This document shows positions 1-64,000 of a stretch of DNA of 64,000 nucleotides, in pieces. The notes under the pieces are model-generated. The model saw nothing but the letters and a program-made list of their open reading frames with translations. It was not told the DNA's origin and searched no databases. The translations under genes and the position numbers were made by a program. The DNA comes from Sarcomyxa edulis (taxonomy: Eukaryota > Basidiomycota > Agaricomycetes > Agaricales > Mycenaceae). The DNA is taken from NCBI GenBank assembly GCA_009761415.1, contig QUOL01000034.1, positions 23,659 through 87,658 of the forward strand. Direction: 5' to 3'. Position 1 is the stretch's first letter; every line of letters begins with the position of its first letter.

Positions 1-1031
1 AGGAGGCCTTGCATTTTTTTTTACCTCCGTTATTTCGGGCTTATACTGACATACGTTCTCACCCAGTCTCGTTCTTGTTAATCGTTTTGGAGAATATTGC
101 CGTTGTTTCGCGTGATTGCCGGTCTGCTTAAAGGATATCGTTGTCGCATCTCGTTGTGAGTTTTCTCGGAGGATACACTCGTCGCTTCTCGTTCTTGGAG
201 GATATTGCCGTCCGCTTGCAACATTAAGTATACATATCATACCGTTCTGTGTTTGTGTCCTGTATTGACTCCTCCCACTTTTAGCCCTCTCCATCATCTG
301 ATTGTGAACCAGTATAATATTCCCGAGCAAAACCCCTCTTCCTAATCCCCATGGTATCATTCCCCTTTCCATGCAGTCAATTACTTCAGACTTTCCTGTC
401 AGTGATTCTTTGCCGTGCTCAGATTTCTAGATAGTAGTCCTGCTGTTTCTTCCTTTTTGGACCAATAATGATGTGTAGGCTCTACACACATTCTATTCTC
501 TTTTCGTCACTGCATGGGCTTTGACACTCAAACTGATGAAATCTGCAGTCACGCCGAGTCCATATCGCGCATTGGTGTTTGTTTTGGGTCAAACAGCTCA
601 CCAAACTCAAACTCAAACTAACTCCCTGCAAGAGGGTGCCCTGGTCTATGGCTGGGGCCCGGGATATTCAAGTCGTTCACAACATTTTGCCCTCACGCCA
701 AAATGCTGTGTACCTACATCAATGTCATTTCCGTACTAGTACTACACACGCAAATGCAGGAGTAAGTTGTTTCCTTGTCTACAATGTATTTGGTATATAC
801 TTATTGACCTTCCTGTCGACACTAGCACGCGTTGTCGCGGTAAAGACGTGTCCTGTTTTGCGTGACCTGGCACGTGACCTCGCACATAAACAAACAACTT
901 CCTTGCTGACTTTTTCTTTTTTTCTTCTTGTTTTGTTTCCATTTCCTTCTTCTAACCTCTCCCTCTCGTCCTCTCCTTTGCTCTCTTCCTTCGCTCGTAT
1001 CGCTTTCGACATCGCTTTCGACATTCTATAG
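1..1031. other. Region upstream of the AT-hook family gene
   Basis: No convincing protein gene. Between about 90 and 225 a short unit recurs three times (GGATAT..CGTTGTCGC and TCTCGTT-type segments, roughly 40 bp apart). The pyrimidine-rich stretch 900-1010 leads to the first strong donor (GTGAGT at 1032), so 700-1031 probably holds the promoter and first untranslated exon of the gene whose ATG is at 1819. This is inferred from the splice sites only. Confidence 0.4.
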
Positions 1032-1275
1032 GTGAGTTGCTTCATTGTTCTGCTTTTCTTTCGTGCTGTCCCCCTCCCCTTCTCTCTGGTCTATCCAAGC
1101 AAGGGAGAGTTGACTCTCCTGTCCACTCCCTTGCTGACTGCGGCGTTGACTCTCCTGTCCGCTGTGGTCCCCAAGACATTGACTCCTTTGTCTGTCTTGG
1201 TGTTGGATCACCAATTTTGTTTTCTTCTGCATGGTCTGTCTTCTTGTTTCCGGGTGCTAATGTGTATCTTTACAG
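1032..1275 (+). ncRNA. Leader intron 1 with hairpin triad A
   Basis: Predicted 244-nt intron with donor GTGAGT at 1032, branch-like GCTAAT near 1256 and acceptor TTTACAG ending at 1275. It contains three successive hairpins. A1 has arms 1099-1107 and 1126-1134 (9 perfect pairs). A2 has arms 1136-1144 and 1161-1169 (9 pairs, three of them G-U). A3 has arms 1171-1178 and 1193-1200 (8 perfect pairs). Each apex reads TTGACTC..YTGTC, so GAC and GTC can pair around a six-base loop. The G-U pairs suggest that structure is kept at RNA level. The ncRNA label is an inference; it could simply be a structured intron. Confidence 0.6.
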
Positions 1276-1580
1276 TCATTCCTTGCTGCATATCTATAAT
1301 CCTATATTGCCCCTGCTTCGCCGTTCCCTTCGACATGTACGTTGAATTTCTTACAATTTGCGACTCGGCCTACCCACTAACAAATTTCGATGCAGACCTA
1401 CATCTTATTCAGTCTCGCCTCTCTGGTTCTTCTTGCCTCAAGTTTGCCGCCGCTATCGCCCTCCCCTTAGCATTGTACGTTACATCTAGAAACTTCACAA
1501 AGTCAACATGCCCACTAATGTTGCTCGATGCAGCTCTACTTCCTGCTTACCGGCCTTAGTTCTGTATCGACGAGGACATT
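1276..1580 (+). other. Leader exons with two small introns
   Basis: Two GT-AG introns of 59 nt each fit well at 1337-1395 and 1475-1533. Both start GTACGTT and end CGATGCAG, and both have a CCACTAA-type branch region, so this exon-intron unit looks duplicated. The exons at 1276-1336, 1396-1474 and 1534-1580 would be untranslated leader of the gene starting at 1819. Confidence 0.45.
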
Positions 1581-1803
1581 GTAAGTCAATTTAGCCGTTT
1601 TATTGTCTCGTTCCATCTCTTCTGTAGTCTATCCAAGTGAGGGGGTGTTGACTCTCCTGTCCAACCCCTTGCTTTCCGCGACATTGACTCTCCTGTCCGT
1701 CGCGGCACTCAAGACATTGACTCTATTGTCTGTCTTGGAGTTGGGTCACTACTTCTATCTTGTTCCGGTGGTTTCAGATTTTTCTAACGGTTCATTTGTG
1801 TAG
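1581..1803 (+). ncRNA. Leader intron 2 with hairpin triad B
   Basis: Predicted 223-nt intron with donor GTAAGT at 1581, branch CTAAC at 1784 and acceptor GTGTAG ending at 1803, only 15 nt before the ATG. B1 has arms 1640-1646 and 1664-1670 (7 pairs, one G-U). B2 has arms 1676-1682 and 1699-1705 (CCGCGAC/GTCGCGG, perfect). B3 has arms 1710-1716 and 1731-1737. All three share the TTGACTC..TGTC apex of triad A, but the B2 stem differs from A2 at several positions while staying paired. Confidence 0.6.
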
Positions 1804-3304
1804 TCATCCTTTCGGTTTATGGCGCCTCCTGCACCGACACGCATCACGTGTTCCGTGACGTGCAATACCCCACAAACTCGAACATCGCAGGCTCGTAGAG
1901 GGCGTAAGAAAACCGGTGCCAGGAAGAAGGCATTCTTGCCATCGTCGTCAGATCATGACTCTCCGTCTTCGGAGGAAGAAGCTGGCTCTTCGGGCCATGA
2001 AACCATGCCGTCCGAAGATTCCAACCAGGTGGAACGCAAAGTTGGCCGTCCGCCACCAGGAGCAGTAAGGAGTGTAATCCTTTGACGTCTCAGCGCCAAT
2101 CTCCTCCAACTCCCTCCGTGCCTCAGCACCAACCTCCTCCAATTCCATCCGCGTCTCAGCACCAAGCCCCTCCGCCTTCTGCAATTACACAACTCGCCGT
2201 GTCGACACCTTCTCCTGCTACGCCATTGCGTACGCCGACATTGCCAGATCCACCTCCCACCCCATCTGTCCAACGTGTCCGGACAAAAAGGAGGAGGACA
2301 GATAAAGCTGCCTCTAGGGCAATGTACCCCGCTTCCGTAGACATGAGCACCGTCAAGTATCCGTCAGCCTCTTCTCTGCAGCCTTATGAGCGAAATAGTG
2401 GATGGTTTGCGTACCGGTACGCCTTTTGGCATGCAACAAGGAAGATAATATGTCACGTTCAATATATTGGTGACACGCCAATTCTCGGTATTCCCGAGAA
2501 TGAAGAAGAGGCTGAGAGACTTGTCAAGACCAACATCCAAGTCTTCGAGACTGGCGCGTTTCACCCACTTCCCAAGGGCTGGATTGTTCCTGCCCACCAT
2601 CTCACAACTTCTCAACAGTTTGCAGACGACTACGATGATTGGCTTGCATCCAAAGATTGGAGTCCTGAGGATCTGGAGACGGGACCTTGGCTGTCAGTGC
2701 CACTAGAGGAGCCCGAGACTCCGGAAGGGCCTGTTGGTGAGCAAGCGTTCTGTATAGACAGCTCGCCATCGGAAGTCATCGGTTGCAACATCGATGATGA
2801 CTTACTCCCACAAATCAACAGTGATTTTGTGTGTGACCAAAGACTGGCCGGGTTGTGGATGTCGCGGATTTGGATGATGATCAAGATGAAGATGGAAATG
2901 ATGATGCGCCAATCATCAAGTCTTCCCCTTCTGGAAGTGATTGGAGTAAAGATCGCAAGGAGAAGGAGGCAAAGTTGGAATTCCGACGGAAATTGGGCTA
3001 TGATGAGCCACACACTGAGGAAGAGGACAATGAGGAGGACTTGGAACTTGAGGGAGAAGTTGTGGAGAGTCCTGACAGAGTTAATCACAAGGGGAAAGGG
3101 AAAGCTAAGGAGGTACATGTCGGCTCGGAGGATGAGATTGATACAGTGGATTGTAAGAGAGGTTCTCTTTCAAAAGATAAACTTGCGCGGATCGATTCGC
3201 TGCGCCGTTTGATTGAGATGGCCATTGAAGACCTAGCGAAAACTCTCAACAGGTCGCACTCTCTGGTCAAGTTAAACATTGGCTTCTTGATCACGCCGTC
3301 CCGT

Positions 3305-5051
3305 TGTGATGAGGACTGTGGCGCTAGGAGTAGATGGGTTAGACTCCTAACTGTAGTTCGCCTCTAGGGGGTAAGGTGACGTTTTCTCGGAGGGGATTTT
3401 ACGTAGCGAGAAATCCTAATGCCCAGTGACTTGTATTTGGATAATGTGTTCGTAAAACGGTGGCGAGGTGGGTATGAGATGATGAGGTGTAAGGAAAGCT
3501 TCGGACTTGTAGGTTCGTTCTCGGTAAGCCGTTTAGAGGTTTCGGACAGCTATAAGTTTGTTCTCAAAAAACCTGCGAAGGCTTTGGACAGCTTTCGGAG
3601 AGCTGACCGATGCTTCGGACAGCTTATAAACGTCTTTGGAGAGCTATCGAGGGCTTCGGACAGTTATAAGTTCGTTCTTGGAGAACCTACGAAGGCCTCG
3701 GACAGCTCTCGGTGAGCTGACCGATGCTTTGTATAGCTATAAAACGTCCTCGGAGAATTATCGAAGGTTTCGGACAGTTCTGAATTGATTTCGGAGAGCT
3801 TCGAGGGTTTCGGACAGCTCTGAACTGATTTCGGAGAGCTTCCTTTGTTCCGAGAGTGATACTGCTGGCTGAATCAAGTCCTTTTCTCTTTGTTCGACCG
3901 ACTCCTGTAATCGTTTCCTTGTCTCGGTTTCAGAAGTATGAGAAAGAGATAGAATTCCTATAGAGAGTGACTGGGTAGTTGGTCGATTTGGGTATGTTCC
4001 TCTGGTTCTCGTCCACACTGGTTCTATCTACCGTTCTCCATGTCCTATCCTACTTTATATATGAATTCCTTCCCTGTCCTTGCCTAATTCTTCACCCCGA
4101 GTGCCGTCCCAAGGTCCCCGAGATCTCCAATGATGAAACAGATCCGGTATTGGTTTTGATGTGTCCGAACCTCGCTCAGTGTGAAAGGTTAGGGCCTGAG
4201 GTGTTCTCTGAAAGCGTTGCAAGGTGAATTTGTGAAGGGATGAAACATGTCCGAGTGAGCAGGATGATGGGGAGCTTCCGATAGATTTTTCCAAGATGCG
4301 ACGGCCAAAGTTGTCCGAGAAGAGTGAATTTGATGTGGGTTGCTAGGCGGAGACCTGTAGTGTCTTTGTTAGCGGGCGATACCTCGCTTACAAGTGCTGT
4401 GTCATGTGATAAACACAGAGGGAAGAATATTCCGTAGCACCACTTGGTCAGGGTGGACGGAGGTCTTAACGAGGCGTCCAGATGCATGGAAAGGTGTGAA
4501 TTGAGATCGCAATGTAAAGGGAATATGTCCGATTTGATAGGAAGAACAGCTCAGGGCAGCAAGCATCACGTTGGCGGTATGTCGACTGGTGGCGATGTTT
4601 TGTCGGTGAAGTATCTCTCGATGAGGTCTTCTAGAGGTGAAAGGGAGCCTGCTGAAACGATTTGGGATCTGTCCGAAGGATCTAGGGGGCCGCGGAGAGG
4701 TGATCGAGTATATTGGACTTTCGGTCAGGTGAAACGACGATAGGGAATTGGGTTCTGGCGGTAGATTTCCCTCGGAGAAGTTGTTCGTGTGTGATTTCAA
4801 GTATTCCAAAACGTTCTGAGACGTGACCGAAGGCGGGTTAGCGTTTCGTGAGTGGATGAAGAGGCCGCTTTCGGGGAGAAACCGTCAAGTAGCGGGTACT
4901 TGGTGTCTTTCAGTGTCCGGTCATTCGAAAAGTAAGTCGTTTGTGGTGATGCCACCAGTATCTCTGTAGTTAGCTATGTCTGGGGAGTCGCATAAGAGTA
5001 GGTTGTTGTATAGTTGTCGATTCCTTGGCTGGGGATGCTGGCATCCTCACA
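3305..5051 (+). mobile_element. Solo LTR, copy 1 (TG...CA, 4-bp TSD)
   Basis: A 1747-bp repeat beginning TGTGATGAGGAC and ending GGCATCCTCACA. These are TG/CA ends with short imperfect inverted termini, typical of LTRs. It is flanked by CCGT on both sides (3301-3304 and 5052-5055), a perfect 4-bp target duplication inside an exon. Near 3500-3850 it carries a tandem unit based on TTCGGACAGCT. No gag, pol or polypurine tract is present, so this is a solo LTR. Copy 3 has the same length with roughly ten substitutions by eye. Three other copies lie in this window, all in the same orientation. Confidence 0.8.
4054..4064 (+). promoter_or_regulatory. Probable TATA box of the LTR promoter
   Basis: The sequence TTTATATATGA is preceded and followed by pyrimidine-rich sequence. 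It is conserved in the other copies (about 22997, 32331 and 49832) and is placed where a U3 promoter would sit in an LTR of this size. Confidence 0.45.
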
Positions 5052-6978
5052 CCGTGCTGCCAACCTGTGGAATCTCTATCAGCGATTCTACTCTCTTGAT
5101 CACCCTCAGCCAAAGCCAAGTGAAGGTGGTGAGCTCCTGTTCCGTCTACATTTCACTCAAACAGATACTAATAAACATTTCACAGGGGAAGCTGTCAGAG
5201 CATGGAACCGGGCTGTTCAAGCAGCATACACAGAGTTCATGGAAGGTGTAGATAGTAAGGACAAGGAGGGCTGGGAAGCTAAAAAGGAAGAGCTCCTTGC
5301 GGAACTTGCAGTTGCAGATGCCACCATTGCGATGCAATCCCCTGCCAAGGCTGTGAACACATGCATTCACCAATTGACACGCCTTGTTAGTTGGGATTTT
5401 TTCTTCCTACGATTGTGTTCTTGCTGATGTGGTACCACATATAGGCACAAAACTGGAGTAATATTGGTGTTGAGATGTGGGGAGGTGTTGTACACCATAA
5501 ACCTGAAGGCAACATCGCCAGTGGTACCTTCGCTGGCGCGCCCGAAATCAAAGCCATCATTGAAAAGAACAAAGTTCCTATCCAGGAGCTGACACATCTT
5601 GTCGCTGCAGGAATGATGTTAGTTTGTGAGTTTGCCAGTCCTTGAGCATGTCTAACACATTCTCACCATGTAGGGTGGAAATTGCCAACAAATCGGGACC
5701 TCTCATACTGCCTGTGTTGGCAGAGACAAAGAAGAAGCCCAAACAAGATGAGGTGCGCACTCAGGTGTACCTCATGGGTTTCCTCTAAAGGCAAACCACA
5801 TTTTGCAATCAAGACTGCCATCACCCATCACATCAGAGCTATGAACTGGCCTGATGGTGTCAAGCCTCTGGGCCCTGGTTTTGAGGTCAAGAAGTTGGTC
5901 GGTGCTTCATTGGGGCAGCTCGCTGATGCACTGAATGGAGAGGAAGGGGATACAGGTCAGGTCCATCAGGTTCGGTTTGAGAAGTGGTCAGAAGGTTTGT
6001 TTCTCAATGTTTCTCTTTATTTCTACTTATCTAAGCCATTGTTCTTCACAGAGAAATGTCAACTGTCTCCAGATTCCAAGGAGTATGCAATGATTCCTTT
6101 GGTGATCTCTCAAAGTGGCCCTGTGTTGTTCCGCGTCTCAGATTCTATGAAAGCTCCAAAGGATAAGGCTCCTGATGATCAGGGATCTTCTGATGAGGAA
6201 GTGCCTGCTCCACCTTATGACCCGTGGCAGTCGCAATCCAATTCCGGGAACGCTGTTGCCTCCACATCTCATCTTGGTCCCCAACAGCCTCCTCCTGGTG
6301 CTCGTCCCAGACAGTCTTCCTCTCACTCTCGTAAACGCTCTGCCTCACAGCAAAGGGCCGCATCAGATTCTTATCCCTTGATGCAATCTCGCTTGCGGGC
6401 TGAGCAACAATTGGCCCAGGTGGATGAAGACTATGCAGCAGATCACTTGGAGCAGCATCCTTCAAAACGCTCCAGAACTCAAGAACAGGAACATGCTGCT
6501 TATCCTGTGCAGTCGGACTCTTCCCAGCAACCATATCATGATCCTCGCATGTCCAGTCACCCTCCGGAGCCACAACATGGTTATCGTCAACCTTATCGCA
6601 ACTTGGACTATGAACATGATGAGCGACACATGAGGCAGGGGGACTATAACATGGAGCCTCGTCGCTATCATGGTTATGATTATTGGAGGCAATCACCAGG
6701 TCCTCAGCCTTGGGATGAGCCTAGACGTCATTATGGTGGAGGATATTCTGAGCCTTGATATCCCAACTATCCACCTCCACCTCCACCACCTCCCTCTTCC
6801 TGGCACCCTGATCCTGGACCTTGGCAGTATGATAATTCCAGCCGGCAGCCCAACAACCAGTCTCGTCGTGCTTCTGTTCCTCCACCTGAAAGGACCTTGG
6901 GGGTCCTCCCTCCAATGAGTTGAATAGAGGTGCATATGATGCTCCTTCCAGGCCGCGGAATGTCTACCGGGATCAGTA

Positions 6979-7215
6979 TTGAGTTGTTTTATATATTTTG
7001 TACATTTACGTTTACTGGCAGATACCCATCATTGCCATGGACTTGCATATTCTTTACGTTTACAGGCTGATACCAATAATTGCCATGGACTTGCATATTC
7101 TCTATGTTTACAGGCTGATACCAATGATTGCCATGGACTTATACATATCTTTACATTTTACTTTTGGCTTATACCCGCATATCTGCTCTTGCCATGGACT
7201 TGTACATGATATAGA
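6979..7215 (+). repeat. Tandem repeat of about 54 bp
   Basis: About three tandem copies of a unit containing ATTGCCATGGACTTGCATAT and TTTACAGGCTGATACC, then a decayed fourth unit. It lies directly downstream of the end of the disrupted gene. No coding function is supported; the open frames through it only mirror the repeat. Confidence 0.7.
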
Positions 7216-7265
7216 ACTTTAGATCATTCTGCATGTCCTGATACAATATTTCTCACTGGTTGAGC

Positions 7266-7740
7266 ACTCTGGTTCAATCTAGCGTGACATAATAGTTCAT
7301 GTTCTTTGTGCACAATTGAGAAATGCCTGCCCAAGTATGTAGGATCTCACCATGACTGGGTGTCCCATGGTTTCGTTGTGGTTTTCCTAGGTTCAATGCG
7401 GGATTACCCCACATGACTTGGGGACTTCCCATGCACCACCTGGGAATATCCCATATCTGATGTAGGATTGTCCCATTATGACTGGGATGTCCCATTGCCT
7501 AATTAAGATTATCCCGCGTCCAATGTGGGATCATCACACATGACTCGGGACTTTCCATTGGCCACTTGAGAATATGTTACATCTGATGTAGGACTGTCCC
7601 AGCATGACTGGGATGTCCCATTGCTCATCTGGGAATATCTCATCGGGAATGGAGCTGTCCCATTTTAACCAAGGCATCCCATGTCTATGCTGTGTATTCC
7701 TTTGTGAATATGGTACTTTCCAATGTATGTAAGGCTGATT
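7266..7740. repeat. Diverged repeat of self-complementary TGTCCCA/TGGGACA blocks
   Basis: Blocks of the kind GACTGGGATGTCCCATTGC recur about every 150 bp (near 7350, 7480 and 7600), each next to a block containing GGGAATATCCCAT or TCTGATGTAGGA. The repeated words are partly palindromic. No gene is visible. Confidence 0.55.
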
Positions 7741-8600
7741 AGATCGTAAAGAGAAAATGGTCTGCCTTGGGAGCCAGACCACAATTTTTAGATGTATGGC
7801 AAGGCGAGTGGGAGTTTGATTGAAAGCAATGTGAGGCAGGTAAATAGTGAAACCAATGCAAGTGATGGTAATGACACATTAGACTAGAGCTGTCAAGACA
7901 GAAAATAAAATGAGAATAGCAAAGATCTAATAAATTTACAATGGTAAATTGAAAACCGTGCAAAAGCAAAAGGGCACACAAGTGAGCGTGAGGGTGTCCT
8001 AGGTAAATGAACAATGAATGGGGGTGGTGATGATGATGTTGATGCCAACAGCAAGAAGGAAAAGGAAAGCGAGAGGGAATAGAGAATTTATACCAATCTT
8101 TAGCCAGTGCACAAGTGCGGATCTATCTGTAGGTACTTATGATTTGATCCATGAGAAACTCACAGGTGTGAGTAGTGTTTATTGACTCGACCTGTGGGTT
8201 AACTACCTGCACAGATCTGGGTATCAAATTTGAAGATATTTCACAGGTACTTGCTCAAGTAGATCCGTGGGTATTACGATATACGGCACATTTGTCAGCT
8301 TTTTAGCTTCAAAGCTCAATACCCACAGGTAACAGGTACCTGTTGGCAAATACCTGGCAGCTCTGGGTATTGGTTTTGAAGATGCAACTACCCACAGGTC
8401 AAGTACCCAAACCTGTGGATCATGATCTGTGCCTAGCCTTAGACCAATCCCGGTCAAGTACCCAAACCTGCGGATCATGATTTGTGCCCAGCCTTAGACC
8501 AATCCCAATGCAATATGAGAAACAATTACTTGCAACCAAATAAAAAAAACCTCTGCCTCGTCCTCTGGAGGCTTCACACCATCAGGAAAAATTACTTTGG
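7741..8600. other. Non-coding region with a tandem duplication
   Basis: No gene seen. Around 8160-8400 the words ACCCACAGGT and TACCTG recur in both orientations. At about 8393-8508 a block of about 57 bp containing GTCAAGTACCCAAACCTG and CCTTAGACCAATCCC is present twice in tandem. Confidence 0.5.
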
Positions 8601-8609
8601 TCTTAGGAC

Positions 8610-8765
8610 ATCTCAAAGTGCTTTAAGTCATCTCAAGTCACCAAGTCACTCAGGTCACTCAGGTCATCCCAAGCAGCCCTTAAGTCAATTGAAATAATTC
8701 CTGAACCCTGTAATGACTTAGGGTGACCTAAGGTCACGTCCAAATCACCTCAGGATCACTTATAC
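8610..8765. repeat. AGTCA/AGGTCA simple array
   Basis: Short repeated words AAGTCA, AGGTCACTC and AAGGTCAC are clustered here. The array is the left part of a composite unit (about 8600-10200) whose organisation is repeated at about 15460-17035. Confidence 0.5.
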
Positions 8766-8989
8766 AGCTTTGAGAAGTGTGTAGGATTGGCTAAATTTGC
8801 ATATTTTGATCGTTCAATTTACTCAAGTCAAAAATGAAGTTCAAAAAACCAAATTTTATTCAAACTATTCTATATACATCAGAAATACATCTAAACTATC
8901 TGAAAGAGCAGTACAGAGCGGTAAAATAAAGTAAGACAGAATACATGGAGATAGGTGAAGGTGAAGATAGATACAACAAGCTAGAAACA

Positions 8990-9690
8990 CAAAAAGAATG
9001 AAAAAAGATGTCCAGGGAGCAAGGAGAAGGTAGGAGGAGGTGTAGGAAGGTCCAGGGAGGTAGGAGGAGCAAGGAGGAAGTAGAAGAAGGTGTAGAAAGG
9101 TCCAAGAAGGTAGGAGGAGGTAAGGGGAGCAGAAAGAAGGTAGAAAAGGTGTAAAAAGGTAGGGTGAGGTAGGGGAAGGCAAAATAGAGGTGTAGGAAGG
9201 TCCAGAGAGGTAAAAAGAGGTGTAGGAAGGTCCAGGGAGGTAAAGGGAGGTGTAAGAAGGTCTAGTGAGGTAAAGGGAGGTAGTGAGAGGTGTAGGAAGG
9301 TCCAGGGAGGTAGGGGGAGCAAGAAGGAGGTAGGGGGAGGTGTAGGAAGGTCCAGGGAGGTATAGAGAGTAAATGGGAGGTAGGGGGAGCAAGAGAAAGG
9401 TGCAGAAAGGTAGAGGGAGTAAGGGGGAGGTACAGAAAAGTGAAAAGACAAGGGGACGGTGCAGGAAAGTGCAGAAAGGTGGAGGAAGCAAGGGAAAGGT
9501 ACCAAGAGGTAGGAAAGCCAAAGGAGAGATACAGGAAGGTAGGAGAAGCAAGAGGAAGATGCATGGTGGTGCAGAGAGGTGAGAGAAGGAAAGAAAAGGT
9601 GCAGTAAAGCTGACCAACTAAAAAGAAGGTCTAAGGAGGTCTAGAGAGGTAGGGAAAGTCAAAGAGAGGTGTAGACAGATGGGAGGGGCA
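8990..9690. repeat. Purine-rich minisatellite 1
   Basis: About 700 bp of almost pure purine on the plus strand, built from variable units such as AGGTAGGGGGAGGTGTAGGA and AGGTCCAGGG. Long Leu/Pro/Ser/Thr-rich frames on the minus strand are by-products of the repeat and are not called as genes. The strand asymmetry makes triplex or slipped structures possible (inference). Confidence 0.8.
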
Positions 9691-10110
9691 AGGATCATCT
9701 ATAGACAAAGCATATCAGCAGTGAAAATGAACAGGAAAACATACCAAGTCCAACCAAGCTGCCACGTCACATCATCCATCATCCATCATTCTCTGTCTCC
9801 CTACCTATCAAAAAAGTATACTAGTTGGCCAGAATGTAGGAGAATACATCTATGATGATGCAGATGTTGAGGAAGAAGAGAAATGGAGGAAGCAGAAGGG
9901 AGGAGGAAGTAAGAGAAACGATGCGCTGGCAGCAAAGTTGAACAGTGACAGTGTGATGTCACGTCACAATGAGAGCGGATTTCTCTAAGTCCAAAAAGTT
10001 TGAACACGTCTTGTAGTTTGCTTTGTAATAACATGAAAGGTGCTTTCATGTTACTGCATTGGGAGCTTGAGTCTGCGCCTGGTACATAGTGCGTTGCAGC
10101 AAACAATACT

Positions 10111-10192
10111 GTAAGGTTCTTTAGTGTAGTGGTCAAGTGTCGTGATGTTTCGGGCATTTCGGCGAGGAATGCTGAGGTTCTGAGTTTAACTC
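10111..10192 (+). repeat. tRNA-like sequence (SINE head or tRNA relic)
   Basis: An A-box-like stretch TAGTGTAGTGGTCAAG is followed about 50 nt later by a degenerate B-box TGAGTTTAACTC. The acceptor stem and anticodon arm do not fold cleanly, so it is not called a functional tRNA. It sits at the right end of the minisatellite unit, as does the similar element at 16940. Confidence 0.4.
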
Positions 10193-10199
10193 TTGTTGC

Positions 10200-11411
10200 T
10201 CGCAAAGTTTTTTCCAAATTTTACATGCATGTACTTGGTTTCTTTTTTTTACACATTTATCATTCCCATCATATGTATAGATGGACATTGTCTATCTTGG
10301 CCAGAAGTATCTTAAAGTGCCACAGATTGCTTTCACATGACCTGAGATTCCAAATATTTGTTAAGTTGGCCTAACATGACTTGTATCGACCTAAGATGTT
10401 TTCTTACACCTTGGAATAACCTGGCTAATGTCTGAGCTCTCAAGTCATGTCAAGACAAAGGTGTTTTTCCAGATGGAGGGGCATTTTTACATACAAGCAC
10501 GGTCAGAGGAGTGAGCTCAGACGGTTTCATTATGATTGTACAACCGCGTGCTAAAGCTGGAGCAACATTCCATGACCTGGAAGAAAGACGTCGGTGGTTG
10601 AGTTAAATTTTGAGAAGATCTGTCCACATGACGGTGTCAGTCCCAAAACTTACCACATATTAATAGGATAGTTCCACGGGATACTGTCAGAGGGGAAACA
10701 GGAAGGGAGTGAATCGAGCAGTGTCATAAGCTAAGACTTTCGACAAGAAAAAAAAAAGAGGAACAGGATGAATAATTACATCTGACCACAGACGCCTATT
10801 GGTTCATGGCGAGTGAAGGAAAGCTTAGTACGGTTGTCCACTTCAATGGTCTGTCACCTTCGTATCAGGACTCGGATGCAGACTGTGAGAAGAGAATCTT
10901 TGCACGCACTTCACCAACGATCTTGTCAGCCCAGCCAGCATAGTATCGAAGGCATTGGACGCTATCTCCGATGTCAAAGTCTCTATCCTTCTGATCCTGG
11001 ACAAACTCAATGCACCTGCTGCATTGGGCTGCCTGCAGTCTGTATGCATTTCAAGAGTTGAGCCAAGGATGGATGGACATCTACCGGATCCAACGCTTGG
11101 GTGACGTTTTTGACGTACAAAGGCATAGGGTCGGGACTTGAAACTGAGTGAGACCAAACACTCTAAAGGTTCACCCAACAATGAGTCGAGTTTGACTTGT
11201 CATCTGGAACCGTCGAGGAGTGAAACAGCCAAAAACACGAGTTTAACGACACAGAAGAGATACAAAGACGGAACGAGTAGCGATGATGCGTTGATGAAGT
11301 GGATATCTCTGGAGAAAAAAAGGGAACGGAACCAAAAAAAATAGTGATCATGTTCTCAGGTGGTGTTATGCAGCCTCCTCAGAAGTTGATTGAGTATCCC
11401 AACTCCCGCGT
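10200..11411. other. Non-coding region, no gene recognised
   Basis: A moderately A/T-rich interval between the tRNA-like element and the homeodomain gene. Short open frames (for example near 10813-11181) lack splice-consistent extension or recognisable motifs. The last few hundred bases are probably the 3' flank of the minus-strand gene. Confidence 0.4.
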
Positions 11412-12603
11412 TCAACCGCGGTGCATACCAGAACCCGGAGCTTGCTCTGCGTCACGCCTCGCTGGTGTCTCGCCTTCGAATTTCTGCATCATTTGCTTCA
11501 TTTTCTCTTTATACGGAGAAAAACACTTGTTGAATTCGTTGACAGATTGGGGAGGAGGAAGCAGGGTTGTTTGATACGGAAGAGCTGTTGTGCTTTGAGC
11601 GAAGCGGTCTCGAAGGAAGGGCATGATGGGATCTGTCGGGGGAATGGGTGCCGCTGGTGTCTACATGATTTTCAGTATGAGATTAGACAAATGCGAGCAG
11701 ATATGGCCCTTACTTGTTTGCGTACAAAGTCCGACCTGCAGGGTGGCCGAGGCAGAGTTAAAGCAGGGGAGAAGGCAGGTATAACGGGGGACGCAGTTGG
11801 TTCTGGTTTGAAGGGGGTGAAGCGAAGAGATGCCAAGAAAGGTTCTGGGAAGGTAGAACAGAAAGGTGTGGGTAGGTGATTGACACCGGTGCGAGTATCA
11901 TATTTCTTGGCTCGTTCTTCTTGTATCCCTGAAAACACGTCGTGTTCGTTTGCTTGCAGCAATTTAGCCCAAGATTGCACAACGGCCATAGACGGATCTA
12001 GGAGAGGTTCATATAGTGTTGCGAGCATGTGGATTTTCTTGGGTGTCAAGGTTGGATATGCGGCTGTTTCCCAGATAGATTAGTGACAAAACTAAGACAG
12101 CTGTTGAGAGGTAGATACCATTGCTACTGGTAGAAGCACCAGGACTCATAGAGGCATAAAAAGGGGTATTAGGGCTTGTTGGGCTGATGGTGGGTGCAAG
12201 AGAATTGAGGCCAGATGTTTGTGATACACTGGCGGCATTTGCATTTGACTCCAAAAGTTGTTTTCGCCGTTTCTTGAACCAAGCCCGTAGTTTAGTTTTG
12301 TTATATTGATTGTTGTGGCCGGAAATCTTTGAGGAAGGGACTGTAAGACCGGAATAAAATCTCTAGTTTTTGCGAGACTGACTTGGATATGTTGTAGCAG
12401 CTCTGTTTCTTCAGTGTCAGTGGGTAATCGCAAGTTGCGGTCCCAAAAGTCTGCGAAAACGAGAGATGCATCGTGAGAGACGCGGTCTAGGGGTATTGTC
12501 GGCTATTTATACCTTGTAAGACCGCCGTCCCTGGTCTCGTTAGACGCTGAGATGTAGGTTTCTTGGCCTTGGGTTGCAATACTGATATCGGGGGTAGTTC
12601 CAT
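11412..12603 (-). CDS. Homeodomain transcription factor, five exons
   Basis: Predicted exons (minus strand) are 12603-12513, 12450-12383, 12326-12119, 12063-11714 and 11660-11412. All introns are GT-AG and every phase agrees, giving 321 residues. Residues about 18-76 form a homeodomain: LQDFWDRNLRLPT (helix 1 and turn), an acidic helix 2, and recognition helix KTKLRAWFKKRRKQ with Trp69-Phe70. The near-invariant Asn of the WFxNRR motif is Lys72 here, so DNA contact may be atypical. The C-terminal part is Ser/Thr/Pro-rich, with a segment ATLYEPLLDPSMAVVQSW of unknown role. It should be a nuclear DNA-binding regulator. It is one of few intact-looking cellular genes in this repeat-rich region and lies next to no second homeodomain gene, so a mating-type A-locus role is not supported here. 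Confidence 0.78.
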
Positions 12604-14330
12604 TTTGGCCGTGAAAAAAGAGGGTGGAAGGGAGAGCAGAGAGGAAAGAAAAAATGTCTGGGCTTATGTTGCTAGATCACTGATCCTCCTGATCGGTGTA
12701 TGTCGACTGAATTGAACTAACTTCAGGGGGACGGTGTTGTTACAGGATCTGGGTCGAGGTGGAGGGGAGAAAGAAAGTACAAAGGACATCTTTGTCTTTG
12801 TCCGGATTATATATGCCTGAGAGTGGCTTTGCTTTGTCTTCTTTTGTGTCACCATGTGGAAAACCGTGAGTTTAAATTTTTTCTGCAACGGTATTTCAAA
12901 AATGGGCACAAAACCAATGGACATCTTAGTGTGTGATTTTTTTTCACAGCCTCATTCTCCTTTTCATTTGTGGCATCCATCCCAGACTTACTGTTCTTTC
13001 TTGTCTGTGACCAATCAGTGAAGCTCCACTCCAGTGCTCTTTTCCATGGCCTATAGGTGTTTCTTTGAAGGACATGGCCACCTCGAAAGAGCCCAGCAAA
13101 TATCCAATTCAGAATCAGAGTCTTTTCAGGTCCAGATTGGATGCAATTTCCAGTGGAAGGGGCACAGTACACCGTGTGCAATCCTGGTATACCATGCATG
13201 TTATTGGTCTGACCTGCTTGAAGCATCTGAATCAAGTTTTCAGAAGTGTTTCATGTTGCACAACACAAAAGTCCGGTCAGTACTAGGTCAGAAAAACAGA
13301 AAACATGACAATGGCCGGATTATACTCCTAGACACTGAAATAGGGCGTTATTTAGCCCCCTATTCCAACACACAAGCAATTTCTATGTTTCTTATCCGGG
13401 AATAGGGCGTTCAGTCATGAAATGTCACGGAATAGGGTGTTTTGTGACTAATAACTCAAAAGTTGGAAAATGCCGCATTTTCCAATTTGAAAGGTTTGGG
13501 GCTACGCCAAGGTACTCCAGTATACAATACATCATAAATTTTATATCAGCGCGAGCGTATACGTCTTGGCTTTCAGAAAATATAAAAATATCATGTATGT
13601 ATATTTGGTGTTATTATTTTCCAGCCACAAAGATTCAGAGGTACTAAATGGGAAATTGGTGATACCACCAGGCTACGCCAAGGCAAAGGAAGAAGAAAAC
13701 GCGAAATGTTTTGACTTAGGGATACGCTATATGGTCATGTGACACCCCTCCCAAAAGCATTGGTGACCATGTATAGCGCATAGTCTATAATACTGCATTT
13801 AAGTTTGGCCCATATTTTATTGTTCGTTGCAAGCGGGTGATGTTGTCAGCGGCTGAATCCTCTATGTGCCTTTCAAAAGATGGAGGGATGTATCCCTCCA
13901 TCCTCCCTGAATACGAGTCCTTATGTTTACATAAGAGAAACTCGTTCTTCACTTCACACAGGGCCATTTCTTAACCCCCCCCGTAATGAAAACCGTCGAC
14001 ATGTGGGAAAGTTGATGTCATTGATGTTTTTTGAAAAATTGTATTGAATACGGAGAACTCCGCTTCAGTTTGTAGTCTTTTTCGGCTGTTGCCGGGCCTT
14101 TTACTGATACTCTTCAATGTTCATTAGATTGTTGAGAGCCAACTCGCGGAAAGTGGGTATATATGGAAATATCCGAGTTCCGACGGATATACTTCCCTGT
14201 GGTTCCAAGTTCGAACCACATTGTGAGACTTTTCTTATTCTTTCCTTTCTTCGATCCTGTGCATTCTGAGTTTGTGTTGGGAAGATGTCATATCACTCGT
14301 TAAATTTCCAGATCATCAAGGACTAGGATG
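12604..14330. other. Non-coding region with small repeats
   Basis: No gene recognised. AATAGGGCGTT or AATAGGGTGTT occurs three times at 13341-13441. A near-perfect palindrome with 11-bp arms (GATGGAGGGAT and its complement) lies at 13879-13902. GGCTACGCCAAGG occurs twice (near 13500 and 13671). A tRNA B-box-like piece (AAGTTCGAACCAC) is at about 14206. Confidence 0.4.
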
Positions 14331-15460
14331 TCTTACATTGTGGTTTGACCAATAGTGTTGAAACTTAATTGGCCTTGTTGGACAAAAACAAAGACAAAAA
14401 CAAAAACGGCTATGCAATGACGTAGTTGCTGTCTTTGGATGGTGAGCGCCAGTTGTATCATAGTATTTTTCGGTCTGTATCTGTCCAGGTGCTTGAGCAT
14501 GTTAGTAGCAATAAACAAGTTTACTCAAGGGTACTCTGTGTTGGAAGTATAGTTGTATCTGTGCAAAATGAGGGTAGGTCCTCCATTTTGACAACATGCT
14601 AAATAATGGTATCTGAGTTCTAGCGCTTGGTGAACAATCTGAAATCGAAGCAAAAAGGTTTTGGGATTCTGAAGTTTTTGGCACTTTGCAGGTGATCAGG
14701 TCTGTAGGTTCATGCAAATTGTATTGGCATTCAGTTTGATCGTTGTTAAATCAACTCTTGGTGTTTGAATTGAGCATTCTGTTTGAATTGAGTGTTGTGT
14801 TCGAATCGAGCCTTGGTGTTCAAATCGAGCCTTGTTGTTCCGATGGTTCTACGTTCGAATCACGTTGTGAACTGTTTTTTTTTTGTTTTCCTTTTTGAAG
14901 TTCTTGTAGATTCTGAATTTCTTCTGTTCAGAAGGCAGCTCCATCTGAAATATAACCTTCATTTTATGAAAAAAAAATTGAATAAATTTCTTCTGTAAGA
15001 GCCGGTACCTTTTGCTCTGTATCTGTCCAGGTGATCAAGTGCATTTGTATTGCATGTGTAATGTTGGGTGCAAGTGAAGCTCTTGCACCTATCTTGCTTT
15101 TCTTTCGGTCAAGTTGAATTATGTATGTTTCTCAAAGTGGTTGACCGTTGCGCAAACCTTTTTGCCCTGCCCAAAGTCTGCCTCACCGGCCTTCTCGGCA
15201 TTCCTAAGGTCACATGACATATCTTTGTGCTCATTGTTGGACGTGACAAGAACTTGTTTTGACTTGATTCTCCGTATCTCTGGGTTCATGCAATGCTTAT
15301 ACATGCATGTTTCAACCCCTAACGGGCACAAGAATGTGTATACAGGCAGGAACAAGGATGTCTATAGAGTAAGGGGACTTGTAATGTGATGCAGGAGGTC
15401 AGGGGTTGGTGAAGGAATAGTATAGTATTCCAAACATCAGGAAAATGCACTTTTCCCTAG
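14331..15460. other. Non-coding region, no gene recognised
   Basis: A/T-rich sequence with a second isolated B-box-like piece (ACGTTCGAATCACG near 14850) followed by a T-rich stretch, as in tRNA-derived repeats. Short frames such as 15114-15389 have no support. Confidence 0.35.
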
Positions 15461-15469
15461 AGCACCCTG

Positions 15470-15720
15470 AGGGTAAGCCAGAGCTTCCCAGAGCTTCTCA
15501 GAGCTTCTCAGAGATTTCAGAGCTTCAGAGCACTCAGAGCGCTCTGGGAAGCTTTAGAGACAAGTTACCTTAGCCAGAGATCTTAAAGATGTCATGGGGT
15601 ATCCTAGGGCTAATTCAGAGCAATCCCAGATAATCTCAGTGCTACTCTGGATAATCTCAGTGCTACCTCAGATAACCTCAGTGCCTGTCAGATCTATTGA
15701 GTGTAGTTCAGAGCTTTTAG
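15470..15720. repeat. CAGAGCTTCT simple array
   Basis: Repeated CAGAGCTTCT, CCTCAGTGC and CAGATAA-type words. This is the left flank of the second purine minisatellite, in the same relative place as the AGTCA array at 8610-8765. A related CTCAGAG array recurs at 17110-17300. Confidence 0.55.
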
Positions 15721-15837
15721 AAATATCACATTTTCTTGCATACAAGTCAAGTTTTATTCAATTAAACACATATATTCATGGTCTTCTAATACATTATAAC
15801 TACAAGAGAGCTAGAAAAATAGAGGAAATAGTAGGGA

Positions 15838-16460
15838 AAAGGATGGAGATAGTATAGGGAGGTGACAAAAGGTTGGGAGGTGGTGAAAAGAAGTAGGAGG
15901 TGAAAAAGAGCTGGGGGAGGATGCAAAAGAGATGGGGGAGGGTGGAGAAAGGTAGAAAAAGGTACAAGGGGATGAATTTAAGGTAGGGGGAGGGACAAAG
16001 AGGTGGGAAAAGGTAAAAAGAGGTGGAGAAAGGTGGAGAAAGGTGAAGGGAAGGTGGGGGAACATACAAAGAGGTGGGGAGAGGTGGTAAGAGGTAAAAA
16101 GAGGTAGGGGAAGGTGGAGAAATGTAAAGGGGAGGTGGGGGGAGGTAGAGGAAGGGAAAAAGAGGCAGAAAAAGATGGTGAAAGGTGAAAGGGAGGTGAG
16201 AAAGGTCAAAAAAGGTGTGGGGAGGTAGGGGAAGGTGATAAGAAGTAGGGGAAGGTGATAAGAGGTAGGGGAAGGTGAAGAGGGAGGTATGAAGAGATCT
16301 AAACAGGTGGAAGCAGGTGGAAGATGGTACAAAGAGATGGAGAAGGTGAAAGAAGGTGAAGGCAATATAGGGGAAGGCCAAAAGAGGTGGAGAATGGTAG
16401 AAAGAGGTAGGGGGTGATGGAGGGTGGTAGGGGGTGGTAGAGGGTGGTGAAAAAAGTGGT
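15838..16460. repeat. Purine-rich minisatellite 2
   Basis: About 620 bp of plus-strand purines in units such as GGTGGGGGGAGGTAG and AAGGTGATAAGAGGTAG. The minus-strand frames are repeat artefacts. Together with 16780-17035 it matches the organisation of 8990-10200, including the shared segments CTGGCAGC.AAGTT, TGTCACGTCACA and ATTTCTCTAAGTCCAAAA, so the two are copies of one composite repeat. Confidence 0.75.
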
Positions 16461-16939
16461 GAAAAGATGGTGATACATATGCAAAAGATACAACATATCT
16501 TCTTTCCCTGTTCCTGGTTTCTTCCTTCCCATCTCTAAGCTCTCCATCCTCCAGAGTTATTGGTAGGATCTAGAAGCAGAATATATCAGCAGAAAGGACA
16601 CAAAAAGAAACATATCTACAGCAGCAAAAATGACAGCAAAATTGCCATGTCACCAATTGCTGTGCTCCAGCTTCTTCAAAGAGCAGATTAGTAAGCCAAG
16701 ATGACCAGGAACACTGGTATTGAGAATGTAGATGATAGAGCAATTAGTGGAAAGCAGAGGGAGGAAGGTGGAAAGAGGAAGAAGGATGATGAGCTGGCAG
16801 CCAAGTTCGCTTTCAGAGTGATGTGACACCATCACATGTGCAATGTCACGTCACACAACGAGCGAATTTCTCTAAGTCCAAAATGTGTTTGCATAAGAGG
16901 CTATACCTCAGGGTGATAGTACGAGGATAGTCATATAAT

Positions 16940-17032
16940 TACATGGTCTTGTAGACTATTGGTTAAGTTGTTAGTTTGTCGAAGTCATGTGCCTTTTAAG
17001 TGAAGTGCTCGAGTTCAAGCCTTGCTGGATGC
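16940..17032 (+). repeat. tRNA-like sequence at the end of repeat copy 2
   Basis: An A-box-like TAGACTATTGGTTAAG is followed about 60 nt later by a B-box-like CGAGTTCAAGCC. It holds the same relative position as the element at 10111, so a tRNA-derived module appears to belong to the composite repeat. No clean cloverleaf was found. Confidence 0.4.
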
Positions 17033-18059
17033 ATTTGTTTTCTTCGATGTTCTAGTCATCCGAAACCTGTTTTTTTACTCTATTTTACATCCTTTTTCAA
17101 TGGTATGCCAGAGCATCCCAGGGTGTCTGAGGTACCCTGGGAAACTACTTATTCCTAGGGCATCTCAGAAAGCTCTCAGACAACTCTCAGAGCTTCTCAG
17201 AGCTTCTCAGAGTCTCTCAGAGCATTCAGAGCTCTTAAAATACCCTGAGATGCTCTGAGATGCTTTGGGAAGCTTTTGGTTCTCTCAGAGCATGTGAGAG
17301 ACAAGTGACTTTTCCTGATGAAGTTGTGAAGGACAGACGTAAAAGATAAAGGAACAGGAGGAGTAGGTAACTCTGCATCTAAATGATCTGTCCCAGGACA
17401 AAGTTCTTGGCTATAAGCTCAGGAAAGTTTAGACTCTGGAATCCAGTAGAGATAAATGAAATAAATCCAGGAGTATTCCTGGATGCAGATAGACAAAATG
17501 AGATAACTCACAAGGACAGTCAGTCATTGCCTGACTTGGAGGCTCTATCAATTAACTCTGAAGCATCCAAAGAGATGAGGGCTAGTCCAGATTTGCTTGT
17601 AGAAGAACTAAGAGGGGTTGGGTGATGGTAGGTGCAGGGAAATGCTTACCTTACCTGATAAGGGAGCTCTGGAACTTTAGAACCATATGGACAGACAGTG
17701 AGTAATGATATATCCATCTTTTATTAGAATTTAAGTATCAGTGAGAGGCTCCTTGGAGGCTAAGAGCTTGAGAGAATCAAAAGGAAGATTGAGAACTGGA
17801 GATATAGCCTATAGACAAGGAAGATCTGCTGAGGGAAGAGAACTAATGAGCAGAGTTGAACAGAGGCCAGAGTTGAGCAGAGGCTAGCAGAGGACTCAAG
17901 GAATGGAGGTTGTTTGGCCTAATAGTCAACTTTGCACTCATTGTTTATTTTGTGCTTGTACAGGAAATTTGTGCAATAAACTAATGGGCAGTGAGTGCAT
18001 AGTCAATAGCCCAGAATTGATACTAATTGTGGGATTTCCATGTATTTCCAAATGTTGGT
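17033..18059. other. Non-coding region with a CTCAGAG array
   Basis: No gene recognised. 17110-17300 is dominated by CTCAGAGC and AGCATCTCAGA words. The remainder is A/G-rich unique sequence with short unsupported frames. Confidence 0.35.
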
Positions 18060-18498
18060 AAAAATACACTCTGTCTGATGGGTGGATAGCAAAACTGAGA
18101 AAACACTGAGAAAACACCAAGAAAATACTCAGGAAACAATGAGAAAATGCCGAGAAAACACTAAGAACACTGGATGTAGTGCATGCTCATTTATAGTGCT
18201 TAACCATTTCATATCCAAATTCCAAGGCATGAGCTCTGACACTATGATGCGCTGTAGAGGTACTTCATGTATTTTTGAAAAACCGTATTGCAGTTGTGCT
18301 CGAATCGAGAATTGAACTCGATTCGAGCGCAACCGCGATGCAAAAAAATGTCTGCAAAAATATCATAAAATTTATGCACTGGCTGGATTCGAACCTGTGT
18401 GAAGGCGTGAGCTTGAACCGATCACGTGATCGATGACGTGCGAACAAGTGTACTCTACAAAACATACACTCGTTCGCACGTCATCGAACCACGTGATC
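18060..18498. repeat. GAGAAAACACT repeat with long hairpin, copy 1
   Basis: It begins with an 11-bp array (GAGAAAACACT variants, 18095-18170), followed by a segment homologous to 27640-27820. It ends in a long inverted repeat: arms about 18420-18452 and 18465-18498, nearly complementary, around a 12-nt loop CTCTACAAAACA. The arms include CACGTG-type palindromes. A second copy of the whole unit lies at 27370-27902. Confidence 0.65.
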
Positions 18499-18524
18499 TA
18501 TTCGAGAAGAAAATAACTGCGGTC

Positions 18525-18597
18525 ATACAGGATCGAACTTGGACTCTTCGGTCTTATTACCGAGAAACTGACAAGTTGACCACTAGTCTACATAATC
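18525..18597 (-). repeat. tRNA-like sequence (minus strand)
   Basis: On the minus strand, GTAGACTAGTGGTCAAC resembles an A box and AAGTTCGATCC a good B box, with plausible spacing and a possible anticodon-arm hairpin (TCGGTAATAAGACCGA). The acceptor stem is weak. It could be a divergent or pseudo-tRNA or a SINE head; a covariance-model search would decide. Confidence 0.4.
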
Positions 18598-18869
18598 ACA
18601 TGACACTTTGAACATTTCGTAATCACATCCTGGGGGGTGTCTCCTATGCCAATATAAAAAAACATTGTTCTAACAGGCTCCAAGGAGGTCTACTTGTATG
18701 CAGGTAATGTGTATAGTCTAGATAGTGTAGCCAAATATACAAGGGTATGATTTCACTCGTACACTTGTTCACAGATCATAGGTTACATGACATATCACGT
18801 GATGTGTCATGTGTCGCATTGTTGAAAAGCTGTGGAGGTTCTTGTTTCATATTTCACTCCCCACTCGTC

Positions 18870-19515
18870 ATGTCCACCCCCGGTCATCTTCTTGACAAAT
18901 GGACTCACAGACATGATATTCAGTGTATCCAAAGAGACTACTTAGCCACGACTGACAAAACAACTCCCGAACAACTCCAACGCTTTATTGAAATTGATGA
19001 CGCAACTCGGAAACGTGGAGTTGGGGTAAGTTTTCCTCTGTCTTCGAGATATGAGCATGATTTGTGACGTATACTAGGATCCCCCTTGCCTACGCAGTTA
19101 TGCCGTTCTCCCTGCTGAATTCAATCTTTTTGGTCGGGAACCAGAATATGCGACCTATATACGTGCACGTTATTTTGGTGTAGGCGTGACTGCCGAAACC
19201 ATCATACGGACTGCTTCACGTATGAACGTCAGGATTCCCCGTATCGACTCCACCAGCACAGTCACTACCTGGCACATGGCCCTGTTGACAGGTCAAAACA
19301 TTGCCACTGTTTTATCGAAGATATGCCGGCACCCTATCAAGTGCCGGTGGGTTGCCAGTGGACACACGACCTACGCATTCACTATATTTAGCAACTACGA
19401 CCCAACTCCAACCGCTCCCCTCAACAACGACAAACAAATGCTCATTGCAATCATACAAACATTTCTGGGTGTCGAGAAGTCACCAGAGTGGTATTTCGAA
19501 GGGTATGCCTATTGA
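18870..19515 (+). CDS. Unknown protein, two exons
   Basis: The ATG at 18870 begins MSTPGHLLDKW. Exon 1 is 18870-19025, the intron is 19026-19077 (52 nt, GTAAGT...ACTAG, phase 0) and exon 2 is 19078-19515, giving 197 residues. The predicted protein has no signal peptide or membrane segment. A central RIDSTSTVTTWHMALLTGQ segment and the spacing of hydrophobic residues suggest a folded domain, but no family is recognised. Flanks on both sides are repeats, so it may belong to a mobile or multicopy family. The frame could extend past 19515 by a further exon. Confidence 0.5.
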
Positions 19516-19564
19516 TGTGGCGATTTTATCGTTGGTATTGGCTGATTGTGCAAAGGTAAGATAA

Positions 19565-21750
19565 TTTCTCAATGCTATATGTGTGTGTTCATAAATAACT
19601 AACACATTGTCCTAAAATTCAGTGGGAGATGATTTTTGTTTAGTATACATAATGACATTTGGTTTTGAGTGAAGGTGTTATTGTAAGGAAATTCATCAGA
19701 GATAATCTGATTATAACACGTACCATTTTTTTGGATTCTCTGTGAGCACAAATGCATTCAGATACAGCACCGGCCTCACATTGAACACGCATGCTGATCC
19801 AAAATGATGAATAAATTCAGAAATCATCCAATTTTAGAGCATGGTTTTTTAAGACTTGCAAATTCGAACAAGTCACACGTGGGAGCACTTCTATTTTTTT
19901 CCGCATTGCACACATATATCAAGAGCTTCTTCTATATTGTTGCAATTTGTGGTCTAGAATGTTTGATCGTGCTGTCCCTCATTGCGATGGAATGGCAGAA
20001 CTCCAATTGTTCTGCTGCATCACTCTTGAAGAACTGGTCCACATAGAACAACCCCAATGTTTGTGTCCATCTTCTCTTTTGGGGTTTGCACAAACAGAAG
20101 TGACAGTAATGAGACAATCAAAGGGGATAGGGTTCATTGTGGGTAACATTGAGCGTGGTTTAGCAACAGGACTGGATTTTACGGAATCTATCAGCGAGGA
20201 CTCTATGACTGTCAAGGTTGCCAATCACTGCGTTAAGACCCAGATTAGTTGCACTTTGGCTAGATACGGTTATGCAGGGGTAGGTGAAACTACTTAAATA
20301 CCTGAAGGTTGGGTAGGAGGTCTATTCGTGTAAATTTGTATGTCAAGTATCTGTGGCTTGGTACGACTACGTGAAAGTTTTTGAATACTTGGGATTTGGC
20401 TAGGTCTGACTATGGCTAACCAGGGGGTTACTCGAGGGTCAAATATACCTTCTACTCACAGATGTGTGTCTAGGTGCGTGCACTCAACATGCTCAGCCTG
20501 CAAGTAGATAGACTACTTGCAGACCGTGACTAGATGGTATATATTGGGTCCGACTAGCTCCGACCAAAAGAGGTCTTAACACAGTGAATACCATACTGGA
20601 ATCCATAAAATCTACTTATAAACACCACAAGGACATGTACCCTCTCTATACCTGAATTTGCTGGTAATCAGAATTGTTCAAATGGATTGAATACTTAAAG
20701 CCAAGGGGTGCTGGCTTCTGAGTTTTGCTTTCAGACCCACAGAGCGGACCTACCTACGTCATAAGCAGCACATGGTCTATAAATTGCCTTATTGGGAATT
20801 CCAATCACCCGGATCACCCCTCGACTATAACAATGACTCTACCGGGCAGGCCTGGACACTTCAGTATAACTGAGGAAAGGTTGTGTGCGCGGCAAAGCCC
20901 TGCACTCCCCCATGAATGCCTCACTTTGTCAAAATGCAACAAACTGAGTTTTGTAACACCCTCAAAGCTTTGGGAGCTTACCCATTTCAGTGCATCTATC
21001 TGCAAAGGGTAAGGTGGGGTATTGTACAATCTACATTGAGTACACTGCAGTATTGTAATAGGTGTTGGGATCCTATTAGCTTGACTCCGGAGAGATACCA
21101 GTACTTAGCATCTACAACAAGGGGACAAAGGATGGTTATAAACAGGTAGATTGCTAGGGGACAAACACATAAGGAACAGGTGTTCCAACTTGGAGTATGT
21201 GCAGCAATCTACAGAGTAGTACAAACACTATTAAATACTTGGGTGGCATGTAGCAGCACGCACACCAAGTGTTACTCCAATATGCAGGACATGACCCGCA
21301 CAGCTGATTTCAAGTTGCCTTGTAGTCACTCTACCTCCTGCCAAATGAGGGGTGGAGATTGCAATCTATATTTGCCACACAATCTGCCTCATTCTTCTTC
21401 AGACTATAGCTAATAGGAACATCTCTAGATTTCCTGGGAATACTTGTTTCTTGGACTACAAAGACACTAGATGTTAGATTCACTGGTGGTGGTCCCAATC
21501 CAGAGGCTCTCTGTTTTGTTCTGTTCTCGTCAAGTCAGATTGTTTTCTCTCACGCCTTGTCCAGGGACTATACACCAAAATCAACAATCTTCTCGTTATT
21601 CTCTCTTGTACTATGACAATGAATAGCGAACATCACCCCAAATTCAAGGTACATACATCACATGTGCACCTTTAGAACATCAATCTGACAAAATTCAAGA
21701 TTGGAGATTATGCATGGAGACGAGACGGAATTTCTCATATGTGGCATTGG
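19565..21750. other. Non-coding region, no gene recognised
   Basis: A/T-rich sequence with scattered frames of 70-116 codons and no supporting splice structure or motif. Short words such as GGTATATATTGGG and TCCGACTAG recur weakly near 20400-20600. Nothing further can be supported. Confidence 0.35.
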
Positions 21751-22442
21751 TCAAAGATTGCTGCAGTCCACAAAGATGAATTTATGGTATGTAAGATGTT
21801 GTTTACTGTGTTTGACAATTGATACGCAAACATGAGATAGGATATTCTCTCGTGGGCGTACACTGTGTACAATATCTCGGGCTTTACAAGCTGCTGTCTG
21901 GAATCGGAGCTTCAACACCCTACATCTTTTCCATTGCAGAAAAAGAAGGCTAAACGTAGAGTGTGGGACAAAAACACCGCTCAGTATGCACTTGACCATA
22001 TTGACGATTTAGCTGGGTTGTTACAGTAATTTGTGTTATTAGCAGCAATACATTATATTGGCTGCAGTAAATCTCATTCCTCAACTAGAAAAGGTCATCC
22101 CGACAAAGAGAATAGGATCAGGAGATCCTTGCTGCTGGCAGGCTTGACCACTTTGCTGGCGCATGACGCGTGATGTCACATCATGCAAAACGCACGAGAT
22201 AGAAATGAAGGGTGTAATGGTCAGACTAATGCCGGTCCATTACACCCAGTTTGTTACTCCAATAGTCACATCTGTCACACTCTGATCTGATTGCCAGCTG
22301 TACTTTCCTTTCTCTTTGTCGAATCAACACCAGTAATTGGCACTTCTCAGTATCGAGGACTCTAGCTAAGTTTCCCTTGACTTTTCGCTATTCTGTTATG
22401 CCAGACTCTCCCTCTATTTTCCATCCTCGGTGCCTTGCCCGT
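21751..22442 (-). repeat. Inverted repeat unit, copy 1 (cut by LTR copy 2)
   Basis: 21754-22442 matches the reverse complement of about 30306-30893 over nearly its full length. It includes CACATCTGTCACACTCT, GGTGTAATGG and a short conserved frame (MVKCILSGVFVPHS... on the minus strand here, plus strand in the other copy). At 22442 the match ends exactly where the LTR begins, so the LTR interrupts this copy. The flanking sequence of the other copy shows what lay beyond the insertion point. Confidence 0.7.
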
Positions 22443-23994
22443 TGTGATGAGGACTGCGGCGCTAGGAGTAGATGTGCTATACTCCTAACTGTAGTTCGCC
22501 TCTAGGGAGTAAGGTGACGTTTTCTCGGAGGGGATTTTACGTAGCGAGGAATCCTAATGCCCAGTGACTTGTAATTGAATAATATGTGTGTAAACCGGTG
22601 GTGAGGTGGGTATGAGATTTGATGAGGTGTGAAATGTAAAGAAAGCTTCGGACAGCTGTAAGTTCGTTCCCGGTGGGCCAATAGAGGCTTCGGACAGCTT
22701 TCGAAGAGCTGACAGATGCTTTGGACAGCTATAAAACGTCTTTGGAGAGCTATCAAGGGCTTCGGACAGCTCTGAACTGGTTTCGGAGAGCTTCCTTTGT
22801 CCGGGAGTGGTACTGCGGACTGAATCGAGTCCTATTCTCTTGTCTTCTGTAATCGTTCTTTTGTCTCGGTTTCAGAAGTATGAGAAAGAGATAGAATTCC
22901 AATAGAGAGTGACTGGGTAGTTGGTTGATTTGGATGTGTTTCTACGGTTCTGGTCCACACTGGTTCTATCTACCGTTCTCCATGTCCTATCCTACTTTAT
23001 ATATGAATTCCTTCCCTGTCCTTGCCTAATTCTTCACTCCGAGTGCCATCCCAAGGTCCCCGAGATCTCTAATGATGAAACAGATCCGGTATTGATTTTG
23101 ATGTGTCCGAACCTCGCTCAGTGTGAAAGGTTAGGGTCCGAGGTGTTTTCTGAGAGTGTTGCAAGATGAATTTGTGAAGGGATGAAACATATCCGAGTGA
23201 GCAGGACGATAGGGAGCTTCCGATAGATTTTTTCCAAGATGCGACGGCCAAAGTTGTCCGAGAAGAGTGAATTTGATGTGGGTTGCTAGGCGGAGACCTG
23301 TAGCGCCCCCGCCAGCGGGCGACACCCCGCTTACGAGTGCTGTGTCATGTGATAAACACAGAAGGAAGCACATTCTGTAGCACTACTTGGTCAGGGTGAA
23401 CGGAGGCCTTAACGAGGTGTCCAGATGCATGGAAAGGTGTGAATTGAGATCGCAATGTAAGGGGAATATTTCCAATTTGATAGGAAGAACAGCTCAGGGC
23501 AGCAAGCATCACGTTAGCGGTATGTCGACTGTTGGCAATGTTTTGTCGGTGAAGTATCTCTCGATGAGGTCTTCCAGAGATGAAAGGGAGCCTGCTGAAA
23601 CAATTTGGGATCTGTCCGAAGGATCTAGGGGGTTGCAGAGAGGTGATCGAGTACGTTGGGCTTTCGGTCAGGTGAAACGACGATAGGGAATTGGGTTCTG
23701 GCGGTACATTTCCTTCGGAGAAGTTGTTCGTGTGTGATTTCAGGTATTCCGAAACGTTCTGGGACGTGACCAAAGGCGGGTTAGCGTTTCGTGAGTGGAT
23801 GAAAAGGCCGCTTTCGGGGAGAAACCGTCAAGTCGCGGATACTTGGTGTCTTTCAGTGTCCGGGCATTCGAAAGGCAAGTTGTTTGTGGTAATGTCACCG
23901 ATATCTCTGTAGTTGGCTATGTCTGGGGAGTCGGACAAGAGTAGGTTGTTGTATAGTTGTCGATTCCTTGGCTGGGGATGCTGGCATCCTCACA
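22443..23994 (+). mobile_element. Solo LTR, copy 2 (unequal flanks)
   Basis: A 1552-bp copy of the same LTR (TGTGATGAGG...CATCCTCACA), shorter than copy 1 mainly through loss of tandem TTCGGACAGCT units. The left flank ends CCGT and the right flank begins CCGC. The left flank is the interrupted unit at 21751-22442, while the right flank is the middle of a leader intron of the AT-hook family. The two sides therefore come from different loci, as expected for recombination between two LTR insertions. Confidence 0.78.
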
Positions 23995-24126
23995 CCGCGA
24001 CGTTGACTCTGCTGTCCGTCGTGGTTCCCAAGACATTGACTCCATTGTCTGTCTTGGGATTGGATCACCACCCTTCGTTGCTTTGACTATCTTCTTGGTT
24101 CAACTTGCTGATGTGTATCAATTCAG
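23995..24126 (+). ncRNA. Leader intron remnant with hairpins C2 and C3
   Basis: C2 has arms 23995-24001 and 24018-24024 (CCGCGAC/GTCGTGG, one G-U). C3 has arms 24027-24035 and 24050-24058 (9 perfect pairs). Both share the TTGACTC..TGTC apex. A branch-like TGCTGAT and acceptor ATTCAG end at 24126, matching the 3' part of the intron at 1032-1275. The donor and first hairpin are missing because the LTR boundary lies at 23994. Confidence 0.58.
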
Positions 24127-24343
24127 GCTCCCCTCAATACATACTCGCTCCAAAATTTTCTCCCATTCCGATTACTTCCACACACACCCTTACCCACCCC
24201 CGCTCATTGTCAGGATTTGTTGTTGACGCCAACAGGTTAGTTCGATATTGTTCTTTTAGACCGTGGCATGACAACTAATATATTTCACGTAGCTTTTCTG
24301 CCTCCTCAGCTTTGCTGTACTGTTCACAGTATTCCAGTGCCTC

Positions 24344-24564
24344 GTAAGTCAATTTCCTCATGTCATGGTAGCATATTTTCTCGGCGGTATATCCAAGCAA
24401 GGGAGAGTTGACTCCTTTGTCCACTTCCTCCCTGACCACAATGTTGACTCTGCTGTCCATTGTGGTCCCCGATACATTGACTCCTTTGTCTGTTTCGGGG
24501 TTGGATCACCACCCATTCCTCATTCTGTCGTGTCTGAATTTTCTGACGGTTCGTTCTCACGCAG
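24344..24564 (+). ncRNA. Leader intron with hairpin triad D
   Basis: A 221-nt intron with donor GTAAGTCAATTT at 24344 (the same donor sequence as at 1581), branch CTGAC and acceptor CACGCAG ending at 24564, 15 nt before the ATG at 24580. D1 has arms 24400-24405 and 24424-24429, and is weaker. D2 has arms 24434-24442 and 24459-24467 (9 perfect pairs). D3 has arms 24468-24476 and 24491-24499 (8 of 9 pairs). The D2 and D3 stems differ from B2 and B3 by paired changes. The spacing from triad to ATG (81-82 nt) equals that of triad B. Confidence 0.6.
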
Positions 24565-24579
24565 TGCTCGATTTTGTCT

Positions 24580-26119
24580 ATGGCCCCTCCAACTCAGAGT
24601 CGTGTAACGCGTTCCGCGACGCGTCTTGTGCAAGACGCTCCGCAATCGCAGCCTTCTGCGGAAAACCAGGTAAGCAATATTGTATATGCAGCACCCGCCT
24701 TCTTATTAACAATGTTCTTGCAAAGGGGAATCGAGGAAAGCGGGCGGCTAAAGGGAAGAAGAAATCACAGTCTACCCACAAAGCGCTGCCATCGTCTTCG
24801 GACCACGAGCCTGCTTTGTCAGACGACGAACCCGGCTCCTCAGGCCATGAATCTATGCCAACTGAGCCTGAAAGGAAGACCAAACGGAAGGTTGGACGTC
24901 CGCCTCCTGGGACTGTAAGTATTATTATTATTATTATTATTATTGAGTTGGTAGTTACAATAATTCGTAGAAACGAACGGCTGCTATGAAAGGAAAACAA
25001 AAGGCCCCTGTGACAGCTGCACCCAGTCCTGCAGTTCCAAGTAATTCCAGCATTTTGACGGCGTCAACGATGTCATCCGCCTCAACCGCTGGAAAGACCA
25101 AAAAGCAAGACATTGGCACAAGTGCAAGGTCCACGGTGCCCTCAAAGTAAGCTTTTTTTCGTTCCTGCACTGAATTCTAGTACTTGACTAACTACGTATT
25201 GTATAGATCATTCTATGTCGAGGTACCGTCGCTCTCGGAGTCGATCTCTGGACGGCAATCCCTCAAGAGTCGAGCGACAGGCCGAAAGGATCCTGCTGGT
25301 CAAGGGTAAGTCGTTGACACCTATCTGTCCTATTCATCTTACTTACGATTGAGTAGGGTATTTCCGGGGCCAGCTTCCACTCTCGTCCCAGGCATCAAGG
25401 ACCGTCTGCCGTTGGACGGTTCTGCATCGGGCTCCAGTCTTACGGTCCGGTACTTCTCTCGGGCGGCAGCTATGGTTGCACAAGCGAGAGCCTCACGGGG
25501 CATTGACGATACTGACCAGGAAGCGACCCCTCGTCCCACTGCTTCTTATCAGCAGAAGGGTCATGTTGAGGATCTGGGCCCCGCTTACTCCGCCTCACTC
25601 GCGCGGTTTGTACCGTCGCCTCCACCACCATCGCAACCGCAAACTCAGTCGCGTGTCCCACCTGCAACACCATCGGCTTCACAAAGAAGACCCCCTGCAA
25701 CACCATCAGCTTCACAACACAGACCTCCCCCTGCAACACCCTCAACATCGCAGAAGAGACCTCCTCCGGAGACTCCATCAGCATCGCAGAAGGGAACTTC
25801 TGCAGCAAATCCATTGAGTCTCCAGGTTGCGGCTACTCCTCTGTCGCGTACGCCAACCCAGCCAAACCCGCCTCCCACACCATCTGTCTCCCGTGTTCGT
25901 AAGACACGGGGGATCGATCGGTCTGCATCCATTGCAACGCATGCCTCGCCCCACCCACCTGTTGATCCCAAGCTATACAAGGTCACATTCCCACCGTCCG
26001 CCGCCCTGCAGCCTTACTTGCGGAAGCGGGCCATTGCAAGCATGGCATACACGAGTCCTGCTTTTTTTAGTGGAAAATTTATCGGAAAAGCTACTTTTGT
26101 CTACCATATTAGTAGTTAG
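24580..26119 (+). pseudogene. Truncated paralogue of the AT-hook family gene
   Basis: Exons 24580-24669, 24726-24914, 24970-25146, then about 25205-25304 and from about 25357. Residues MAPPTQSRVTRSATR, KALPSSSDHEP, SSGHESMP and KRKVGRPPPG match the copy at 1819, and its intron after PPPG is at the same place. It has extra central exons that the 1819 copy lacks, and an 11-residue tandem repeat (PPATPSASQxR type, about 25660-25810). Homology to the other copy stops after LQPY near 26010, and the frame then ends in unrelated A/T-rich sequence at 26119, so the C-terminal half is missing. Probably not functional. Confidence 0.6.
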
Positions 26120-27368
26120 TTTGTTCAACAAGTTTTCTTTCTTCGTAGACTTTTTGTTTGATTTACATACACATTTTTACGATGATAGATACATAGTATT
26201 AAATAGAAACTATAGTAGTGGGTATATGTTGTTAGCCATCTATTGTATAGTGCCGTAGTGTAGCAGTAACACGTTATGTTTTTTTTTTTTTTTTTTAAGA
26301 AATTTACAATTTCCAGCTCAAGGTTTGACTCTTCAACAAGTCATTTTATTTCCATCCATATGCTTGGCTTTTTGTTTGCCAACACCAGAATATGCCCAAT
26401 TCCATATGTTGCAATCAACTTTAGTCTGAACACATCCATGTTGATCTCCTTCTCTCGGATTATCCATTCATGTGGTATGCTAGAGTGGTTGATAGTTGAT
26501 GCTTTGCATAGATGTCGAGCAAAAATAACTGTGAAAACCCCAACAATCAAAGGTGTTATTTTGAAATGGCATCTGGAAAAAATGTCAGTATGGTTATCTG
26601 TAGAATACAAGCAAACATACTTTGATGTGAGGTAGTACAGCAAAGTTATTTGGATCTTCCATCCATTTGAAATCTAGCAAGCCTGCATATTCCGTAAAAA
26701 TTCTTGCATAGTCTAAGAAATAGACGAAAAATGTTAGATTGCCTTTTCAAGTTATCATTGATGAGCAAAGGAGGAGCACTTTTGTTAATAACGTTCTAGT
26801 AGAATTGGGTCGTTTAACACCTGCTTTATACATTTTGGCCCAACTGCTTAAAGCTAACTACAGTTAATACTAGTTAACGTGTGGATTACTGACCCCGCCT
26901 AATCTTCGGCAGACTTAGACTTCAGCACCGTAACTCCGTCTAGCCTACGCTTCAGAGATCTAACCGGAACTCCTTGCTCAATTGCATTCAAGGAATATAC
27001 CAATATCTGGAAACGCGCACACTCTTCTAACAAAAGCCCAAGGTAAGTTTGTCTATGGTAGCCATTTTGATGGTAGGATGGGTGTCTTCTGTGGGAGGTA
27101 ATGAAGAGACACAATCCTTGCTAAACCAGAGGTGATCAGACAATCACATTGCAAATTGAATGAAGTCTTACTTTCAGAACTTTTTGTTTTTGGTGCGGTG
27201 GTATTCCTCCAAGGAATTTTGGTCCCTATAAGAACTGAGGATCGACAAGGAGTAGGAACACAACACAAACATACTTTAGTTTCTGACAGAATTTTTGTCC
27301 TCGGAGAGTGCTAAGGTTGACCGGGCGGTTATCCGACTGTGCAGATGACATGCTTTTCCTTATAATCT
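26120..27368. other. A/T-rich non-coding region
   Basis: No gene recognised. Near 26246-26330 there is a tRNA-like pattern (GTAGTGTAGCAGTAACACG and a B-box-like AAGGTTTGACTC) interrupted by about 18 T residues, probably a decayed tRNA-derived repeat. The frames at 26276-26643 overlap on both strands and lack support. Confidence 0.35.
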
Positions 27369-27369
27369 G

Positions 27370-27902
27370 GTTGATGGGCGGACAACAAAGTTGAGAAAAC
27401 ACTGAGAAAACACTGGGAAAACGCCGAGAAAACACTGAGAAAGCTCGGATAAATTGGGAGAAAACACCAAGAAAACACCCAAAGAAACCTGGAGCAGATG
27501 CTGAGAAACACTGAGAAAACAGAAAACACTGAGATGTAGGGCATGTTTATTGCCATTTCCACTTCCAATCCATGTTCATTCACATCATTTTACATTTACC
27601 TGCATTTTTGCTGCATTTGTTGTCAAATAAATTCCTTTCCAATCCAGGGCATGAACTTTGACACTGCGGAGTAGTACTTCATGTTTGATAAACCGTACAG
27701 CAGTCGCACTTGATTCGAACTCGATTTGAGCACAACTGTGATGGAAAAGGGTGTCTGCAAAAACATCATAAAATGTATGCATGGTCGGTATTTGAACCTG
27801 CGTAAAGGTGCGTGCTTGATCCAATCACGTGACTTGATGATGTGCGAACGAGTGTACTCTACAAAACATACACTCGTTCGCACGTCATCGATCACCTGAT
27901 TA
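27370..27902. repeat. GAGAAAACACT repeat with long hairpin, copy 2
   Basis: Second copy of the unit at 18060-18498. It has an 11-bp GAGAAAACACT array (27395-27535), the homologous middle segment, and the long inverted repeat with arms about 27823-27855 and 27868-27902 around the identical loop CTCTACAAAACA. One arm change here (T for C) still allows a G-U pair. Confidence 0.65.
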
Positions 27903-28115
27903 GTCCGAGGCACATCATCAATTTGAGGCACAAGCTCGATTTGAGGCACACGCTCGATTCGAACTTGTGCGTGGATCTAGCGCCGTCTTCGAATTGAAGC
28001 AGCAAAATATTCGAGGCACAGGCTCGATTCGAACCAGTATAGAAAAACATTTGACTTGCACTCTTAGAGGCAAGAGTCCAATTTGAGGCACAAGGTCAAT
28101 TAAAACCACCGTGCC
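27903..28115. repeat. GAGGCACA(A/G)GCTCGATT degenerate repeat
   Basis: Words of the form TTGAGGCACAAGCTCGATT recur six or so times with intervening unique pieces, some containing B-box-like TTCGAACC. It directly abuts the hairpin of the preceding repeat. Confidence 0.5.
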
Positions 28116-28615
28116 TGTGATGAATACATATATATTCAACTTGCTATGGTGCACTTCAAGAATAAGCTTGATCCAGATGGTTTAATTCTTTTATGCTTAA
28201 GAAAGGGGGTGCCGGATCACAAGTTCAATACACCGAGCAGGTAGGTAAGTTTAGGCATCGGGCCTGAGATTCTCATGTGACCTTGTCAGACAGCTTTTCA
28301 GACACCTCTACAGCTTTGAAGTGTGTACAGAGCATGAATCCCCCTATAAACCCTATTTTGAACCATATCTTAATGACATGTATTATTTGTTTGGCTACAT
28401 CCCCAACGCGTGCACTGCAAAAAAAAATTAAGTCTACCAAATGAGAAGAACAAACGTCAAGCGCAGCAACAGCAAATATACTGTCCATTTTATGGATATG
28501 AGCTTTCAGGTATCTATACAATTTTCTATCCCACTTACTGAAGGAATTTTCAAGGATACCTGTCCTTGACACTGATGGTTACGCAGACTACCCCGGCTGC
28601 AGTCAATGAATCAAT

Positions 28616-29333
28616 TGTGGATCTGGTGGTATTGTAAATCTACAAGAAAGGCACCGTGGTAAGAAGGTATGCAACAATGCCAGAGCAGAACACAATAAAA
28701 TAGCCGGCAAGAAGAAACTGCTGAAGAACATGTCTATATTTGAATTTCTCCGCCCCAAACCAGCCGCCGTTCCATTAACCGTGGCAGATCCTCCTCTTGT
28801 ACAGTGTCCGCTGTCTTGTACAGAGCAGTCAGTACCTCAACCTGCTTCCAGTGCCCCCATCAACCCTGTACACCATGTCTCGCATGACATACAACTGCCC
28901 GCCACGCACATTATTGAGAGACTACACACTGTATATGGTGTGAACAGCTCACGGCTTGCCTTTTGGTAAGTGGTCTCCTTGTTCAATACTCTTCCCTCTA
29001 GCTGATGTATCATACTTGTGTAGTATTGCCTCCAATGTTATTGAAAGCACCACAACTACTCTTGTCTCCAAGTCAGAATCTGACTCTGACACCAAGACCA
29101 GCACGTATGGCGACCCTAACACAAACATTGATGACGAGAATGTTGAGACATATAAGTTGGGTGAGTTCATTGTACATGAAGGAACCTTTAGTACCAATAA
29201 GCCTACAGCTCCAAGTCTGAGCCTATTGAGAATCGACTCGTATATTGCTTTGACAATGCAATTACCCATTGTTACAGTGTCTACCTCTACTAATGTAGAC
29301 CCGCTGTCGCACCATGAAATGGTTCTGACATAA
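28616..29333 (+). CDS. Zinc-finger-like multicopy family protein, partial
   Basis: The open part includes a C2H2-like stretch (Cys 28616, H and C about 35 nt later: ERHRGKKVC), then KKKLLKNMSIFEFLRPKP. This resembles the 'Cys/His finger, basic, (F)FxPxP' layout of an abundant unknown Agaricomycete family (from memory, not checked). The ATG at 28730 can start a two-exon frame: 28730-28965, intron 28966-29023 (58 nt) and 29024-29333, giving 181 residues with a Ser/Thr/Asp-rich second half. An in-frame stop lies just upstream of the finger, so the 5' end is missing or decayed. Function unknown. Confidence 0.42.
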
Positions 29334-29405
29334 AACCCCTCCCCAGTCACACTTTGCCGTCCACTCGACCCCGTCACTTAAGACCCAAAGCCCAAGCAAG
29401 CCACC

Positions 29406-30092
29406 TGTTAGAATAAGAGGTTTAATCTAGTGTTCTGGTGTATTCCTTGAATACAAGTAATACTGTAGTAGTTTGGAAGGTTTGAGGTATGATCCCAGGA
29501 AGCTAGGCAAAGCGAGAACCACTCTGATTTCAATATAAGTCTGCCGATGATTAGATATATTTATCGTTAATCAACTTAGAGGCTAGTAATGATGCGGTAA
29601 TCTCTTTAGGACAGGAGAGAATATGGGTAGTGCAAGACTGTACCCGTATTTCTCTTATTTGAAGCAGAACTTAGTCTTTACTTGAACTTAGGGCACCAGA
29701 GTTAAGTGGTTGGGAAATGGGAATTGAATTGAATGAATCTCCAGGGCATATGGCCCGAGCATTTAAATACATGAAGTAACTAGGTAAGAACTATTTTGCA
29801 CAGTATGGAAGGGTGTCGATGGAACCTTCAAGAAGGCGGTAGACGGCTTGCGACATGGCTGTGCCTTATGATCGGTGGCAGACAATACCTTGTGATGCTA
29901 ACAAGATCAAATACCTTGGTGGCTGAGTACCTCGGTGAAGTATGAAGACTCGAAGGCAGGAGAAAGCTCGATGTATAGATGGCAATGAGTAGAAGGAGTA
30001 TAGAAGAGCATATTACGGTAATAGGTACCTGGTGAAGTATCTATAATACCATAACAACTTTGATGATGCGGACCGACGTTAACCTTCCAACA
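29406..30092. mobile_element. Possible LTR-like segment (TGTTAGAA...TTCCAACA)
   Basis: The 687-bp interval starts TGTTAGAA and ends TTCCAACA. These are near-perfect inverted ends with TG/CA, as in Ty1/copia-type LTRs. No target duplication is visible (CCACC against AGTAA), and no reverse transcriptase or primer-binding site is recognised nearby. An alternative right end would be the second TTCCAACA near 30157. A weak call. Confidence 0.3.
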
Positions 30093-30305
30093 AGTAACTC
30101 AATGGTAAGCTATGTGGTCGTGTTTGACTCAAGTGACAAGACTCCCCCTGAGTTCCAACACCTGGGACCCAGAGAAAGCACCATATGAATTTGTTGGGGT
30201 GGTGTAGGGGGACTCCTCTTGATGGACAATCTACTATATATTTTCCTTTCCTTTTTTTTCTTTCTTTCTTACTTATCTGTACCTACCTTTTCCTTTTCCC
30301 CTTTG

Positions 30306-30893
30306 TAACGGGCAAGGCACCAAGGATGGAAAATAGAGGGAGAGTCTGGCGTAACAGACTAGCGACGAAGTCAAGGGAAACTTAGCTAGAGTCCTCGATA
30401 CTGAGAAGTGCCAATTACTGGCGTTGATTCGACGAAGAGAAAGAAATGTACAGCTGGCAATCAGATAAGAGTGTGACAGATGTGACTATTGGAGTAACAA
30501 ACTGGGTGTAATGGACCGGCATTAGCCTGACCATTACACCCTTCATTTCTATCTTGCGCGTTTTGCATGATGTGACATCACACGTCTTGCGCCAGCAAAG
30601 TGGTCAAGCCTGCCAGCAGCAAGGATCTCCTGATCCTATTCTCTTTGTCGGGATGATCTTTTCTAGTTGAGGAATGAGATTTACTGCAGACAATATAATG
30701 TATTGCTGCTAATAACACAAATTACTGTAACAACCCAGCTAAATTGTCAATATGGTCAAGTGCATACTGAGCGGTGTTTTTGTCCCACACTCTACGTTTA
30801 GCCTTCTTTTTCTGCAATGGAAAAAATGTAGGGTGTCGAAGCTCCGATTCCAGACAGCAGCTTGTAAAGCCCGAGATATTGTACACAGTGTAC
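30306..30893 (+). repeat. Inverted repeat unit, copy 2 (uninterrupted)
   Basis: Reverse-complement match of 21751-22442. It contains the same short frame in plus orientation (MVKCILSGVF..., 30752 on) and preserves the sequence on the far side of the site where LTR copy 2 inserted in the other copy (the AACGGGCAAGG junction near 30308). No gene product is recognised. Confidence 0.65.
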
Positions 30894-31581
30894 TAGTGGT
30901 GTCAATGTCCGGTTCCGAACCGAGGTTCGGACCTGAACCGCTATGAACTTGACCGAAGTCCGGTCCAAAGTTCGACCATTTAGGTGGACCGGACCTGCCG
31001 TCCGGTCCTCGGTTCCATATATGGATGAGACATATGGACCTGTTCGGACCGGTCCGAACCATCAGCCGCCGGCCCAGGATTTTCACCAAACTTTGATTTG
31101 CCAGCGCAGCATCACCTACGACGTTGCATTCTGAGACCTTTAGACCTCGAGCTCAAATCCTCAGCTAAGTGACTCGCTTCAAGTCATTGATTCATGTAGA
31201 TTGTATTATGCAGGTGTGCTCCAATGACAAAAACTTTCGAATTCATGGGATCATCTCCTCTCCCGGTTCTCAGTCATTTCAGCTCTTTGCTGCGACATGG
31301 CGCACTTGAGTGTTCAATTTTTTCTCGAGTACATGGCCTCATTCAGGTCATGGTCCAGTGCAAGATACTTGGAAAATCTTCTGACGAATGCTACAGTTGC
31401 TTCTGGGCCTCAGAGGTAAGCGTGTTTTTCAATATTTAGAGGTTGAAAATGCTGAAAATCGTGTCAGGTTGTATGCCAACAAAGGCGTCATTCCTTGCAT
31501 GTTATCTAGATTGTACGCCGAGGCGCTCTCTGTGTTTAATTATGCACACGTACAAGGCTGACGCAACGCGCAACGGGACGC
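30894..31581. other. CGGTTCCGAACC-type repeats and unannotated flank
   Basis: 30905-31065 is rich in GGTTCGGACC, GGTCCG and GGTTCCGAACC words in both orientations, giving many short inverted repeats. 31066-31581 shows no supported gene. The interval ends at the left boundary of LTR copy 3 with flank ACGC. Confidence 0.45.
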
Positions 31582-33328
31582 TGTGATGAGGACTGCGGTG
31601 CTAGGAGTAGATGGGCTAGACTCCTAACTGTTGTTCGCCTCTAGGGGGTAAGGTGACGTTTTCTCGGAGGGGATTTTACGTAGCGAGAAATCCTAATGCC
31701 CAGTGACTTGTATTTGGATAATGTGTTCGTAAAATAGTGGCGAGGTGGGTATGAGATGATGAGGTGTAAGGAAAGCTTCGGACTTGTAGGTTCGTTCTCG
31801 GTAAGCCGTTTAGAGGTTTCGGACAGCTATAAGTTTGTTCTCAAAAAACCTGCGAAGGCTTTGGACAGCTTTCGGAGAGCTGACCGATGCTTCGGACAGC
31901 TTATAAACGTCTTTGGAGAGCTATCGAGGGCTTCGGACAGTTATAAGTTCGTTCTTGGAGAACCTACGAAGGCCTCGGACAGCTCTCGGTGAGCTGACCG
32001 ATGCTTTGTATAGCTATAAAACGTCCTCGGAGAATTATCGAAGGTTTCGGACAGTTCTGAATTGATTTCGGAGAGCTTCGAGGGTTTCGGACAGCTCTGA
32101 ACTGATTTCGGAGAGCTTCCTTTGTTCCGAGAGTGATACTGCTGGCTGAATCAAGTCCTTTTCTCTTTGTTCGACCGACTCCTGTAATCGTTTCCTTGTC
32201 TCGGTTTCAGAAGTATGAGAAAGAGATAGAATTCCTATAGAGAGTGACTGGGTAGTTGGTCGATTTGGGTATGTTCCTCTGGTTCTCGTCCACACTGGTT
32301 CTATCTACCGTTCTCCATGTCCTATCCTACTTTATATATGAATTCCTTCCCTGTCCTTGCCTAATTCTTCACCCCGAGTGCCGTCCCAAGGTCCCCGAGA
32401 TCTCCAATGATGAAACAGATCCGGTATTGGTTTTGATGTGTCCGAACCTCGCTCAGTGTGAAAGGTTAGGGCCTGAGGTGTTCTCTGAAAGCGTTGCAAG
32501 GTGAATTTGTGAAGGGATGAAACATGTCCGAGTGAGCAGGATGATGGGGAGCTTCCGATAGATTTTTCCAAGATGCGACGGCCAAAGTTGTCCGAGAAGA
32601 GTGAATTTGATGTGGGTTGCTAGGCGGAGACCTGTAGTGTCTTTGTTAGCGGGCGATACCTCGCTTACAAGTGCTGTGTCATGTGATAAACACAGAGGGA
32701 AGAATATTCCGTAGCACCACTTGGTCAGGGTGGACGGAGGTCTTAACGAGGCGTCCAGATGCATGGAAAGGTGTGAATTGAGATCGCAATGTAAAGGGAA
32801 TATGTCTGATTTGATAGGAAGAACAGCTCAGGGCAGCAAGCATCACGTTGGCGGTATGTCGACTGGTGGCGATGTTTTGTCGGTGAAGTATCTCTCGATG
32901 AGGTCTTCTAGAGGTGAAAGGGAGCCTGCTGAAACGATTTGGGATCTGTCCGAAGGATCTAGGGGGCCGCGGAGAGGTGATCGAGTATATTGGACTTTCG
33001 GTCAGGTGAAACGACGATAGGGAATTGGGTTCTGGCGGTAGATTTCCCTCGGAGAAGTTGTTCGTGTGTGATTTCAAGTATTCCGAAACGTTCTGAGACG
33101 TGACCGAAGGCGGGTTAGCGTTTCGTGAGTGGATGAAGAGGCCGCTTTCGGGGAGAAACCGTCAAGTAGCGGGTACTTGGTGTCTTTCAGTGTCCGGTCA
33201 TTCGAAAAGTAAGTCGTTTGTGGTGATGCCGCCAGTATCTCTGTAGTTAGCTATGTCTGGGGAGTCGCATAAGAGTAGGTTGTTGTATAGTTGTCGATTC
33301 CTTGGCTGGGGATGCTGGCATCCTCACA
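31582..33328 (+). mobile_element. Solo LTR, copy 3 (truncates a KDZ transposase)
   Basis: 1747 bp, the same length as copy 1 and differing by roughly ten substitutions by eye, mostly transitions. The left flank is ACGC and the right flank GCGC, so there is no perfect target duplication. The KDZ reading frame on the minus strand stops exactly at the right end, after IGFGIHLAL. The transposase C-terminus is not found beyond the left end, so the flanks are probably not one original site. Confidence 0.8.
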
Positions 33329-35558
33329 GCGCCAGATGTATACCAAAGCCGATGTTTTTCTCCCAATTATGTCTTCCGATGGCATCGTCCAGGAAGTCGT
33401 GACGAGCGCCAGGGCCCATTTCCTTTGTAGCCGGAGCCCTGGAGTTGAGTCGTGCCCACGTTCGCTCGATACCTTCTCCATCTGCACGCCCCACCCCAGT
33501 TTGATATCCAAGAGAATTTTCAGCCTGGCAAGAGCTTTCGTGCGCAGCTGCGTGCCATACGGGAACTCCAAATTGAATAGTGATGTCGCCCGGTATGCGT
33601 CGGATAGCCTCAGGCATTTTCTCCATCCTTGATGCCAAATTGACCTTCCATTGGCATGCAATATCATACGATACCGTTAGGTAGAGAAGTGTGATGCCGA
33701 GGATCGCGGAAAGAAAGATATAGTCCATGTTAGAATACCTAGTACAGAGATGTATTTATTTCTTGAACCCAATAGCATGAGAAATAGATCACGTACCTCT
33801 CTCCTTTCTGGAGATCTCCAATACCAAGGGGTCAGACTAGCTCATGTCTGGCACAGACACAAGCGCCTACCCCCGAGCTGCGAAGGCCTGTCGTCATCTT
33901 CGTATCCTTCTGCATCAGGGCCGCAAAGACAATGCATGTGCTGATCTGTAGAAATAGAGTTTACTCGTATAGCTACAATGTTGTAATTGAAAAAACCCAC
34001 ATCTGCCTCAGATATGTAGTTTTGTAGATGCTCGAAATACGGTTCATTCTTGACGAAGTATGCCCAACCGGGCCCAAGGGATGGATCCTTTGCATATGTC
34101 GAATTCATGCCGTTCTTGAGACGGAAATTTGCATCCATTGCCAAGATTAGCATGTAGAGGAACCTTCAATCCAGTGAGCTAGATGTACACAACACCGATC
34201 AAAACATAGCGTACCTGTACTTTGGGTCGACATCTCGCCAGTCTGCAGGAAGATTAATTCCATCGTGCGGACAGGCCCAGCACTTCAAAGCGCATTCCCC
34301 CTGGGCGGTACCGTTCAAGCCAGTTGGATCATGCCCCCGCCCAGCTCTCTTTGCTCGCTTGATGAACGCCCACTCACGAAACATTCTTCCAAACGCCTTA
34401 TATCGGTCCTACCGAATTAAAAGAACATGAGTTATTGGGTTCCTCTAGTGACCGACAAAACAGTACGTACCGGCACTCTCTGAACGCCCAAAGCATCTGT
34501 GCGGCGCTCCAAGGATCCAATGAAGTCGTAGGTATTGAGACCGCCAACGACGTTAAGTAGGTGAAAGTGATCTCAGACTCCAAAGGTCGCGCAGGTCTTC
34601 GGATTACTGATGGTGGCTGGGTACCACCTTTCTCGAAGAAGTTGTATACGTTTGGAGATCCTCGAGTTTCCACATCCGCACTCATGCGCGGTGACGGAGT
34701 GAACGCCGTTTGTGTCAATGACAACAAGAGATATGGAGGGATGTACTGGAGTCGGGCAGCCTCGGCCACCATGCCCCAAGTGATATACAAGGCCCAAATC
34801 TTGTAGGCTCCGAGTTTTCCAAAAGGAGCCGTTCCATTGCTGCACAAAAACAATTGGTGTTGCAGATCGCAATAGAGAATAATGAGTCGCATACCTTCAC
34901 AATATGGAGTGGAGTGCTTTGGTGCCGTTTCAGGCAACACAAGCGACACTCTACGAGGGTACCCGTGCAATCTGTACATTGCAACAAGCACCCAGCTTCG
35001 GAGTCAATATCTCCTAAGGCTTCAGGAAGTATGCTACATGTCTGACACCCCAAGATAGCAGTCTCCGGTAAGCATTCATGGCGAAGGATTTCGGCCAAAA
35101 ATTCATCTGCATACGGTCGCCAAATCTTCATCGGCGAATCCTGAGATACCTTGCAGGTAAGAACAGACAGAAATAAGTGATAGTGATTGACTGACCGAGC
35201 TCATATAACGCCTTCGCTTTCCAATGAAGACTTGGGATGCCCTGACCCCATTCTCTTCGTCGTCTTCCTCGATCTCTTCGTCCGGCACGTCTTGGAAATC
35301 TTCTGGTTGAATCCCGCCATGCTCGTCATAATCGCCTCCAGGGGTCCACGACGCGTAAGAATCGTCCAAGTCGAGAGGATCGAGCCTCCTCCTTTTTGGT
35401 ACATGGATGGGAGCCTCAAGTTGTCGTCGACCATCCGCTGAAATAACAAATGCGCGATGTGTACTGGCAGCAGAAAAAGGCTGATTATGGACGGTAGGTT
35501 GAGACTTCTCTGCTTTTCTGGGACGACCAGCAGGGCGAGCTTTGCTGGGAGAGAGCAT
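33329..35558 (-). pseudogene. KDZ (CxC2-type) transposase, truncated and with a nonsense codon
   Basis: Start MLSPSKARPAGRPRK at 35558 has an AT-hook-like GRPRK. An acidic linker follows, then a CxC2-like Cys cluster (CQTCS, CTDC, CRLCCLKRH) read through introns, then the segment SLQDLGLVYHLGHGGRGCP, then GRGHDPTG, CPHDGINLPADW, DANFRLK, GVGACVCARHE, YDIACQW and DGEGIERTWA with ATKEMGPGARHD. These are signature blocks of Kyakuja-Dileera-Zisupton transposases, DNA cut-and-paste enzymes. Two lesions: a TGA at 33834-33832 where the block CARHELV(R)PLG is expected to have Arg (a CGA to TGA type change), and loss of everything after 33329 at the LTR. Roughly the C-terminal third to half is missing. 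It cannot transpose itself. Confidence 0.85.
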
Positions 35559-35688
35559 GTTGTAAAGTGAAGCTTTGAAGTGTGGCGTGGCTGCAGATAA
35601 CGCGATCACATGGCATCGTGATCAAAGATATATTACAAGAGACTCGAGTGTTCGTTTATCTGACTACGTGTATATCCGAATCGGTATG

Positions 35689-37458
35689 CTACTTGTTTTT
35701 TCGACTGAGAGCTTGATCTTCCACGAGATCTTCAAACTTCGAAAACATCGCCAATGCATCCTGCCATCTAGAATCAGCTTCTGCCTCAATGCATGCTAAT
35801 CTTTCTGCACCTCCCTCTTCTCTCAGGATATCCGCCCTTGTTCGAAATCCGTATCTCACCCAACGAATCAAGCCCCCAGCACAGTATTGCGCGATAGATT
35901 GGCGTGTTTCGCCCTTTTGAATGGTGGTATTCCCGTGTCGTAGAGCGGCAGATGGAAGGAGGATTGTAGACCCAGGAGGAAACTCTATGATCAATTTCAG
36001 ATCGAATAGAACGATATGGCCACCTCTCGTGTAGTCGTAGTTCCCTAGGGCTGTAAGAGCGCAAATACCACCGGGCATATTTCCTGCATCCGTATGTCCG
36101 AGCGACACAGTATTAGGGCCCGCGTTGATTGTCATAGCAAGGTAACTGCTGTTGGAAAAGTTACGGTGGAGCTCATTGTGATGCTCGAATAGTTCGTCGA
36201 TGTTCTCCGTCATATGCCCGAAGATTCTTGGATAATAAAAGGCGAGCGCACCTTTCGAGGCGTCATGAATGCAAATTCCGTGTGGTAATACTAATAAACC
36301 TACTATTTTGTATGCCTGCAATTCTCTCTATGTCTTGGCTACGCATGATCCTGTCGATCGCACGCGTCGCGGCGTCCGTCGACTGGTGGAGATTGCCAGG
36401 TCTCTGTGGGGCAAGGCAGATCAGTAAATACGGGTGCAACTACGTGAATAGCTGAGCGACGCACCAGCTGCCCACCCCCATAGGAAACCCCAGTAGCCAA
36501 CGCAGCAAAGGTACCGCGGCGATGCTTGCGTGGAGTGATTCCCTCTTCCTGGCAGATGGTAGCTATTGCGTGACTTGCATCATGAGAAACTTGGTCCCAG
36601 GGCTTGGACTTCGGACTGTTCTGCGGGAACCCAACGAGGGTGACAAATATACGCCCGTGCTGGTCGAGAATAACTTCAGATGTTCTATAACAGATCGTTG
36701 TTAGCGCACGACGCAGGAAGACATAAAGGAGGTACACACCTTCCATCCCATCTACGCCTCTCGAAGCCTCGACCCATCAATTCCTCCAGCGTGAATGGCT
36801 TTTTTCTGACTACGGGTTGTCGAACGCCAACAAAGGCACTGCGTGCTCTAGGGAGATGTGCTGCATCCATGGAGACAGTAGTTGTAGATGGATTTCCATA
36901 GTTGACCATGGCAGAGGAACGAATACGATACGATGGTGCAGGACCGGACAGGGACTTGGACTCGGCAGCTTTAATCCTCTTAGCCCGCCTCCGTCGTTTT
37001 GATCCCTGCTGTGCATGAAACGCCTTAGCCGAACGTGTCTTCGGAGTGAGTTGCATGACCTTAGCCGGCAGCTTCGACCCCGAGTTCAGCGATGAGTCGA
37101 TCGAAAAGAACGGTAGAGGCGCTGCTTTATTAGTTGTGAGTTGGTTCGAGTGTTCTACATGCAATTCTGTGGAGGAAATATCGCGCGACGAGGAGGGCGC
37201 ATCTGCATCTGCATCTGCATCACTGATGCTGAGGGATGACAGAGAGCTTAGCGAGGCCATGGAAGGAGTAGGAGATGAGGGCCGGTTCACGCCGTGGAAT
37301 GAGAGCGGTAGATGTTCGTTGTCTCCTAGGCCCAGTACATCACGCCGTACTTCTTCGTTGACGGATTTCTGGAGCAAGGTGCCTGCATCGAGATTGGTGA
37401 CGATCGGTGTTGGTGTACTGAACGGCGAGAATTCGATTCCGGATCGAGTCTGGCGCAC
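35689..37458 (-). CDS. TET/JBP-like 2-oxoglutarate/Fe(II) dioxygenase
   Basis: Exons (minus strand) 37458-36740, 36684-36465, 36403-36304 and 36251-35689, all GT-AG with agreeing phases, give about 533 residues. The N-terminus is disordered and basic (RQTRSG, SKRRRRAKRIK). The core holds GVSYGGGQ, PGNL and RIAGIQNS, then His399-x-Asp401 (GHTDAGN), GGHIVLFDLKLIIEFPPGS, distal His452 (RHGN) and 2-oxoglutarate-binding Arg463. This HxD...H...R set and the GG..VL.DL..IEFPPGS block are those of fungal TET/JBP enzymes, which oxidise modified pyrimidines (5-methylcytosine or thymine) in DNA. Such genes are known to be linked to KDZ transposons. The first codon in this frame is GTG at 37458 (ATG in relatives would be natural here), so the start may be lost or lie in an upstream exon. 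It lies 131 bp upstream of the KDZ start on the same strand. Catalytic residues are all present. Confidence 0.85.
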
Positions 37459-38134
37459 ACTATCAGCCTTCGAAGCTATAAGTTGTATGACACTTCAACG
37501 CACCCTTTTGAACGCCATATAGACGAGACTGATAGAAATAGGCCTACGTTGACGCGTCAGACACTTCAAGTAGGGATAATACGCGTCAATCATATATGGC
37601 GACGCGTAGAAGTAATCAACTCTCAGCGCCCCGTCATAGTGCCTTTGGGTCAGGCTCAGTGTACGGGTCGCCGGAACATAGTAGAGAACATATATCCAAA
37701 GGGTTAAATGAGAGCAGAATCTAGTACTCACCAGTTTCTGGGTAGAGATACCCGAGTGTAGTCGCCAAGTACTTGCTGGTTGAACGTTGAAATTGTGAAA
37801 CGTTGAGGAAAGAGAAAAAAAAATTAAGGTTGAAGAATCCCAAACCGAACGAATTCGAAGAAGCCTGTTGCCAGGCGATATAATTCCGAATGCTGGGTAT
37901 AGACATCGCAGTGCTAAAGTTGTTCTGCCAGTGAGCGCTCAGAGCATGTTGACACGTGTTATGTTCGAAAGCTCAGCGCTCAGGTCGCGAACAATAGTCG
38001 CGAACATGGCCTTGAATCGAGTCTTTTCTAAGCCCATTCCCTTCACTTTTCAGAGATTTTTGTACCTTGCATTTATACCTCAACCCGTATCTCTATTTAC
38101 GCTACGGTCGTTTCTCGTTCTTCGTCTATGTGCT
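37459..38134. other. Divergent intergenic region of the TET/JBP island
   Basis: The TET/JBP gene points left and the next gene right, so this 0.7 kb is probably a shared promoter region. GACGCGT and ACGCGTC words occur several times at 37550-37610. No gene is supported. Confidence 0.4.
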
Positions 38135-39009
38135 ATGACCCCAGAATCGAAAAAGAAAAAGGTTCCTAAAGCGAGCAAAGTCAAAAACGCCATCTATTAT
38201 GCCAAGTGAGTACTTACAAGTCGAGCTCCTTCTCATGTTCGTCAATTTAACGATTCATTCCTCGAGCCATGCTCCTCGTCTACGAGAATTGTCGAAGCAA
38301 CGGATGCGACTGAAAAGGTGAGTGATACATATTGCACAAAATTTGAGGGCGTCTATCTTAACCCACACTATCTATGTTCAGAGAGGCCGCCAGGCTTGCT
38401 GCCTTGGATCTCGACGCCCGAGATGGAAACGCGAGTACAGAAGTCGAACTGTTAAGAGACCAAACTACGTTAGACACATCGTAAGCCTTGACCACGTTCC
38501 GCGCCATCTCGAATAACACTTGTTGCAGATTGGCAGACAAAGGAATTCAGGACCAGCTTCACTCCCCCGTCCGTTCCCCCGATACTCTCGAGGATGAACC
38601 GAAAAATGACGCACTCGTAAACTTCAGAGTCTACGTCAGCAGCGACGACGATTACCAGGAGTATCTACAAGATCACCAGTCCCTTCCACAACTCTTCGAG
38701 CGGGTCCAGACATGGTCAAATCGTTGGGGCATTTCAGCATGCTGGACCCAGAAACTTCGCGAGGATCACGAGAGGGCGTTGAATAACTCAGGTGATGGCA
38801 TGCGGATCTGGATGGATGGATTGAAGAAGCACGCGCACCATGGACGAAAGCTAATCCGGATGATAGCTGAGATCTTTCATCTGCCTCTCCCGACTCGGGA
38901 AAAGGATATACAACATATGTTCGCCGCCGCGATGGAATTGATGGACTTGCTGTATCGTGGTATTGGATGCCTCGAAGCCAGGATTTCGATGATAGATATG
39001 GAAAATTAG
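38135..39009 (+). CDS. Small unknown protein A of the KDZ/TET island, four exons
   Basis: Exons 38135-38205, 38267-38317, 38382-38480 and 38529-39009, with introns of 48-64 nt and all phases consistent, give 233 residues. The N-terminus is strongly basic (MTPESKKKKVPKASKVK), followed by a YYA-NHAPRLRELSKQRMRLKR segment, a basic 'YY..N...LRE..K.RM..KR' pattern like that in the next gene and in other Agaricomycete transposon-linked proteins (recollection). The rest is acidic then helical (ERVQTWSNRWGISACW, AAAMELMDLLYRGIGCLEARI). A nucleic-acid-binding N-terminus is a reasonable inference; the function is unknown. Confidence 0.6.
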
Positions 39010-39337
39010 ATATAATACCTCTCATTCATGATACCCATAGATTTGTTGTACTCTACATAGTATCGATATGTTTTCAGAACATCTTCAAAGCATGCGATGA
39101 ACTTGTACCCAGAACCAAGGACGATGATCCGTCCTTCAGCCAGACATAATTAAATTTTGAGACACCAGATTTTGAACCCTGTATTCCCTTGCATCTTACA
39201 GATGTGCTGTCGCATTGTTCTGCATCCAGTGAGTGAGGTAGATGCGATTTCTGCAGGTGAAAGGGATAAAAGTCCGACGAAAGTTCAAGTCGCGTCCGTT
39301 TCGATCATAACCAACCTTCCTCTGTACATACTACATC

Positions 39338-40120
39338 ATGGCTCGTCCTCGACTTTACAAGACTGTCGAGGAAAAGAAAGCTGCCGATCGAGCCAAACGA
39401 GCTAGGCACTATGAGAGGTGAGTACACTATGTACCCTTAGCAAACCGCTGAATCAACAATTCCTCCATTCACATAGAAACCGCGGACAAATCAACGCACG
39501 GAGGAAGGAGAAATACAGTAAGAAGGTTTCGTACGTGAACTGAGATACGTCGAGGTGATCAGCACACTCACCGACACATCCATCTGATACAGGGTGTCCT
39601 CGCTCTTGGTCAAACTAGGAGGGGGTGTGGTATCGGAGAAATTGATACAGTGAGAATAGATCCCGTTGACATTCAATCTCGTTCACTACATGCTGATTAA
39701 CGACTCAGCAAGGGCATCGAATGTTCAAGTCTTACCCAAAACCTTCACAAGGCCGAGCTCACATACCAATCGTTCTTGAATGGACTGACTCCTACGGACT
39801 TTGTGGAGTCGGCATACAGCACCTATATCGCCGCTCGAGATCGCGCAGGCAAGGGAGACGGCAACGATTTAGACCCATGCGACGCTCTCACCAATCCAAT
39901 CGAGACCCTGGAATCTATTCATACAAGAGTCGCCGCCGCTCGAAGTCAGTTGTTGCAGACGGACGGACTTGGAGATGGCTGGAGACGTTGCGAAGGTATT
40001 TGTCAGGAGATGAGATGCTTGATAAGGTGGCTAGAGGACATCTTATGCTACGCACTTATGGACGACGGGGAGCTGGTAGATTTGTATAGCCGTTCTGCGT
40101 TGCAGTTTCAGTCAGTCTAG
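39338..40120 (+). CDS. Small unknown protein B of the KDZ/TET island, three exons
   Basis: Exons 39338-39417, 39477-39530 and 39709-40120 (phase-consistent) give 181 residues. The N-terminus MARPRLYKTVEEKK, then RAKRARHYERNRGQIN and ARRKEKYSKK, carries the same basic helix pattern as protein A. The C-terminal half is helical (AARSQLLQTDGLGDGWRRC, CLIRWLEDILCYALMDDGEL). The second intron is long (178 nt) for this window and could hide an exon. It resembles protein A in layout and position, so the two may be a diverged tandem pair carried with the KDZ-TET/JBP island (inference). Confidence 0.58.
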
Positions 40121-40232
40121 ACGAAATCGATTATGCTTGTATTCCTTTACAACTCACTACGGAAATTCAGAATAGAATAATACATATAGGTGTCCGACTG
40201 GAATGATACAACCACCCGAACAGAGGAACCCT

Positions 40233-40813
40233 TTACTTGAAAGGCATGCAGAAAACAGTTGAATACCCAGGAACGAAGTGCCTCGCGACGTCTTTGATGT
40301 CATCCAAGACCTTCTCCCTATCCTTCCTCTTTGTTTCTAAGGCCTTGAGCCTCGACCGTTCGTGATACGCACCGCGCTTCCTCCCGGGCCAGACAGGGAA
40401 ATACGGATTAGGCATGGTCCATGCGCGATATATGGCTTCAACATCTGTGAGGATGGGAGGATCACGGACGACTATATGACCGTCAGTTTTGCCCCACTGT
40501 AAGTAAGAGAAACAATACCTCTAGCAGGAGATCGACGAGCAGGAACTACCATAACAGGCGGATGAAACCCGAAGGAAGAGAGTGAACCCTTTAACTTGGC
40601 CAGAATGACATAGACATTAGTGTCTCGACACTCTGTGGCGCTTATTCCGAGTAACTCACCAAGAGATATAATGTGTCGTTCAACAAGAACGAAGGCCAAT
40701 TCGAAGGAGAAGATGGCAAGGATTGATGCTATGTGGATGATGAGTGACTCGGAGCAATGAGCACTGAACCGGGACTTTGAGCCTTTGACGCGCGCGTAGT
40801 CACGGGTAGTCAC
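40233..40813 (-). CDS. Small unknown protein, minus strand, partial model
   Basis: The final exon reads from about 40473 to 40233 (VRDPPILTDVEAIYRAW, MPNPYFPVWPGRKRGAYHER, then a charged helix and DVARHFVPGYSTVFCMPFK). It joins by a 47-nt intron to an upstream exon ending VMVVPARRSPARG. Further upstream, a frame to 40813 (AHCSESLIIHIASILAIFS) needs another intron at about 40660. The start is not settled. No family is recognised. It is convergent with protein B. Confidence 0.4.
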
Positions 40814-41500
40814 ACAGACTCACAATTTCGAACGGCGAACCTCCACATATTCACGTATTCCTACACACCTGGACGGTAAATTGCTCAATGGGCTGCTGAT
40901 GGTCTGAGGCTTTATCTCAGCGGAACTCCTTTGAAGAGCAACGGATGAGTGGAACGGGCAAGAACGCACCTCTAGCACGAAGGCAACTCTCTTGTACTAT
41001 AGACTCTCTGGGCCCTGGCATCGTCTTCTTGCTCAGATCGTTCTGGTTCGCCGATTCGTCGCATTGAAATCTACTGGAGCTTCTCTATCGTACTGTACAG
41101 GGAGCGCTCCTTCCGAGCCGTTCGTGGACTCTTTCGTCAAATCCAGAGAAGGGCGATTCTTATTACCGTTATTTCTTGGATCTGTTTGTATCCTTGAAAC
41201 CTACTACACTATCGCGCCCTCGCCCCTGATAGACTTCATCGGCTAAATTAGGGGATCTCTAGCTTCGGACTCAGGTAGGCATGCCTCTCTTAGTTGTATT
41301 AAAGTACAGGCAGGCTGAATTGATCACGTTGATTTAGCAATTTCTCGTGGCATTGGATCTTGAACGAAGAGTGGGGTGGATAGAAGACACAGCTAAAGAA
41401 CTTTGAATATTGACCTGCAGTCACAATAAGCATTATCTTGAGTGCATCTGGGTCTTTTTGGGAGCTATACGCGCCTTCCCCTCCACAATGACACTAGTTA
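40814..41500. other. Intergenic region, no gene recognised
   Basis: Unique-looking sequence; the frame at 40992-41246 has no supporting motif. It probably holds the promoters of the flanking minus- and plus-strand genes. Confidence 0.35.
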
Positions 41501-41506
41501 ACGGAC

Positions 41507-44294
41507 ATGGATGACATAACATCCCGCCGCCTCTCTTGTCACCATCTTTCCACGTCGGACCACACGCCTGCCTCGCGTACCCTTCAGCTCGTTGCATACA
41601 TGGCGAAAAAAGACAAGAAACGGATGGCCAAGAAGGATCGCCGGAACCAAAAAATGTGGGCCGAAGGGGCAAGGGAGCAAATCTTGCTCCCTCACATCCC
41701 AGTATACGCCGACGCACTCAGGCATGGCTGGGTCGCTTAACGCGACTACTTCGCTCGAGTTTGCAATGAATATCACACTTTGATCCACTGGCGCTTAGCC
41801 GATGATGAAGAGCCCGAGTTGCCGTTGCCCGTTTACGATCCGGCGGCATCACCTATAGAGGAAGAACTCACTGCCGAAGAAGTCGTTCTACGAGCCAATC
41901 GTATTGCTGATAGGAATGGGGTACGTCCATGTGCACCACGCCTTCTTTCCGCCATCTAACTTCATTGATACCAGGCTATTCGTCGTTGGCTCAAATATCG
42001 AGTCAGGCGTCTACAGGAAGAGCGTTTACCTACCATGAACCTGAAAACGGATCCCTATTCAGCCCTTCTTCTCTCTCTGACCGGAGTTTCTGCAAAGGTC
42101 CCAAAGCGTCGTCAGGGCACCCAGCAGTTCCAGCATGAATATAAAGACCTGATGAAAACCGAGGTCGCGTCACGCTGGGCCCTTGAGAACGATTCGGAGA
42201 GAAAACACCCTGGACCAGCGTTTCGCGCCAAGGTGGCTCGTGAAATGTATGATGCGCTTTCTGAGGAGGAGAAGGCGACACTGCTTAGAAACGCGGAAGA
42301 GGAGCGAGAGAGGGCAGTGAACGCCTTCAAAGACGCCTCGACAAAACCCCCGTCCCAAGCTCCTGTCGATCGACAAAGGTACATGTCGTAGAAAACAACC
42401 AACCAATATAATGCTGACACATCTGTCATTCCAGATGCATCAACAATCTGGGGCCATTCCTCGCCCCGATCCTCGAAGGAATACAGGAGCTCACCGGTCT
42501 TCATTGTCATGTCCTTGTCGGGGGCTGTATCCCTGATCAAGGCGGTCAAATTGGGACTCTGAGGTATGTTTCACATCGTCGTCAGTATATCTCTCAAGGG
42601 AGACTTATCATCTGGTTATAGCTTCAGTAAAGGATTCAACCGAGCTGCTATCCCTCTTCCATGGCCACAATGGCAGGCTAATCGCTTCAACACTGAGGTC
42701 TCTGGCTTTTTCAAAGAATATCTCGAGACATGCTACAGTACGTAGATGGCCGCGCTCTTCTGTTTACAATTGATTGACCAATCTACTTGATCGTATTGCA
42801 GCATCGGCTGATCGTGCGGCTGCAGCGTTGGACGTGGACGATCCCATCGAATTCGCAAGATACCAGATGGAAATGAATACGATGGAGGAGGGTACATTGT
42901 CGGACTCAGACGAGGAACTCTCCGATTCAGAAGACGAGGCGGAGAGTTCTAGGAAGAGGAAGAGGAAGACAGGGAAGCTGAAGGAGAAAGGGAAGGAGAA
43001 GGCAAAGGAGGATAGCAAACGGGCGGGGAAAGCCTTGCCTGCGGCAAACTCAACTAAAGCCCCTCTGGCCGCTCCTGCACCTCCTGCACTACCTGCACCC
43101 GCCCCACCCGTTTCGCCTCCCGCACCAACACCAACAGAAATCTATCATCGGGAACGGAATGCAAATATCGCTCGGAACCGAGCCTTGCTCAAAGAAATAG
43201 GAATTGATGCAGAGTCGCAACGGAAGCTCCTCAATATTCCACCCGCCAAGGAGAAACCGACTCCAAAGCCCCGTCCTAAACCAAGGCCCGTGATGTCATC
43301 CCGTCGATCATCGCGCCTGGATACAAACCTCGCATCCTCATCCCATGCAAGTGAAGCAGAGAATGACGGGAAATCAGCCAGTATTGTTCCTGCAGAAATG
43401 CCATATGTCGACACTCCTGGTGATGGGCCGGAAGTCTCGATGGATGTAGACGCCCCAGTCCCTGATCCAGTCGACATGATAGGCGACAAGCGTATTGAAC
43501 CTGAGCAAACTATCGAACAGGCTGCGAACGCGGGGGGCGTGGCTATTGATCAGAAGACGCTTGGCCATGCAAGTCAGAGGAGCAAGCCCTGTCCTACCGA
43601 TTCCACTCTCCAGGGGCTGTGCGGCGATGTACACTCGACTGATGGCACTGCGAAACCGTTCCACACCACCTTGTCCCCAGACGCAGGCCTCGGCCCCATT
43701 GCAAAGGCATTGCGTAACATACCGACCGATTCAGCATCCAGCACTACTCTCAAAGGCATTTGGTACCCTGAGAACACCCCGCCATGGTTCAAGAGTGCAC
43801 TTCATCAGATTCTCACCATTCGTTTGGGTACACAGTTCGATGGTGTCTTGTACCTTCTCATTCAACTCGAGACCCTTTATAAGTTCAAGAATGGCCGCGA
43901 CGCGATACCAAAAGCTGGGCGGCCTGATCAGCTCAGTGCCTGGATTATCGACGGACGGGGATCTCGCAGCAACAAGCCGCAGCTCGTCACAGATGTGAAG
44001 CTGTTCAGCAGTAGATGGAGGGCCTGGTGGATATCATTCCAGCCAGAATGGAGAGGACTGAACACTGTAGACGACTGGCCGTCTGCAGTGGATACGTACG
44101 GAGAAGACTGGTCTGCACTTATCAAACCAGGCGCCAACGGGGCTATCGGGGTGGTGGCATGTTTATACTGGTGGGGATGCGCTGTACAGAATAAAGCCGA
44201 AGGTGATTTGGCGGACTGGATAGAAGCGGTTGACGACGTCGGATGGGTATTGCAGGGCCTTGTTCAACACATTGAAATGAATCCTGTTGTGTAG
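41507..44294 (+). pseudogene. Multicopy Agaricomycete family protein with one nonsense codon
   Basis: Exons: 41507 (or ATG 41600)-41920, 41975-42378, 42435-42563, 42622-42737 and 42802-44294, all phase-consistent. Blocks WAEGAREQILLPHIPVYADA, GVSAKVPKRRQGTQQFQHEY, PGPAFRAKVAREMYDAL and, at the C-terminus, SRWRAWWISFQPEWR and ANGAIGVVACLYWWG match a family I recall as abundant and uncharacterised in Agaricomycete genomes. A long acidic and Pro-rich linker lies between. A single TAA at 41738-41740 interrupts HGWVA(*)RDYF; Gln or Glu is expected, so one base change explains it. Everything else is open for about 850 codons, so the lesion is recent or the annotated start is downstream. No enzymatic motif is seen. 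Confidence 0.6.
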
Positions 44295-44460
44295 GTACAA
44301 GTTCTATCATCTATCTTTATTTCTATTATGTAGCCAGTATTGTAAACCTCTCGATATGTATCCTCAGCATCAATATACCTTTATACAACATGACATTGCG
44401 CTCTGAGAGAGGTAAAGATTGTCCAAGGGCAATCGAGGGACTTAGAAAATATTTTTGAAG

Positions 44461-44800
44461 TCGGATGACATAAGAAAGTTGGCCACGGACCAGTCTCGGA
44501 CCCGTGGCCAAGTCCGACCTGGCCGGCGGATGAAGCTAGGTGCCGTTCATCCCACTGGTGTAAATGGAGGCCAAGTCAAATAAAATGTTAGCCAGACCTG
44601 AAATCGAGGGCTTTGGCCAAGTCCAGCCTGGCCAAATGCATATTGAAGGGCGCGTATCCAGCCGGTATGGTGTGGATGCACCCTGTAAGGGAGGAAAGCT
44701 AGCCAGAGCCAGTTCAAAGAGCCTTGGCTAAGTCCGAGCTGGCCACGAGGGTAAACAGCCCATCATTTGAGCCCGTCCTGAACCCGCTGCTTTCCTGGCG
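44461..44800. repeat. GGCCAAGTCC..CCTGGCC degenerate tandem repeat
   Basis: Three or so diverged units containing TTGGCCAAGTCCGACCTGGCC-like words (about 44505, 44613 and 44728), spaced roughly 110 bp apart. It lies immediately left of the Tc1/mariner-type element. Confidence 0.5.
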
Positions 44801-44808
44801 AAAATATA

Positions 44809-47748
44809 AGGTAGGCCTCATCCATAAGCAACTACATCACGTGACGAAAAGTGACAAAAGCGTTACATTTCACTAAATTGTACTACCGATTTTCTCTATC
44901 CCCTTTCTCGAAAATCGAAGATCGAGTGATCCTTGAGAAAATATATATCCAACTTTCCTCGAAGCCCGATTTTTGAATTTCTCAAAACTGAATGACTAGT
45001 GTTCAAATTTGTACTAAGTACAAGTAGTTCTGTGGCTCGGCGCGACTTGCTGGCGCTGATCAGATTTCTCCGCAATCTCAATTGTCTCCGCGGAAGTACC
45101 GACTCACCCAATTACACCTCTGGTTCCAGAGACAATGCCAGTAAAGAAGAGATTCAAGTTCTTAACAAACCTCAAAGTGCCGTGGGGACTCTCAATGCAG
45201 GGGAAGAAGAGGAAGAAGTCAGATATCGAGTCCGAGCCGGAAGAGGAGAAAGAGAATGTGCGTTGCCATCATCTCACAGAATTGAACAGTGTATCTGACA
45301 TGTTGTTAGGTTGCCCCACCACGCCATAGGCGCATCTTGAAGAAACCCAGACCAATGAACCCCGCTCTTGGTGTCCCCGAAGTCCACATCCCCGAACTAC
45401 AGGACAGAAATAGTTCTGATATTCCCATGGCTGAACCCACGGTCCCATTCCCATTATCAGAAAACCATACCGCACTTCCGGGTCTCAATGACACGTCAGA
45501 CGCGCGTGCACCAACTTCTCGGGACGCATCAGTTGTGCCGGATCTGTCGGACCCGCCCTCTGTGATACCGCCAGACCATCTCAGAAGCGCGATCACTCCA
45601 GAGGCTTTCTATGCAGATGGAAGTGGAGTACCACTCGAGGAGAATGAGGAGACAGGAGGTGCAGAGGCTAACCAGAACACGGAGGCATCTGATGACGAGC
45701 ACATACTACCAGACCACTGTTCCGAGTTCCAGTATGAAAAATCGAGCTATTTCATCCCTCCACCCACTCTCGAAGAAGCTAAGTCAGCTCTAAATGACCT
45801 CAAGGATATACTGAGACCCCACCGTAGAACTGGAAATGGCTACGTCGACCCCGGTTTCGATATCCTCACACGTAGCCGATTGGAAGCCATGAAGATCTTC
45901 CTGATCAAGTTCATTGATCCTCGGCAGCCGCTAGGTTGGATCCCAGCATCTATTGCCACAGCCTGGGATTATGAACGCGGCCCGAATCATGCACGAAGGC
46001 TCCGGGAGTGGACTCGGGCATTCATTGCGGACCGAAAGGTATTGCCAGAGCATTTATATGGCACATGGAGCAAGTCAAAGATGGAGGATGAGGACATGGC
46101 ACAGGAGATTCACTTGCATCTTCAGTCCTTGGGGAAATATGTCCGAGCCCTTGATATTGTGCATTTTTTGGATACTCCAGAGATGAAAGCCAAATACAAC
46201 ATCAAAAAGACTATTTCGCTCGCCACAGCTCAGCGTTGGATGAAGCGCATGGGATATCGGTGGACATCAACTCCAAAAGGCCAGTTTGTTGATGGCCATG
46301 AACGAGAGGACATTGTAAATTATCGGCAGAAGGTCTTTCTCCCAGCATGGAAGGAGCTGGAGCCCAGGATGCGGAGGTGGAAACCAGATGGTACGGAGGA
46401 TGTTGAAGACGGTCGAGAATGGCAGTATGTTCGTCCAGTAATCCTTTGGTTTCACGATGAGTCTACCTTCTACGCCAACGACCGCCGCAAACAACGTTGG
46501 GTTCACAAGGATGAGAAGGCTGTTCCGTATGCTAAAGGGGAAGGCCCCTCTATCATGGCAGCGGATGTGGTATCTGCGGACCATGGGTGGCTTTGTTCTC
46601 CTACTGCACCGGAGAAACAGGCTCGCATTTTCTTGAAGGCTGGCGTAAACCGTGAAGGCTATCTCACCAATAACGACATTCTAAATCAGGCAACTGTTTT
46701 TATGGACATCTTATCCGAAGTGTGGCCAGATGAAGACCACGTCCTTGTCTTTGACAATGCTACAATTCATGTCAAACGGTCCGACACTGCTCTTTCTGCC
46801 CGTCACATGCCCAAGGGTACCAAGAAGGTTGGCGAATTTTGGGGAGCCATAGTTGATGTGTATGATGATGCTGGAAATCAGATCTTCAAGAAGGACACGG
46901 CCGGGAAGCTTACCAACAAGCCCGAGAAGAAGAAGGTTCGAATGGACGACGCATGCTTTGCCGATGGTACCCCCCAGTCCTTATACTACCCAGATACACA
47001 CCCTACACACCCTGGATGCTTCAAGGGAATGTCCGTCCTTCTGACCGAAAGAGGCCTCGAAGCTGAATCAAAGCTAAAGTATGAATGCAAGGGGTTCAAA
47101 TGTCCTACCGGTTCAACTTCTTGCTGCTGCCGTCGTGTCCTGTACACACAACCTGACTTTACATCAGTCAAATCAAACCTCGAGATCCATTGCGAGAAGC
47201 GCGGATTCCGTGTTCTGTTCTTGCCAAAATTTCACTGCGAGCTTAACTTTATTGAACAGTGCTGGGGATATGCCAAACGAAAATACCGGGAGTTTCCCGC
47301 ATCTTCGAAAGAAGCAGATCTGCAGCCTAATGTTCTCGCTGCATTAGAAATGGTGCCTCTTGAGTCTATGCGAAGGTGATTCTCATTTCGTATCCGCGCA
47401 TAATCTCTCTGATTGTTTTTAGGTTTGCAACACGCTCACAGCGCTTCATGGACAGTTACTACCGGGGACTTGATGGAAAACAAGCTGCATGGGCCTCCAA
47501 AAAATACCGTGGTCATCGTGTTCTTCCTGAGAGTATTTTCCGTGACTTAGCAGAGCTCGAGGTTCAAATTTAATCTACACACTATAGCTATGCAAATGTC
47601 TTCTCATTTGGCTGCAACAGAGCCCACATAAATAATTATCTAGTGCTGAAGTACGATGGTAGACGGCGCTCCTGAGACAAGACGCGCCTTGGTGAGTCAC
47701 AAAGGAATCACATCACGTGATGTAGTTGCTTATGGATGAGGCCTACCT
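44809..47748 (+). mobile_element. Complete Tc1/mariner-superfamily transposon
   Basis: A perfect 36-bp terminal inverted repeat (AGGTAGGCCTCATCCATAAG... at 44809-44844 and its complement at 47713-47748), bounded by TA on each side (44807-44808 and 47749-47750). These are the TA duplication of this superfamily. The inner end of each arm is CATCACGTGA, so each end carries a CACGTG E-box-type palindrome. The 2.94-kb element holds one intron-containing transposase gene with no visible lesion. It appears recently active or at least recently inserted. Confidence 0.88.
45135..47573 (+). CDS. DDE transposase of the Tc1/mariner superfamily
   Basis: Three exons (45135-45257, 45310-47375 and 47423-47573) with introns of 52 and 47 nt and consistent phases give 779 residues. 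The N-terminal region is acidic and Pro-rich. Residues about 200-330 hold helical DNA-binding-like sequence (IKKTISLATAQRWMKRMGY). The catalytic triad candidates are Asp424 (WFHDEST), Asp523 (VLVFDNATIH) and Glu690 (FHCELNFIEQCWG), the last block being the classic N-(P/F)-IE motif. The gap between the second Asp and the Glu (about 166 residues) is much longer than the 34-35 of typical mariner and contains a Cys-rich insert (CKGFKCPTGSTSCCCRR). The C-terminal exon ends HRVLPESIFRDLAELEVQI. It cuts and pastes the surrounding element. Confidence 0.85.
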
Positions 47749-47892
47749 TAGGACCCGAAAGCATCCCAAATAGGCCAATTCTGAGGGCTCCCGGACCTGT
47801 ATACTATTTGTATATATGTGCCCGGTCCATGGGTATCCCCCCCCCCAAATCCCCGGTGGACCCACCCAAAATATAGCACAGCCACCGGGATG

Positions 47893-48919
47893 GCTACTCA
47901 CAGAGTTGATGCATCAATTTCCGCGGCTACAGCCGTGTGTTTAGACTGTATATTACAGCTATGGCTCCGGGAGAATGTCTGCAGGGAGGGACTAGGAGAG
48001 ATGGAAGAGAAGTTACGAGAAGTGCAATGCAACGACGCGCTCAATCCCTGTGATCCACGCTCCGTGCAAAGGCACATTTCATCACGCACAAGAACCTCAA
48101 TGTTCGCGATCAACGTCGATCAACACGGGCACAGATTCTGATCCAGGGACTTGCCATGAAGGCTACCGCTGCTGGTCTCAAGTATACTCATGCACGCAAT
48201 GCACTATTAGAATTGAGAGGGGCTGGGGAGTGGGAGAATGTGCTAAAACCCCTACTGGAGAAGGATATACGGCTGCCCGGGCAGGCTGAGTTCACCATTG
48301 AGAATCTTGACGACGTGATAGGTCCTTCAGGAAGGCATACCTCAAAGAAGAAACGGGACAAACGTGCCAAGGCGCTAGGCGAGGGCCACCGTCTCGTTTC
48401 ATGGATCTGGATATCGGGTGTCGTCGCAGAGGCAGCGTCAGGAGCGGTCAAAGCAAGGGAACTCAACGACGGTATGTTGAATTCCATATATCTTCTATCT
48501 CCAGTCGTCTTATTTCGTTTACAGCTCTACGAGTAGAATGGGCCAAAGGTAGGGCACGAGCACTGCGGTGGACGGAGGAGGTTGTGTTGCTGAAGGAGGA
48601 GATGCGGCGCGTAGAGGTCACACTGGAGTGGCAAGCGAAGTGGTGGGAGGACAGGTCCACAGGTTGGGACGGCGTCGACGACGCGCTACGAGAAGGCCTT
48701 CGGGCATACGCATTTCGACAAGCTCACATCCAACGCTCTCTGCGTGCACGATTTCTGGCAAAATGGGCCGATCCCTTGTCGCAGATCAGTGTAGACGTGG
48801 CCGTAGCAAACGACAGCCTCTCGTCTGGAGGTGAGGTTGGTGAGGAACCTGAGGCTGCTATAGGAGAGGGCCCTGATGAGGATGCCAAAGCCGCCGATGA
48901 CCTTGACGATGTATGGTAG
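47893..48919 (+). pseudogene. C-terminal fragment of a KDZ transposase
   Basis: From MATHRVDASISAA the frame runs to VQCNDALN, then shifts near 48045-48065. It continues as LRAKAHFITHKNLNVRDQR, RAQILIQGLAMKATAAGLKY, ALLELRGAGEWENVLKPLL and, after an intron at about 48473-48526, LRVEWAKGRARALRWTEEV, LLKEEMRRVEVTLEWQAKWW and GLRAYAFRQAHIQRSL. This is the usual C-terminal region of Agaricomycete KDZ transposases. The frameshift and missing catalytic N-terminal part make it a remnant. It lies on the opposite strand from the KDZ copy at 33329 and is not its missing end in any simple arrangement. Confidence 0.68.
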
Positions 48920-49237
48920 ATACTCTGATTCTGATTTACGATCGCTCGTGTATTTGACACTTGTATTCTATGGAGATAACATAACAAATATCACAGAATC
49001 TCGACTCTCGATGTTAGCAGTGTCCTGGATTTCCGCTTTTGGACATGTACATGGCTTCCCATCTCGATTTGGACCGGGCCGAAGGTGACCCGAGGGCTTA
49101 GCAGGCCAGCAAGAGTTAGCATGTAGGTATTGCCGTGAGGTGAGCCTAAAAAGGGAATATTCGGAGGCTCAGTCCGGCCGTTAGGTGGCGCCAACATCTA
49201 TAAACAGGCTTATTGATTTGGCCGGCACTTGCCACGG
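48920..49237. other. 3' flank of the KDZ remnant
   Basis: No gene seen. The interval ends at the left boundary of LTR copy 4 with flank ACGG. Confidence 0.4.
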
Positions 49238-50829
49238 TGTGATGAGGACTGCGGAGCTAGGAGTAGATGGGCTAGACTCCTAACTGTAGTTCGCCTCTAG
49301 GGGGTACGGTGACCTTTTCTCGGAGGGGATTTTGCGTAGCGAGAAATCCTAATGCCCAGTGACTTGTGATTGGATAATATGTGTGTAAAACGGTGGTGAG
49401 GTGGGTATGAGGTGTGGAAATGTAAAGAAAGCTTCGGACAGCTGTAAGTTCGTTCTCGGTGGGCCAATAGAGGCTTCGGACAGCTATAAGTTTGTTCTCG
49501 GAGAACCAACAAAAGCCTCGGACAGCTTTCGAAGAGCTGACGGATGCTTCGGACAGCTATAAAACGTCTTCGGAGAGCTATCAAGGGCTTCGGACAGCTC
49601 TGAACTGGTTTCGGAGAGCTTCCTTCGTCCGGGAGTGGTACTGCGGACTGAATCGAGTCCTTTTCTCTTGTTTGGCCAACTTCTGTAATTGTTCTTTTGT
49701 CTCGGTTGCAGAAGTATGAGAAAGAGATAGAATTCCAATAGAGAGTGACTGGGTAGTTGGTCAATTTGGATGTGTTTCTACGGTTCTGGTCCACACTGGT
49801 TCTATCTACCGTTCTCCATGTCCTATCCTACTTTATATATGAATTCCTTCCCTGTCCTTGCCTAATTCTTCACCCCGAGTGCCATCCCAAGGTCCCCGAG
49901 ATCTCTAATGATGAAACAGATCCGGTATTGATTTTGATGTGTCCGAACCTTGCTCAGTGTGAAAGGTTAGGGTCGGAGGTGCTTTCTGAGAGTGTTGCAA
50001 GGTGAATTGTGAAGGGATGAAACATTTTCGAGTGAGTAGAATGATAGGGAGTTTCCGATAGATTTTTCCCAAGATGTGACGGCTAAAGTTATCCGGGAAG
50101 AGTAAATTTGATGTGGGTTGCTAGGTGGAGACCTGTAGTGTCTTTGTTAGCGGGCGATACCTCGCTTACGAGTGCTGTGTCATGTGATAAACACAGAAGG
50201 AAGCACATTCCGTAGCACCACTTGGTCAGGGTGAATGGAGGCCTTAACGAAGTGTCCAGATGCATGGAAAAGTGTGAATTGAGATTGCAATGTAAAGGGA
50301 ATATGTCCGATTTGATAGGGGGAACAGCTCAGGGCAGCAAGCATCACGTTAGCAGTATGTCGACTGGTGGCAACGTTTTGTCGGTGAAATATCTCTCGAT
50401 GAGGTCTTCTAGAGGTGAAAAGGTGCCTGCTGAAACGTTTTGGGATCTGTCCGAAGGATCTAGGGAGTCGCGGAGAGGTGATCGAGTACGTTGAGCTTTC
50501 GGTCAGGTGAAACGACGATAGGGAATTGGGTTCTGGCGGTAAATTTCCTTTGGAGAAGTTGTTCGTGTGTGATTTTAGGCATTCCGAAATGTTCTGGGAC
50601 GTGACCGAAGGCGGGTTAGCGTTTCGTGAGTGGATGAAGAGGCCGCTTTCGGGGAGAAACCGTCAAGTCGCGGATACTTGGTGTCTTTCAGTGTCCGGGC
50701 ATTCGAAAAGCAAGTCGTTTGTGGTAATATCACCAATATCTCTGTAGTTAGCTATGTCTAGGGAGTCGCACAAGAGTAGGTTGTTGTATAGTTGTCGATT
50801 CCTTGGCTGGGGATGCTGGCATCCTCACA
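49238..50829 (+). mobile_element. Solo LTR, copy 4 (unequal flanks)
   Basis: A 1592-bp copy (TGTGATGAGG...CATCCTCACA) closer in its internal deletions and substitutions to copy 2 than to copies 1 and 3. The left flank is ACGG and the right flank GCGT, so no target duplication remains. The TATA-like TTTATATATG is conserved. Confidence 0.78.
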
Positions 50830-50833
50830 GCGT

Positions 50834-51113
50834 AAAAAGACGATAAATGCACCTGATATATGGCCCTATTGCGAAATTCTTGGAAAGTTTGGTATCTGGG
50901 CTGTTGTCGGGTCGATTTTGAGCTGGCGCCTCTGGGAAAGGAGAACAGATGCCACAGATATGATCTCATTGAGATGTATCTGATAGCTGAGCAAGTTGAG
51001 AGAGAGGCAAAAGCAGGAGCCCAGACGACGCCCGAGCACATGAGGGTAACAAAGTATGAAGTCATTTCAAACTCCGCTCAATCCTCGATCGCGTCTAAGT
51101 TCGAGCGACTGTG
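50834..51113 (+). other. Possible exon fragment cut by LTR copy 4
   Basis: Open frames directly right of the LTR read KKTINAPDIWPYCEILGKFG then, in another frame, DLIEMYLIAEQVEREAKAG to a stop at 51113. The residue composition looks protein-like, but a start, splice sites and family are not identified. It may be the remnant of a gene interrupted by the LTR. Confidence 0.25.
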
Positions 51114-51819
51114 ACTGGAAGCTGGAGCTTTGGGTCAACTCACGCATAGATTTTACTGTCTACTACATCTATACAGCAATATACATCTCCGTGAGCAACT
51201 TGCCAGGATGATTCTGCCCGGCAGTCTCCCTGATACCTCCGACATCGTAGACTAGAGCCAACAGAGATCTCTCCGAAACAGCAGACCATAATAATATGTT
51301 TCTCAAGAGTGGTAGAGCATGCAGACAGTATTGAGAGCCTTCCCGTTAAGTAATGAGATCAGTAGACGATGTACAGGCCGATCTACAGTTGGGAGAACAG
51401 CAACCGGCCAGGCCATGACATCATAATGTGGAGGGTGAAAGTTGTTGTACGGTGTCCTATGGCTGACGAAAGACCATAGGATCGAGAGACGTGGTGGATA
51501 ACGACGTGGAAAGACATGATAGACAGCACTCCAACAAAGATCGGATGATAAGCGAGAGTAAATAAAGGTGAGTGGACGAATTACTTTGTATGGATAGGGT
51601 ATTGACCAGAGTGGCACCTACTACTCGGGCTCCCCATCCGACATGTTATGGTGTATCTTCCGACCTTGCTAGAGTGGGACTCAGACCTCACCCCTCGTAC
51701 CTGCGATCACAAGAGGTGGAGTGGTGGTGTAAATTTCGTATCCAAAGATAACAAGGAGAACTGGAGGTGGTAAGAGCGTAGTTTTTGCGAAAGAATGCAA
51801 CGGAGATGCCGGTACCAAG
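51114..51819. other. Non-coding region, no gene recognised
   Basis: Nothing supported. The frame at 51303-51617 (minus) shows no motif or splice extension. Confidence 0.35.
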
Positions 51820-51827
51820 GTCCAGCG

Positions 51828-53066
51828 TAAGGCTCCAACCATATTAATTATTTATCATTTTAAATGGTTTAAACCATTTACCATATATAATTATTTACCG
51901 GGTATAGCCATATATGGTTGTATCTATTTATATATGGTAAATAGATAGTTTCTTTACCTCGGACTCGGCGGCAGCCAGAGGTCAATTTCGTTCTATACGA
52001 AGATCGGCAACCATTACAGCTAAATAACAATCGATAGACTCGTTTTTGCGAAATTCCGCTCAGGAACTTTGTTTACATTAGGGTGGGGTACAAATAAAAC
52101 TAGACCATTTCTGGCCAGATCGATCTGTCCGAAAAGAGGTGCAGCAGCAATTTCTGGCACTCCCAGCCCTCCATACATACTCTTGACTGTGCACACATCT
52201 TCTTCGTGTATAAGACAAGCTATCCTGCTGCTCTGCACCACATTTATTCTTCGAGTTGCTGAGCAGAAGTCATTCTCTGAGAAGCCCGAATGGGGTTGTT
52301 TATTTGTACCCCACCCTATCGTAAACAAAGTTCCTGAGCGGAATTTCGCAAAAACGAGTCTATCGATTGTTATTTAGCTGTAACAGGACTCAGGAAAGGC
52401 ACTGTCCGACAAAGTCGCCGAAAACAGGACAAGGGTCGGACGGTGTGTCACCATGTCACATTGTGTGACATGGCCCGGAAAGCATGACATTGTCAACGTT
52501 TTCTCGAATTCCCCTCTACATTTGGCTGTTTCTAGTACCAAAGAGCTCAATCGGCAGAATGTTCGCATTTTTGCCTACAAATGCTCCCTCGAATTCAGCT
52601 CCAAACACAGTTCAAACAAGGAACATCACAAAACTAGGCACCGAGAATGTCAAATTCTGGATATTTCCGCTGAAGTCAAGGTTTTTGCCCATCAGTATCA
52701 TGTCCCTACAGTGCGAGAACCTGGGACGTCTCAGTTTGGTCTCAGTGAAGGACAAGTGACGGTCCCCGGATGTCGTTTGACTTCGGTCACCCTCTGCCCG
52801 GGTCACACATGTCACGCTGAGTGACATGGCGCCCAACGGCTTTTTCTTCCGAAATCACCACCTTTGCACAGTTCCGTGCTCTTTTCCTGCAAAGCTGAGA
52901 TTATTCTGAGGTCAAGCAATGGCTGAGAGACAATTTACTCGAGCTTCTTCGATACTATCCCTGAAATTAATTATTTACCATTTATAAACGGTTTACAACT
53001 ATCTATTTACTATATATATTTATTTACCGATTTTCCGTATATGAAAACTAAATGGTTGGAGCCTTA
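51828..53066. mobile_element. Non-autonomous DNA transposon with 8-bp TSD
   Basis: Perfect 15-bp terminal inverted repeats TAAGGCTCCAACCAT (51828-51842) and complement (53052-53066) are flanked by a perfect 8-bp duplication GTCCAGCG (51820-51827 and 53067-53074). Subterminal regions are A/T-rich with repeated ATTTACCATATATA and TAAACCATTTA words on both sides. No transposase is present. An 8-bp duplication fits hAT or KDZ/Zisupton elements; which of them mobilised it cannot be settled here. Confidence 0.8.
52017..52380. mobile_element. Nested MITE with long inverted repeats
   Basis: 364 bp with arms of about 82 bp (52017-52098 and 52299-52380) beginning CAGCTAAATAACAATCGATA. The arms are identical apart from two or three mismatches and are flanked by TA (52015-52016 and 52381-52382), as in Tc1/mariner MITEs. 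It lies inside the element at 51828-53066, so it inserted later. The matching frames on opposite strands are produced by the arms and are not genes. Confidence 0.8.
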
Positions 53067-53074
53067 GTCCAGCG

Positions 53075-53570
53075 GCAACGGAGAGGACGACGGCTTGAAC
53101 GTAAAACGAGAGGGCACACGAAGATTGTCGAGATCCGACATTGAACCCGAAGGACACCAGGAGCTTCCATCGCACGGTCATTGTGTGCTGAATGCTGGCA
53201 TGAAAGAAGAGAACTAACCAAATGAACGATTTGGGTAAATAGAACCTCAACAACCCCCTGCTTCGCACGGCATAAGAGTTCTTGGCGTTCAGATACACAG
53301 GATGAGAGGGTCCTTGCAAAATTAGAAGTGTTAAGATGTCCAAAAGTCTGAGAAGTGAGCTGCAGGAGATGATATTGACACACCATTGAAGCTGGAGGCC
53401 GGGTCACCGTTAGCACTGCAGTGAGAAGATCGAGCATCGCTTGGATAGAGGAACGAGTCGAACGCGTCGAAGACGCGACTTGATGTGTGCGATAGAATGA
53501 TAGCGGCTAGGTAAGCCGGAATTGTTGAGAGGTATCGATATATAGTCTAATTATGCCAGGTCCTACCAGG
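53075..53570. other. Non-coding region, no gene recognised
   Basis: The overlapping minus-strand frames at 53020-53437 run out of the preceding element and have no support. Nothing else is seen. Confidence 0.35.
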
Positions 53571-53571
53571 T

Positions 53572-54495
53572 AGCACTTATACGAAGTGCATTATCAGGGA
53601 GTGTGTAAAAAAACACTCGATCCAAGTGCACGGCGGCTGAGTGCGAAAAATGCACTGCATCCAAATGCGTCAAATTTCGGACCAAAAACACTTTCGAGAA
53701 TGACACTTCATTTACAGCGCTTTCAGAAAACCTTGTCATAAGCACATTTTTTTATTTTTCTGTGCTTCGGTCATCAACCGGGTAACAAGTGACTCGGCTT
53801 TGCCCGAGACCAGTCTCACGATCCCCCATTGGCTGCAATTGGGCTGCAATGGCCTGCCCGATCGCGACGACTGAGGTATACCTTTGCTCGGAGGAACGTC
53901 GTGTTATGATCAGCAAGGACCTCCAGTCAAAAGCAATGAGATTCTTGGCTTGAGGAGCAATGCACCTCGAGTCTATGTATTATGTCGTGAGAACTCAACG
54001 AATCCCGAGTACGGCTACGTACCGTGACGGCGGGTGCCGATATACCAAAACCTGAGCACTTGGACAATGAACGGGAGGGAGGATCGATGATCTTAGAGAC
54101 GGATTTGACGCGTCTAAAGCGTTCTGGCGTAGTTCTACTTCAGACTTCCAGAGCTGGACGCGACTAAGACCTGCGGGGAGCTGTAGTGGTCATCTCACAT
54201 GGCCTAGCACTCTATACATGTTTGGGTTGGCTTGGGTAGGGATGCTATGGCTCCCTGAATGAATTGCGAAGAAATGCCGTACGATGGGCGAGCTCGAATG
54301 CACGCGGAAGACCGTATCTTCCCTCGAATGTGCGGGCCAGACGTGTCGGACCTTGGCTTCCGGGCATAGCCACTTATTCACCGGTTGGTTACCGCCAAAA
54401 ATAAAAAAAAGTCCATATGACAAGGTTTTGTGAAAGCGCTGTAAGTGTCAAGATTGCCCGATAAGTGCATTTGCACTCATATTAAGTGCAAATCG
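53572..54495. mobile_element. Degenerate inverted-repeat element
   Basis: A clear inverted pair, TGACACTT...TACAGCGCTTTCAGAAAACC at 53701-53740 and its complement at 54416-54450, lies inside weaker outer arms rich in AAGTGCA (53572-53600 and 54460-54495). The middle, about 675 bp, is non-coding. The ends and target duplication are unclear, so this is a candidate old MITE or TIR element. Confidence 0.45.
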
Positions 54496-54540
54496 TTCCC
54501 ACAGTGAAGGTAACTACTCTGGTACGTACTCGCCCTAAAC

Positions 54541-55635
54541 CCCAGTGAGAAACGCGTTGAGCTAAAACGAATCAAATCGAATTAGATCGAGTCCCGCCAA
54601 GAATTCGATGTAAATCGACAGTTGGCACCTTTTATTGGATCTAATTCGATATTTCGGCTCACTTTTCGTCGTAGATCTGGTCATATCGAAGCAAATAGAA
54701 TGATGTCTTTTGAGGTTCGTCTGAATTCGTTTTAGTTCGATTTGAATGGAAACAAATGTGATTTTATTGTGATATATACTAGGGCTATAATGCTATCACT
54801 AGGCCTCTCCTCCCTGCCTGTTTGCCAGCATATGCTCATCGGCACCTCCGTCCTGCTCTGCTCTCCTGTTCCCCTCCTGCTCCCATTTTACTAGAGTTTG
54901 ACTGACGTGATCCGAGGAGCGATATGACCAAATGCCGATGGATATTGGGTGAGCTCGAAGTAATACGAAGTGCGAAGGAAGGAATGGGTCTCGATATTGA
55001 GGGACTATGATGTAGACAAGGCATTATAGCAAATTCCTAGCTAAGATGTACTTAGTTAGAGTCACGACGCGCTCAAGAATAATAGAATACGCACCGATCG
55101 CAGGAGTCCTACTGCTAATATCGATTTTTGTAGAAAATCAGACATATCGGGTCACCTGCAACAAGAAAGTCAGGTTTCAGAGTGTATATGCGCGAAGCAC
55201 GACATACCTGAGGCCTACGTGAGTGTTTTCATTGCTATACTGCGAGGGAAAATGCCCTTCGAAGATGCGAGCCAGCGGGGACGAGGAGGAAGACAACTGG
55301 GACTGTTGTGGGAGGAGGGAAGAGGGAAAAATGGGGGAAAGAGAGTCGACTTCGACTTTATAGCTGCGGACTCTGAGTTATTCGAAGTGCGCACGGGCCC
55401 GAGTCTTCCAAGGATTTGAAAACTTGTAGGATAGCACGATGGGGCGTGGTGGTGGTGGCCCGGTGGTGCCGGTGGCGGTTGTTTGGTTTTAGGGTTAGGT
55501 TTCCGGATTTCGACTCACATCGAAAAGTCGAAAAATGGGCTGCAATTCGATGCCGCTCGATAGCGTTCGATTTGGCTTGATGTATTTGATCTAATTCTAT
55601 TTCCTTCGAACTGGCTCAACGCGTTTCTCACTGGG
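54541..55635. mobile_element. hAT-like non-autonomous element
   Basis: Perfect 22-bp terminal inverted repeats starting CCCAGTGAGAAACGCGTTGA (54541-54562 and 55614-55635). CCTAAAC flanks both sides (54534-54540 and 55636-55642); allowing one base of ambiguity, an 8-bp CCTAAACC duplication fits. The CAGTG...CACTG ends and the 8-bp duplication suggest hAT. Subterminal TCGAATTAGATC-like words recur on both sides. There is no transposase. It sits about 80 bp upstream of the next gene and may affect its promoter. Confidence 0.72.
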
Positions 55636-55720
55636 CCTAAACCCACAACCCAACCATTACCACTAGATCGACAACCTCTATCGCGATTCCCTACCCATTG
55701 GTCTTTCAAGTTCGTCCGCG

Positions 55721-58019
<2,299 letters not shown>

Positions 58020-59012
58020 GAGATTTCAATGCAAGTAAGTCATACTTGTAAAAATTCCTCGGACATCCTCTCCAGTTCCTGTCGTGCATTGTTGCCCGTT
58101 GTCTAGTTGTAGGTCGCGTTTTCCGATGTCCCCAGTGCGCGCGAGTCTCCCCTTTTTACCCACCTATTGCATCCCTAGTACCACTCCTTCCACCCCTCTT
58201 GACACCACCTACGTGGTGTCCTTGTATCATGTGTACGGTTGTTTGTATATAAACGATAAAATTTTTGTCGCTTCTTGTTAGGTTTTTGTTACGTTCAAAA
58301 TAAAAAAAGAAAGGATAGCGCATTCGCGCTTCATAAGTCCGTATTCGAAATTGCGCATAGGTTTCCTCCCTGTAGTACAATCTTCACCGAGAGGATGCGC
58401 ATCATAAGGCTAGTGATGTGCTGGCCCGGCCAAACGTCTTCAACCCTCAAAACGCATAACGAAATCCTACCAAGTCATTCGAACTCAGGAATAGCCTCAA
58501 GCTTGCTTGCCAGGTAATTGCACCCCCACAATGGCATTGAACCCAAATTCCGATCTGATAAATGCCTTTTTGGGATATCGAGCAAATTCTGCCGTTTTCC
58601 AGAAACGTTGATTGCTTTTATAGGATAGAACTGCATACAAACAAGTGCTAGGCTGATACAATCACTGCCCTGTTACAATTGTCTGAGTATCTCCGATATC
58701 TCCACAGGAGTCTTTTGAATGAGCATCTTGCAGAAGAGGGAATGCTCCATTATGGAATGGTTGTAAAGATGTTCATGAGGTGTCGTGGTAGAAAACTTGG
58801 TGATCTGATTTGGTTTCCTTTGCCTTTCCGGGGAGAACTGCAATGAGATAGAATGCGAGACAGACAGGAAGAGAATAAAGGAAACTCACAGACATGGTCG
58901 ACAGAACATATCTCCGGACTTCGCAGTATAATAGATGACATCAAGATGCGAGTGGTTCAATTTGTCTGGCAATGGTGTATGGGCATCAGGGATGGCTAAC
59001 AATCAAAGAACA
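58020..59012. other. 3' flank and intergenic region
   Basis: No gene is firmly supported. A minus-strand frame at 58944-58750 could be a downstream exon of the minus-strand gene at 59013-60233, but the splice joins were not resolved. Confidence 0.35.
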
Positions 59013-60233
59013 TTAATTCCTAAGGTTCAGGTGCGTTTCAATATTTTGATTGAATATCCTACCGTTCGATTTTTCAGGTTCTTCCGTGACCTGAATAGCT
59101 ACAGAACTGGTAGACGTGACCGCGTCTGGTTCAGGCTTGATCAAAGACTCGACCGGTACGGGCATATCAGACCCTATAATGATATCCTCAGGTATTGAAG
59201 CCACGGGTACTATGATCTTCAGATCGACGAGGGCTTGGTCGTCCTCGGAGCAAAGTTTGATGTGTTCACTGCTCTGTGCGTTTGAGGAGGGGGATGTTTC
59301 CGAGTTTTTGGTATGGAGCATATATGATTTAAAGAGAGGGGACGAATTCGTTTCGATAGATCCAACAGTCTTTGGAATGGACTTTTGTTCCTTTGGACGA
59401 GGCAAGGATGTCTCAACGCTGTCCTCAAGATGTATCTCCTGGTCTGCAGCAATCTGATTGGATGCTCCGCTATTAGACGATGCCACATCTAGTGCAGCAG
59501 ATTGAAGGTTTAGTTGCACAATGAGACTTTTCGATAAGTCATGATTCAAAATAAATGGCGTACCCTTCGAGAGAATTGGCGTATCAACAGGAATAAGAGC
59601 AAGCTCCACACTTTCCGCCCCTCCCGACGATAGAGACCGTACTTTTGGGGTGGCCCGAATCGCGTCATCGTCAACCAACATCAATGTAGGCCCCGCAGAG
59701 GCTTCCAAAGCATGCGCAGGTTCTCCGCATATATCTTTGAGTGATTTTATCTGATGCTGGACCAAGTCGTGATCCTCAGCTATAAATTCAGGAGGCTCGT
59801 CCACTGCTATGCCATGAGCAAGGGCAGGGTCATCAACGATGCCCAGATCTTCATCAGATTTCTCGTCAGATGGCACTGGTCGAGTTTCGAGGGGAATCAA
59901 GCCCATGCTCTGGTCCTCCTCATCATCATGTGTCGGCTCGAAAAGTTTAGCAATCGATGGAGTCGATGAACGGGAGAAAGAAATATCGAATTCTTCAAGT
60001 TGAGCGGACTCGTGATCAATTGACGATGTGTTATCAGCGGTAGTCTCTAAGTTGACGGAGAGACTAGGAACAAGCGTAACATCGCTAGTATCAGATGTGT
60101 CAGCAGGACATGACACGTCAACGTCGCAGACATCAGACTCTGCAAGTGGTCGGGCAGGAGTGGCAGCGGGAGATCCTTGCATAATGATACCATCGTCTTG
60201 GCGCATAGAGATAGCTGGAGACCTCGTGTTCAT
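59013..60233 (-). CDS. Hypothetical acidic, probably disordered protein
   Basis: An open frame of 406 codons begins MNTRSPAISMRQDDG. It is rich in Ser, Asp, Glu, Thr and Pro with no Cys cluster, membrane segment or catalytic motif, so it is predicted to be largely disordered. A donor near 59074 (GTAGGATATTC) suggests that the frame does not end at 59013 but splices leftwards, so the C-terminus is uncertain. It lies divergent to the NTF2-like gene, with a MITE between them. Confidence 0.5.
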   Translation of the reverse strand: MNTRSPAISMRQDDGIIMQGSPAATPARPLAESDVCDVDVSCPADTSDTSDVTLVPSLSVNLETTADNTSSIDHESAQLEEFDISFSRSSTPSIAKLFEPTHDDEEDQSMGLIPLETRPVPSDEKSDEDLGIVDDPALAHGIAVDEPPEFIAEDHDLVQHQIKSLKDICGEPAHALEASAGPTLMLVDDDAIRATPKVRSLSSGGAESVELALIPVDTPILSKGTPFILNHDLSKSLIVQLNLQSAALDVASSNSGASNQIAADQEIHLEDSVETSLPRPKEQKSIPKTVGSIETNSSPLFKSYMLHTKNSETSPSSNAQSSEHIKLCSEDDQALVDLKIIVPVASIPEDIIIGSDMPVPVESLIKPEPDAVTSTSSVAIQVTEEPEKSNGRIFNQNIETHLNLRN

Positions 60234-60320
60234 TCCTAAGGGTAACTAAACGACATTTAACATCAACTGACTAGCAAAACAAGTGCACTGTGCTTACCAG
60301 AGTCGTATGATCGGTGATTA

Positions 60321-60584
60321 CTGTAGCATTTCCTTCAATTCGTCAGGTACCTGTGACTGTGACTCGTTTGACCGATTCGTCGTCTCGTCGTTTCCTTTTT
60401 GGGACGCGACATTTCAACATTTTGGGCGATTTTTGCACGTTTCGTCGCCGCTTTAGGCAATATTGGCACGTGATTCAGATTTTGGATTCGACACAAGGCC
60501 CTGTGACGCGTTACCTGTGTCAAAATTCGTTTTGGACAGGGCCTTCTGTGACCCGTGACTGACGAATTGAACGAAATGCTACAG
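60321..60584. mobile_element. Tc1/mariner-type MITE
   Basis: 264 bp. The terminal inverted repeats of 26 bp (60321-60346 and 60559-60584, CTGTAGCATTTC.TTCAATTC...) differ at one base and are flanked by TA on each side. The interior is GC-rich and non-coding, with TGTGAC and GTCACAG words near both ends. It lies in the promoter interval between two divergent genes. Confidence 0.72.
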
Positions 60585-60743
60585 TACTGCACTGCTGACT
60601 ATGTATGGACAAAGGTGGATCCAAGATGAATGGCAAGGGTCTTGTTCGAATTCTTCGTCGTTATTCCTTACAGTAGGATTGCGGTCGGATCTTTTCCCGT
60701 GTCAGAAAAAAGCTGAGAAAAGAGAAAAGTCGCTGTGAATTGA

Positions 60744-62716
60744 GTGGCAATGCTGCCGAGACGAGACCAGCAGTGTGACCCAACCTGTTACTCCGATAGT
60801 CACGCTAGTCACACCTTATCTGATCACTGTACACTTTCCGATATCACCCATTCACCACTGTACAGCCGCCTGGTAGACAGATGCCCTGTGAATAATCTCT
60901 TGATCAAACTCTACATGTATCACAATGGTTGGGTGTCGAGGAACGCGTCTTCGTCTGATACATTGGCTAGCACTAGCAAATCTCATGCCGAGGACCTTCA
61001 ACCCAATGAATTGCTCAATAAGAGACACCAAACTCTTCCACCATCTATCATAAGGACGATTCCACTATCGCCAATTGACGATTCAACCTCTCTGAACCCG
61101 ACTTTGGAGCCCAGTGACGCTGAGGTCGTTCCTGCAGCACCTCCAGAGGAGCCACCCGCAAGATGCTCTGTCAAACGCGAACGCTCCCTGTCTCCACCAC
61201 CACCACCAAGTCGCACTCTCGTTACCTCCGGCTGCAAACGTTATGCGCCCATCCCTGCTGAATGTGATAAACTGCAGAACCCTACAAGTTTCCGAGAGCA
61301 CAGGAAGGAGTGGCAAAAGAAGGAACGAGAAGTTTTGAGAGGTCTTGGGATGATGTGTACGAAAGTTTTCTTCAGGTATGTTACGAGATTATGTATCTTC
61401 CACTTTTACTGACTGTCACACATCTCGAAGGGACGATGAAATGGTGCTTGAGTGGTCAGTTGCAGTGATCTGTTTCCATCATGGTCTAAAGTCTTATTCC
61501 AATTCGTGATACAGGACTAGCCCTCGACCTGTTTGGTCGGATACACTCCAACTCCCTATACCTGTGTTTCCAACTCTTGCATCAGCGATTGAGCACGCCC
61601 TTAATCTCAACAATCTCAACATGCTCAATAGTCCAAAGAAGAAAAAGCGCAGGTCGTCGTCATCTAGTGCCCAGCCGAGGACCGTAGATGTCATCGACGT
61701 GGACGCACTTCCTCCGTCAAATGATGAAGTTTGCGGTACACCTTTGTCTGATCATAAACAAGTTCCTCCTCCCTCTGCCACCCTTCCGTCATCTAATGCA
61801 TCAGTATTTGTACCGATTTCCCCACCACGTCGGAAGAAATCATCTAGACCAGAAAAATCAAAGCCACCTAACGAAGACGAAAACGATGGAGCAATCATAG
61901 TTGGGACTATTGATGATATCGAACTGAATGAACTCCCAGGCCCCGAATTTGACCCACAAATCGACGATGTTATAACAAACAGTGATAGACTCTTAGAAGA
62001 GGCTGCTATAGAATATCTTCGACGGTTCATATGATCTTTATTGCTGTTATTTCTTGTCTGACTTTATTCCTTACGGTCCTAGGTATCTCCAGACTTTCGA
62101 TTTGGATCGCAGAGCATTAGCAGGGGCGTACGCGTCAAACGCTGTTTACTCGTATCGAATACACAACACCACTCTTCCCTCATCGCACCAAGCCATCGAA
62201 CCTTCCGAAGTCGAATCGTTTGCTTCTAAAGAGCATGCCCGAAATGAGCATGGTCAGTAAACCACTCTAATACTCGTCATCGACGATTTCTTACCTTGTT
62301 TAATACCAGCCTCCATCTATAATCCCAACCTGGGCGTAAAACAAGGCCGTCTAGAGATCATCAAGACACTTCTTTCCCTTGGTCCCCACGAATTCACCTC
62401 GTCAGTCAATTATGACCTCGTCGATCTTGGTATTCCACATGGGGTATTCCTCACTTGTTATACCTTCGTCGTCCACCCTCGTGGCGGACATCGGCTAGCC
62501 GTTGATCATACCTTCCTTCTTCGAGAATCTGAGGAGGAATACAAGTGAGTCTGCTGTCCTCTCTTCGTTGTTCGTTGGAAAGATCTCATTTGGCGTCTAT
62601 GTAGGTCCACGCAAAGCCCTTGGCCTCTCGTTGCGCTATCGCATCAAATGGCCGTCCGAGATGCCTCTTGTCTTCCTGAACGGTCTCTCCCATCGCTGTT
62701 AATTTTGGAAGAATAA
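60744..62716 (+). CDS. NTF2-like domain protein resembling Mex67/NXF1
   Basis: Exons about 60750 (or ATG 60916)-61375, 61431-61454, 61515-62024, 62083-62252, 62310-62544 and 62605-62716, all phase-consistent. A disordered N-terminus (Pro-rich, KRERSLSPPPPPSRT) leads to an EHRKEWQKKEREVLRGLG helix, a basic segment (PKKKKRR) that could be a nuclear localisation signal, and acidic linkers. The final about 150 residues fit an NTF2-like fold: EAAIEYLRRYLQTFDLDRRA, AYASNAVYSYR, a helix IIKTLLSLGPHEF, strands NYDLVDLG and VFLTCYTFVV, and closing HTFLLRE...SPWPLVALSHQMAVRD. This order matches the middle domain of Mex67/NXF1 mRNA-export factors. The leucine-rich repeats and C-terminal UBA-like domain are not seen, so it may be a divergent or reduced member. 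The first codons may lie in a repeat (see the shared block at 60785). Confidence 0.55.
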
Positions 62717-62802
62717 TAACCGACCAGTCTAATCCCATATATCATTATTATGCACAAGGTCATCGATCCTCTCCTTATAAAGGCTGTGTGACTGTTTTAC
62801 AG

Positions 62803-63085
62803 CTTTTCCCGCCCTTTGGAGCTCCCTGTTCATTCACCGCCGCCCATCGACTACGTCTTCTCTAATATTGGCATGCTTCTTGTAAGTCTGTCCTCGCCGT
62901 TATTGCGTCTTGATCCACTTGATGATGAATCCTTCTAGTCCAGCTCTTCCCGCGCCCCTCTCTTGTCTCGGCTGATTCACCCAGTCCCTCTTATCTCCAC
63001 TACGCCGAGCGGGGGTGTGCGAGGGGCAGAGCCCCTCATTGTGTACACCTCTCACTCTCAGAGCCCACCTCTCAACGTCATCTAA
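62803..63085 (+). CDS. Possible two-exon gene fragment
   Basis: Two exons in one frame, 62803-62881 (FSRPLELPVHSPPPIDYVF...) and 62939-63085 (SSSSRAPLLSRLIHPVPL... to a TAA), are joined by a 57-nt GT-AG intron with a plausible TTGATGATG branch region. The upstream exon and start were not found; it might be a separate small gene or a 3' part of a longer transcript. No family is recognised. Confidence 0.3.
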
Positions 63086-64000
63086 GTGGCAAATGAGAGA
63101 TCCGAACCAAATTACCAGCCGCGAGCATTTGTTCCAAATCTTCGACGTCGAAGATGATTTGTTCGTCCTGGCGCAACTCAACGCACAACTGAGCTATCCT
63201 AAAGACCTCAGTAGCCCTCAAACCTACCTCCCACCTCGCTCTTGTGAGACATCTTCCCGCCGTAGATCCTTCTCGATACTCAGGTACATTGCCATCGATT
63301 TCACACCTTCGTCCCTTGTTCTTTAGCAGCTACATGAGGTCCCCCAGATGCCCCGTTATTGCCTGTGAGCCCTTTTCATTTGTTTCGTTCGGTGTACTGT
63401 ATCAATTCCTCGTCGAAGTTCTGTAATAGGCGAGCTTCGACTCGAAGTCTCATCACGATCTCATTTACACGCTACAGACGCTGATACTCTGCTCCCATCA
63501 TCAGCGCAAATCTAGTGCCACTCACTTCATTTCTTTTGACAACAGTTCCGACTCATACACTCACTAATCTACTCCTTACCCAACAGGTAATAGTTGGCCC
63601 CATCAACGACTAGCAGAAAAAACGGCAATCTCAAGTCTCGGAGGGAGAAAGATGAGTCCAACTCATCAAGAATAGGGTTGAATGTGTCGATTATTATCAA
63701 TATATGCACGAACATCTCGTTTACTTCTGATATAGATTATCCATAAAATATCGGATTTGTATCTTGTTATGCACATTTCATTCCCTTGTCTTCGCCGGTG
63801 GCTCCCGAGACTAAGATTGACATCCCTCCATGTCCGTTCATCCGTCCATCCCTCAAAAATACTGAGTGCTTCCATCGAGTTAGCATTGCACTCACTGACC
63901 TTTCAAGTTGCGAGCCTCCGATCCCATGCCGAAGTAAACCCAAGCTCGGGTGTCGAGCTAGAAAAAACAAGCAAGCAGACGCGTTTACACCGTGTTGGCT
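63086..64000. other. Right edge, no gene recognised
   Basis: Scattered frames on both strands (for example 63015-63326) without motifs. Introns of a gene running off the window are possible but cannot be shown. Confidence 0.3.

Follow-up and report, generated by a model that had tools for sequence, protein, structure and literature searches.

Constant-apex hairpin triads in introns of the accessory genes of a KDZ transposon lineage: a putative splicing-control element

Triad-bearing introns and their transposon host

The window, a 64,000-nucleotide stretch of the Sarcomyxa edulis genome, contains two copies of a gene, A, whose leader introns carry groups of three hairpins, here called triads (Table 1). 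All 11 hairpins with TTGACTC..YTGTC reported in the initial annotation were found where it had placed them, and each of its three complete introns shows consensus sequences for donor, branch point and acceptor. Its fourth intron is a remnant whose 5′ part is missing, and repeat sequence replaces the 5′ part of the triad there. The two genes, annotated as paralogs, are copies of one gene, and their setting in a KDZ transposon had been overlooked. A further triad of gene A copy 1 lies directly ahead of the window start (L014:5185-5319). Triads also occur outside leader introns, as the C16 and C4 copies have one in what reads from the letters as a coding intron of A.

Table 1. Features of the triad-bearing regions in the window
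Feature	Position	Strand	Basis or remark
Leader intron, gene A copy 1, 244 nt, with triad 1	1032..1275	+	GTGAGT...CTAAT...CAG
Triad 1 closing stem P1, 5′ strand (TGGTCTATCC)	1087..1096	+	A1/R1 structure
Triad 1 hairpin H1	1098..1135	+	A1/R1 structure
Triad 1 hairpin H2	1137..1168	+	A1/R1 structure
Triad 1 hairpin H3	1169..1202	+	A1/R1 structure
Triad 1 P1, 3′ strand (GGATCACCA)	1205..1213	+	A1/R1 structure; outside whole-intron MFE
Plain leader intron, 59 nt, without triad	1337..1395	+	Consensus sites by eye
Plain leader intron, 59 nt, without triad	1475..1533	+	Consensus sites by eye
Leader intron, gene A copy 1, 223 nt, with triad 2	1581..1803	+	Splice consensus
Triad 2, whole	1625..1751	+	R1 match 1622-1755, 125.9 bits, E 1.4e-34
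Triad 2, parts	P1 1625-1634/1743-1751; H1 1636-1673; H2 1675-1706; H3 1707-1740	+	P1 also in MFE
Gene A copy 1, first coding part, ATG 1819, then interrupted by repeat	1819..3300 (end approximate)	+	
Gene A copy 1, rest beyond inserted repeat	5041..6758 (limits approximate)	+	ORF similarity to other A copies
Remnant triad 3	23994..24070	+	R1 match 23954-24074, 87.9 bits
Triad 3, parts	H2 23994-24025; H3 24026-24059; P1 3′ strand 24062-24070; intron end 24126	+	
Leader intron, gene A copy 2, 221 nt, with triad 4	24344..24564	+	Splice consensus
Triad 4, whole	24385..24511	+	R1 match 24382-24515, 134.1 bits, E 5.8e-37
Triad 4, parts	P1 24385-24394/24503-24511; H1 24396-24433; H2 24435-24466; H3 24467-24500	+	P1 also in MFE
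Gene A copy 2, ATG 24580, 3′-truncated	24580..26040 (end approximate)	+	

A and B are divergently transcribed and form the accessory gene pair of one lineage of KDZ DNA transposons. The KDZ transposase domain (PF18758) was detected with an E value of 7.8e-65 at L027:1450-2424, and ten KDZ copies in the genome score above 210 bits. For eight of nine B genes, the KDZ domain lies 3.1 to 3.4 kb downstream on the same strand, with an internal stop in one of the eight. Some element copies are near-identical (C34 versus C40, 97 to 99% over about 9.8 kb; C40 versus C21, 98 to 99%). A Pfam search with five pieces of A and B found no family, and a protein search with one piece of A returned no match. 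The predicted structure of a B exon was a poor model (pLDDT of 57.6), for which Foldseek gave no match at an E value of ≤0.001.

Every triad copy comes from this one genome (35.6 Mb), in which the single motif occurs 130 times, compared with 6 for a reversed control, and two motifs in tandem occur at 107 places, compared with 0. Among the tandem-motif places listed, 100 of the 107 in all, every one is at A and/or B loci. A search of the window and 36 fetched loci with model R1 gave 56 copies with an E value of <1e-6 in 26 fetched loci, again at loci of A and/or B. An introner-like or MITE-type sequence that spread into introns would account for introns that are structured and repeated, and some units do stand at a fixed step, as in a tandem duplication (L016 at 6038, 6340, and 6642; 302 bp). 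This explanation is nevertheless very unlikely given the confinement of those 100 places to A and/or B loci and the conservation of the triad, not of entire introns. In triple-motif scans, viral contigs gave no hit, and prokaryote genomes gave 10 stretches that are other tandem repeats by eye and score at most 18.5 bits with R1 (E value of 0.0028).

Conservation of the triad exceeds that of its surroundings. When orthologous triads of diverged copies were compared in 19 pairs, identity was 70 to 87% in the triads, 16 to 66% in the flanks, and 48 to 64% at codon third positions of B; these ranges omit four L015 pairs and three young L016/L009 pairs (triads 84 to 96%; L015 versus L014/L017, 69%/72%). 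Gene conversion between copies could add to the similarity of the triads.

Fold and covariation of the triad

The triad is a closed four-helix unit of ∼130 nt. It consists of three hairpins, which the initial annotation had found, and an outer stem that it had overlooked, P1 (UGGUCUAUCC/GGAUCACCA), which has an internal loop and encloses all three. At its tip each hairpin has a UU bulge, then GAC/GUC around a loop of six bases that starts with UC. Alignment A1 holds 35 full triads of the 40 listed (five partial ones excluded; 33 distinct). The apex UUGACUC[UC]N[CU][UC]GUC is present in all 105 of their hairpins and varies at only 4 of 14 positions, in a set for which the motif search tolerated two mismatches anywhere and triads were collected via the motif or via a model built on motif-bearing triads, so that units without the apex could have escaped. 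Some degraded copies deviate from the apex (L009:4847, L013:2920).

The three complete window introns fold with z-scores of −4.75, −5.38, and −3.75, and none of 200 shuffles of each folds as well. Single-sequence minimum free energy (MFE) structures of A1 members contain a mean of 89% of the model pairs; at least four of the eight P1 pairs form in 32 of the 35 members and fewer than four in the other three. In the first window intron, the MFE structure does not include P1. The C16 element represents a distant lineage (B exon 50% identical), and the MFEs of its triads C16_B1 and C16_B2 reproduce all four helices, although the sequence of P1 is entirely different and that of the hairpin stems differs in part. 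In C16_A2 the three hairpins form with wholly different stems, while the MFE of C16_A1 has no P1 and that of the C4_A1 triad has the middle hairpin only.

The helices covary. In A1, 94.0% of cells are paired and 25 of 48 pairs show two-sided change (11.7 in shuffles, with 0 of 500 reaching 25), and the covariation score is 0.245, compared with at most 0.093 with slid partners. In alignment A2, made of 52 matches with an E value of ≤1e-12 out of 65 at ≤5 (45 distinct), 94.2% of cells are paired, 30 of 48 pairs show two-sided change (15.7 in shuffles), and two-sided cells number 193 (52.4 in shuffles). The initial reading as a structured RNA that is encoded in introns and has covarying stems is backed by far wider data, namely these alignments, the splice position described below, and the C16 copies. 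A repeated LTLLS-type peptide, which that reading had named beforehand as counting against it, is extremely unlikely to account for the pattern. In 30 of the 35 triads one frame stays open, but the apex spacing departs from multiples of three in 15 (36/34 in eleven, 35/33 in three, and 34/32 in one), which breaks the frame from one hairpin to the next, and codons do not account for the paired two-sided changes.

The argument that G-U pairs imply selection on RNA proved weak. G-U and A-C cells stand at 46:31 in A1 and 72:40 in A2, and sense and antisense MFEs are alike, with the sense MFE lower in 15 of 33 triads (A1) and 22 of 45 (A2; Wilcoxon P = 0.45 and 0.92). Since both strands fold equally well, covariation alone is no proof of RNA over DNA, nor do the fold energies show the pairing to be RNA-specific.

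Position between splice consensus sequences and proposed role

A donor 30 to 75 nt upstream together with CTRAY/TTRAY and a YAG ending 40 to 62 nt downstream was found for 46 of 53 triads, compared with 2.1% of 10,600 random positions, in windows that were chosen after the splice-context data had been inspected. The 53 are those of the 56 matches with an E value of <1e-6 that remain after exclusion of L023:7109 and L024:8026 (both C4 copies of the triad read as coding-intron) and of L021:8537 (a short-stem C16 group); one or both consensus features are missing in the other seven. Triad-bearing introns are 193 to 245 nt long, and up to five occur per leader. This position between splice consensus sequences is computed, and we infer that the introns are spliced there.

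A or B lies downstream on the same strand for 49 of the 53 triads (compared by eye), and no triad runs against a detected gene; the remaining four, of which three are on C27 minus and one is L010:6562, have no detected gene downstream. This orientation bears on the idea of a DNA-level element, in which palindromic sites or extruded DNA hairpins are recognized by a transposon protein. Equally stable sense and antisense folds, the modest excess of G-U over A-C, and hosts that are DNA transposons all agree with it. We judge it quite improbable, as the asymmetric apex follows gene direction, the units are located between donor and branch point, a stem around three hairpins is sensible only in a single strand, and the R1 search found no full triad in the fetched KDZ gene regions.

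In Saccharomyces cerevisiae introns, zipper stems form between the 5′ splice site and the branch point and leave a linker of 42 to 85 nt, according to the available text of PMC12350175. In each of the 46 triads that passed the splice test, at least 10 nt separate the donor from the start of P1 and at least 20 nt separate its end from the branch A, spacings no shorter than the minimum for zipper stems. The resulting linker is inside the zipper range in 25 of the 46 introns. A purely mechanical shortener, in which the fold compacts long introns and the apices are structural parts that bind no trans factor, would fit the closure of P1 in these introns and the yeast precedent. It is an unlikely explanation, however: the linker exceeds the 85-nt limit in 21 of the 46 introns, the two plain 59-nt introns share the same leader, which means that extra length could simply be lost, and an apex that stays near-invariant in every A1 hairpin while stems change exceeds the needs of compaction.

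The best reading is a putative splicing-control or protein-binding element, as the initial annotation had suggested among other possibilities. We give a probability of about one-half to the proposal that the triad is a cis-acting pre-mRNA element in which P1 shortens the intron and the apices dock a trans-acting splicing factor for A and B. P1 would pull donor and branch point together as yeast zipper stems do, and an intron of 193 to 245 nt would then behave as though it were short. The apices, three alike in each unit and present in as many as five introns of a leader, would serve as docking sites for an RNA-binding factor, either transposon-encoded or a host protein, which would set splicing efficiency and so couple the expression of A and B. 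The proposal draws on the computed fold, covariation, constant apex, splice-consensus position, conservation beyond the flanks, and KDZ linkage; factor binding and the direction of its effect are what we infer.

A unit freed from the excised intron could instead act in trans as a small RNA in the transposon life cycle. The compact fold, the many copies, their presence in both genes, and conservation beyond the flanks are compatible with such an RNA. It too seems unlikely, as no Rfam family matches at the gathering score, and the presence of more than one tandem copy in a leader points to a role in cis.

Comparison with known systems

The earlier statement that no described family resembles the hairpins holds for Rfam gathering scores, with 0 matches in the whole window, and for the available portions of the literature cited here. 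The best subthreshold Rfam match in 1000-1830 is MIR8139, with 24.1 versus 90 bits. ARAGORN found no tRNA-like gene in window positions 900-1900.

The element shares the KDZ transposase domain with Kyakuja/KDZ elements of Agaricomycetes (PMC12730594) and Cryptococcus KDZ1 (PMC12810828), the latter also large at about 11 kb, in the accessible parts of both papers; the word "hairpin" is absent from their main texts. Members of the Kyakuja subgroup have CA..TG ends, a 7-bp target duplication, and no TIR; the stretches fetched here delimit neither the ends nor terminal repeats of the element. Fungal introner-like elements and repeated stwintrons are repeated introns with predicted secondary structure (PMC9024468, as far as its accessible text goes), but there whole introns are similar, while here the triad alone is conserved, at A/B loci among the places listed. 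Folds in fungal introns or untranslated regions, such as those of ribosomal-protein introns and the TPP riboswitch, are thought to control splicing or expression via a protein or ligand (available text of PMC5640933 and PMC8216456). The triad is likewise a conserved RNA fold in fungal introns, but it has no Rfam gathering match, lies in transposon genes, and repeats one apex three times. Unlike a zipper stem, P1 encloses three constant-apex hairpins and recurs over several introns of two genes.

If the proposed role is correct, a DNA transposon steers its accessory genes posttranscriptionally via folded intron RNA, which could explain the balance of several genes in large multigene KDZ elements. 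It would also place strongly covarying intron RNA where surveys may have missed it; of two fungal surveys, PMC5640933 and PMC8216456, in their available text, one covers Ascomycota genomes only, and one does not contain the word Basidiomycota. With model R1, the idea can be tested directly in basidiomycete genomes and RNA-seq sets.

TAR and IRE hairpins combine a bulge, a short upper stem, and a hexaloop as a protein-recognition apex. Triad sequences differ from theirs, stand three per unit, and are intronic, so the likeness is an analogy only. Speculatively, and with the odds against it, the transposon may have its own RNA-protein circuit, in which a single protein encoded by the element would recognize the UUGACUCYN..GUC apices, three to a unit and as many as five units to a leader, in introns of both A and B, and by setting their splicing would tie expression to copy number. 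Such a circuit would amount to a TAR/IRE-like hairpin array within introns, for which no relative was found. In the Drosophila P element, regulated splicing at the third intron sets the gene products through exon pseudo-5′ splice sites and the host proteins PSI and hrp48, and the accessible text of PMC7776569 describes no structured intron array. What the two would have in common, under the role proposed here, is a DNA transposon under splicing control by RNA-binding proteins.

Fold of the triad and covariation of its stems

In the window (C28:23659-87658, from a genome of 35.6 Mb in 40 contigs), the hairpins with the apex TTGACTC..YTGTC described in the initial annotation were found at all four places (3, 3, 2, and 3). 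The complete introns at 1032-1275, 1581-1803, and 24344-24564 gave folding z-scores of -4.75, -5.38, and -3.75. In the MFE folds of the latter two, an outer stem (P1), a helix absent from that annotation, surrounds the three hairpins of the triad; P1 was not formed in the MFE fold of the whole intron 1032-1275. Its strands, UGGU-CU-AUCC with GGAU-C-ACCA, are present throughout the triad alignment, and 32 of the 35 full triads of alignment A1, when folded without flanks, form 4 or more of its 8 pairs. Because P1 is seen in MFE folds, in the alignment, and in flank-free folding, the triad unit is best described as a junction of four helices spanning ~130 nt.

In the upper part of each hairpin, a UU bulge is followed by the pairing GAC/GUC around a loop of six bases. 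All 105 A1 hairpins match TTGACTC[TC]N[CT][TC]GTC, and only 4 of 14 apex positions vary in full triads, a constancy that is partly selected, since units were collected by the apex motif with two mismatches allowed. In the copies on contigs C16 and C4, the middle of the apex is TYAT.

The covariation claimed for the stems was borne out: 94.0% of cells were paired in A1, which was aligned by sequence, and 94.2% in A2, whose 52 matches (E ≤ 1e-12) were fitted to the covariance model R1 and are hence biased towards it. Two-sided changes exceeded those in shuffles, a test inflated by kinship among the sequences, and occurred in 25 of 48 pairs across the 33 distinct rows of A1 (11.7 in shuffles) and in 30 of 48 across the 45 distinct rows of A2. 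The covariation score was 0.245 for A1 (0.127 in shuffles, at most 0.093 with slid partners) and 0.280 for A2 (0.135 in shuffles).

The C16 copies are more independent evidence on the fold; their exon of B, which with A forms the divergently transcribed accessory gene pair of a KDZ DNA transposon lineage, has 50% identity to the query. The MFE folds of two C16 triads show the closed four-helix shape again, built on a P1 of entirely different sequence (UUUCCAC/GUGGAAA; GCUG..CCAG/CUGG..CAGC) and on hairpin stems that are changed in part. In C16_A2 three hairpins form, their stems entirely different and the enclosing stem weak. Other copies count against the shared fold: C16_A1 forms three hairpins and no P1, C4_A1 forms the middle hairpin alone, and two short-stemmed C16 groups lack P1. 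These groups (L021:8194-8291 and 8537-8651) lie upstream of the C16 A gene, each with three motifs of the same apex and stems of 4 to 7 bp; P1 is absent from their MFE folds, and they are possibly a reduced form of the triad.

Intron setting and conservation

A donor lies 30 to 75 nt upstream, and a branch point with an acceptor that ends 40 to 62 nt away lies downstream, of 46 of the 53 triads, a context found at 2.1% of 10,600 positions drawn at random from these strands, with distance ranges chosen after the distances had been inspected. These 46 introns are 193 to 245 nt long (median, 231); P1 starts 36 to 76 nt from the donor, and 31 to 48 nt separate its end from the branch A. The triad introns of the window have two ordinary introns of 59 nt between them. 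The leader-intron setting proposed initially holds in the window, but the C16 and C4 copies, as read from the sequence, have one triad in a coding intron of A. The apex start of all triads, UUGAC, resembles the branch points CTGAC/CTAAC that these introns carry; a putative role as decoy branch point is possible.

Orthologous triads from diverged copies (19 pairs) share 70 to 87% identity, their flanks (45 and 55 nt) 16 to 66%, and the third codon positions of B between these copies 48 to 64%. The triad has been kept while its surroundings drifted towards saturation; gene conversion could have contributed to its similarity.

Association with a KDZ transposon lineage

The single apex motif occurs 130 times genome-wide versus 6 for the reversed control, and the tandem pair 107 times versus 0; all 100 tandem-motif places listed, of 107, are at gene A and/or B loci. 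R1, built from the 35 full triads and searched against extracted loci, gave 56 matches at E < 1e-6 in 26 loci. The KDZ gene regions examined (L020, L021, L027, L028, and L032) contained no full triad, and the R1 search of the window showed no triad beside the second KDZ fragment.

A is transcribed away from B, with 1 to 5 triads in each leader, and B is followed on its own strand by a KDZ transposase domain (E = 7.8e-65). For eight of nine B genes, the ten best KDZ copies include one located 3.1 to 3.4 kb downstream; B at C21:30k lacks a downstream KDZ among these ten. Element copies at different places are 97 to 99% identical. A was found without B on C4, and B without a detected A on C27. 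In the window, A copy 2 is truncated and A copy 1 is split by a ~1.7-kb repeat, which also adjoins the remnant triad. On C4, inverted copies at 182.7-189.9k (L023) and 195.3-202.5k (L024-L025), 99.99% identical over 7.2 kb, both carry a distant A gene and triads.

A Pfam search with five A/B pieces gave no match. B has named relatives only in Melanogaster broomeanus and Paxillus ammoniavirescens, in the form of partial hypothetical proteins; on this basis the genome is probably that of a mushroom-forming fungus. Iyer et al. 2014 reportedly treats KDZ elements, and an earlier mention of A or B is possible there.

Repeat and transposase features of the window
Feature	Position	Strand	Remark
~1.7-kb repeat, copy 1	3300-5040		93-94% mutual identity
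~1.7-kb repeat, copy 2	22438-23998		93-94% mutual identity
160-aa ORF of the repeat, four copies	4402-4884, 23345-23827, 32679-33161, 50180-50662	minus	
Second KDZ transposase fragment	33366-34156 (C28:57024-57814)	minus	other lineage
689-aa ORF	45310-47379	plus	DDE_3 transposase domain, E = 4.3e-10

RNA or DNA, and known systems

A or B was detected downstream on the same strand for 49 of 53 triads, and no gene was detected there for 4. An RNA reading is favored, short of a strong claim, by gene orientation, the position between donor and branch point, and the stem enclosing three hairpins. Sense and antisense MFE are equal, which counts against a strong claim for RNA. The G-U pairs had been taken to imply selection on RNA; their excess over A-C cells exists and is modest (46:31 in A1, 72:40 in A2), weak as support for that reading.

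No Rfam family matched in the window at gathering score, and the triad unit is unmentioned in the accessible portions of two surveys of fungal structured RNAs (PMC5640933, PMC8216456) and two KDZ papers (PMC12730594, PMC12810828). By analogy with yeast introns, P1 would probably work like a zipper stem. A putative trans-acting factor that would read the apices is favored, because a zipper role alone leaves the thrice-repeated constant apex unexplained. The zipper-stem criteria of yeast introns, as far as the available part of PMC12350175 gives them, include minimum spacings, which all 46 triad introns have, and a linker of 42 to 85 nt, a range within which 25 of the 46 fall.
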